Shown: in pieces, positions 1 to 27,492 of the stretch
How the letters are laid out: the number at the start of each line of letters is the position of its first letter
How positions within the stretch are numbered: the first letter of the stretch is position 1
Virus record (IMG/VR): IMGVR_UViG_3300032116_001082
Location: 1-27,492 of that record
Source: a virus
DNA: 27,492 nt
Strand: one strand, 5' to 3'
Notes under the pieces: generated by a model
The model's database searches: none
The model's input: the letters and a program-made list of their open reading frames with translations, nothing else
Told to the model about the DNA's origin: nothing
Made by a program: the position numbers and the translations under genes

Positions 1-63
1 TACGCAGAGTGGTATCTGCGGTGGGTTGCCGAAGAGTGCGACGGACTGGTCTGCTGGTACTGA
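1..63 (+). CDS. C-terminal end of an unknown gene (partial)
   Basis: Frame 1 is open from the first base to a TGA at 61-63 and encodes 20 residues rich in Trp, Tyr, Glu and Cys (ending DGLVCWY). The start lies outside the window. That it is real coding is supported by its style, which matches the small acidic neighbours, and by the TTTCCGCCACCGT repeat starting 3 nt after the stop, as seen behind other genes here. Function unknown. Confidence 0.55.
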   Translation, partial: YAEWYLRWVAEECDGLVCWY

Positions 64-65
64 CC

Positions 66-93
66 TTTCCGCCACCGTACAAGGATTAGAAAC
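66..93 (+). repeat. Intergenic repeat type 2, copy 1
   Basis: TTTCCGCCACCGT followed by a short variable stretch and ATTAGAAAC. Six copies occur in the window, each directly behind a stop codon or terminator. In this copy alone an ATG follows within 2 nt, so it might act as a promoter for a leaderless gene. The function is not established. Confidence 0.7.
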
Positions 94-95
94 AC

Positions 96-272
96 ATGGG
101 ACTTTTCAGCCACTTAGTCGTCTACTCCATCGGCAAACGCCGAGGACGACGGAAGGCGCAACGCGGGGCCGTCCCCGACTGCGTGGACACGCGAGACGAG
201 GGGTGTAGCAACTATGTTGCGTTCTGTCGGTCGTATGGTTCATGCGACGGCATGGAGTGTGAGTACGAATAA
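96..272 (+). CDS. Small Cys-rich protein, unknown
   Basis: A 58-residue ORF (MGLFSHLVVYSIGKRRGRRK...). It has a short hydrophobic N-terminus, a basic stretch GKRRGRRK (about residues 13-20), and then an acidic C-terminal half with five Cys (CVDTRDEGCSNYVAFCRSYG and CDGMEC). It might bind a metal or be membrane-associated. No Shine-Dalgarno sequence precedes the ATG. The type 2 repeat ends 2 nt upstream, so translation may be leaderless. Codon 7 is the rare Leu codon TTA, readable by the tRNA-Leu(UAA) at 4010. It lies below the usual length cut-off of gene callers. No family recognised. Confidence 0.6.
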   Translation: MGLFSHLVVYSIGKRRGRRKAQRGAVPDCVDTRDEGCSNYVAFCRSYGSCDGMECEYE

Positions 273-289
273 AAAACCCTCTCGGCAGG

Positions 290-318
290 TTGTCGTTGTC
301 CCTAATAACGGATACATT
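290..318 (+). promoter_or_regulatory. Type 1 promoter P1 (leaderless)
   Basis: -35 TTGTCG at 290-295, a 17-nt spacer carrying AATAACGGA, and -10 TACATT at 313-318. The ATG at 326 is 7 nt beyond the -10, so the transcript should begin at or next to the start codon. An A-tract (271-276) lies upstream. Confidence 0.75.
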
Positions 319-325
319 GACATAC

Positions 326-634
326 ATGAAGGAAATCCCCAACATCACCGCCCCTGTCCACGACGACCACTTGGAAGTGGACTGCCCGTCGTGCGACGAT
401 GGCGTCAACACCGAGAACATCAACTTCTACGAGGAGGAGGCGGAAGTGGGCAACGGCGGTCCTGACGCTCTGACGCTCCGCTACCTGTCGTTCCTGCCCA
501 CCGAGTGCGAGTGCTACTCCTGCGGTCAGCGTGTCATCGTGACCCCTGACGACGACCACGCTCTTGACGATGCTTGGGACAACGCCCCCAAGAGGGACAA
601 GGAACTGGCAATGGGGAAGGCGTGGTACCTGTGA
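326..634 (+). CDS. Small acidic zinc-ribbon-like protein
   Basis: 102 residues starting MKEIPNITAP. It has two CxxC knuckles, CPSC (about 18-21) and CYSC (about 65-68), a spacing typical of a zinc ribbon, in an otherwise acidic chain. The ATG at 326 is chosen because promoter P1 ends at 318 and no Shine-Dalgarno exists; an in-frame TTG at 290 lies inside the promoter. The stop overlaps the GTG of the next gene (GTGA), so this is the first gene of a run to 1850 with all stop/start junctions overlapping. No specific family recognised; a nucleic-acid-binding role would be inference. Confidence 0.8.
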   Translation: MKEIPNITAPVHDDHLEVDCPSCDDGVNTENINFYEEEAEVGNGGPDALTLRYLSFLPTECECYSCGQRVIVTPDDDHALDDAWDNAPKRDKELAMGKAWYL

Positions 635-876
635 GAACCGACCCACTCACGGGTGGCTCCTACGACAGGGAACACCACACCTACACCTACTACCACGGGC
701 TGAGCCCCGAGGAAGCCGACAGGCTCATGGAGTGCCAGACATACCGTGAGCGTGACGCCCTCTTTGCCGAGATACTGGCAGAGCATGGGCGTGACCCCAT
801 CGTCCACGAACCCGACGAGGACGGACACGAACAGACCTATCCAGGTGAGCGCATCTGGTGGAAAGGAACATCATGA
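631..876 (+). CDS. Hypothetical phage protein
   Basis: 81 residues starting V/M-RTDPLTGGSYDREHH from a GTG that overlaps the previous stop by 4 nt. GGGGAAGG about 10 nt upstream gives it a ribosome binding site. The chain is acidic, with an aromatic stretch YTYYHGL and a predicted helix around SPEEADRLMECQTYRERDAL. No Cys cluster or catalytic motif is visible. It lies second in the 326-1850 gene run, so it is probably translated by coupling. Function unknown. Confidence 0.7.
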   Translation: MRTDPLTGGSYDREHHTYTYYHGLSPEEADRLMECQTYRERDALFAEILAEHGRDPIVHEPDEDGHEQTYPGERIWWKGTS

Positions 877-1073
877 GAGAAATCGCACACATCTCTGCGG
901 TCACCTGCGTCATCTTCGCACCCGTGTTCATGATTACCGACTTCGCTGTCGGGGCTGGCGCGGGCGTGCTAGGCGTGCTGACGCTCATCCATCTGCGCCA
1001 ACTGGACAAGCCCAAGCCCGTGTTCTACCGAGGCTCACGCTCCCACAGGAGGGACGACGATGAAATGTTCTAA
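873..1073 (+). CDS. Small membrane protein
   Basis: 66 residues. Residues 5-45 are strongly hydrophobic (about AVTCVIFAPVFMITDF and then GAGAGVLGVLTLIHL), enough for one long or two short membrane segments. A basic tail (KPKPVFYRGSRSHRRDDD) follows and probably faces the cytoplasm. The ATG overlaps the previous stop (ATGA) and has GGAAAGGAAC upstream as ribosome binding site. Position suggests co-translation with the flanking hypotheticals. Function unknown; a short phage membrane protein is all that can be claimed. Confidence 0.75.
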   Translation: MREIAHISAVTCVIFAPVFMITDFAVGAGAGVLGVLTLIHLRQLDKPKPVFYRGSRSHRRDDDEMF

Positions 1074-1335
1074 CTGCGACAACCAATACAAGAACTACGG
1101 CGAGGAGCATTACGAGGGTCATCTCCAGCCCGTTCACGGTTTGTCGTTCAATGTCGCTGACTGGACGCACTACTACGGCTTCTCCGACTTGTGGGGGGAC
1201 GACACGGACTTTCGGGTTGCCCTCTGCCACGACTGCTCTGTCGCTCTCTGCCGTGCTATCCCCGCCATCGGGGCCTTCATGACGGGTGGGCATCGGCATG
1301 ACGGCGAACCCTGCTGTGAGTTCTCTGGATGCTGA
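1060..1335 (+). CDS. Cys-rich zinc-binding hypothetical protein
   Basis: 91 residues starting MKCSNCDNQYKNYG. It has CSNC at residues 3-6, a second pair CHDC in the middle, a further Cys, and a C-terminal CCEFSGC, with several His between. The layout suggests one or two structural zinc sites. AGGAGGG sits 7 nt before the ATG, a clear ribosome binding site. The first 14 nt overlap the end of the membrane-protein gene, and the last 7 nt overlap the next ORF. No known family recognised. Confidence 0.75.
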   Translation: MKCSNCDNQYKNYGEEHYEGHLQPVHGLSFNVADWTHYYGFSDLWGDDTDFRVALCHDCSVALCRAIPAIGAFMTGGHRHDGEPCCEFSGC

Positions 1336-1850
1336 CCTCATACGCACTTACGGTTGAGGAGGAGGCACTCGCTACCCGCATCGGGTACGAGCGGCAAGCC
1401 CCGATGCTTGGTCAGCCAGAGCGCAACCGCAACTACTCGGAAGGCGACGCATGGGAGGCGTTCCAGCACATCGTCTGCGTCGGCTCGGAAATCGCTTTCG
1501 CACGAATGCTGGGGGACACCACCTTCGTTCCTCATGTCAATAAGTTCAAGTCCGAACTTGACCTCCCTGAATGGGGCGAGGTGCGCTACGGCTTCCCACG
1601 GGGCTGGCCAAACCGTCGGGGAACACTCAACGGGTTGCGTATGACCGTCAATGACGATGACCATCTGAAGTACGCACTCTTGGCAGAAGGGCTGTCCAAC
1701 AGAACTCGGCGTGAAGCCCCAGACTGGCTGGGAGCCCCGTATGTCGCCATCGGCTGGCTGTGGGGCTGGGAGGCAAAGCGAGATGAGTGGCGGTACAACC
1801 AGACCAGTTGGTACGCCCCCATCTCGGCTCTCCATCGCTTCGCGTTGTGA
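1329..1850 (+). CDS. Hypothetical phage protein, possible nuclease-like fold
   Basis: 173 residues, the longest gene of this run. It shows a pattern seen in many phage hypotheticals: a Glu-Ala helix (SEIAFARMLG), a strand with EVR (LPEWGEVRYG), then DDDHLKYALLAEG and YVAIGWLWGWEAKRDEW. The ordered E / EVR / DDxx(Y) / EAK pattern resembles restriction-endonuclease-like folds, but this is inference from shape, not a family hit. The ATG at 1329 overlaps the previous gene. The final Leu-stop codons TTG TGA are also the -35 hexamer of promoter P2, so gene end and promoter share bases. Confidence 0.75.
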   Translation: MLTSYALTVEEEALATRIGYERQAPMLGQPERNRNYSEGDAWEAFQHIVCVGSEIAFARMLGDTTFVPHVNKFKSELDLPEWGEVRYGFPRGWPNRRGTLNGLRMTVNDDDHLKYALLAEGLSNRTRREAPDWLGAPYVAIGWLWGWEAKRDEWRYNQTSWYAPISALHRFAL

Positions 1851-1873
1851 AATGCCCGAATAAGGGGTACGCT
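1845..1873 (+). promoter_or_regulatory. Type 1 promoter P2, reading a short RNA
   Basis: -35 TTGTGA 1845-1850 (overlapping a stop codon), 17-nt spacer, -10 TACGCT 1868-1873. It is followed by CGTCAGTAGATGG, closely matching P4 (CGTTAGTAGATGG). Transcription should start near 1880. Confidence 0.7.
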
Positions 1874-1879
1874 CGTCAG

Positions 1880-1966
1880 TAGATGGGGCATTCCATCGGT
1901 GGTGAAAGACCACACAACTACATCCAACGGGGGGAAGCCTCATCGCTCTGGCGGTGGGGCTTTTCC
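1880..1966 (+). ncRNA. Candidate structured short RNA
   Basis: About 85 nt from promoter P2 to a terminator. It contains hairpin GATGG/CCATC (1882-1897), hairpin GTGGT-GAAAG-ACCAC (about 1899-1913) and the terminator hairpin at 1935. The first hairpin and its flanks recur at 2707-2721 behind P4, so the structure looks conserved. Alternatively this is only the attenuated leader of the gene at 2004, through which some transcripts read. Confidence 0.5.
1935..1966 (+). terminator. Intrinsic terminator
   Basis: AAGCCTCATCG and CGGTGGGGCTT pair over 11 positions (two G-U) around a CTCTGG loop, followed by TTCC. It lies between P2 and the gene at 2004, so it ends or attenuates the P2 transcript. 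Confidence 0.7.
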
Positions 1967-2003
1967 TTTGCTACGATTCGGCTTTCGGCAGAAAGGCACC
2001 ATC

Positions 2004-2204
2004 ATGGGCAAGGGCGGAGCAAAGCGGAGCGGGAGTCCCGTCATCCAAGCGAACGACAAGATTTACTGGGCTGGCTCAAAGGTCAGCACCCACAAGTGCG
2101 TGTGCGGCAAGGAGACGCGGCGGGGCATGCTGGTCATGAAGGGCGCCGACTACTACTGCTCCTACACCTGTGTGCCGAAGGTAGAAGAAGTTTCTGCCGA
2201 CTGA
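2004..2204 (+). CDS. Small basic zinc-ribbon-like protein
   Basis: 66 residues starting MGKGGAKRSGSPVIQAND. A basic Gly/Lys N-terminus precedes CVCG (about 38-41) and, 20 residues on, CSYTC, giving a four-Cys set fit for one zinc ion. GAAAGGCA lies about 7 nt before the ATG and fixes the start; in-frame codons further upstream run through a terminator hairpin and are rejected. It stands alone between the P2 terminator and promoter P3, whose -35 begins 3 nt after the stop. Function unknown. Confidence 0.7.
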   Translation: MGKGGAKRSGSPVIQANDKIYWAGSKVSTHKCVCGKETRRGMLVMKGADYYCSYTCVPKVEEVSAD

Positions 2205-2206
2205 GG

Positions 2207-2235
2207 TTGTCGTTGCCTCTAATAAGGGATACGGT
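2207..2235 (+). promoter_or_regulatory. Type 1 promoter P3 (leaderless)
   Basis: -35 TTGTCG 2207-2212, spacer 17 nt with AATAAGGGA, -10 TACGGT 2230-2235, ATG at 2242 after 6 nt. Confidence 0.75.
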
Positions 2236-2241
2236 GACAGT

Positions 2242-2544
2242 ATGAATACAACCATGACCGACCACTGGGCAAGCGTTGAGGAAGCGGTCAAGACCGCACG
2301 GCTCATCGCTTGGGATACCTGTCACAAGATTTACCTTGCGATGGACGAGGAGCAGGAAGCGTGGTTCGTTGAGAACTACTCACCCGACATCTTCCGAGGC
2401 ACCCCCGACGAGATGCTGGCGACCCTCCACTCGTGGTACTACCAGTCCTGTCCCCTGAGGTTCATCAACGCAGTTGAGACAAACGACGACGACCCGAACG
2501 CTGGGTTCACCGACCTCATTCCGCAGTTCGCTGAGGACGACTAG
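2242..2544 (+). CDS. Conserved hypothetical phage protein
   Basis: 100 residues. The pattern WDTCHKIYLAMDEEQ, then YSP/TPDEMLATLHSWYYQSC, then LRFINAV and GFTDLIPQF is one I recognise in general terms from many actinophage hypotheticals. No function is known. The chain is acidic and helical, with no signal peptide or catalytic motif. The ATG is leaderless behind P3 (6 nt from the -10) and has no Shine-Dalgarno. A type 2 repeat begins 11 nt after the stop, so it is a one-gene transcription unit. Confidence 0.8.
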   Translation: MNTTMTDHWASVEEAVKTARLIAWDTCHKIYLAMDEEQEAWFVENYSPDIFRGTPDEMLATLHSWYYQSCPLRFINAVETNDDDPNAGFTDLIPQFAEDD

Positions 2545-2555
2545 GACTACTGAGT

Positions 2556-2583
2556 CTTCCGCCACCGTGTAGTGATTAGAAAC
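2556..2583 (+). repeat. Intergenic repeat type 2, copy 2
   Basis: CTTCCGCCACCGT, five variable bases, then GATTAGAAACAC, 11 nt behind the stop of the gene at 2242. No hairpin terminator precedes this copy. The gap 2584-2669 holds nothing else recognisable. Confidence 0.7.
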
Positions 2584-2669
2584 ACTCATCTGGTGGCCCC
2601 GACATTCATCTGAGCCTGCCGTGTTCACTTCTGGCTCACGGGACTCTCGGGAAAACTTTCTGCTCCGCG

Positions 2670-2698
2670 TTGTGATTACGCCTAATAACGGATACGCT
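2670..2698 (+). promoter_or_regulatory. Type 1 promoter P4
   Basis: -35 TTGTGA 2670-2675, spacer 17 nt with AATAACGGA, -10 TACGCT 2693-2698. An AAAACTTTCT upstream element lies at about 2653-2662. The downstream sequence matches that of P2 rather than running straight into a gene. Confidence 0.75.
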
Positions 2699-2704
2699 CG
2701 TTAG

Positions 2705-2814
2705 TAGATGGAAGCCCCATCGGTGAGGAGCCACTAGGAACCCGCCCTCTCGTGAAGCCGAAAGGTGGAGGAGGAACGGAGGTGGCTCGCTCACAAACCG
2801 AAAGGACGGAAACC
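2705..2814 (+). ncRNA. Structured 5' leader of the gene at 2815
   Basis: The leader begins with hairpin GATGG-AAGCC-CCATC (2707-2721), the same stem as in the P2 RNA. GTGAGGAGCCAC (2722-2733) can pair with GTGGCTCGCTCAC (2782-2794) with a single bulge. A nine-codon ORF (2708-2737) overlaps the first arm. This could be an attenuator or translational switch. No terminator is seen. Confidence 0.4.
2708..2737 (+). CDS. Possible nine-codon leader peptide
   Basis: ATG to TAG encodes MEAPSVRSH. It lies 9 nt behind the -10 of P4 and ends inside the structured leader of the gene at 2815. It has no Shine-Dalgarno, so it would be translated as a near-leaderless start. It may be coincidental. Confidence 0.25.
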   Translation: MEAPSVRSH

Positions 2815-3006
2815 ATGAAGTACGCACGGAAAGCATGGGAAGTGGCGGGCTACGCCTACCACGCCTCCCTCTACTGCGCCCCCTGTGGCGGGACTCTGCC
2901 TGAGACCGACCCCGAGGGGAACGACAAGCACCCCGTCTTCGTGGGCGACTCCATGCTCGGTGCGTGGACTTGCGAGAAGTGCGACCTCCCCGCTACCGAG
3001 TGGTAG
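2815..3006 (+). CDS. Small zinc-ribbon-like protein
   Basis: 63 residues starting MKYARKAWEVAGYAYHA. Two pairs, CAPCG (about 20-24) and CEKC (about 53-56), about 30 residues apart, fit a zinc ribbon; the ribbon makes up most of the protein. AAAGGACGG precedes the ATG by 5-6 nt and fixes the start. An in-frame GTG at 2752 would add a Gly-rich stretch lying within the leader structure and is rejected. It is transcribed from P4 through a structured leader of about 110 nt. Function unknown. Confidence 0.7.
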   Translation: MKYARKAWEVAGYAYHASLYCAPCGGTLPETDPEGNDKHPVFVGDSMLGAWTCEKCDLPATEW

Positions 3007-3041
3007 TCCCGTCGCTCCGACAGAAAAGTTCTTCGGTTGGG

Positions 3042-3070
3042 TTGTGAAACCCTCCAATAACGGATAGAGT
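3042..3070 (+). promoter_or_regulatory. Type 1 promoter P5 (with leader)
   Basis: -35 TTGTGA 3042-3047, 17-nt spacer, -10 TAGAGT 3065-3070. Unlike most copies, 26 nt containing GAAAGGAC separate the -10 from the ATG at 3097, so this transcript keeps a ribosome binding site. Confidence 0.75.
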
Positions 3071-3096
3071 GAAATCAACCCTGACGAAAGGACACT

Positions 3097-3408
3097 ATGG
3101 GTATCACATACATCAACGAAACCCTGCGGGTGAACGGCAAGAAAGTCGCCACCCTCTCGGACACGGAGTTCACGCCCCTGCGTGACGCTCTGTTCACGCA
3201 CCTGACTCGCCCTGCGGCAGTCCTGCTGGCACTCTCCGTGCTGGGGGAAGCGACCACGGGCGAAGTGGCAGACACGCTGGGCATGGACAGGTCAAATGTC
3301 TACCGCCTGCTCTGTGCGCTGGCGGAGGAAGGCTCTGTGAGCGTCGTGGCGGAGGCTCACAACGACGGCAAGCGTGGGCGACCCACGCACATCTGGAAGG
3401 TCTCCTGA
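3097..3408 (+). CDS. Winged-helix DNA-binding regulator
   Basis: 103 residues. The C-terminal two thirds form a MarR/ArsR-like winged helix: AVLLALSVLGEATTGEVADTLGMDRSNVYRLLCALAEEGSV, with recognition helix around DRSNVYRLLCAL (about residues 67-78), then a wing with GKRGRPTHIWKVS. The N-terminal 30 residues (YINETLRVNGKKVATLSD) look like a beta hairpin. GAAAGGAC gives a good ribosome binding site. It is the only clear transcription regulator in the small-gene region and is itself read from a type 1 promoter (P5). It is therefore a candidate for controlling that promoter family (inference). Confidence 0.8.
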   Translation: MGITYINETLRVNGKKVATLSDTEFTPLRDALFTHLTRPAAVLLALSVLGEATTGEVADTLGMDRSNVYRLLCALAEEGSVSVVAEAHNDGKRGRPTHIWKVS

Positions 3409-3427
3409 AAAAATCCTCCCCGCTAGG

Positions 3428-3456
3428 TTGTCATTCTGACCAATAACGGATAGAGT
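3428..3456 (+). promoter_or_regulatory. Type 1 promoter P6 (leaderless)
   Basis: -35 TTGTCA 3428-3433, spacer 17 nt with AATAACGGA, -10 TAGAGT 3451-3456, ATG at 3463 after 6 nt. An A-tract (AAAAAATCCT) lies about 15 nt upstream of the -35. Confidence 0.75.
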
Positions 3457-3462
3457 GACTTC

Positions 3463-3570
3463 ATGAGTGGGAAGGAGGTAATCATGAACTGGGAAGCCAT
3501 CGCAACGGCGACCGAGGAGGAACTCGCGGAAATCGCGGAGTGGCTCCGAGAGGAGCATCACGAGGACTGA
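3463..3570 (+). CDS. Acidic microprotein with two possible starts
   Basis: 35 residues (MSGKEVIMNWEAIATATEEE...) ending EEHHED. The body is one amphipathic acidic helix. The ATG at 3463 sits 6 nt behind the -10 of P6 and suits leaderless initiation. A second in-frame ATG at 3484 (28 residues) has a near-perfect AAGGAGGT 5 nt upstream. Both may be used, giving two forms, or the first seven codons may serve as a translated ribosome binding site. A terminator follows at 3588. It is too short for most gene callers. Function unknown. Confidence 0.6.
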   Translation: MSGKEVIMNWEAIATATEEELAEIAEWLREEHHED

Positions 3571-3587
3571 CAGCCCTCCACAACGAG

Positions 3588-3615
3588 ACCCCCTGCCGAA
3601 AGGTGGGGGGTTTCC
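3588..3615 (+). terminator. Intrinsic terminator
   Basis: ACCCCCTGCC, GAAA tetraloop, GGTGGGGGGT, then TTCC: a 10-bp stem right behind the microprotein gene. Confidence 0.8.
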
Positions 3616-3667
3616 TGTAACACCCCTCTGATAAACTATTGACAACAACCAAGAAAGGAAACACAGA

Positions 3668-3805
3668 ATGGAACGGAAATGTGAAGTGTGCGGAGACACC
3701 GCCTACCACTTCCCAGTAGGAATCAACGACGACGGATACTGTTGCTGGTGTTACAACAGCGAGAATCCATGTCCAGATGAGTACTGTGACAGCCACAACA
3801 AATAA
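3668..3805 (+). CDS. Cys-rich zinc-finger microprotein
   Basis: 45 residues, eight of them Cys: CEVC at 5-8, CCWC at 25-28, then C35 and C40. The two CxxC pairs 17 residues apart fit a small zinc ribbon. GAAAGGAA lies 8 nt before the ATG. A TTGACA at 3639 resembles a -35, but no matching -10 is seen. It is bounded by terminators at 3588 and 3818, so it must have its own promoter or depend on read-through. No family recognised. Confidence 0.65.
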   Translation: MERKCEVCGDTAYHFPVGINDDGYCCWCYNSENPCPDEYCDSHNK

Positions 3806-3817
3806 ATCAACGAAGAG

Positions 3818-3848
3818 CCCCTCGTCCCAATGGGCGGGGGGTTTCTTC
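3818..3848 (+). terminator. Intrinsic terminator
   Basis: CCCCTCG pairs with CGGGGGG around an inner CCC-AAT-GGG hairpin, followed by TTTCTTC. It ends the zinc-finger microprotein unit before the tRNA cluster. Confidence 0.8.
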
Positions 3849-3888
3849 ATGCCCGTGTTTCTGGCGGGCCGTGAGTCCCGTCGTGCGC

Positions 3889-3917
3889 TTGCTTGTTCTT
3901 CAATGTCTAGATAAGGT
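3889..3917 (+). promoter_or_regulatory. Promoter of the tRNA cluster
   Basis: TTGCTT at 3889-3894, 17 nt, TAAGGT at 3912-3917. The predicted start near 3924 is 8 nt before the first tRNA. The spacer lacks the AATAACGGA of the type 1 promoters. Confidence 0.5.
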
Positions 3918-3931
3918 GCGGGACTACAAAA

Positions 3932-4005
3932 CCCCCGTGATGCGTCTGGTTGACGCAAGGTGTCTTATAAACACCCGTAGCAAGGTTCAATTCCCTGACG
4001 GGGGA
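3932..4005 (+). tRNA. tRNA-Ile (anticodon UAU)
   Basis: 74 nt: acceptor CCCCCGT/ACGGGGG, D stem TGCG/CGCA, anticodon stem GGTGT/ACACC around loop CTTATAA (anticodon TAT), and a TTCAATT loop on a stem with one mismatch. It would read AUA directly, unlike the usual bacterial lysidine-modified CAU tRNA. CCA is not encoded. The isotype is assigned from the anticodon only. Confidence 0.8.
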
Positions 4006-4009
4006 CAGA

Positions 4010-4084
4010 GGGTGCGTAGCCCAATAGGCAGGAGGCAAGGAACTTAAAATTCCTACAGTGCGGGTTCAAGTCCCGCCGCACCCA
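4010..4084 (+). tRNA. tRNA-Leu (anticodon UAA)
   Basis: 75 nt: acceptor GGGTGCG/CGCACCC, anticodon stem AGGAA/TTCCT around CTTAAAA (anticodon TAA), T arm GCGGG-TTCAAGT-CCCGC. It starts 4 nt after the previous tRNA. The variable loop is only 5 nt, whereas bacterial tRNA-Leu normally has a long arm. CCA is not encoded. Confidence 0.85.
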
Positions 4085-4088
4085 CATA

Positions 4089-4164
4089 GGGCGTTTGGCG
4101 CAGTTGGCAGCGCAACTCGTTTACACCGAGTAGGTCGGGGGTTCAAGTCCCTCAACGCCCACCA
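4089..4164 (+). tRNA. tRNA-Val (anticodon UAC)
   Basis: 73 nt plus encoded CCA (4162-4164): acceptor GGGCGTT/AACGCCC, D stem GCGC/GCGC, anticodon stem ACTCG/CGAGT around TTTACAC (anticodon TAC), T arm GGGGG-TTCAAGT-CCCTC. It starts 4 nt after tRNA-Leu. The gap 4165-4241 holds a GGCTGC-GCGA-GCAGCC hairpin (4174-4189) without a T-run. Confidence 0.9.
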
Positions 4165-4241
4165 CCAACGGGGCTGCGCGAGCAGCCGCACGGCTCAGCG
4201 ACCCGCCCATGTGGGTAGCACAAAAAAATCCTCGGCTCAGG

Positions 4242-4270
4242 TTGTCATTGTGACTAATAACGGATACAGT
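4242..4270 (+). promoter_or_regulatory. Type 1 promoter P7 (leaderless)
   Basis: -35 TTGTCA 4242-4247, spacer 17 nt with AATAACGGA, -10 TACAGT 4265-4270, ATG at 4277 after 6 nt. An AAAAAAATCCT tract lies about 12 nt upstream of the -35. Confidence 0.8.
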
Positions 4271-4276
4271 GAACTC

Positions 4277-4561
4277 ATGGATGAAGCACTCACCTTGGAA
4301 ACACCCACTGGGACGCTCGTTCTCCACCCCAACGGAGATGTAGTGTCCCCCGAGCCCCACAGCCGTAGCGTCCGCAACTGGGCGTACACGGCGACCGACG
4401 AGACCCTCACCGTGGTGTGGGACGAGGAAGCGTGGTGCTTCCTGTCGGTTCCGATGGAACTGGTCGCCCTCATGGTCGGCATGCCGAGTCTCCAGCGATT
4501 CATGGACGGCGTAGTCAAGCCCAACCACGAGGCTCGCAGGTTCGCAGACACGCTGGTCTGA
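4277..4561 (+). CDS. KTSC-like domain protein, paralogue A
   Basis: 94 residues. The N-terminal LETPTGTLVLHPNGDVVSPEPHSRSVR is followed by a KTSC-like core: WAYTATDETLTVVWDEEAWCFLSVPMELVALMVGMPSLQRFMDG. This keeps the small strand-strand-helix plan of the KTSC family (Y-x-GVP...phe-N/D), whose molecular role is unknown. The gene at 7571 is a close paralogue, and 8144 a more distant, more canonical one. The start follows P7 by 6 nt without Shine-Dalgarno. A terminator and type 2 repeat follow, as for paralogue B. Confidence 0.75.
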   Translation: MDEALTLETPTGTLVLHPNGDVVSPEPHSRSVRNWAYTATDETLTVVWDEEAWCFLSVPMELVALMVGMPSLQRFMDGVVKPNHEARRFADTLV

Positions 4562-4566
4562 CCGAC

Positions 4567-4599
4567 AGCCCCCTGCCCCTCACGGGGTGGGGGGCTTTC
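4567..4599 (+). terminator. Intrinsic terminator
   Basis: AGCCCCCTGCCCC, loop TCAC, GGGGTGGGGGGCT, then TTCC: a 13-bp stem 5 nt behind the KTSC gene. Its T-run is also the start of the type 2 repeat. Confidence 0.85.
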
Positions 4600-4720
4600 C
4601 GCCACCGTACAGTGATTAGAAACACACAGCGGCCCCGCCGCTCGCGTCTGAGAGAAATGTCCGAGTTTCGCTCCCAGGGGTCACGGGGCTCCCGCCCTCG
4701 CTGCGCTCGGTTGGGCTCGG
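4596..4720 (+). repeat. Composite intergenic element, copy 1 (includes type 2 repeat 4596-4623)
   Basis: Order: TTTCCGCCACCGT, ATTAGAAAC, hairpin AGCGGC-CCC-GCCGCT, a GTTTCG/GAAA region, then GCCCTCGCTGCGCTCGGTTG at 4694 and CTCGGGG. The same order and spacing occur at 6285-6410 and 7887-8020. It carries no convincing ORF. Confidence 0.65.
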
Positions 4721-4756
4721 GGGGTGTGGCAGAGTTCTTGCTCTGTACTGGAAGTC

Positions 4757-4765
4757 TGTGGATAA
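4757..4765 (-). promoter_or_regulatory. DnaA-box-like site upstream of P8
   Basis: TGTGGATAA, the exact complement of the consensus DnaA box TTATCCACA, ends 17 nt before the -35 of P8. The same spacing occurs at P11, P12 and P14. Confidence 0.5.
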
Positions 4766-4782
4766 CTTTCTTGCCCGTCAGG

Positions 4783-4811
4783 TTGTGATTGTGACTAATA
4801 ACGGATACAGT
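4783..4811 (+). promoter_or_regulatory. Type 1 promoter P8 (leaderless)
   Basis: -35 TTGTGA 4783-4788, spacer 17 nt with AATAACGGA, -10 TACAGT 4806-4811, ATG at 4818 after 6 nt. Confidence 0.8.
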
Positions 4812-4817
4812 GAAACT

Positions 4818-5084
4818 ATGAACACAGCACATGACCTGTACTACAACGAAGAACTGTACCGCCCGCCTGTCGCCACGCACGTCGCGTCTCCGCCTGCTGA
4901 CGACCCCCACGCCGAGACAGTCTTCACCGACCAGCCCTGCGAAGCCTGCGCCACGCCCGTGGGCTGGGTGTGGGGTGCCAACGATGACACCGACTTCCTG
5001 ACATTCGCCCCCTACTGGGAGGTTGGCGAAGAAGAAGCCCTGTGCGAGGACTGCTACGACCGTTGGCAGTCCGAAGAAATCTGA
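4818..5084 (+). CDS. Acidic zinc-ribbon-like protein
   Basis: 88 residues starting MNTAHDLYYNEELYRPP. An acidic, Pro-rich N-terminal 40 residues precede a four-Cys ribbon: CEACATPVGWVWG (about 41-53), then, after an aromatic stretch (DTDFLTFAPYWEVG), CEDCYDRW near the end. The start is leaderless behind P8. P9 begins 10 nt after the stop with no terminator between, so P8 transcripts may also cover the next gene. Function unknown; protein or nucleic-acid binding is only suggested by the ribbon. Confidence 0.75.
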   Translation: MNTAHDLYYNEELYRPPVATHVASPPADDPHAETVFTDQPCEACATPVGWVWGANDDTDFLTFAPYWEVGEEEALCEDCYDRWQSEEI

Positions 5085-5093
5085 CCCGACAGG

Positions 5094-5122
5094 TTGTGAA
5101 ACCGACCAATAACGGATACATT
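5094..5122 (+). promoter_or_regulatory. Type 1 promoter P9 (leaderless)
   Basis: -35 TTGTGA 5094-5099, spacer 17 nt with AATAACGGA, -10 TACATT 5117-5122, ATG at 5129 after 6 nt. It lies directly behind the previous gene. Confidence 0.8.
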
Positions 5123-5128
5123 GACCCT

Positions 5129-5365
5129 ATGAACAACACACAAGAAACCACAGCAATCCTGCGAGAGAACTACTACACCCTCGTCAATACTGGCGCGGAT
5201 GCGGTGGAGGCTCTGATGGACGACTGGCTGGACGGACGGTTCCAGCACAACTTGGAGGACTGGAACACCACGCCCGACGAGATGCGGGAAATCGTGATGG
5301 ACTTCACGGCGTGGCTCCTCGCACCCGAGCGTCGCAACACCCCAGCGATGGAGTTCTACCGATAG
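5129..5365 (+). CDS. Small helical acidic protein, unknown
   Basis: 78 residues, MNNTQETTAILRENYYTLVN... The chain is almost wholly helical, with aromatic/acidic stretches (ALMDDWLDGRFQHNLEDW) and a conserved-looking TTPDEMREIVMDFTAWLLAP. There are no Cys pairs, membrane segments or catalytic motifs. The start is leaderless behind P9, and GC-rich hairpins follow the stop. Function unknown. Confidence 0.75.
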   Translation: MNNTQETTAILRENYYTLVNTGADAVEALMDDWLDGRFQHNLEDWNTTPDEMREIVMDFTAWLLAPERRNTPAMEFYR

Positions 5366-5381
5366 GCGGTCAGCCCCCCAA

Positions 5382-5450
5382 CCCCCCCTCTTGGGGGGCG
5401 ACCCCCTTCGGGGGCCCCGCCTCACTTCGGTTGCGAATCTCGGGCGGGGC
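5382..5450 (+). terminator. Tandem GC-rich hairpins
   Basis: Three hairpins in a row: CCCCCC/GGGGGG (5382-5398), CCCCC-TTC-GGGGG (5402-5414) and GCCCCGCC/GGCGGGGC (5414-5421 with 5443-5450). None has a long T-run; only TTGTAG follows. Termination is likely but the exact site is not clear. Confidence 0.5.
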
Positions 5451-5459
5451 TTGTAGATT
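5431..5459 (+). promoter_or_regulatory. Promoter upstream of the gene at 5484
   Basis: TTGCGA 5431-5436, 17 nt, TAGATT 5454-5459. The spacing matches the type 1 promoters but AATAACGGA is absent. The predicted start near 5466 leaves a short leader with AAAGGAGAG. Confidence 0.5.
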
Positions 5460-5483
5460 CCCATAGGCAATAAAGGAGAGACA

Positions 5484-5753
5484 ATGACTGGCAGAGATGC
5501 TGAACACATGAACACCGAGATGGACTATACGACTTGGCTCCGCTTCGGCATGGACAAGGGATGGTGCGGCCCCGCTGTGTGCTACACCCATGATGGGTTG
5601 CCCACCACGCCAGCCGAAGATGAGGAGTGGGCAGAAGGACACGACCCCTGCGTCCATGTCATTCGCATGTACGAGGACGAGAGCGTCCGAGATGCGGTTG
5701 AGGAGAACCACTCGCCGTCGGTCTGGCGCAAGCCCCGTCGCTCCGAAGTATGA
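5484..5753 (+). CDS. Conserved hypothetical phage protein
   Basis: 89 residues. The core MDKGWCGPAVCYTHDGLPTT...EDEEWAEGHDPCVHVIRMYED...ENHSPSVWR is one I recognise as common in actinophage hypotheticals; no function is known. Cys are spaced CGPAVC then C near residue 57, with a nearby His, so a metal site is possible. AAAGGAGAGACA gives a strong ribosome binding site, so unlike its neighbours it is a leadered gene. The stop overlaps the next ATG (ATGA). Confidence 0.75.
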   Translation: MTGRDAEHMNTEMDYTTWLRFGMDKGWCGPAVCYTHDGLPTTPAEDEEWAEGHDPCVHVIRMYEDESVRDAVEENHSPSVWRKPRRSEV

Positions 5754-5968
5754 GTTTCTCTTGGGACATGGGGAATGGCGAACCCCCTATCCACTTTGAG
5801 TCCATGGAGGAGTTGCGAGAAATGCTGGACTGGCTCTCGCTTCACGGCTTCATTGAGGTCGTTTCCATCACCGAAGATGGGGAGTTCTACTACGGGACTA
5901 CCGAGAAGGGCAGAAACGCCACAGCCGAGGAACTGACGCAAATCATGGAGGACGAAGAACAATGGTGA
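5750..5968 (+). CDS. Small acidic protein, unknown
   Basis: 72 residues, MSFSWDMGNGEPPIHFESMEELREMLDWLSLHG..., ending ELTQIMEDEEQW. Predicted helix-strand-strand-helix: ESMEELREMLDWL, FIEVVSITEDGEFYYGTT, ATAEELTQIM. The sequence resembles a compact winged-helix or ferredoxin-like scaffold, but nothing diagnostic is present. It is translationally coupled to the upstream gene by a 4-nt overlap. P10 starts 7 nt after the stop. Confidence 0.7.
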   Translation: MSFSWDMGNGEPPIHFESMEELREMLDWLSLHGFIEVVSITEDGEFYYGTTEKGRNATAEELTQIMEDEEQW

Positions 5969-5974
5969 GTGGGG

Positions 5975-6003
5975 TTGTGAAAGAGACCAATAACGGATAC
6001 GGT
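5975..6003 (+). promoter_or_regulatory. Type 1 promoter P10 (leaderless)
   Basis: -35 TTGTGA 5975-5980, spacer 17 nt with AATAACGGA, -10 TACGGT 5998-6003, ATG at 6010 after 6 nt. Confidence 0.8.
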
Positions 6004-6009
6004 GACCCC

Positions 6010-6243
6010 ATGAAGCAAGAAACCCACTCCATTGACCGTCCCATCGCCTTCACGGGCGCGCCCGCGCAGGCGGAAGCGAACTTCGCCACCCACATGTTCA
6101 GCGCGTGGGGCGCAGACGTGCGGTGCGACAGGTGCGACTCGCGTCCGACCCACGTCGCAGCGTCCTACCCGTGCGGTGCGGAAGTCCCCCGCGAAATCGC
6201 CACTTTCTACGACGACGGCTCCACGGAGGTCGTCGCCGTCTGA
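6010..6243 (+). CDS. Small Cys-containing protein, unknown
   Basis: 77 residues, MKQETHSIDRPIAFTGAPAQ... A four-residue CDRC pair (about 39-42) and a later C (SYPCG, about 55) lie between an Ala-rich N-terminus and a C-terminal strand pair (EIATFYDDGSTEVVAV). The layout recalls a half zinc ribbon. The start is leaderless behind P10. A strong terminator follows 7 nt after the stop. Function unknown. Confidence 0.7.
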   Translation: MKQETHSIDRPIAFTGAPAQAEANFATHMFSAWGADVRCDRCDSRPTHVAASYPCGAEVPREIATFYDDGSTEVVAV

Positions 6244-6250
6244 CGGTTCG

Positions 6251-6289
6251 CCCCCTCCCTCTCCCCGCAGGCTGAGGGAGGGGGTTTCC
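6251..6289 (+). terminator. Intrinsic terminator
   Basis: CCCCCTCCCTC pairs with GAGGGAGGGGG over 11 bp around a 12-nt loop, then TTTCC. The T-run is again the start of a type 2 repeat. Confidence 0.85.
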
Positions 6290-6410
6290 GCCACCGTGCA
6301 ACTATTAGAAAGCGGCGGAGCCCCGCCGCTAAAGTCTTCTCCGAAACTACAGTTTCAGGCGGGTCATGTTCGGGGCTGGCGCCCTCGCTTCGCTCGGTTG
6401 CCCTCGGGGG
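6285..6410 (+). repeat. Composite intergenic element, copy 2 (includes type 2 repeat 6285-6312)
   Basis: TTTCCGCCACCGT, CTATTAGAAA, hairpin AGCGGCGG-AGC-CCCGCCGCT, inverted repeat GAAACT-AC-AGTTTC (about 6342-6355), then GCCCTCGCTTCGCTCGGTTG at 6381 and CCCTCGGGG. It is laid out like 4596-4720 and 7887-8020. The rest of the gap (6411-6542) is GC-rich with no convincing ORF, ending in an A-tract (TACAAAAAACTTCGG) before the next promoter. Confidence 0.65.
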
Positions 6411-6542
6411 GTACCTCAGCCGTGAGGACACGCCCAAGTTGGGCGGCGCTGTGGGGGCTTGTGTGCTTCTCGGGGCTCCGCCCCTGCCCTGACGGACGAG
6501 GTGGGGCGGGTACAAAAAACTTCGGTAAATCTTGCTCACAGG

Positions 6543-6572
6543 TTGTATTTCGGTGGTATTTACTGATAGGGT
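6543..6572 (+). promoter_or_regulatory. Promoter with palindromic site at its start point
   Basis: TTGTAT 6543-6548, 18 nt, TAGGGT 6567-6572. GGTTGCG at about 6570-6576 and CGCAACC at 6584-6590 form a perfect inverted repeat over the expected start. A partly overlapping GCAAC/GTTGC pair follows. It lacks AATAACGGA. It is probably a differently regulated variant, with the palindrome as operator (inference). Confidence 0.5.
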
Positions 6573-6619
6573 TGCGATTGCAACGCAACCACGCGTTGCC
6601 TGAGTGGAGGAGAGACAGA

Positions 6620-6787
6620 ATGCGACAGGGCAAGGGTTGGGATTTCCCCGACGAGACCGAGTTCCCCGTACCAGCCAATTGCGCTTGCGAGGGTGCCGAG
6701 GCTTGCGAGGCTTGCCAGCGGGTGCTGGCAACGGACGAGGCGGAGCGTCGGGCAGAGGCAGAGGCAGCAGACAGGGGGGCGTGGTGA
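6620..6787 (+). CDS. Small Cys-cluster protein
   Basis: 55 residues, MRQGKGWDFPDETEFPVPAN, then CACEGAEACEACQRVLA (Cys at about 21, 23, 29 and 32), then a charged helix EAERRAEAEAADR. The tight C-x-C-x5-C-x2-C set is a plausible zinc or Fe-S site. GGAGGAGAG before the ATG is a strong ribosome binding site. A longer frame upstream lacks a plausible start and crosses the terminator and repeat. The stop overlaps the next ATG by one base. Confidence 0.65.
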   Translation: MRQGKGWDFPDETEFPVPANCACEGAEACEACQRVLATDEAERRAEAEAADRGAW

Positions 6788-6975
6788 TGCGGTTCGGTCG
6801 TTGCCCGTGGGTCGTGGGGGAGGAGTTCCCCCTTCACCACGAGCGCCCGCTAGAGGTGCTGTGCGGGGCTCGCACCCTTGAGACCCGAGGCGGGTTCCGT
6901 TGCACGGCGGGTCACCGCTACGAGCAGACCACCACCCCAGCGGTGGACGACCCTGCGGAGGACTGGTACGACTGA
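6787..6975 (+). CDS. Small hypothetical protein
   Basis: 62 residues, MRFGRCPWVVGEEFPLHHERPLEVLCGARTLETRG..., ending DDPAEDWYD. Three Cys (6, 26 and about 39) with several His may bind metal (CTAGHRYEQ). TGATG couples it to the preceding gene, so the two form a small operon from the 6543 promoter. A 12-bp hairpin follows at 6986. Function unknown. Confidence 0.65.
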   Translation: MRFGRCPWVVGEEFPLHHERPLEVLCGARTLETRGGFRCTAGHRYEQTTTPAVDDPAEDWYD

Positions 6976-6985
6976 CACACCCCAC

Positions 6986-7013
6986 AGCCTGCCCCCCACA
7001 CGGGGGGTGGGCT
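6986..7013 (+). terminator. Strong hairpin without T-run
   Basis: AGCCTGCCCCCC, loop ACAC, GGGGGGTGGGCT forms a 12-bp stem, but CAGGGG follows instead of T residues. It may stop transcripts imperfectly or stabilise their 3' end. Confidence 0.5.
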
Positions 7014-7070
7014 CAGGGGCGGCCCCGCCAGCACACATGGAAGCCACGGCGGCGGGACTTCGCAGTCTGC

Positions 7071-7076
7071 TACGCT
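7071..7076 (+). promoter_or_regulatory. -10 element of a possible leaderless promoter
   Basis: TACGCT followed by GAGTTC and the ATG at 7083, the same 6-nt distance as in the type 1 promoters. No -35 or AATAACGGA is present. The adjacent gene has no Shine-Dalgarno. Confidence 0.4.
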
Positions 7077-7082
7077 GAGTTC

Positions 7083-7301
7083 ATGAACGAACTTGATGAG
7101 TACGAGCAGAACCAGCGCATTGAGAGGCTTGAGACGCAGGTGCGTGTGCTAGAAGCACGGCTCATGGAACTCGCCTCCGCACTCCGAGGAGAAGACCTCA
7201 CGCGTAGTCCCGCTGGTGGACGCAATGCTGGTCAATGGCAAGGAGGGGACAACACCCTCGGTGCGATGGCGAAGCGACTCGGGGAACTCGCAGGCGACTG
7301 A
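7083..7301 (+). CDS. Short coiled-coil protein
   Basis: 72 residues. Residues 2-38 (NELDEYEQNQRIERLETQVR... then LEARLMELASALRG) have heptad-spaced Leu/Ile/Val and should form a coiled coil, so it probably dimerises. The C-terminal half is Gly/Asn-rich and flexible (SPAGGRNAGQWQGGDN), with a short final helix. The start lacks a Shine-Dalgarno and lies 6 nt behind TACGCT. Function unknown. Confidence 0.7.
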   Translation: MNELDEYEQNQRIERLETQVRVLEARLMELASALRGEDLTRSPAGGRNAGQWQGGDNTLGAMAKRLGELAGD

Positions 7302-7485
7302 ACGACGGGGCTGAAGACAGGCCCGCGTGTCTTCTTGGAAGTGGCGGGCAGAGAAATCTTTCCCCTTTTTCCGCACGGAACTTGACATTCTTCCTTCGTT
7401 CTGGTAACAACGCGGAGTCCCGTCGTAGCCCGCACCCCTTCCCACCGCAGCGGGGCCCACGGCCCTCGGCGCCCGCCGCCCCACG

Positions 7486-7518
7486 TTGTCCACAGCCTGT
7501 GGGGAAATCTGTGGACAA
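7486..7518. promoter_or_regulatory. Three DnaA-box-like sites upstream of P11
   Basis: TTGTCCACA (7486-7494), TGTGGGGAA (7498-7506) and TGTGGACAA (7510-7518) start exactly 12 nt apart. The last ends 17 nt before the -35 of P11. TTGTCCACA is the actinobacterial DnaA-box form. The rest of the gap (7302-7485) shows a TTGACA at 7382 with TAACAA 17 nt on, a weak promoter candidate, and no ORF. Confidence 0.55.
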
Positions 7519-7535
7519 GTTTCTTGGGGGATAGG

Positions 7536-7564
7536 TTGTGATTCTGACCAATAACGGATACGAT
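7536..7564 (+). promoter_or_regulatory. Type 1 promoter P11 (leaderless)
   Basis: -35 TTGTGA 7536-7541, spacer 17 nt with AATAACGGA, -10 TACGAT 7559-7564, ATG at 7571 after 6 nt. Confidence 0.8.
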
Positions 7565-7570
7565 GTAATC

Positions 7571-7849
7571 ATGTTCACAGAAGCAGAAACACCCACAGGC
7601 ACCATCCGCATCTACGACAACGGCGACGTGGTCTCGCCCGACCCGCACTCACGCTCCGTGCGTGGCTGGGCGTGGCTCGCTGGCGACGCTTCGCTGGTCG
7701 TGTCGTGGGAGGACAAGGCGTACCGCTTCGTGGCGGTTCACCCCGACTTCGTGGTCGGGCTGTTCGCCACCCCGAGCCTCCAAAAGTTCATTGACCGAGC
7801 CATCACTCCGCTCCACGACGCTGAGGACTTCGTGGAGGCGCTGGTCTGA
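7571..7849 (+). CDS. KTSC-like domain protein, paralogue B
   Basis: 92 residues. It closely parallels the protein at 4277: TPTGTIRIYDNGDVVSPDPHSRSVRGWAW versus TPTGTLVLHPNGDVVSPEPHSRSVRNWAY, followed by the same strand/helix core (SWEDKAYRFVAVHPDFVVGLFATPSLQKFIDRAI). Shared core residues include PHSRSVR and PSLQ(K/R)F. The flanks are duplicated as well: a leaderless type 1 promoter in front, terminator plus type 2 repeat behind. The role of KTSC domains is unknown. Confidence 0.75.
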   Translation: MFTEAETPTGTIRIYDNGDVVSPDPHSRSVRGWAWLAGDASLVVSWEDKAYRFVAVHPDFVVGLFATPSLQKFIDRAITPLHDAEDFVEALV

Positions 7850-7856
7850 CGGGTCG

Positions 7857-7890
7857 GCCCGCTCGGGAACCTCCCCCCGAGCGGGCTTTC
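7857..7890 (+). terminator. Intrinsic terminator
   Basis: GCCCGCTCGG pairs with CCGAGCGGGC over 10 bp around a 10-nt loop, followed by TTTCC, the start of the next type 2 repeat. Confidence 0.85.
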
Positions 7891-8020
7891 CGCCACCGTA
7901 CTACGATTAGTAAGCGCTCCCCCTGGGGCCCCGCCCCACCAAAGTCTCCGCGAAACCTGCTTCTCCGCGACTCGGGCTGGCGGGACTGCCGCCCTCGCCT
8001 GCGGCTCGGTTGCCCTCGGT
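7887..8020 (+). repeat. Composite intergenic element, copy 3 (includes type 2 repeat 7887-7914)
   Basis: TTTCCGCCACCGT, GATTAGTAAG, a GGGGCCCCGCCCC block, GCGAAACC, GGGCTGGCGGG, then GCCCTCGCCTGCGGCTCGGT at 7991 and GCCCTCGG. Same order as the copies at 4596 and 6285. Confidence 0.65.
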
Positions 8021-8070
8021 GCGCAGGCTTGCCCTGTGGGGGTGCGTCAGGGTTTCCTGCTCCCTGTGCC

Positions 8071-8091
8071 TGTGGACAAATCTGTGGAAAA
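8071..8091 (-). promoter_or_regulatory. Two DnaA-box-like sites upstream of P12
   Basis: TGTGGACAA (8071-8079) and TGTGGAAAA (8083-8091) start 12 nt apart. The second ends 17 nt before the -35 of P12, the same geometry as at P11. Confidence 0.5.
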
Positions 8092-8108
8092 GAAATCCTG
8101 TCGGCAGG

Positions 8109-8137
8109 TTGTAAATCCGACCAATAACGGATACATT
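8109..8137 (+). promoter_or_regulatory. Type 1 promoter P12 (leaderless)
   Basis: -35 TTGTAA 8109-8114, spacer 17 nt with AATAACGGA, -10 TACATT 8132-8137, ATG at 8144 after 6 nt. Confidence 0.8.
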
Positions 8138-8143
8138 GAACTC

Positions 8144-8392
8144 ATGACACACACACAAATCCCCACGGGAATCATGACCGCCAGCGACACCTTCATCTCG
8201 GTCACGACGGACTCATCGTTCGTCAGCGGGTGGAGTTACGAAGCCACCGAAAAGACAATGCTCATCTCGTTCAAGGACGGCAGGCAATACTTCTACGCAG
8301 GAGTCCCCGTCGGGGTTGTGGCGAAGTTCATCGCCACCGACAGCGTCGGCAAGACCTTCAACGCCGAACTCAAAGGGAAGTACGAACTCTGA
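8144..8392 (+). CDS. KTSC domain protein, paralogue C
   Basis: 82 residues. From about residue 26 it is a canonical KTSC domain: SSFVSGWSYEATEKTMLISF, then KDGRQYFYAGVPVGVVAKFI and VGKTFNAELKGKYEL, with the family's Y-x-GVP turn and the F-N-x-x-(L/I)-K-G-x-Y end. The KTSC family is known from phage and bacterial genomes but has no assigned activity. The N-terminal IPTGI aligns with TPTGT of paralogues A and B. It is leaderless behind P12. The stop is followed by GC-rich small hairpins up to 8460. Confidence 0.85.
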   Translation: MTHTQIPTGIMTASDTFISVTTDSSFVSGWSYEATEKTMLISFKDGRQYFYAGVPVGVVAKFIATDSVGKTFNAELKGKYEL

Positions 8393-8487
8393 CACACCCC
8401 TCGGGGGGACTCTCCACTCGGGGACTCCCCCCACAGCGGGGACGCCCCTGCGGGGTCCCGTGTATCATTGGTCATGCGAGGTAAGCC

Positions 8488-8604
8488 ATGACCCAAGAGC
8501 CTGAGAAGCCAGAAGAAGGGACGAAGAAGAAGTCCCGCAAAATCACCAAGCCGCGCTTCATACAGCGCTTCGGACAGCCGCCTCGCTGCGCTGGCTGCCG
8601 CTGA
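8488..8604 (+). CDS. Basic microprotein, unknown
   Basis: 38 residues, MTQEPEKPEEGTKKKSRKIT..., ending CAGCR. The N-terminus is acidic, the middle Lys/Arg-rich, and the C-terminus carries a CxxC. GAGGTAAG precedes the ATG and could serve as ribosome binding site. A five-codon ORF (ATG 8474, MRGKP) just behind TATCAT (8463-8468) overlaps its start. The last third of the ORF falls in GC-rich DNA resembling the intergenic blocks, so the gene is uncertain. Confidence 0.4.
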   Translation: MTQEPEKPEEGTKKKSRKITKPRFIQRFGQPPRCAGCR

Positions 8605-8682
8605 CGACGGGGCTTGGCGCTCGGTTAGCGGGAGTGCCAGAATCTGTCAAGCAAGTCTCATAAAAAAACCTTGTGGGGGAGG

Positions 8683-8711
8683 TTGTCGTTCTGACCAATA
8701 AGGGATACGAT
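8683..8711 (+). promoter_or_regulatory. Type 1 promoter P13 (leaderless)
   Basis: -35 TTGTCG 8683-8688, spacer 17 nt with AATAAGGGA, -10 TACGAT 8706-8711, ATG at 8718 after 6 nt. An AAAAAAACC tract lies upstream. Confidence 0.8.
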
Positions 8712-8717
8712 GGACTC

Positions 8718-8891
8718 ATGGTGAAAGGAGCCATGATGGGATACAACCCTGACGACAGCGACGACGGTTACGACCGCGCGAAAGATGCCTACCTGGAAGG
8801 GTGGGGGCGCCCCTACAACGAGCGGACTCGCCGTGAGGAGCAGGACTGGGCAGACGAGGAGCGTCGCCAGCGTAGAGAAGGGGGGTGGTGA
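8718..8891 (+). CDS. Small highly charged protein
   Basis: 57 residues, MVKGAMMGYNPDDSDDGYDRAKDAY..., then ERTRREEQDWADEERRQRRE. The chain is mostly charged and helical in the second half. The ATG at 8718 is leaderless behind P13. In-frame ATGs at 8733 and 8736 have AAAGGAG just upstream and could give a shorter form, as in the gene at 3463. The stop overlaps the next ATG (TGATG). Function unknown. Confidence 0.65.
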   Translation: MVKGAMMGYNPDDSDDGYDRAKDAYLEGWGRPYNERTRREEQDWADEERRQRREGGW

Positions 8892-9079
8892 TGTACGCCG
8901 TGTGGTACCACTCTGCTGGCTGTCTCCCAGACGGGGACGGCCCCGAGTTCGTCGGAATCCTCTCCGAGTGCGAGGTGTTTATCAATGAACACAAGTCGGA
9001 CTACGAGCGTCCAGAAGTCACTCACGACCTCTACTCTCTCTACATTGAGGAGTACGATGGAACCGAGGAACGGGTCTAG
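8891..9079 (+). CDS. Small hypothetical protein
   Basis: 62 residues, MYAVWYHSAGCLPDGDGPEF..., with VGILSECEVFINEHKSDYERPEV and a C-terminal acidic tail (YIEEYDGTEERV). The alternating strand/helix pattern and the aromatic N-terminus (YAVWYHS) recall small phage hypotheticals; no function known. It is coupled to the upstream gene by TGATG, with GAAGGGGGG as a weak ribosome binding site. A type 2 repeat starts 7 nt after the stop. Confidence 0.65.
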   Translation: MYAVWYHSAGCLPDGDGPEFVGILSECEVFINEHKSDYERPEVTHDLYSLYIEEYDGTEERV

Positions 9080-9085
9080 GGACGC

Positions 9086-9113
9086 TTTCCGCCACCGTAC
9101 AACTATTCGGTAG
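9086..9113 (+). repeat. Intergenic repeat type 2, copy 6 (short form)
   Basis: TTTCCGCCACCGT followed by a diverged ACTATTCGGTAG. An AGCGCG...CGCGCT hairpin follows as in the longer copies, but the GCCCTCG block is missing. Confidence 0.6.
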
Positions 9114-9176
9114 CGCGCTTTCGGGGCTTCGCCCCCCCAGACGCGCTTCGTGGGTTTCGTTGTGCTACCCAGCCAG

Positions 9177-9210
9177 TTATCCACAGGGCTGGGTACAAAT
9201 CTGTGGAAAA
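9177..9210. promoter_or_regulatory. Two DnaA-box-like sites upstream of P14
   Basis: A consensus TTATCCACA at 9177-9185 and TGTGGAAAA at 9202-9210. The second ends 17 nt before the -35 of P14. Confidence 0.55.
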
Positions 9211-9227
9211 CTTTCTTGGGGCGCAGG

Positions 9228-9256
9228 TTGTCATTCCGACCAATAACGGGTACAGT
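9228..9256 (+). promoter_or_regulatory. Type 1 promoter P14 (leaderless)
   Basis: -35 TTGTCA 9228-9233, spacer 17 nt with AATAACGGG, -10 TACAGT 9251-9256, ATG at 9263 after 6 nt. Confidence 0.8.
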
Positions 9257-9262
9257 GAAACT

Positions 9263-9436
9263 ATGAACACATTGGAAGCATTCATCATCGTCATCATGTT
9301 CCTCGCAAAGTTGGGGGGCATCGGAATCTTCATCGTCGGCGCATGGCACACTTGGTTGTGGCTGACGGAGACGGTCGCTCCTCGCATCGTGCGAGCGTTT
9401 GAGGACGACGAGGACGACGAGGACGAGTGGGCATGA
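9263..9436 (+). CDS. Small single-pass membrane protein
   Basis: 57 residues. Residues 5-35 are hydrophobic (LEAFIIVIMFLAKLGGIGIF, then IVGAWHTWLWL), enough for one long or two tight membrane segments. A cytosolic-looking tail ends in a run of Asp/Glu (EDDEDDEDEWA). The acidic tail could mimic DNA or bind a basic partner, but that is speculation. It is leaderless behind P14. ATGA overlap couples it to the next gene. Confidence 0.7.
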   Translation: MNTLEAFIIVIMFLAKLGGIGIFIVGAWHTWLWLTETVAPRIVRAFEDDEDDEDEWA

Positions 9437-9612
9437 GGTACATAGTCCTCGCCCACCTCCCCATCAAGGACGGCGCAGAACGGGGCTGGGCAGAAGCCGA
9501 GTGGGTCGTCTTTGACGGCGTTCACGCTCGCAAGCAGGCGGAAGCGAAAGCAGAAGTCTGGCGCAAGTGGTTCCACGAAGTCCAAATCCGAGAAGTCAGT
9601 CTCCCTATCTAG
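9433..9612 (+). CDS. Small hypothetical protein
   Basis: 59 residues, MRYIVLAHLPIKDGAERGWAEAEW..., then a helix with ARKQAEAKAEVWRKWFHEVQ and a final strand IREVSLPI. It is a strand-helix-strand miniprotein with no Cys and no catalytic motif. The ATG overlaps the previous stop by 4 nt, so translation is probably coupled to the membrane protein. Function unknown. Confidence 0.65.
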   Translation: MRYIVLAHLPIKDGAERGWAEAEWVVFDGVHARKQAEAKAEVWRKWFHEVQIREVSLPI

Positions 9613-9635
9613 GCGCAGGGGACGGCCCCGCGCGA

Positions 9636-9641
9636 TAGGAT
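9636..9641 (+). promoter_or_regulatory. -10 element of a possible leaderless promoter
   Basis: TAGGAT, then GCGAGC and the GTG start of the helicase at 9648: the same 6-nt gap as in type 1 promoters. No -35 is visible. Confidence 0.4.
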
Positions 9642-9647
9642 GCGAGC

Positions 9648-11567
9648 GTGCTTTGGCTTGCTGACGACCACTTGATACTGGACACGCCCTACGATGCCAA
9701 GCAGGTCGCAGAAATCAAGTCCATCAAGGGCGCAAAATGGGACAAGGTCGGCAAGGTCTGGCGACTGCCCGTAGCGTCTTTGGAGGAGGCACGGGGCTTC
9801 GCCCAGAGGCACGGCTACACGATTGAGCCAGAAGTCATGAAGTTCACGCTCCCAGCGCACAAGAACTCGGACACGAACGGCGTGAGGCTGGACGGCAACT
9901 GGCTCTACCTCGCGTTTGACTACGACCCAGTCCGTGTCAGGTCGGTCAAGCAAATCTCGGGCATCACTTGGCACGCGAAGACGAAGGCGTGGCGGGCCCC
10001 GCTGACGAGCATCAACGAGGTGGTCAGGTGGGCAGAGACATTCAGGCAACCCGTGGACGAAGCAGTCACCCGTCGTGCGACAGAGATAGAGGAGTCGCTC
10101 TCGGAACTCAAAGAAGCCTCACGCTTGGTGGACGCAGATGTGGAGGTCGCGGGACTCCAGGCGAACCTTCTCCCGTACCAGCGAGCAGGTGTCGCATACG
10201 CCCTGCGTGCGAGGAAAACTTTCATTGCCGACGAGATGGGGCTTGGCAAGACGCTCCAAGCCATCGCAACTCTGGAAGCAGCAAACGCGGAGGCCCCGTC
10301 GTACCCCGCAGTCATCGTCTGCCCAGCAACTTTGGTTCTCAACTGGAAAGCCGAATACGCCCGTTGGCTCCCGCACCGCAAGGTTGAGGTGGTCACCGAC
10401 CGCAAATCCTTCCCGACAGACTATGAAGTCGTCGTCATCGGATACTCCAATATTACTGCTTGGGAGAAGCAACTGTCAAGCCATCGCTCCTATGTTTTTG
10501 ACGAGAGCCACTACTGTAAAACGGCGACCGCACAGCGAACCAAGAGCGCAGTCAAAATTACGAAGTCGGCTCCAAAGGACGGCATCGTGTTGTGCCTGAC
10601 GGGAACACCAGTCACCAACCGCCCCGCTGAATACGCCAGCCAACTTCGCATCATCGGACAGTTGGACAAGTTCGGAGGCGAGTGGGGGTTCTACCGACGC
10701 TACTGCGCAGCCTTCAAGGACAAGTGGGGGCATTGGCACCTTGACGGTCACTCCAACCTGAACGAACTCAACGACAAGTTGCGCTCGGTCTGCTACATTC
10801 GTCGGACGAAAGAGCAAGTACTCACCGAACTCCCACCTGTTCTCCATGACCCAGTCGTCGTGGACGGGACTGCCGCAGGGCTCAAAGAGTACGCAAAAGC
10901 AGAAGCCGACATTGTTGAGTACCTCATAGAGAGGGCGAAGGAAATCGCTCTGGAACTCGGGAAGTCGCCCAACTCGGCAGCCGTGGTCGCTCGCATGAAA
11001 GCGGAGTCCAACCAGCATCTTGTGAGGTTGTCCGTGTTGCGTCGCCTCTCAGCAAAAGCCAAGATGCCCGCCGTTGTGGAGTGGGTGGAGTCCCGCGTGG
11101 CGGAGGGTCGCAAGGTCGTCATCGCCGCCCACCACAGGGATGTCGTAGACGAACTAGCCAAGAGGTTCGGAAATCTCCGCATTCAGGGAGGGATGGATAT
11201 CAATGACATTGAGGAACAGAAACGAAAGTTCATGGAACTGCCCGTGGAAGAAGCGCCAGTCATCGTTCTGTCCATACAGGCGGCAAAGACGGGGCATAAC
11301 CTCCAGGTGGCACAGGATGTCCTCTTTGTGGAACTCCCATGGACACCAGCCGATGTAGACCAGACTTACAGCCGTTGTCACAGGCTCGGGCAGAAGTCGT
11401 CCGTGACCGCCACCTACCTGCTAACTAGCGGAACCATTGACGAGGAGATTTACTCGCTCATTGAGAAGAAGCGAAATGTGGTGAATCAGGCGGTGGACGG
11501 GGCTGAAGACACCGAGGCGGAAGAGTCTCTGTTTGCAACCCTCTTACAGAATTATTTGCTCCAATGA
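9648..11567 (+). CDS. SNF2-family DNA helicase/ATPase (SMARCAL1-like)
   Basis: 639 residues. The first 150 hold two similar modules (residues about 8-60 and 83-135, the second around YLAFDYDPVRVRSVKQISG and TWHAKTKAWRAP), resembling the HARP-type repeats that SMARCAL1 proteins use to bind forked DNA. The ATPase follows: DEMGLGKT (Walker A) from residue 195, DESH (motif II) at 285, LTGTPVTN (motif III). The second RecA lobe has AAHHRDVVDELAKRF, SIQAAKTGHNLQ and the SNF2 signature DQTYSRCHRLGQ, then TIDEEIYSLIEKK. It should translocate on DNA and may remodel or restart phage forks (family knowledge). The GTG start has no Shine-Dalgarno and lies 6 nt behind TAGGAT, so it is probably leaderless. 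Confidence 0.9.
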   Translation: MLWLADDHLILDTPYDAKQVAEIKSIKGAKWDKVGKVWRLPVASLEEARGFAQRHGYTIEPEVMKFTLPAHKNSDTNGVRLDGNWLYLAFDYDPVRVRSVKQISGITWHAKTKAWRAPLTSINEVVRWAETFRQPVDEAVTRRATEIEESLSELKEASRLVDADVEVAGLQANLLPYQRAGVAYALRARKTFIADEMGLGKTLQAIATLEAANAEAPSYPAVIVCPATLVLNWKAEYARWLPHRKVEVVTDRKSFPTDYEVVVIGYSNITAWEKQLSSHRSYVFDESHYCKTATAQRTKSAVKITKSAPKDGIVLCLTGTPVTNRPAEYASQLRIIGQLDKFGGEWGFYRRYCAAFKDKWGHWHLDGHSNLNELNDKLRSVCYIRRTKEQVLTELPPVLHDPVVVDGTAAGLKEYAKAEADIVEYLIERAKEIALELGKSPNSAAVVARMKAESNQHLVRLSVLRRLSAKAKMPAVVEWVESRVAEGRKVVIAAHHRDVVDELAKRFGNLRIQGGMDINDIEEQKRKFMELPVEEAPVIVLSIQAAKTGHNLQVAQDVLFVELPWTPADVDQTYSRCHRLGQKSSVTATYLLTSGTIDEEIYSLIEKKRNVVNQAVDGAEDTEAEESLFATLLQNYLLQ

Positions 11568-11568
11568 G

Positions 11569-11597
11569 TTGCTTTTCGGGCAAATAACGGATAGAGT
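11569..11597 (+). promoter_or_regulatory. Type 1 promoter P15, reading a noncoding RNA
   Basis: TTGCTT 11569-11574, 17-nt spacer with AATAACGGA, -10 TAGAGT 11592-11597. The core spacer is kept but no ORF follows within the next 100 nt. Confidence 0.65.
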
Positions 11598-11603
11598 GCT
11601 TTT

Positions 11604-11722
11604 ATCAATCCAGTTGCACTGTATTGCCCATACAGGGGATAGGGTGCAAGTGGAGTAATACTCCAAGTCTCACACCCCCACTCAGAGACGGCAGGAGCCC
11701 CAGCCTTCGGGTTGGGGCTTTT
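11604..11722 (+). ncRNA. Candidate structured noncoding RNA
   Basis: About 120 nt from P15 to a terminator. TTGCAC (11614-11619) pairs with GTGCAA (11644-11649), enclosing hairpin CTGTAT-TGCCC-ATACAG. Then comes hairpin GGAGT-AAT-ACTCC (about 11652-11664), a loose C/A-rich stretch, and the terminator. No ORF or Shine-Dalgarno is present. A simple helicase 3' end would not need its own promoter and three hairpins. No known RNA family recognised. Confidence 0.55.
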
Positions 11723-11723
11723 G
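11696..11723 (+). terminator. Intrinsic terminator
   Basis: AGCCCCAGCC, TTCG tetraloop, GGTTGGGGCT, then TTT. It also separates the + strand units from the convergent gene whose stop is at 11727. Confidence 0.9.
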
Positions 11724-11726
11724 TCG

Positions 11727-11996
11727 TTACGGGATTTCTTCGGCTCGCCCGCAGGCGGTCATCAGGGCAATGAACTCGTTCCAAGTGACTGGCTCTGGTC
11801 GCTCACCGCATGGGTACTTGGACTCCTCGGAGGCAGTCCCGACTCCGCAGTATGTGCAGATTTCTCGGTCAATCATGTAGCCAGCCCACTCAACAGTCTC
11901 GGACTTGAAGTTGTGGCTAGTGAAGTTCTCTAACTCCTCATCCAAAGTCCCCGTGAAAGGGGGGATGTAAGTCATGTACCGCTTGAAGTTACTCAT
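11727..11996 (-). CDS. Small zinc-ribbon-like hypothetical protein
   Basis: 89 residues, MSNFKRYMTYIPPFTGTLDEE... A central ICTYCGVG pair (about 51-54) with a later C (KYPCG) and C near the end suggests one zinc site, set between a helical N-terminus and the C-terminal WNEFIALMTACGRAEE. The ATG at 11996 is inside the upstream gene (ATGAGTAA, 8-nt overlap). A TTG-started longer form would overlap far more and is rejected. It is the last gene of a - strand pair with 11989-12405. Confidence 0.7.
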   Translation of the reverse strand: MSNFKRYMTYIPPFTGTLDEELENFTSHNFKSETVEWAGYMIDREICTYCGVGTASEESKYPCGERPEPVTWNEFIALMTACGRAEEIP

Positions 11997-12405
11997 CCGT
12001 AGTTTGCGAGTCCTTGGCGATGATTTCGTCCACAATCAACTTGGCGTACTTGCGTCTCAGTCTCCAAAGTTTCTTGTTGAGTTCAATCATTGCGTCCGTC
12101 TCACGAGCCTTCTTCGTGATGTTTTGGTCGTAGATGCCGTACTTCTGGAACGCAATGTCCGCGAGGTCGGGACTCTCAAACAAGATGTCCGAAATCCAGT
12201 CAGCCTTCCTGTCCATTGCAACCATCAACTCGCAGAATCCCTCGGAACCCCACTCGGAGTAGATGCGGTTTGCGACCGTGGTGCAATAGTTCTTGCGATA
12301 GATGAACTCAGTCTGAGCCGCCGTGCTCATGAAAGCACTTATGAACTCCGCTAGGGACTCAGGGGAGAACTCCTCCTCGGCCCCGTCCTCAAATTCTTCA
12401 CTCAT
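11989..12405 (-). CDS. Hypothetical helical protein
   Basis: 138 residues, MSEEFEDGAEEEFSPESLAEF... The acidic first 20 residues precede long helices; the C-terminal part (KKARETDAMIELNKKLWRLRRKYAKLIVDEIIAK) is basic and amphipathic and could be a coiled coil. There are no Cys pairs and no known motif. GAGGAG lies about 6 nt upstream of the ATG, fixing the start. It is translated together with the 11727 gene by overlap. Function unknown. Confidence 0.75.
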   Translation of the reverse strand: MSEEFEDGAEEEFSPESLAEFISAFMSTAAQTEFIYRKNYCTTVANRIYSEWGSEGFCELMVAMDRKADWISDILFESPDLADIAFQKYGIYDQNITKKARETDAMIELNKKLWRLRRKYAKLIVDEIIAKDSQTTDE

Positions 12406-12448
12406 GCCCGCTCCTCATCAGTTGGTGTAATTGTCTCATCTCCAACTG

Positions 12449-13474
12449 TCAAGCGAGTGAAAGAACAATTTGCTGTGCCTCAATCTTCTTCTTGGACACC
12501 CAACTGTTGATGTCCATTGACGACATGGCTCTGTCATGCGGCGGGGCCTCGCGGTAGTGGTCAAGGTACTCAACCACGGCGTTGTACGCAGACCAGCCAT
12601 TGTTGCCGAACCCACCCGCATTGCGGTCGTTCACGAACAGACCACGCACGGTCATGTGTATTTCCTCTTTGTTCTTGCGCTGGCGCTCCGTCTCGTCTTT
12701 GGAGTGCGGGAACACCCCGTTGATGAGGGTGTCAAGTTGCTTGGAGCCATTCAGGACGGGGATTCTGAGCATCTGCTCGGCAGTCCGCTGGAACTCGGAA
12801 GCCCACGAAACAGACAGGTTCAGCACCGTCATGGCATCTTCCAAGGCAGTCTCTGCGTTGCGTGTGTGGCGGGCGGTGAACACCGAGCGGGCGTCCTTGA
12901 GTCCCGCGATTACCGTGTTCTTGCACACAGTTCGGATGGAGGTGTTGGCATAGGTGATAGCCGTCTTGCCGTCATGCCCGTTGCGCACGAGCAGGTACCT
13001 GTTGATTTTGTCCTTGACACCCAGTGGGTCAATCGTTAGACTGCCAAGGTCAAGGCAAGCGAAGAACTCTCGCCCGTCGTTGAGAACACCACAAGTGTCC
13101 ACGATGGCATCGCCCTTTGAGGCTCCCACGATGGCGAGCGCACGGTCAAGGCACTCACGGTTCTGTTGGACAACGAAGCGGGTTCCGACAGTCGCAAGAC
13201 CATCAAATGTCCCATCGTCATTGACTCGTACAGTTGCTCGGCTGTCCTCCACGATGACGGGGCTGCCGTCCGAGTTGCGGATGAAGTTCCCGTTGTCGTC
13301 CACGGCTGCCACCTTGGTCAGCACCACATCAAAGTCAGCCTGAGCAGCAGAGAGCATCGCCTCGGCGGTCTGAAGACCCTTCATCGGCGTACCCAGCCTG
13401 TGCCAAGGGATTTCTCTGTCGGCATAAGCCATCCTCGCCTTGCCGTTCTTGCCGATTTCCAGTTCGTGTGCCAT
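12449..13474 (-). CDS. DUF932 family protein
   Basis: 341 residues. It matches the phage/plasmid DUF932 (TIGR03299-type) pattern: N-terminal MAHELEIGKNGKARMAYADR, PWHRLGTPM, repeated beta segments with VGTRFVVQQNRE, YLLVRNGHDGKTAITYANTS and the middle signature IRTVCKNTV, then a helical C-terminus with GWSAYNAVVEYLDHYR. The length is typical. Its role is unsettled; such genes often lie near phage replication or recombination genes, and this one lies between a helicase and SSB. AAGAGGTA precedes the ATG. A perfect TTAGAT/ATCTAA palindrome (13486-13499) sits just upstream. Confidence 0.9.
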   Translation of the reverse strand: MAHELEIGKNGKARMAYADREIPWHRLGTPMKGLQTAEAMLSAAQADFDVVLTKVAAVDDNGNFIRNSDGSPVIVEDSRATVRVNDDGTFDGLATVGTRFVVQQNRECLDRALAIVGASKGDAIVDTCGVLNDGREFFACLDLGSLTIDPLGVKDKINRYLLVRNGHDGKTAITYANTSIRTVCKNTVIAGLKDARSVFTARHTRNAETALEDAMTVLNLSVSWASEFQRTAEQMLRIPVLNGSKQLDTLINGVFPHSKDETERQRKNKEEIHMTVRGLFVNDRNAGGFGNNGWSAYNAVVEYLDHYREAPPHDRAMSSMDINSWVSKKKIEAQQIVLSLA

Positions 13475-13485
13475 CTCTGTACCTC

Positions 13486-13499
13486 TTAGATAAATCTAA
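13486..13499. promoter_or_regulatory. Palindromic operator-like site
   Basis: TTAGAT-AA-ATCTAA, a perfect 6-bp inverted repeat with 2-nt centre, lies 12 nt upstream of the DUF932 start in an A/T-rich patch. It overlaps the likely core promoter, so repressor binding is plausible. Confidence 0.45.
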
Positions 13500-13545
13500 T
13501 AAGGAAAGCATAGCACCCGTGTGCGCGCGCGGCAGTCCCGCCGTG

Positions 13546-13551
13546 TACTAT
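13546..13551 (+). promoter_or_regulatory. -10 element of a leaderless promoter
   Basis: TACTAT followed by GGCCGA and the ATG at 13558, the 6-nt distance typical here. No clear -35. Confidence 0.45.
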
Positions 13552-13557
13552 GGCCGA

Positions 13558-13815
13558 ATGCCAGGAACATGGGGTAGCAAAAACAAAGAGGCTGGAGAGT
13601 CAATGTCTGACCTCCATCAGTACGCCAAGTGGTTCTCCATGTGGGGACACCAGTTCACGCTCACCCACGTTGACGGCGCATGGCAGGTCAGCGCTTGGTC
13701 AAAGAGCGGAGAGATTGAGCCGATTCATGGCGACAAGTTTGACGACCCGTCCGACTCCCTTCATAACTGCTACATGAAGATGCGCAGTCTAGGCTTCGGG
13801 ACTCTCCTGGACTAA
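13558..13815 (+). CDS. Small hypothetical protein
   Basis: 85 residues, MPGTWGSKNKEAGESMSDLHQ..., with an aromatic middle (YAKWFSMWGHQFTLTHVDGAW) of alternating strands and a C-terminal helix (SLHNCYMKMRSLGFG). The ATG at 13558 fits leaderless initiation behind TACTAT. An in-frame ATG at 13603 has GGAGAG upstream and may give a shorter 70-residue form. The 3' end overlaps the convergent gene on the other strand by 27 nt. Function unknown. Confidence 0.65.
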   Translation: MPGTWGSKNKEAGESMSDLHQYAKWFSMWGHQFTLTHVDGAWQVSAWSKSGEIEPIHGDKFDDPSDSLHNCYMKMRSLGFGTLLD

Positions 13816-13938
13816 CTTCTCCAGTTCAGCGATGCGCTCTTTCGCTTCGCGGAGTTCCTTCTCAAGCAGGCGAACATAGGTAGCCCAAAATCTGGCTACT
13901 TGACGCTTGGCTTTGAGAATTTCCTCAGGCGTATCCAT
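13789..13938 (-). CDS. Coiled-coil microprotein
   Basis: 49 residues, MDTPEEILKAKRQVARFWAT, then YVRLLEKELREAKERIAELE with heptad Leu/Ile, a clear coiled coil. Start ATG 13938 is preceded by CACAAT and 6 nt (GTCTGG), as for the leaderless genes; there is no Shine-Dalgarno. Codon 42 is the rare TTA. It converges with, and overlaps by 27 nt, the + strand gene at 13558. It is short and easily missed; coding is supported by the clean heptad pattern. Function unknown. Confidence 0.55.
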   Translation of the reverse strand: MDTPEEILKAKRQVARFWATYVRLLEKELREAKERIAELEKLVQESPEA

Positions 13939-13958
13939 CCAGACATTGTGCCATAGTT

Positions 13959-14798
13959 CTATGGAACATCTGGAACCCCAGCGGTGGAGTGACCACGCTC
14001 ATTGAGCCAGCGCAGATGAGTGCGACGAACTTGAGTGCCGTAGCCACCGCCATCCTGTTTCATGCCGAGGATGCCCCGCAGGTCGTGGACGTTCTTGCTC
14101 TCCTCGCCCCACTTGTACTCAAAGTGCGGAACTGGCGTGAGGTCAGGGCGGTAGTAGGTCTTGGGCTTGCCCCCAGCACAGGGGAGCGCTCCCCAGCCAC
14201 CGAATCCAACAGGAGTGCGGGTGTAGTGGTACTTCACTGGAACACCCTTCTGCTTTGCCCACTCCTTGGGGCGCATCACGACGGTCTCCCAGCCACCCGT
14301 GGCGATGCGGTTGGCAACAATGATTTGTTCCTCACGGGTCGCCTTGTCTGGAGAGGGGGCGAACTCCTCGCCTCCGAACCTCTCCCAAGTACCCATCGGA
14401 CCCTGCCCAAGCACGCCCTTGGCGAAGGTTCCATCGGTCATGATGCCTAGACCCCCAGCGTAGCGTCCACCGTTCTGCCAGTTTCCATATGGATGGGTTC
14501 GGTCATTGCGTGTCTCGCAGTAAGCCAGCCTGTCCCAGAACTCATCTGACGCGCGCGGGGCATCCCAGATGACTGGTTCTACTGGAGCAGGGAATTCATG
14601 GAACGAGGTAACAGCCTCAATGAGGAAGGCGACTCCAGGCTCATAATCCACTACCCCCTCAGCCAATACTGGGGATGGGGCTATGGCACTTAGGAGAACA
14701 TCCTGAGCCTTGTTTACCACCGACGAAGCACCCCCTTTCACAGACATGAACAACATGAACGCAATGGGGATAGCAATAAGCCGATGGTAATTCCTCAA
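13959..14798 (-). CDS. Exported Rpf-like / transglycosylase protein
   Basis: 279 residues. Residues 7-20 (LIAIPIAFMLFMSV) form a signal peptide or anchor with a basic N-terminus. After a spacer, residues about 86-160 form a resuscitation-promoting-factor/lysozyme-like domain: FWDRLAYCETRND with candidate catalytic Glu95, NWQNGGRYAGGLGIMTDGTF, and REEQIIVANRI. This fold cleaves peptidoglycan glycan strands in actinobacteria (family knowledge). The C-terminus (HDLRGILGMKQDGGGYGTQV, then THLRWLNERG) resembles the end of other phage-encoded versions. The TTG start at 14798 has AAGGAA 8 nt upstream. It probably acts in the periplasm or envelope at entry or lysis. Confidence 0.8.
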   Translation of the reverse strand: MRNYHRLIAIPIAFMLFMSVKGGASSVVNKAQDVLLSAIAPSPVLAEGVVDYEPGVAFLIEAVTSFHEFPAPVEPVIWDAPRASDEFWDRLAYCETRNDRTHPYGNWQNGGRYAGGLGIMTDGTFAKGVLGQGPMGTWERFGGEEFAPSPDKATREEQIIVANRIATGGWETVVMRPKEWAKQKGVPVKYHYTRTPVGFGGWGALPCAGGKPKTYYRPDLTPVPHFEYKWGEESKNVHDLRGILGMKQDGGGYGTQVRRTHLRWLNERGHSTAGVPDVP

Positions 14799-14957
14799 TG
14801 TTTTTTCCTTACACTCACTGAATAAAACGACGGAGGGTTAGTAGTTGGTCCGTGAAAGCGCTCAGTTGCGCATGCTCTAGTTTACCAGAGCGGTAGTCCC
14901 GCCCCGCAACACGCACTAAACGGCGTATTTACTGGGGTTTGGGATGGTTTTGTTGTG
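14799..14957. other. Intergenic stretch without recognised gene
   Basis: 159 nt between two - strand genes. It contains a CTCTAGTTTACCAGAG imperfect hairpin (about 14874-14889) and otherwise nothing I can assign. It must hold the promoter of the Rpf-like gene. Confidence 0.4.
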
Positions 14958-15209
14958 CTACTCGGAGAGAATCTGCTCAACGTACTCGTCAAGGTCAAGA
15001 ACGCGGATTTTGGCTGTGATGGTGCCATCCTCGCTGACGCTCTCCACTTTTATGTCAAGAGAGCCGACCATGATGGTGGCGAATGCTATGTAGTCCTCAC
15101 GAGCCTCAACCTCTTCGCCCTTCAGGTCCTCAGGGTCGCTTAGTCGGAAGAGGATTTCCCCCAGTTGATTGACGATTTCTTCTCGTGCTTCATAAATGTC
15201 TTTTGCCAT
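14958..15209 (-). CDS. Small acidic hypothetical protein
   Basis: 83 residues, MAKDIYEAREEIVNQLGEIL..., acidic (DPEDLKGEEVEARED), with a C-terminal strand-helix unit (MVGSLDIKVESVSEDGTITAKIRVLDLDEYVEQIL). No Cys or catalytic motif. AAGGTGACAAC precedes the ATG. It is divergent from SSB across a 70-bp gap containing an 8-bp inverted repeat, suggesting shared control. Function unknown; the acidic OB- or ferredoxin-like look does not settle a role. Confidence 0.75.
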   Translation of the reverse strand: MAKDIYEAREEIVNQLGEILFRLSDPEDLKGEEVEAREDYIAFATIMVGSLDIKVESVSEDGTITAKIRVLDLDEYVEQILSE

Positions 15210-15215
15210 GTTGTC

Positions 15216-15239
15216 ACCTTAGCCGACAGGTGCTAAGGT
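15216..15239. promoter_or_regulatory. Inverted repeat between divergent genes
   Basis: ACCTTAGC (15216-15223) and GCTAAGGT (15232-15239), a perfect 8-bp inverted repeat with an 8-nt spacer, lie between the acidic gene and SSB. It is a likely operator, although the first arm also covers the ribosome binding site of the - strand gene. Confidence 0.5.
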
Positions 15240-15279
15240 CGCAACTCACGGGTAATCATTAGAGAGATATGAGGTAGTT

Positions 15280-15714
15280 ATGTCACAGTCACCCGCTGTA
15301 ATCATTGGAAATGCCGTTCAGGACCCTGAACTGACCTACACCACTGGTGGTGTTGCGAAGTTGTCATTCAGTGTCGCCTGTAACTACGGCTACACGGACG
15401 CTTCAGGCGAGAAGCAGGAGAAGGTTTCCTACTTCAATGTCGTCTGCTGGCGTTATCTCGCTGAGGACACAGCGAATGTCGTTGAGAAGGGCATCGGAGT
15501 CATCGTCTCTGGTCGTCTGGAACAGCGGTCGTGGGAGGACAAGGACGGCAACAAGCGGTCCACGGTGGAAATGGTTGCTGAGTCTGTCGGTGTTCAGACT
15601 CGTTCCATTGAGAGCCTGACCCGCAAGGTTCGTCAGCAGGGTGAGGGCGGGGCCAAGCCCGCAGCCGCCAAGCGCACGAAGCCCGTCGCTGCTCCCGAGG
15701 AGGACCCGTTCTGA
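15280..15714 (+). CDS. ssb: Single-stranded DNA-binding protein
   Basis: 144 residues. The N-terminal 110 form the SSB OB fold: IIGNAVQDPELTYTTGGVA, FSVACNYGYTDASGEK, the signature YFNVVCWRYLAEDTANVVEKG, VIVSGRLEQRSWEDKDGNKR and VEMVAESVGV. A Lys/Ala linker leads to the acidic tip EEDPF, which recruits replication proteins in this family. It coats ssDNA during phage replication. GAGGT precedes the ATG. The stop overlaps the lipoprotein start (TGATG), so SSB heads a three-gene operon to ThyX. Confidence 0.95.
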   Translation: MSQSPAVIIGNAVQDPELTYTTGGVAKLSFSVACNYGYTDASGEKQEKVSYFNVVCWRYLAEDTANVVEKGIGVIVSGRLEQRSWEDKDGNKRSTVEMVAESVGVQTRSIESLTRKVRQQGEGGAKPAAAKRTKPVAAPEEDPF

Positions 15715-16106
15715 TGAAGAAGTCCATCCCCTTGGGACTGCCCGTGCTTGCGGGTATCGCAGTCCTTCTCCTGTCGTCTTGTACCGTTGAGGTTCAGGAG
15801 CCAAACGACAAGCCCAAGCCAACTGACACGACGCAGTATGTGGCACCCGCTCCTTCAGATGACGAGATTTTCCTCTCCACCCTGTACGACCAGTACCCCG
15901 AGTTTGAGTCAATCTACGGCGACTGGTTCCTGATTGAACTCGCAAAGAACATGTGTGGCTCCATTGACGGAGGCATGACTCCTGATGAACTGGTGCTCAT
16001 GGTCGTGGATAGCGGGGCTGACCCCAACGAGGTCGGTTACATCCTTGGTGTTGGAGTCGCTGTCTACTGCCCTTGGAACGAGGGTTTCTTTGACTCCATC
16101 GCATGA
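15714..16106 (+). CDS. Lipoprotein, DUF732-like
   Basis: 130 residues. A basic start (MKKS), a hydrophobic stretch and the lipobox LLSSC (Cys23) mark a lipid-anchored exported protein. After a Pro/Thr linker, the domain with FLSTLYDQYPEF, LAKNMCGSIDGGMTPDELV and VAVYCPW follows the DUF732 pattern of actinobacterial lipoproteins, including its two Cys. It should sit on the outer face of the membrane; a role in superinfection exclusion is only a guess. It is oddly placed between SSB and ThyX, overlapping both by 1-4 nt. Confidence 0.8.
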   Translation: MKKSIPLGLPVLAGIAVLLLSSCTVEVQEPNDKPKPTDTTQYVAPAPSDDEIFLSTLYDQYPEFESIYGDWFLIELAKNMCGSIDGGMTPDELVLMVVDSGADPNEVGYILGVGVAVYCPWNEGFFDSIA

Positions 16107-16765
16107 GCGAGGGGTTCGTCAGGCTTGATGGGAGCATGGCAGACGACCTGTCTGTCGTGAACTCAGCCAGAGTTTCGTTCGCCAAGTCCTCGCAGGAACT
16201 TGATGAGGCTGGTATCGGTCTCATCGGGTTCCTGATGAGGGAGCGACACGGCACTCCGTTTGAGCACAACTCGTTCAGGTTCCACGTCAAGTGCCCCGTG
16301 TTTGTTGCCAGAGAGTGGTTCAGGCACAGGATTGGCTCATTCAATGAGTTCTCCGCTCGCTACTCAGAGGTGCCCAATGAGTTTTGGGTGCCGAAGGTGG
16401 GCGATGTGAGGACGCAGGTGGGCAAGCCAGGGGCTTACTCGTTTGAGACCATGGACCCGATGATGGCTGAGCAGGTTGTTGAGACCATGGAAAAGACCAA
16501 CGCAACGATGTACGAGGTGTATCAGAAGTTGCTGGAAGCAGGCGTCGCCAAGGAGGTTGCGCGGGGCATCCTGCCAGTCTCCATGTACACGCAGTTCTAC
16601 TGGACGGTCAATGCTCGTGCCCTGATGAACTTCCTGTCACTCCGCACCCACGAAACGGCGCAGTTGGAAATCCGTGAGTACGCCAAGCAGGTGGAGGCAA
16701 TCTTCGCTGAGAAGATGCCCGTCACCTACAACTGGTGGACGGAGTACGGTAGGCAGACCCCCTAG
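16103..16765 (+). CDS. thyX: Flavin-dependent thymidylate synthase ThyX
   Basis: 220 residues. The ThyX signature RHR-x-x-S-x-N-E-x-S-x-R-Y-S is present as RHRIGSFNEFSARYSE from residue 74. Other family marks are HGTPFEHNSFRF, ARGILPVSMYTQFYWTVNAR and LMNFLSLRTHETAQLEIR. It converts dUMP to dTMP using FAD, NADPH and methylene-tetrahydrofolate, supplying thymidine for DNA synthesis. The length is typical. Its ATG overlaps the lipoprotein stop (ATGA). A TTCG-loop terminator follows at 16778, closing the operon. Confidence 0.97.
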   Translation: MSEGFVRLDGSMADDLSVVNSARVSFAKSSQELDEAGIGLIGFLMRERHGTPFEHNSFRFHVKCPVFVAREWFRHRIGSFNEFSARYSEVPNEFWVPKVGDVRTQVGKPGAYSFETMDPMMAEQVVETMEKTNATMYEVYQKLLEAGVAKEVARGILPVSMYTQFYWTVNARALMNFLSLRTHETAQLEIREYAKQVEAIFAEKMPVTYNWWTEYGRQTP

Positions 16766-16777
16766 GAGGCAAGTGTG

Positions 16778-16812
16778 AAGCCCGTCCTTTCTTCGGAGAG
16801 GGCGGGCTTTCC
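16778..16812 (+). terminator. Intrinsic terminator
   Basis: AAGCCCGTCCTTTC, TTCG, GAGAGGGCGGGCTT, then TTCC: a 14-bp stem 12 nt behind thyX. Confidence 0.9.
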
Positions 16813-16824
16813 GCTTATGTGGGG

Positions 16825-16848
16825 TATTCTAGCGACCACAGAGGTCGC
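16825..16848 (+). promoter_or_regulatory. Putative promoter -10 with adjacent palindrome
   Basis: TATTCT (16825-16830) resembles a -10. GCGACC-ACAGA-GGTCGC (16832-16848) directly after it is a perfect inverted repeat over the expected start, either an operator or the first hairpin of the transcript. Confidence 0.4.
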
Positions 16849-16871
16849 AGTCAAGTCATGGATACAAATAA

Positions 16872-17288
16872 ATGAGTGGGTCTACCGAGCATCGCCGTTC
16901 CCCTCGCAGGGATGTGCTGGAAATCAAGAAGGTCGGTTCGTGGGGAAACATTGAGTACCACCATGTGCTTTCGTGCGGTCACATTGAGAAGCGGCCCCGC
17001 GCCTCACGCGCACCCAAGTTGGCATGCGTCTGGTGCCTACGCTCCGAGAGCAAGGAAATGGAGATGAAAGCCCTTGCTCAGCCACCCAAGAACATCTATG
17101 TTGAGGACAGGTACGCCGATGACGAAACAGAGATTTACAACATCAGGGCTGCGCTCGCTTCACGAATGAACATTCCGATTGAGGCTGTGGATGTTGTCGT
17201 AAAAGACATCAACGGGAAATTGGAAATACAGCACGCCACCGTGTTTCTTTCTTCGGCAGAAGTCCGTAGGATTGCGGGACCCCAGTAG
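16872..17288 (+). CDS. Zinc-binding hypothetical protein
   Basis: 138 residues. The basic N-terminal half has SCGHIEKRPRASR and ACVWCLRSE, giving a C-x-H...C-x2-C set fit for one zinc ion. The C-terminal half (about 73-138) is a separate domain with DDETEIYNIRAALASRMNIP and VKDINGKLEIQHATVFLSS. No Shine-Dalgarno precedes the ATG; GATACAAATAA upstream may be a -10, so it may be leaderless. WhiB follows 12 nt after the stop. Function unknown; DNA binding is possible. Confidence 0.75.
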   Translation: MSGSTEHRRSPRRDVLEIKKVGSWGNIEYHHVLSCGHIEKRPRASRAPKLACVWCLRSESKEMEMKALAQPPKNIYVEDRYADDETEIYNIRAALASRMNIPIEAVDVVVKDINGKLEIQHATVFLSSAEVRRIAGPQ

Positions 17289-17300
17289 GAAAGGATGACA

Positions 17301-17642
17301 ATGCCAAACACGAATGTTGCCCCCGAGAACGGTGCGTGCAAGGGGTATCCAGTTGATTGGTGGTTCCCAGTTCTTCATGGACTGAAGCGTGACGAGATGC
17401 GTGCGGTGAGGGCAGACATTCACAAGGCGAAGTCCATCTGTGCCTCCTGCGATGTGAGTGACCACTGCCTTGAGTATTCGCTCAAGCATGAGCCTTGGGG
17501 TATTTGGGGTGGCAAGGATGAGCAGGAGCGTGCTGAAATCCGCTACAACCGTGGCATTCTGCTGTCCCGCGAGGGACGCATCAACTTCGCTGGCATCGGG
17601 CTCCGCAACGCCAACGGAGATGTGTTCCAAGGTCGTCAGTGA
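17301..17642 (+). CDS. WhiB-family Fe-S transcription regulator
   Basis: 113 residues. The four cluster ligands are C13, C47, C50 and C56 (the last three as CASCDVSDHC), and the family turn is PWGIWGGKDEQER (65-77). WhiB proteins bind a 4Fe-4S cluster and partner the principal sigma factor in actinobacteria; phage copies can alter host transcription. The ATG at 17301 is preferred because AGGAAAGG lies 6 nt upstream; the ATG at 17295 is too close. The C-terminal 30 residues (NRGILLSREGRINFAGIGLR) are more basic. GTGA overlap couples it to the primase gene. Confidence 0.92.
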   Translation: MPNTNVAPENGACKGYPVDWWFPVLHGLKRDEMRAVRADIHKAKSICASCDVSDHCLEYSLKHEPWGIWGGKDEQERAEIRYNRGILLSREGRINFAGIGLRNANGDVFQGRQ

Positions 17643-19369
17643 AGCACACCGATGATTTTCTGTCCCACCTCAAGGGGGTGAGGGAGACATCCAATGGATG
17701 GGAGGCTCGTTGCCCCTGTCGCAACGACGATGAGAATCCCTCGCTGTCCATCAAGGAGGACGAGGGGAACGGCAACATCCTGCTCACCTGCCACAGAGGC
17801 ACTCCGTGTAACGCCAAGCAAATCTGTGAGAGCGTCGGACTGCCGATGAGTTCGCTGTTCCCGCCGAAGAAGCAGGAGAAGAAGGACAACCTCACCCTCG
17901 TAGCCACATACGACTATCTGGCTGAGGACGGGACTCTCCTCTTCCAGAAGTTGCGCTATGTGGACGAGGACGGCAAGAAGCGGTTCTATCAGCGCAAGCG
18001 TGACCCGAAGGCGAAGGGTGGCTGGGACTACAAACTTGGCGACACGCCTCGCGTCCTCTACAATCTTCCCAACGTCCTCAACGCGGCGAAGCACGGCAAG
18101 CCAGTCATTCTCGTTGAGGGGGAGAAAGACGCAGACACGCTCATCGCTCTCGGGTATGTCGCCACGACACCACCAAACGGTGCTGGTAAGTGGCTTGACA
18201 TTCACACGCAGGCACTCAAAGGTGCGAGCGTGGACATCTTTGCCGACAACGACGGTCCAGGACATGACCACGCACGGATGGTCAAAGCCGAACTGGAAAA
18301 GGTGGGTTGCGATGTGGCGTGCTTCGTGTGCCCCGACAGCAAGGACATCACCGACCACTTGGCAAAGGGTGGTCGCATAGACGACCTCATCCCCCTTGAG
18401 GAGGCATCGGCACCCGTTGAGGAGAAGCCTGCCGAGGAGCCGACTGTCAGCGAGGAGCCAAAGGACAGGTACGAGGAAGTAGCAGAGCAGGTACGGGAAC
18501 TACTGAACAGGGACAACCTGAGCGCACAGCAGTTGCTTCTCAAGACCTCACAGATACTCACCCGTGTCACCCATGAGCGTCCTGTGGACATGGGCAGGCT
18601 GGTGGACTGGAACGAGTTCATCGCAGAAGCAGACAACGACAACTACGACTGGCTGATTGATGGGCTTCTGGAGCGGGGCGAGCGAGTCATGGTCGTCGCT
18701 GCGGAGGGTGTCGGAAAGACGATGCTTGCCCGTCAGGTGGCTCTCTGTACGGCTGGTGGTATGCACCCGTTCACCTACAACCGCATCAAGCCCATCAGGA
18801 CTCTCACGGTGGACTTAGAGAACCCAGAGCGCATCATTCGGCGCACAACGAGGAGCATCCACGCCTATGTCAAGAGCAGTAGGTTCGCTCCTCGCATTGA
18901 CGCACACATCCTCATCAAGCCCGCTGGTCTGAATCTTCTGACCGCATCGGACAGGGAAATACTAGAACGCGCCATTGATGATGTCAAGCCAGACTTGCTC
19001 CTCATGGGTCCGCTCTACAAGTCGTTCGTGGACCCAGGTAACCGCACCTCCGAGGCGATTGCCGTTGAGGTGGCTAGGTATCTGGACGAACTGCGTGCCC
19101 TCTACGGAGTGGCCCTGTGGCTGGAACACCACGCTCCTCTTGGTTCGTCAATGTCCACCCGTGACCTGCGCCCGTTCGGCTCCGCCGTGTGGTCCCGCTG
19201 GCCAGAGTTCGGCCTCAGTCTGACGCCTGACCCTACGACAATCGGGGAGTTCTCTTACGATGTCAAGCATTTCCGAGGTGCCCGTGATGAGCGTGAATGG
19301 CCTACTAAAATGAAGAGGGGTAAGCGCCTCCCCTTTGAGGTCACAGAGTTCAGCAAGGTCCACACATGA
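17639..19369 (+). CDS. Primase fused to AAA/RecA-like ATPase
   Basis: 576 residues from a GTG. N-terminal CHC2-like zinc site: C25-P-C27, then NPSLSI and C51-H-x4-C57. A Toprim domain follows with VILVEGEKDADTLIALG (about 157-173) and FADNDGPGHDHA, the acidic metal-binding residues needed for primer synthesis. After an acidic linker (residues about 258-285) comes a RepA/DnaB-like ATPase: Walker A AAEGVGKTM at about 354, Walker B-like PDLLLMGPLY, and ALWLEHHAPLG. It probably primes and unwinds phage DNA together with SSB. The zinc set lacks the usual His of C-x2-H, with C27 in its place. Its stop overlaps the next ATG (ATGA). Confidence 0.9.
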   Translation: MKHTDDFLSHLKGVRETSNGWEARCPCRNDDENPSLSIKEDEGNGNILLTCHRGTPCNAKQICESVGLPMSSLFPPKKQEKKDNLTLVATYDYLAEDGTLLFQKLRYVDEDGKKRFYQRKRDPKAKGGWDYKLGDTPRVLYNLPNVLNAAKHGKPVILVEGEKDADTLIALGYVATTPPNGAGKWLDIHTQALKGASVDIFADNDGPGHDHARMVKAELEKVGCDVACFVCPDSKDITDHLAKGGRIDDLIPLEEASAPVEEKPAEEPTVSEEPKDRYEEVAEQVRELLNRDNLSAQQLLLKTSQILTRVTHERPVDMGRLVDWNEFIAEADNDNYDWLIDGLLERGERVMVVAAEGVGKTMLARQVALCTAGGMHPFTYNRIKPIRTLTVDLENPERIIRRTTRSIHAYVKSSRFAPRIDAHILIKPAGLNLLTASDREILERAIDDVKPDLLLMGPLYKSFVDPGNRTSEAIAVEVARYLDELRALYGVALWLEHHAPLGSSMSTRDLRPFGSAVWSRWPEFGLSLTPDPTTIGEFSYDVKHFRGARDEREWPTKMKRGKRLPFEVTEFSKVHT

Positions 19370-19977
19370 GCGAGGAACGCAACAGCAAGATGATGGGGCG
19401 AGAGTTCCTCGCTGAAAGAGACTTGCGTATCTTCAAGATGCGCCAATCTGGCGTGTCGGTGACGGAAATCGCCCGCAGGTTTGGGGTGTCCACGAGCGTC
19501 GTGAACAAGGCAGTCCAGCGTCAGTTGGAGAAACTGAACAGGGAAGCCCTCATGGCGTATCCAGAGGTGCTTCGCATGGAGTTGGAGAGACTTGACAACC
19601 TCCAGTCAGCGATATGGCCCCTGACACAGCACCGCAAGGTGACCCTTGACGACGGCACGGAGGTCACTCTGGAACCCGACCTCAAAGCCATCCAGCAGGT
19701 TCTCTCAATCATGGACAGACGGTCCAAGTTGCTTGGCATGGAGCAGAGCAATGTGAGCGTTCAGGTTGATGTTCAGGCGTCCAACCCGATTGTGGCGACT
19801 CTGGCGGGGCAGACCACGAACCAGGGAGAGTTGTCCTCGTTTGATGCCGAGGGCGAGGCAAAGAGGTTGTTGGAAATCATGGGTGCCTCGGGTGTCTTGC
19901 CAGCAGAGACGGTTCGGGGTATTCTCTCCTCTGGACAGGAAATCACGGAAGCGGAACTGGTAGAAGAAGATGACTGA
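19366..19977 (+). CDS. HTH DNA-binding protein, small-terminase-like
   Basis: 203 residues. Residues about 20-55 form a homeodomain-like helix-turn-helix: DLRIFKMRQSGVSVTEIARR, FGVSTSVVNKAVQRQLEKL. A long helical segment follows (ELERLDNLQSAIWPLTQHRK, LKAIQQVLSIMDRRSKLLGM), then a less ordered acidic tail. The HTH plus central helices resemble phage small terminase subunits, but no large terminase lies next to it here, so a regulatory role is equally possible. It is coupled to the primase gene by ATGA and overlaps the next gene by 8 nt. Confidence 0.7.
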   Translation: MSEERNSKMMGREFLAERDLRIFKMRQSGVSVTEIARRFGVSTSVVNKAVQRQLEKLNREALMAYPEVLRMELERLDNLQSAIWPLTQHRKVTLDDGTEVTLEPDLKAIQQVLSIMDRRSKLLGMEQSNVSVQVDVQASNPIVATLAGQTTNQGELSSFDAEGEAKRLLEIMGASGVLPAETVRGILSSGQEITEAELVEEDD

Positions 19978-20272
19978 GGACAACCTAAAAGCAGCGATGG
20001 ACCACGAGGCTGACACGACCCTCAAAGACCTTGCCGTATCAAAGACTGGCGACGATGTGGCTGACAAGCAGGTTCTCATCCGAGCCACGGAGTATGACCG
20101 TAATCGGTGGAAGGCGTCCGCTGACGCTAAGGGTGTTTCCATGTCTGAGTGGATTCGTACCGTCCTGAACGGGGCAGCCAAGGACACTCTGGATTGCTCG
20201 CACCCCCTGAACAGGCGTCGCTACTACCCGTGGTCCGAGTTCTGCCTTGAGTGCAATCAGCGACTGCGATGA
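19970..20272 (+). CDS. Ribbon-helix-helix-like protein with Cys tail
   Basis: 100 residues. The middle (DKQVLIRATEYDRNRWKASA, DAKGVSMSEWIRTVLN) has the strand-helix-helix pattern of RHH/CopG-type DNA-binding proteins, as in plasmid partition and antitoxin regulators. A C-terminal extension DCSHPLNRRRYYPW and FCLECNQ adds three Cys and a His, a likely zinc site. The 8-nt overlap with the upstream HTH gene implies coupled translation. A regulatory or DNA-packaging role is inference. Confidence 0.7.
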   Translation: MTEDNLKAAMDHEADTTLKDLAVSKTGDDVADKQVLIRATEYDRNRWKASADAKGVSMSEWIRTVLNGAAKDTLDCSHPLNRRRYYPWSEFCLECNQRLR

Positions 20273-20445
20273 TATTTGGCAAGAAGAAAGAGGAGCAGGA
20301 GCCTCTGTCGCCAGCGGAGCGATTCCTTATCTGCCGTGATTGCGACAGGTTCTTTGCGCCCACCCGTCAGTGCAAGGAGTGTGGATGCTTCTTGGTACTG
20401 AAGGTCAAGGTGAAGAGTCAGTCCTGTCCGCTGGGCAAGTGGTGA
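20269..20445 (+). CDS. Small zinc-ribbon protein
   Basis: 58 residues, MIFGKKKEEQEPLSPAERFL, then CRDCDRFFAPTRQCKECGCFL, a CxxC/CxxC ribbon with 9-10 residues between, and a basic end with one further Cys. Comparable short ribbons often sit near terminase genes in actinophages. The second codon is ATA, the rare Ile codon matched by the tRNA at 3932. ATGA couples it to the gene before. The stop (20443-20445) abuts the stop of the convergent gene with no base between. Confidence 0.75.
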   Translation: MIFGKKKEEQEPLSPAERFLICRDCDRFFAPTRQCKECGCFLVLKVKVKSQSCPLGKW

Positions 20446-21006
20446 TTACGCCCCTCTAGACCGTCGCACGTTTCTGCCCACTGTGCGGGCTTTCGCTGTG
20501 TTTGCAACGAACTGACGACCCGCTTTACCTCCTGCGATTTTCTTACGATTTGTCGCCGCCTTCTCTGCCGCCGATAGGCGACGCCAAGCGGCAGCAGGCA
20601 GATACCGACGCATACCACCAGGACGATTCGCTGGCTTGCCATCCGATGTAGTCCACTTCTCACGAGTCCACTTCCTTATTTTCCGTTGGGTCTTGCCGAG
20701 TTTCCCTCGGTAGCCGCCGCCCCGCTTACGGTACTCCAGAGCCAGCAGTTGTGCCTTGCGTGCTGACCACTGTCCTGGCTTACCGCCTTTGCCTCCAGCC
20801 ATTATCTCATTCTTGAGCCTGTTGCGCAGGTCTGGCTTCGTGTACTTGAGTGACTTCGCCTCGGTCTGAGACCACAGCGACTTCTCACCCATGTCGTCCA
20901 AGCCGTCGTCATACGGCACGCCACGGGAGCCGATTTCGGGCTTGTTTAGAGAGAAGAGGTCTTGGTAGTCCTCAATGTCGTAGTCACCAGGGTCCCGCAT
21001 GTCCAT
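20446..21006 (-). CDS. DUF5872-like basic protein
   Basis: 186 residues from ATG 21006 (ATG 21000 also possible). After an acidic 60-residue start, the protein is strongly basic and matches the DUF5872-type pattern: KGGKPGQWSARKAQLLALEY, KLGKTQRKIRKWTREKWTTS, DGKPANRPGGMRRYLPAAAW, LSAAEKAATNRKK. This domain is found in phages and giant viruses, often inside or beside multidomain virion proteins; its activity is unknown and its charge suggests nucleic acid contact. Its start lies inside the end of the giant gene, so the two are co-translated. Confidence 0.8.
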   Translation of the reverse strand: MDMRDPGDYDIEDYQDLFSLNKPEIGSRGVPYDDGLDDMGEKSLWSQTEAKSLKYTKPDLRNRLKNEIMAGGKGGKPGQWSARKAQLLALEYRKRGGGYRGKLGKTQRKIRKWTREKWTTSDGKPANRPGGMRRYLPAAAWRRLSAAEKAATNRKKIAGGKAGRQFVANTAKARTVGRNVRRSRGA

Positions 21007-24000
21007 TGCTCTCAATCAGTTCATCCAGTTCATCAACAGCGTACTCTCTGTTGAACCCTTCGTCTATCTTGCCAATCTGGTAGTACATCTGCTTGGGGAT
21101 AATGACTTCATTGCCGTTGGAGAAGTCAGCCACGAACTCAACAGGGAAGTCTCCGAACATCTGGGTGAACTCCACCCATGCGTGGGGGAAGCGCAGACCC
21201 TCGGCTTCTCCGCCAGTCCCAAGGGGGACGCCGTGTACAACCCGTACATTGTCGTATGCGTTGGCTAGTTCGCGAGCCTTGTCAATGGCGGCAACGAAGC
21301 AGTCACCATCACCCTCTGTAGGCGGGGAGCCATACTCCTCCTCAAACGCTTTGTCGTAGGCACGAACGGATGGGAGGTCACCCATTCCAGACCTAGTGCT
21401 GCTCCAGAGGCCCCGTGGTTGGTCGTCCTCGTTCACGAAGTCCAACTCACTGCCCTTCCACAGTCCGTGGGCGGTGAGGCGAGCCAGCGCGTTGGGCGAC
21501 ATCTCTGATACCTGCGAGGATGACGGCGCAAAGGACTTGTTCGTGTCCTCAATGACCTCCTCGTTGGCGTAGGTGCCATGGTCGGAGTGGACTGTGCTGG
21601 TGACACCCAGTTCCATGCCTATCTTGGCGGCTAGGGCATCGGCGCCTCTCGTCTGCGAGTAGGTGTCTCCACCGAGGAATGTCGGCGTGCCATCGCCACC
21701 CAGTTCCCTGATGGCGTCCTGATACATCTTTTCCACCTCTGCCTGCGAGGTTCCTGGCTCTACCTTGAGTACACGAACAGCCTGTTTCGGCATGACGAGT
21801 GGCTGACCAGGTGTCGGGGACATGAATGTATCCACGACATAGAGGTTGTCAAGCGAGCCTGGGTTCTTGTCCATCGTCGGCTTCAGACCAGAGACGATAA
21901 TCCATCTCGGCTTCTCCCCATGCCCCGTCCTGTGCATGTGTCCAGAGACAACATGGTTGAGGGCAAAGTGTACGGTGCCACGTCCGTAGGTGTACTCACC
22001 AGTATCGTCCTGCTGTCGCCAGTCTCCGTTGGGGCGCAGGATGACATTGCCATCAGCGTCGTACTCTGGCTCAAACGAGGTCTCGTGCGTGAGCATCAAC
22101 TGGTCTGCCGTCACGCCGTCCAGACGACCGTCACTAATCTGCTTGTTTCCGCTCTGCTCCAGCCATTCGCCCGTGTCCTTCAGTCTCTGCGCCTTCAGTC
22201 GGTCTGCCTTGTCACGCCCGATGGAGGCGAGCCTCTCAAACTCCTCCATTGCGTCGGAGTCGCCACGGGAACCCGCATAGAGCAATGCCGATACATATGG
22301 TGCGACCTGTCGGGGACCACCGAAAGCCTCGCCTGCGTAGCCGTCCTCCATGAGGTGCGAGACCGCTTGGGCGAACTTCCTCGCCGTCTCCTGACCCTCT
22401 GGGCTGTTGTAGTCAAGACCAGCGATGACATACGGGTTGATTGGCAGTCTTTCTACATCATCCCCCAGTCCGAAGTCAAGGTCTACGACATCCTCTGGTG
22501 CGTCATTTCTCCAACTGGTTCCGTAGGAGACCCTGCTCGCCTCCTTCGTCGGAACGCCGAATGCGACCCTCTTGTCTCCCACCTTCCACACATCAACGGA
22601 CAGGCGAGCATCGCCAATCTGGACGGACTTCTTCTCGTCGGCGTCTCTCTGGAGGGCCCCGCGCGACAGCGTCTTCTTGACCTTCTCCACCTTGGCGAGT
22701 GGTGCGAGCGTGGATGAGCGCAAGCCCTCGTCCACGGCATTGAAACGGGATACCTTTGGTGTCGTGAGGAGGGCAAGCCTCTCCTCGTTGGAGTTGCCAC
22801 TATCCAGCCTGTCTCTGAGTTGATAGGTCATTGCCGTAGAGATGGTCTCGTCAGACGGCGACCCAGTGGAACTACGCAATCCAGTACCCTTTTCCTTGCC
22901 CTTGCCTCGCAGTTGTTCTATGACTCTGTCTACAGAGAAGGCTGGGAATGCCCTCTCTCCAGCCCACTGGTCCTGCCTGCTGTCTGGGGACTGGGCGAGC
23001 ATCTCTATCGCCCTCTTCACGGTGTGGTAATGCTCGCCATTCTCGTCGTCAATCTCCTCGTCAAGACGACCTTTGGCGACACGCTTAGCCTCAAACGAGA
23101 GTATCATGCGCTTGACGCGCTCACCTTGTTCGCGTGTAAGCACCCCCCTCTCAACAGCGATATCCGCAAGGTCGCACATGAACAGCGCATTGGAGAACTC
23201 ACCGTGGCGGTCAAAGGAGTTGCCAGCACCAAAGTGACCAAAGATGTCGTGCATGTTGAGGCGCTGATTTCTTCCCCTCTCGCTTCGCCCAAGAGCACCG
23301 AGTATTGACGGGTCACGCAATGCTTGGCGATACAGGCGAGACCATGTTGGATTGCGCTGCTCATCCTTGTCCAACTTCGTCTTGGAGAAGCCCCACTTGT
23401 CGCGCCACATTCCAGCAAGCCACTGATAGAAGGTTTCTTCTGTCTCTTGGTCGCCTCCCTCAAAGCCGACTAGACCGACATCTCGGTAGTCGGGGTCAAT
23501 ATCGCTGAACAACATGTTGCCTTCAGCGTCACGAGATACCTTTGCGATAACCCTGTCACCAATGCGTATTTCCCCGCTGTCCTCGTCTCCGACATACCTA
23601 GCGAGGTTGGCATTGATGAAGTCGGCAGTAGCCCGTGTGTCCTCTGCGTCTGGTATCTCAATGTCGTTCTTGCCGTCTACTACATCGCCAACTATTGCGC
23701 GAATCGCTGGATGTGGCTCTGCGCGCACGACTGGCATTCCATCGGACGCGACGGCGATTCTCACCGACTCATCAGCCCTCCTTGCCGTATTGGCGTCCAG
23801 TTCACCGTTGTAGTCACCCGTTGCCCTGCTCTTGAACTCTCCCACCATTTCAGCGAGAACGCCCTCAACATGGTCGGGGATGATGCCTAGACCCTCGGCT
23901 ATTTCCTCAATCTCTACCTCTGTGTCGTCATTGGGGACGAACACGGACGACCGCAGACCCTTGCTCTTGTCCCGCTCTACGGTCTCCCGCGCCCATCCGA

Positions 24001-27000
24001 GCCACGCTTGACGCGCACGGTCGGAGTCCTCTCGCGGATACGCGAGCGTCGCTACTGGCTCTACTGAACCAAACTCACCTTCACGAACGCGCTTTCTCTT
24101 GACGACATGGATACCCGCGTCGCCCTCGCCATCGGCAGCGCGCCACACGGCTGTCGCGATTGGCTGCTGGTCACCCGTGGGATTGACTGTCGTCGCGCTA
24201 CGAATCGGCTCTCCGAACGACACCATGTAGTCGTAGTCGTCGTCCGAGAAGATTTCCTCCCTGTCGTCCCTGCTGAGAGCGAGTGTGGAGCGAGAAAGGT
24301 CGTCTAGGCGCGTCAGGACGCGCTGGTCCATCACGATGTCGTCAAACTCCTCATATGTGGGGTCGGCAATCTGACGGCGTTCCAGTGTCCTGCGGTCAAG
24401 GGCGACCAACCGCTCCGTTTCGTCAGCGAAATCGCGCGCGCGCTTGATTTGGTCGTCTACATCGGCAAGGAGTTGCTCTTTCCAGCCATTGCGGTCAATA
24501 TCTTCCTTGGAAATGTTCGCTGGGGTGCGATTCGGGGTCACGGACACTCCGATGTCTGCCCCGTCCCATGAGCCGTCCTCTTCCAGTCTCTTGCGCGCCT
24601 CTTCCAGTTGTGAGACGCGCTTGCGAGCGCCAGCAACCTGCGTCTCGCTCTCCTCAATGCTTCCCGCGAGCATTTGGTCGTTCTGACGCACCCGCGAGTA
24701 CGCAATACCCGTGTTGGTGGACGAGCGCATACCGAGGCGCTCCTCTCTGTCCACGGTTCTGTACGGCTGGTCTGGTGACGGTAGTTTCCCGAACTGCTTG
24801 GCGCCCTTCTTCGCCCTCTCTCTATCCACGAGGGCGATGAGGCGGTGATTTCTCACCCGTGAGGCTTGCGAGACGACAGAGAGCCTCTCGTAGAGACTGT
24901 CATCGCCCCTGAACGCCTCTGCGAGCCATGTGGCGTGTCCAAACGCGACGGAATGCTGACCGTTGGCTATTTCCTCAATGGGTACCCATTGGAATCCACG
25001 AGCATCGTCACCTGCCTTCGGCTGTACATCCGACGATACATCCATACGGATACCCGCGATACGACCGCCCTCCACGAAGCGCGGGTCCCAGTCCTTTGCT
25101 TCCACTTCTCCGAGTAGCGTCGTTCCAATCGCGTCGGTTTCAGCGATACTGACTTCCTCGGTAGCCTCGCGCACCGCTGAACGGTCAAGAGACTCATCGC
25201 CCTCTCGCATTCCCCCTGGGAGGGATAGTGCGCCCCTGAATGGACCGCTCTTGCGTTCTATCATGAGGACTTCTGGTCCGTTTTCGCCCTGACGCACGAT
25301 GACGGCGTCGCCAGCCTCTACGCGCGAGGTCTTGGACAATGACCAGTCATTGGACGACCACTCAACATCGTCAGCGTCCTGCGATGTGTCCCTGAACGGG
25401 CGTAGGTCCACGCCGAGAGTCTGCGCGCGTCTGTCAATATCCACCCGTGAGCGCAATCCGCCGACTTCTGGCGGGTATGTCGGTGAGAGTGCCATGTTCG
25501 GCGCATCGTCTCTTTCGGGTGCTGATGTGGACGAACGCACGCCACTTGCTCGCCTCTCCCACGGTTTCTCTGGTCTACCGTCAGGACCAGTAGGTATGCC
25601 CATCGTTCTCGCGAGGACATCTTCCATCTCTGGACTCAGTAGTTCACGAGATGCCCGCTTTCTTGCGAACAGCGAAAGAACCGACTCTGCCCATGTCTCC
25701 TGTGGGCTAGTGAGAGCGTAAAGGCTGTACACCCGTGGCAGCCCTTCTCTTTCCAGAATTGACCACGTCGCTTGTGGACGGTGAAGCAAATTGGGTAATT
25801 CAGTACCTGGCGGTAATGCCTGCTCAAATGCTTGTAATCCCATAGTATTCAGTAAGAGTTTTCCATCTTTTCCAGCCATAAACAGGAATCCAGGCTCTGA
25901 TGATTTCCCTCGTGGCGAACGTACCAGTTTCCATATGTTTGCCCTTTCAGCAAGTTCGCTGATGTATGACAAAACATCATAATCGCTTCCAGCAAGACCA
26001 ATCTCTTTGAGTCTGGCTGACAATTCCCTTGTGTCAAATAGAGTTTCCTTCCTGATGTATCTATCTGCCCACATGATGGGAACTTTTCTGAATAGTCTTC
26101 CTCTGTCGCGACGGCGTGTCCCTGCGGTGTTGTGCCTGAATGTTTCCCTGAGATAAACACGGAGATTATCCAATTCCTGTTTAGTGAATAGACCAGAAGC
26201 AAGAATCCTTTCCTCTGGAGTATTGCTGATGAGGTCATACAGAAAGTGTCCCCACTCGTGTACGAGAACATCTTGTGGCTCGCCAGCGGCATTGTGAAAT
26301 ATTCCTTCTGGACGAAACTCTTGTCTCTCACCCGTGATGGGGTCGGTCTTCGGTGAGTAGTCCCACAAATCTGGGTTATCTCTGCCGACTCCATGCGGAA
26401 TGGTCGGGTCGTTCGTGTCTGGACCGTTAGTTGGTCCATCTGGGTTCCTTGGAGGTGCGCCTGGTCGCCAGCCCGCTTCGTTGGTATTGATAGCCATCAT
26501 GCCAAGACCAGGGAAGTACCATGCCGACGCTCCTTTGGCAGTCGGGTCTCGTCTGTCGTCAACTTTACCGTGTGGGTCTGGCAGCCCGCCCTCTTTTGCT
26601 CTTTTGTTGTATGCGCGACTCACGCCATGAATCGGTGGTATTCCAAATGTCCTTACTGCCCAAGCAAATGCTGGGTTTTCCCTAAGTGCCGCAATGAGTG
26701 CTTCTCTTGCTTGTTGCTGTGCGTCTGGCGAGAAATCCATCAAGTATGAGATATGCTTTTGCTTGTACATGTCAAGGTTTCTCTGTACATGCTGCGCCAT
26801 TTCGCTAGCAATTGCCACTTCTGCGTTATTCATTTCGTCTATCGCATCAACCAATAGAGTTATGTCTTGAAGGTTTACGCCATCTGCGAGTGCGTCATTT
26901 ATTGCCTTCTCTAACTCTGGGATGAGTCCATCAACCGCAAACTGTCCTTCTCGTGAGAAGTTCATTTGCGTGAGACTTAGTGCGTTCTCGTATGACTCTT

Positions 27001-27492
27001 CAGACATGTATGGCATCAGCGATGGCAGCATCTGCCCTAATGCCTTCATGCCTCTCTGTATTTTCGGGTCACTCATATCTGCGCCAAGTAGCAAGTGACC
27101 ATGAAGCGCATGTGCGGACGCTATCGCATAGTCAAGAGGTGATGTTGCTATTACTACATCTGCTATCTCTTCATCGGATAGTTCGGCAAGCCAGTTGAGC
27201 GTGCGATACTGCGGCTCTGATGGATGGGGAAACAAGTCTCTTGCCCTACCCGTGAGCCTTGTGCTTGTGCCACCTAATGCTCTACCATCAACTTTGTATG
27301 GGTGCTGTGTCTTGGTGATGAGTCCTTTGCGATGTCCTGTCGGCTTGACGACTGATGACCTGAGACCTGTGAGTGAACGACGCTCTGCCTGCGTTCTCTC
27401 AATGTCGTCTCTGCGTGTACGCCTGCGTGAGGTAGGTGCTTGTGTCTCTTGTGTGCCTGTTACCCGTTGGTCACCCGTGGGTGCCTGCGGAA
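20984..27492 (-). CDS. Giant multidomain (polyvalent-type) protein, partial
   Basis: At least 2168 residues; the frame is open to the window edge, so the true start lies outside and the TTG at 27235 is not it. Modules from the N-terminal side: a helical region; a zincin metallopeptidase with HEWGH (26246-26260) and a later ETWAE; a Nudix hydrolase with the full G-x5-E-x7-RE-x2-EE box (about 25145-25215); an acidic coiled-coil region; a module with LNMHDIFGHFG (about 23230-23260); a module with TVHFALNHVVSGHMH; and a C-terminal papain-like peptidase (Cys codon 21299, HAWVE His 21182). Eight G(L/V/M)RSS-type motifs lie between modules. Such multi-enzyme proteins are known from phages and conjugative elements. 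DNA coding for the N-terminal third (from about 25.75 kb) looks less GC-rich. Confidence 0.88.
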   Translation of the reverse strand, partial: PQAPTGDQRVTGTQETQAPTSRRRTRRDDIERTQAERRSLTGLRSSVVKPTGHRKGLITKTQHPYKVDGRALGGTSTRLTGRARDLFPHPSEPQYRTLNWLAELSDEEIADVVIATSPLDYAIASAHALHGHLLLGADMSDPKIQRGMKALGQMLPSLMPYMSEESYENALSLTQMNFSREGQFAVDGLIPELEKAINDALADGVNLQDITLLVDAIDEMNNAEVAIASEMAQHVQRNLDMYKQKHISYLMDFSPDAQQQAREALIAALRENPAFAWAVRTFGIPPIHGVSRAYNKRAKEGGLPDPHGKVDDRRDPTAKGASAWYFPGLGMMAINTNEAGWRPGAPPRNPDGPTNGPDTNDPTIPHGVGRDNPDLWDYSPKTDPITGERQEFRPEGIFHNAAGEPQDVLVHEWGHFLYDLISNTPEERILASGLFTKQELDNLRVYLRETFRHNTAGTRRRDRGRLFRKVPIMWADRYIRKETLFDTRELSARLKEIGLAGSDYDVLSYISELAERANIWKLVRSPRGKSSEPGFLFMAGKDGKLLLNTMGLQAFEQALPPGTELPNLLHRPQATWSILEREGLPRVYSLYALTSPQETWAESVLSLFARKRASRELLSPEMEDVLARTMGIPTGPDGRPEKPWERRASGVRSSTSAPERDDAPNMALSPTYPPEVGGLRSRVDIDRRAQTLGVDLRPFRDTSQDADDVEWSSNDWSLSKTSRVEAGDAVIVRQGENGPEVLMIERKSGPFRGALSLPGGMREGDESLDRSAVREATEEVSIAETDAIGTTLLGEVEAKDWDPRFVEGGRIAGIRMDVSSDVQPKAGDDARGFQWVPIEEIANGQHSVAFGHATWLAEAFRGDDSLYERLSVVSQASRVRNHRLIALVDRERAKKGAKQFGKLPSPDQPYRTVDREERLGMRSSTNTGIAYSRVRQNDQMLAGSIEESETQVAGARKRVSQLEEARKRLEEDGSWDGADIGVSVTPNRTPANISKEDIDRNGWKEQLLADVDDQIKRARDFADETERLVALDRRTLERRQIADPTYEEFDDIVMDQRVLTRLDDLSRSTLALSRDDREEIFSDDDYDYMVSFGEPIRSATTVNPTGDQQPIATAVWRAADGEGDAGIHVVKRKRVREGEFGSVEPVATLAYPREDSDRARQAWLGWARETVERDKSKGLRSSVFVPNDDTEVEIEEIAEGLGIIPDHVEGVLAEMVGEFKSRATGDYNGELDANTARRADESVRIAVASDGMPVVRAEPHPAIRAIVGDVVDGKNDIEIPDAEDTRATADFINANLARYVGDEDSGEIRIGDRVIAKVSRDAEGNMLFSDIDPDYRDVGLVGFEGGDQETEETFYQWLAGMWRDKWGFSKTKLDKDEQRNPTWSRLYRQALRDPSILGALGRSERGRNQRLNMHDIFGHFGAGNSFDRHGEFSNALFMCDLADIAVERGVLTREQGERVKRMILSFEAKRVAKGRLDEEIDDENGEHYHTVKRAIEMLAQSPDSRQDQWAGERAFPAFSVDRVIEQLRGKGKEKGTGLRSSTGSPSDETISTAMTYQLRDRLDSGNSNEERLALLTTPKVSRFNAVDEGLRSSTLAPLAKVEKVKKTLSRGALQRDADEKKSVQIGDARLSVDVWKVGDKRVAFGVPTKEASRVSYGTSWRNDAPEDVVDLDFGLGDDVERLPINPYVIAGLDYNSPEGQETARKFAQAVSHLMEDGYAGEAFGGPRQVAPYVSALLYAGSRGDSDAMEEFERLASIGRDKADRLKAQRLKDTGEWLEQSGNKQISDGRLDGVTADQLMLTHETSFEPEYDADGNVILRPNGDWRQQDDTGEYTYGRGTVHFALNHVVSGHMHRTGHGEKPRWIIVSGLKPTMDKNPGSLDNLYVVDTFMSPTPGQPLVMPKQAVRVLKVEPGTSQAEVEKMYQDAIRELGGDGTPTFLGGDTYSQTRGADALAAKIGMELGVTSTVHSDHGTYANEEVIEDTNKSFAPSSSQVSEMSPNALARLTAHGLWKGSELDFVNEDDQPRGLWSSTRSGMGDLPSVRAYDKAFEEEYGSPPTEGDGDCFVAAIDKARELANAYDNVRVVHGVPLGTGGEAEGLRFPHAWVEFTQMFGDFPVEFVADFSNGNEVIIPKQMYYQIGKIDEGFNREYAVDELDELIESNGHAGPW

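Follow-up and report, generated by a model that had tools for sequence, protein, structure and literature searches.

The early region of the window, a linear IMG/VR virus record of 27,492 bases from an uncultivated virus (W), carries 15 copies of one element that are predicted from their letters to be dispersed phage promoters, with one to a few small genes under each. These appear to be promoters of the host sigma-A type, the -35/spacer segment being recognized by a factor that the phage encodes and that evolves along with it, a reading to which a probability of about 0.55 is assigned.

A search of 50,697 phage records yielded no match to the DNA of W. Its core genes, encoding a helicase, a primase/helicase, a thymidylate synthase, a single-strand binding protein and a WhiB-like protein, place it with the actinophages, and the closest isolate proteins belong to Arthrobacter and Gordonia phages at approximately 30–40% identity. 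An Rfam scan returned tRNAs only. The element of W is shared by the records G1 (44.2 kb) and G2 (77.7 kb) and by further fragments, and 80 additional relatives were retrieved through a primase alignment. Since W, G1, G2, G14, G23 and others are fragments, the absence of a gene from W, G1, G14, G23 and similar contigs says little. The whole analysis is a comparison of sequences.

The promoter array of W

The consensus GTTGTnATTnnnnCYAATAACGGATACAnT occurs 15 times between positions 289 and 11597, always on the positive strand. The first-pass annotation had described these copies, and each was found at its position with the -35, the spacer (17 nt in 15 of 15) and the -10 attributed to it; the -35 takes the forms TTGT(C/G)(A/G), TTGTAA or TTGCTT, and the -10 the forms TACNNT or TAGAGT. 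The accompanying statement that nearly all copies share the spacer end is correct for 11 of the 15, which end in exactly AATAACGGA, and slightly generous for the four at 1845, 2207, 8683 and 9228, which differ by one or two bases. Eleven copies had been said to end their -10 6–7 nt before an ATG, and the count agrees (ten with a gap of 6 nt; copy 290 with 7 nt), the four copies at 1844, 2669, 3041 and 11568 being leadered. Three starts with a -10 only also have the 6-nt gap reported for them. The features are as follows.

289–318, + strand: copy 1, GTTGTCGTTGTCCCTAATAACGGATACATT; ATG at 326, gap 7
1844–1873, + strand: copy 2, spacer AATAAGGGG; leadered
2206–2235, + strand: copy 3, spacer AATAAGGGA; ATG at 2242, gap 6; element also at the G1 ortholog
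2669–2698, + strand: copy 4; leadered
3041–3070, + strand: copy 5; leadered, with Shine-Dalgarno GAAAGGA before ATG 3097 of a winged-helix gene
3427–3456, + strand: copy 6; ATG at 3463, gap 6
4241–4270, + strand: copy 7; ATG at 4277, gap 6
4782–4811, + strand: copy 8; ATG at 4818, gap 6; DnaA box immediately upstream
5093–5122, + strand: copy 9; ATG at 5129, gap 6
5974–6003, + strand: copy 10; ATG at 6010, gap 6
7535–7564, + strand: copy 11; ATG at 7571, gap 6; two DnaA boxes upstream
8108–8137, + strand: copy 12; ATG at 8144, gap 6; orthologs in G1, G2, G14, G17, G22 and G23 with the spacer of their own lineage
8682–8711, + strand: copy 13, spacer AATAAGGGA; ATG at 8718, gap 6
9227–9256, + strand: copy 14, spacer AATAACGGG; ATG at 9263, gap 6; DnaA box upstream
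11568–11597, + strand: copy 15, -35 TTGCTT; leadered; 3′ of the helicase gene
7071–7085, + strand: leaderless start with -10 only, TACGCT-6-ATG
9636–9650, + strand: leaderless start with -10 only, TAGGAT-6-GTG, gene for a 639-aa helicase
13546–13560, + strand: leaderless start with -10 only, TACTAT-6-ATG

A 31-nt matrix built from the three genomes W, G1 and G2 identifies approximately 70 sites in them on both strands, with orientation tracking gene direction and with unrelated flanks. The W copies score 19–50 on this matrix and the real sites of the three genomes mostly 30–50, compared to a top score of 18.5 and a second of 11.8 in 20 simulated sets of W, G1 and G2. The strict frame GTTG-N20-TANNNT-N6/7-ATG is found 12 times in W and not at all in 20 simulations. 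The final T of the -10, which the search did not require, is present in 63 of 63 sites in W, G1 and G2. When the strict 31-nt pattern was searched with its ATG, almost nothing new was retrieved, and a generic promoter scan picked up just three of the 15 W copies.

The W promoters look placed for leaderless mRNAs, as first proposed; this is supported by the 11 of 15 copies in W and by 53 of 69 sites in W, G1 and G2 at which an ATG lies 6–7 nt past the -10 (mainly 6 in W and G2, mainly 7 in G1). Several leadered members in G2 have ATC or AC at the usual distance of the ATG, suggesting that they keep the same transcription start base. The first-pass view that the cassette itself makes the region leaderless did not stand, because an excess of TANNNT 6–7 nt before an ATG was seen in the majority of the related contigs surveyed, those lacking the cassette included. 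The cassette therefore seems to be a special form of a start common in this phage group, in which leaderless starts alone would be ordinary. In actinobacteria, the TANNNT of leaderless sigma-A promoters ends 6–7 nt before the ATG; W resembles these in its -10 and gap, but the host promoters have no conserved spacer. The new part is the lineage-specific spacer.

Spacer types in related phages

Several lineages share a constant frame consisting of GTTG, 20 nt, TANNNT, 6–7 nt and ATG, within which the spacer has changed in concert in each lineage. The types AATAACGGA, AATAAGCCA, TTACTACCGA, AACTACCGA and TTACACGCC each extend over several to approximately 30 promoters. In whole contigs, GTTG-N20-TANNNT-N6-ATG occurs 15 times in G14, 24 in G23, 14 in G25 and 7 in G24, while a reversed-pattern control gave none in 27 records; with a gap of 6 or 7 allowed, the array genomes contain 12–26 occurrences versus simulated means of 0–0.35. 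The spacer is CYAATAACGGA in W, G1 and G2, CTAATAAGCCA in G14, CTTACTACCGA in G23, G24 and G25, and AACTACCGA in G27 and G28; at several orthologous genes of G22 and G17, CTTACACGCC precedes CATAAT with the register unchanged. Since some contigs are mutually close (G18 with G23; G24, G25 and G26), the number of independent genomes behind the spacer types is lower than the number of contigs.

Identity over the 11-nt spacer core is 0.64–0.91 within genomes versus 0.37–0.64 between spacer types, and that of the upstream flanks is 0.26–0.33. The 31-nt core of W recurs upstream of orthologous genes in relatives with unrelated flanks, and orthologous genes each carry the spacer of their own genome. 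Duplication of a cassette was rejected as the source of the array, the flanks being at background identity.

In more distant lineages the -35 is itself replaced, by GGAAGTCTG or GGAAACTCTTACCCCC, with TANNNT and the gap kept. In G10 (145 kb), G5 and G4, GGAAGTCTGnCC stands in its place before TANNNT; G30 (119 kb) has GGAAACTCTTACCCCC and is leaderless too, and G6 has the canonical TTGACA-17-TANNNT. The expectation that relatives keeping the same genes would also keep the repeats is thus borne out for close relatives, which have the element or a variant in the frame, and fails for distant ones, in which the same genes follow another element or TTGACA.

Trees of the primase, helicase and DUF932 proteins unite W and G2 closely, with G14, G22/G17, G27/G28 and G23/G25 as a series beside them. 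G1 falls outside both W/G2 and that series, yet has the W spacer, in trees with several deep forks that lack resolution. On the simplest reading, AATAACGGA would be the older form from which the other spacers derived.

Reading of the element

The -10 and its distance to the start are constant while the -35/spacer segment changes in concert over many promoters, a pattern that points to a reader acting in trans and changing along with the spacer. In the proposed mechanism, the principal sigma factor of the host (sigma-A type) would read the -10, and the first transcribed base would be the A of the ATG or its immediate upstream neighbor, so that most messages would be leaderless. A phage-encoded protein would read the -35/spacer segment and turn the whole set on together, in a manner similar to sigma appropriation, and would have diverged together with the spacer in each lineage. 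The earlier suggestion of a phage-specific partner, made because the spacer is conserved beyond the needs of sigma-70, gains from the concerted shift of the spacer in each lineage and from the recurrence of the core at orthologs, both of which argue for it. The exchange of the -35 in distant relatives, with TANNNT and the gap left intact, suggests a positive factor. Against a phage reader, the W -35 TTGTCA is good enough that host sigma-A might need no help.

The spacer could instead be an operator, with a phage repressor bound between the -35 and -10 silencing all early promoters and the lineage spacers representing immunity-type specificities, as in the repressor sites of temperate actinophages. 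The location of the spacer fits a repressor, genome-wide and lineage-specific sites are typical of operators, the W/G1/G2 consensus contains a loose dyad (GTnATT-N6-AATAAC), and the winged-helix gene behind copy 5 has orthologs in G2, G22, G23 and G17. However, the dyad is not seen in the other spacer types, the loss of the -35 TTG in G10 and G30 is unexplained by repression, and a tyrosine integrase (PF00589) was not found in 17 records, most of them fragments. This explanation is considered unlikely: the two lineages without a -35 TTG, together with the lack of a tyrosine integrase in the 17 records, make a positive factor more likely than an immunity repressor, and we infer activation rather than repression of the array.

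It is decidedly improbable that these are plain host sigma-A promoters with spacers made alike by the copying of short cassettes or by a shape suiting the host polymerase, even though a TANNNT with a 6-nt gap is ordinary for leaderless genes, is also found in relatives without the element, and is joined in G6 by a canonical -35. With the flanks at background identity, copying would need to move exactly the core, and optimization for the host leaves several spacers within one phage group unexplained. In addition, when the genomes of 84,980 bacterial and archaeal species in GTDB were scanned with a 19-base pattern, 10 hits emerged, each single and all scattered among unrelated groups, and no record title among them named an actinobacterium; the pattern is one form of the W-type core, and the scan rules out that form, not every variant, as a common host element. 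An ordinary host promoter was set aside on this near-absence. A phage-encoded sigma factor or RNA polymerase reading the whole element would account for an element that exceeds the needs of a sigma-A promoter in both length and conservation, and sigma-70 factors are known from the genomes of some freshwater actinophages (PMC10202952). This is very improbable, as no match to sigma region 2 was found in eight contigs, most of them fragments but including the 145-kb G10, and no single-subunit polymerase in eight contigs, mostly fragments, by a search run without a positive control; W, G1 and G2 are themselves fragments, and such a gene could lie outside them.

For the preferred reading, a phage factor acting on host sigma-A promoters, two candidate readers are retained from the gene content. 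The first is encoded in W.

17295–17642, + strand: WhiB-like protein; candidate reader, from a family that binds sigma-A region 4

WhiB proteins bind region 4 of sigma-A, and WhiB7 reads DNA beside the -35 (PMC10245118). A WhiB-like protein is encoded in 17 of 17 records and may read the spacer. Its C-terminal tail differs among lineages without tracking the presence of the array; the tail had been considered an exclusive mark of phages with the W-type motif, which was undone by the 80 additional relatives. The second candidate is a protein of approximately 123 aa with a Pfam HA (helicase-associated) domain and a sigma-region-4-like helix-turn-helix, found in G1, G2, G10, G22, G23, G6 and G31; in G1 and G2 its gene precedes the first site by approximately 3 kb. 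Its recognition helix was rejected as the reader, since the helix hardly varies from one spacer type to another and the protein also occurs in the TTGACA-using G6 and in G31. The protein would therefore have to read the spacer through its variable HA domain, by which it is kept as a putative reader. A ribbon-helix-helix protein (W 19970–20272) was rejected, its DNA-contact strand being nearly identical in all lineages.

Relation to known phage promoters

Streptomyces phage phiC31 has a set of similar early-region promoters, which the W array resembles as an actinophage promoter set. By analogy, the array would work most like the middle promoters of phage T4, where MotA and AsiA appropriate sigma and the -35 is replaced by a MotA box centered at -30 (PMC2988021). 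Both comprise many dispersed phage promoters with a host-type -10 and a phage element upstream, and need no phage polymerase. However, W keeps a -35 (TTGTNA) and adds a conserved spacer, most of its messages would be leaderless, and each lineage has its own form of the element. Since the -35 is retained in W, being lacking only in the relatives G10, G4 and G30, the array is not classed with T4-type sigma appropriation.

In cluster K mycobacteriophages, the SAS, GGGATAGGAGCCC, adjoins the start codon and was tied by its authors to translation initiation, and the ESAS is a 17-bp inverted repeat (PMC3203893, PMC12699233). These are likewise dispersed repeats before the starts of small genes in an actinophage, with a subcluster-specific consensus kept at orthologs, but the element of W is a single -35/spacer/-10 block ending 6–7 nt before the ATG and resembles them in distribution only. 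Neither GGGATAGGAGCCC nor 17-bp inverted repeats were present before the W ATGs that were read. Cluster EF Microbacterium phages have 12–13 bp start-proximal motifs of the GGGAAGGAACCC type, described with no -35/-10 structure (PMC12859693), which as in W lie in several copies directly upstream of start codons. Literature searches turned up no direct precedent for a leaderless phage promoter whose spacer is conserved.

It is possible, though less likely than not, that throughout this phage family a phage-encoded partner of host sigma-A reads the spacer between the -35 and the -10, with the spacer code rewritten several times, on each occasion over all early promoters of a genome, into private sets for each lineage while the leaderless start stayed fixed. 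If true, these phages would document how promoter specificity and its reader have evolved together in nature, each step involving tens of promoters, and one phage group would contain at least five types of spacer as well as two replacements of the -35. Leaderless starts would then be combinable with a phage-private promoter element, and these phages would offer a testable system for the redirection of host sigma-A by phages in actinobacteria.

DnaA boxes, leaders and other features of the window

The consensus DnaA boxes and two further features of the window are located as follows.

4757, 7486, 7510, 8071 and 9177: consensus DnaA boxes, TTRTCCACA
3932-4164: three consecutive tRNA genes, Ile-TAT, Leu-TAA and Val-TAC, within the promoter array
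20984-27235, minus strand: open frame of 2083 aa

All five DnaA boxes precede a promoter copy by 25-50 bp, spaced in steps of about 12 bp; among the two relatives that share the window's promoter spacer type, 3 of 12 boxes are so placed in G2 and none in G1. A subset of the promoters might be modulated by DnaA. The leaders of the copies at 1844 and 2669 begin similarly, with GTAGATGG...CCATCGGTG (1868-1900 and 2693-2725), and could fold into a hairpin close to the 5′ end. The place corresponding to the 2083-aa frame is occupied by frames of 2452 aa in G1 and 1654 aa in G2, with which the window frame shares only patchy similarity.

Promoter elements and candidate reader proteins in relatives

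Upstream of TANNNT, the -35 is replaced by a lineage's own dispersed promoter element in the farther relatives G10 (L163-L170), G5 and G4, which carry GGAAGTCTGnCC, and in G30 (L279-L284), which carries GGAAACTCTTACCCCC. A conserved phage protein of about 123 aa has an HA domain and, C-terminal to it, a sigma-region-4-like helix-turn-helix, but no region 2; it is encoded at the following positions.

G2, L154:2195-2563
G1, L150:654-1025
G23, L262:17414-17782
G22, L272:13752-14117
G10, L163:10086-10457

The WhiB-like protein of G1 (L151:3308-3934), and likewise that of the same gene in G12, has an N-terminal extension that resembles a helix-turn-helix in sequence.

A second dispersed element

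Besides the promoter array, the window contains a second dispersed element, TTCC(A/G)CCACCGT.

67, 2557, 4597, 6286, 7888 and 9087, plus strand: copies of TTCC(A/G)CCACCGT

The element is also found in G1, G2, G6, G10, G14, G17, G22, G23, G24 and G25, and is carried by lineages lacking the window's type of promoter as well. Copies are mostly intergenic, frequently 75-220 nt upstream of a promoter copy, and in every contig with several copies they occupy a single strand, independent of gene direction.

Copies of TTCC(A/G)CCACCGT by strand (one strand/other)
Window 6/0; G1 9/0; G2 9/0; G6 4/0
G10 0/8; G17 8/0; G22 0/9; G23 0/8

From these sequence patterns, a polar DNA element seems likelier than a transcript element; might its role lie in replication, recombination or packaging?

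Follow-up and report, generated by a model that had tools for sequence, protein, structure and literature searches.

A repeated motif in a giant phage protein

Why does a giant phage protein carry the same short motif at eight places along its chain? The protein is encoded in IMG/VR record IMGVR_UViG_3300032116_001082, of which we analyzed 27,492 nucleotides (the whole stretch, here called the window). The sequence-only reading had proposed that this motif, typified by GLRSS, is a cleavage site that makes the protein a polyprotein, or else a recombination-friendly linker. Based on sequence comparisons, we predict with good confidence that GLRSS-type motifs are cleavage sites of the phage's own S78 prohead protease, which would cut a packaged polyvalent protein into separate effectors. 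The protein, its modules and its motif copies are as follows; G005 is a relative described below.

20984..27490, minus strand: giant protein, a single reading frame of 2168 codons read from 27490 down to 20984, its 5' end open and off the contig; orthologue in G005; predicted packaged (polyvalent) polyprotein
25544..27367, minus strand: module 1, zincin-like, residues 42-649, HEWGH at 411-415
25460..25543, minus strand: 28-residue interval, residues 650-677, opposite which G005 has a further module of ~365 residues, also bounded by motifs
24734..25459, minus strand: Nudix module, residues 678-919, Pfam NUDIX at 729-852 (E 7.2e-12)
23960..24733, minus strand: helical (coiled-coil-like) module, residues 920-1177
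22883..23959, minus strand: HDxFGHFG module, residues 1178-1536, homologous to the HDVWGH module of G005
21413..22726, minus strand: VHFALNH module, residues 1589-2026, with homologues in G001, G004 and tape-measure-like proteins
20987..21412, minus strand: C-terminal papain-like module (GDGDCF...HAWVE), residues 2027-2168, recognized by sequence inspection only
27353..27367, minus strand: site 1, GLRSS, residue 42
25529..25543, minus strand: site 2, GVRSS, residue 650, aligned opposite GLASS 1137 of G005
25445..25459, minus strand: site 3, GLRSR, residue 678, aligned opposite GLASS 1502 of G005
24719..24733, minus strand: site 4, GMRSS, residue 920, aligned opposite GLVSA 1747 of G005
23945..23959, minus strand: site 5, GLRSS, residue 1178, aligned opposite GLAST 2338 of G005
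22868..22882, minus strand: site 6, GLRSS, residue 1537, in a segment of pLDDT <50
22712..22726, minus strand: site 7, GLRSS, residue 1589, in a segment of pLDDT <50
21398..21412, minus strand: site 8, GLWSS, residue 2027, in a segment of pLDDT <50

All eight copies reported earlier are present at these coordinates within one frame. The T or V said to follow several of them is found after every copy (T in five, V in three), and in five of the eight a P comes three residues farther on. A small correction concerns the last piece: starting at the G of GLWSS it has 142 residues, and not 138.

Seven of the eight copies match G[LVM]RS[SR]. By comparison, shuffles of the whole protein gave a mean of 0.03 matches and shuffles in 100-residue blocks a mean of 0.025, with a maximum of 1 in both. 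The exact sequence GLRSS occurs four times in the giant protein; exact 5-mers never occurred more than twice in shuffles. Other matches to the motif in the six frames of the window are few and scattered, and are never repeated inside one gene. AlphaFold2 models of low depth (5 and 7 sequences) covered seven of the eight sites. Each of the seven lies in a segment of pLDDT <50, and such segments total ~45% of residues.

The protein combines several distinct domains, including an enzyme, as expected of a polyvalent protein: it has a Pfam Nudix domain, and modules with homologues in other phages. The Nudix domain is its sole Pfam domain and lies entirely between the sites at 678 and 920; the module is 54% identical to its counterpart in G005. 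The zincin-like module has the HEWGH sequence and weak homology to HEWxH modules of G005, specifically the third, without a Pfam match, and the papain-like module is likewise without a Pfam match. A Foldseek search with the VHFALNH region gave no significant PDB match, and a tblastn search of 50,697 phage records gave no match to the whole giant protein or to two of its parts. A scan of genome contigs gave only MAG contigs with mixed labels and thus pointed to no particular host.

Conservation of the peptide at module boundaries

G005 is a syntenic relative of the window phage (132 kb) with an orthologous giant protein. Four boundaries of the giant protein align with a motif in G005, where GLAS or GLVS stands opposite GVRSS, GLRSR, GMRSS and GLRSS. 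The sequence-only reading had named boundaries lacking the motif in relatives as evidence against cleavage. This was not seen in G005, the closest relative, and the more distant G083 has another version, LSGxM. Judging from the alignment, modules seem to have been gained or lost exactly between motifs, as in the 28-residue interval that faces the 365-residue module of G005.

Such gain or loss could be expected if the motif were a recombination-friendly DNA linker, or a remnant of duplicated modules, and had no function as a peptide. However, the DNA of the motif copies is only 59% identical and their flanks are unrelated (27-29%); at single positions, glycine is encoded by three different codons and serine by four. 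Because codons differ between copies, selection acts on the peptide and not on the DNA. Moreover, the peptide is retained at homologous boundaries while its version changes. We rejected a DNA-level repeat or recombination on the codon evidence, and we consider this explanation very improbable.

Motif copies behind the prohead protease

The S78 gene of the window phage is absent from the 27,492-base contig, a fragment that ends inside the giant gene. We counted at least 580 IMG/VR stretches with a gene for a close S78 relative, and the following observations come from a subset of these. Uncultured phages in this set encode an HK97-type prohead protease (Peptidase_S78) with a tail of up to ~3,800 residues that carries many motifs of this kind, so that the protease itself begins a polyprotein punctuated in much the same way. 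For example, G001 encodes a 2455-aa protein with Peptidase_S78 at its start (PF04586, E 1.5e-11; 45.1 bits versus a Pfam cut-off of 21; PHROG 80, head maturation protease, E 1.8e-29) and 12 G[LMV]RS sites, while the tail in G005 has nine GLAS-type sites. An unbiased search for repeated patterns in the S78 tails of other contigs usually ranked a version of this motif first, and some tails show no clear motif. We found no repeated motif of this kind in the tail-less S78 neighbors L189 and L190, or in cultured Gordonia, Brevibacterium and Streptomyces phages, which have the nearest cultured S78 proteases and served as a negative control.

The search of other phage giant proteins suggested earlier thus finds the motif in S78 tails and in several further proteins of G001, namely one related to the window protein, one of 1212 aa, one that is zeta-toxin-like, and the tape measure. 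Pfam domains found in the compared proteins sit between motif sites.

These observations bear on which protease would cut. The sequence-only reading pointed to the peptidases embedded in the giant protein, and both candidates are indeed in the chain; release by embedded metallopeptidases was also proposed for polyvalent proteins by Iyer et al. 2017 (PMC5512222). In this scenario, the zincin or papain-like domain would cut the motif before packaging or after injection. However, the motif is not limited to proteins with an embedded peptidase: it also delimits modules in S78 tails and in the zeta-toxin-like protein of G001, which have no recognized zincin or papain domain. By contrast, S78 is the peptidase present in every genome compared, and the version of the motif tracks it, as described next. 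Cutting by the protein's own peptidases is therefore unlikely in our estimation. The idea of a polyprotein with cleavage sites is strongly supported by the comparison with relatives, but the likely protease is S78.

Matching of motif versions between protease and cargo

The motif differs from phage to phage, with versions GLRS, GMRSR, GLAS, GFxS, LSSG, FSSG and LSGxM. In 10 of 11 testable genomes, the version behind S78 is also the dominant version in the same genome's other proteins of at least 550 aa. Permutation reached this concordance once in 20,000 trials, a figure that overstates independence because the genomes are related, although several changes of version are still needed on the tree. 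Versions cluster on the S78 tree, with 8 changes versus 24 when shuffled. The discordant genome, G031, has GFxS behind S78 and mostly GxAS in its cargo.

For G083, whose cargo carries LSG[SEK][MI], the version in the S78 tail was predicted from the cargo alone, before inspection. As predicted, LSG[AS]M occurs three times in that tail, against a mean of 0.02 in shuffles, none of which reached 3 in 20,000. The protease and cargo of one phage thus have a site motif in common, as expected of prohead-protease substrates. Because relatives match lineage-specific versions behind the protease and in other giant proteins, the motif is a likely prohead-protease cut site.

It might instead be that the motif is never cut and serves as a docking or retention signal, e.g., for a scaffold or the inner capsid surface, with many weak contacts together bringing the cargo in. 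A motif that is repeated, lies in flexible linkers and is common to the protease-scaffold tail and the cargo would suit this role, and co-evolving binding partners would likewise produce matched versions. On the other hand, the motif lies between modules, not inside them, and is repeated at both ends. In addition, 13 of 13 cases have, upstream of the first site, a separate DxDGDG...F.RP element that is conserved and is the better candidate for a packaging tag. We regard docking without cleavage as quite unlikely.

Proposed mechanism and known systems

Under the predicted mechanism, G-[LVM]-R-S-S would be the window phage's version of the cleavage site of its own HK97-type (Peptidase_S78) protease. 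The giant polyvalent protein would be packed into the procapsid; we infer packaging and injection from the motif being shared and from the DxDGDG element present in G005 and G001. During head maturation, the protease would cut at the motif in flexible linkers, so that the zincin, Nudix, helical, HDxFGH, VHFALNH and papain-like modules each become an internal protein of their own. When the DNA is ejected, these proteins would pass into the host along with it. More generally, and with somewhat less assurance, we think it likely that a large and apparently uncultured group of tailed phages places S78 at the head of a giant chain. Inside the procapsid, this chain would be cut along with several giant cargo proteins, at a lineage-specific motif that changes as the protease changes. 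The cuts would free many small internal and injected proteins, which could be exchanged as cassettes from one pair of sites to another.

The HK97 protease is a small separate protein that acts mainly on the capsid protein. It cuts the delta domain of that protein at K103/S104, in an unstructured part (PMC10275583). Relatives of the window phage have the same protease family in genomes with HK97-fold capsid genes, and the sites modeled in the window protein likewise lie in predicted unstructured parts; in contrast to HK97, the protease here heads a giant punctuated polyprotein and apparently has many sites in several other giant proteins.

The prohead protease of the giant Salmonella phage SPN3US belongs to another branch. 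This protease, gp245, processes head and ejection proteins, and, self-cleavage aside, the cuts identified yield N-terminal propeptides (PMC10052503). The similarity is that one head protease acts on several internal head proteins at a recognizable motif, with several motifs in one propeptide; the difference is that sites here separate several folded modules.

Polyvalent proteins of phages and plasmids are likewise multidomain, with zincin-like and other enzymatic modules, and are predicted to be packaged and injected; the passages compared, from the work that proposes release by embedded peptidases, gave no lineage-specific cut motif shared with the prohead protease (PMC5512222). Iyer et al. 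drew an analogy to polyproteins of eukaryotic RNA viruses (PMC5512222), in which a viral protease also derives many functions from one chain. The cutter here would differ in being the protease of capsid maturation, which would be part of another protein and presumably act inside the procapsid. Among open-licence papers, we found none that describes the motif.

A cut-site code would make otherwise unannotated walls of giant phage protein sequence readable, and the products of hundreds of metagenomic phages predictable from sequence alone. If the mechanism is true, capsid-maturation proteases can serve as general polyprotein processors, protease specificity and dozens of sites drift together, and injected effectors are exchangeable as cassettes between cut sites.

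Capsid and tape-measure proteins

The major capsid protein is the standard S78 substrate. A capsid gene was found in 15 of 30 contigs searched, G001 among them (PDB match to HK97 capsid chains, E ~1e-54), and in none of 50 further contigs, which are mostly short. At the end of the delta-like region, the capsid proteins of many genomes have a motif-like sequence, namely GLGS in several G-type phages and QLSS or QLTS in LSSG-type phages; it is absent in G007, G006, G010, G013 and G031, and the relatedness of the genomes confounds this comparison. Regarding tape measures, that of G003 has no sites, and the sites of G001 fall at other positions in the alignment than those of G005, so our reading draws nothing from them. 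The presence of sites in the tape measure of G001 counts against this reading, as tails are assembled outside the head.

A conserved peptide between modules of the giant protein

The window, an IMG/VR fragment of 27,492 bases, has on its plus strand the replication genes for a helicase, ThyX, SSB and primase, and a gene for a WhiB-like regulator. Because of the WhiB gene and because the isolates closest to two window proteins are Arthrobacter, Mycobacterium, Streptomyces and Gordonia phages, the sequence suggests an actinobacterial host. Three tandem tRNA genes (Ile, Leu, Val) lie at 3932-4164. The giant protein had zero matches among 50,697 phage records.

27490 to 20984, minus strand: giant frame, 5' end open

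The sequence-only reading had listed eight copies of a G(L/V/M)RSS-type motif between the modules of this protein, and all eight are present in the window where it placed them. Seven match G[LVM]RS[SR], for which 0.03 matches are expected from whole-protein shuffles and 0.025 from 100-residue block shuffles (maximum 1 in both). The alternative that the motif is a DNA repeat is disfavoured by the DNA identity of the copies (59%) and of their 30-base flanks (27-29%), and by varied codons. Since single motif positions use three codons for glycine and four for serine, the motif is a conserved peptide. The protein's sole Pfam domain, Nudix (residues 729-852), falls within the 678-920 inter-motif interval. 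Two shallow AlphaFold2 models cover seven of the window's sites and place every one of them in a segment with pLDDT below 50.

Homologous boundaries and occurrence in other proteins

The window shares synteny with G005, a 132-kb uncultured-phage contig (identity 78% for the helicase and 57% for the primase), which encodes at the same location a 3112-aa orthologue of the giant protein. Four boundaries align, with the motif on both sides.

Aligned boundaries, window and G005
Boundary 1: window KPWERRASGVRSST; G005 KPWEARQGLASSS
Boundary 2: window VGGLRSR; G005 IGGLASS
Boundary 3: window RLGMRSST; G005 RTGLVSAS
Boundary 4: window DKSKGLRSSV; G005 DKERRRGGLAST

Boundaries 1 and 2 are separated by 28 residues in the window but by about 365 in G005, so that, as judged from the alignment, a module appears to have been gained or lost precisely between motifs. 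The orthologue (L147:8358-17690; G005 28355-37690) also has three consecutive HEWxH zincin-like modules with GLAS motifs between them, and at its C-terminus a DUF3626-matching module replaces the window's VHFALNH and papain-like modules.

In G001, an 84-kb contig reached via DNA patterns for the VHFALNH module, GLRSS is also present and several proteins carry the motif.

Motif copies in G001 proteins
2455-aa protein, N-terminal Peptidase_S78: 12
1947-aa protein, relative of the window giant protein: 5
1212-aa protein: 2
596-aa protein: 1, just ahead of a zeta-toxin-like domain
Tape measure: 3

Peptidase_S78, the HK97-type prohead protease (S78), begins the 2455-aa protein (E 1.5e-11). The long tail behind it (L034:10729-18093) contains HTH-like segments with motifs between them; these segments are several near-repeats with a Sigma70_r4 match. 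If the sites are cut, they would become small DNA-binding proteins.

Versions of the motif shared by protease and cargo

With the S78 domain as query, at least 580 encoding stretches were found among 600 listed matches, and 80 were kept. Long tails are fused to many of the retained proteases, and the top repeated four-letter pattern in these tails, identified by an unbiased search, is in most cases a variation on a single theme (GLRS, GMRSR, GMAS, GLAS, GFAS, GFxSxT, [RK]LSSG, GLSSG or FSSG). The G005 tail, for example, has nine GxAS and no GxRS. When the version, or flavour, of the motif is mapped onto a 41-domain S78 tree, its labels require 8 changes, versus 24 with shuffled labels. In 10 of 11 testable genomes the tail's flavour is the dominant one of the other large proteins of that genome; the observed total was reached by 1 of 20,000 permutations, although the genomes are related and are thus not 11 independent trials. 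Copies in ORFs below 550 aa are few (19 over 15 genomes).

Both GLRSS and GLAS are absent from a more distant orthologue of the giant protein (L183, contig G083), which repeats LSG[SEK][MI]. The G083 S78 tail, inspected after this cargo flavour was known, contains LSG[AS]M three times, as predicted (shuffle mean 0.02; three copies reached in 0 of 20,000 shuffles). A separate 1849-aa G083 protein has three further copies.

Six cultured phages carrying the closest S78 proteases (Gordonia DalanDe, GMA6, Chidiebere and ScarletRaider; Brevibacterium Cantare; Streptomyces Gilgamesh) served as negative controls; a repeated motif of this kind is absent from them. In two contigs of a marine-type MAG, whose S78 is without a long tail, the giant neighbours are also without the motif. 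In L114 and L121 the tails behind S78 (about 2560 and 3320 aa) are without common-flavour motifs; SSRS-like repeats, their top pattern, may represent yet another flavour.

Were S78 to read the motif, a copy might also be present at the processing boundary of the capsid protein. This boundary is GLGS in G001 and G016, SLGS in G005, and QLSS, HLSS or QLTS in the LSSG and FSSG types; in G007, G006, G010, G013 and G031 it does not fit. As support for S78 reading the motif, this likeness is suggestive only.

Predicted processing and relation to known systems

The motif lies between modules, is conserved while its flavour changes, and agrees between protease tail and cargo. We consider it probable that S78 cuts at the motif; the motif-bearing proteins would be inside the procapsid, and the released modules would then be injected. 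In HK97 the protease cleaves the capsid protein at K103/S104, within a part that is unstructured (PMC10275583), which is compatible with the motif lying in a linker here. Polyvalent proteins have been described (PMC5512222), as have internal proteins processed by the head protease, in SPN3US (PMC10052503). Among the open-licence papers searched, we found no description of an S78 protease heading a polyprotein and sharing with its cargo a lineage-specific cut motif, as predicted here.

Across the compared genomes an additional element, DxDGDG(x)nQ[ED]xTxFxRP, is conserved in 14 proteins, including S78 proteins, and precedes the first motif in all 13 element-bearing proteins with motifs. It resembles a calcium site and occurs in cargo and protease polyproteins (G001, G003, G005, G007, G009, G013, G018, G031, G083); in G001 it matches PHROG 7924 (unknown function), and the copy in the G083 S78 protein is degenerate. 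That it is a packaging tag that gets cut off is a reasonable guess, no more.

Tape measures of G001 (53592-57620) and G005 (89101-93669) have a few motifs of their own flavour, at sites that do not align between the two, despite tail assembly taking place outside the head. By inspection, the VHFALNH module is also present in very large tape-measure-like proteins (L009, L012, L013 and L005), where its flanks are without GLRSS; its occurrence in both these proteins and the giant protein suggests a shared injected domain.
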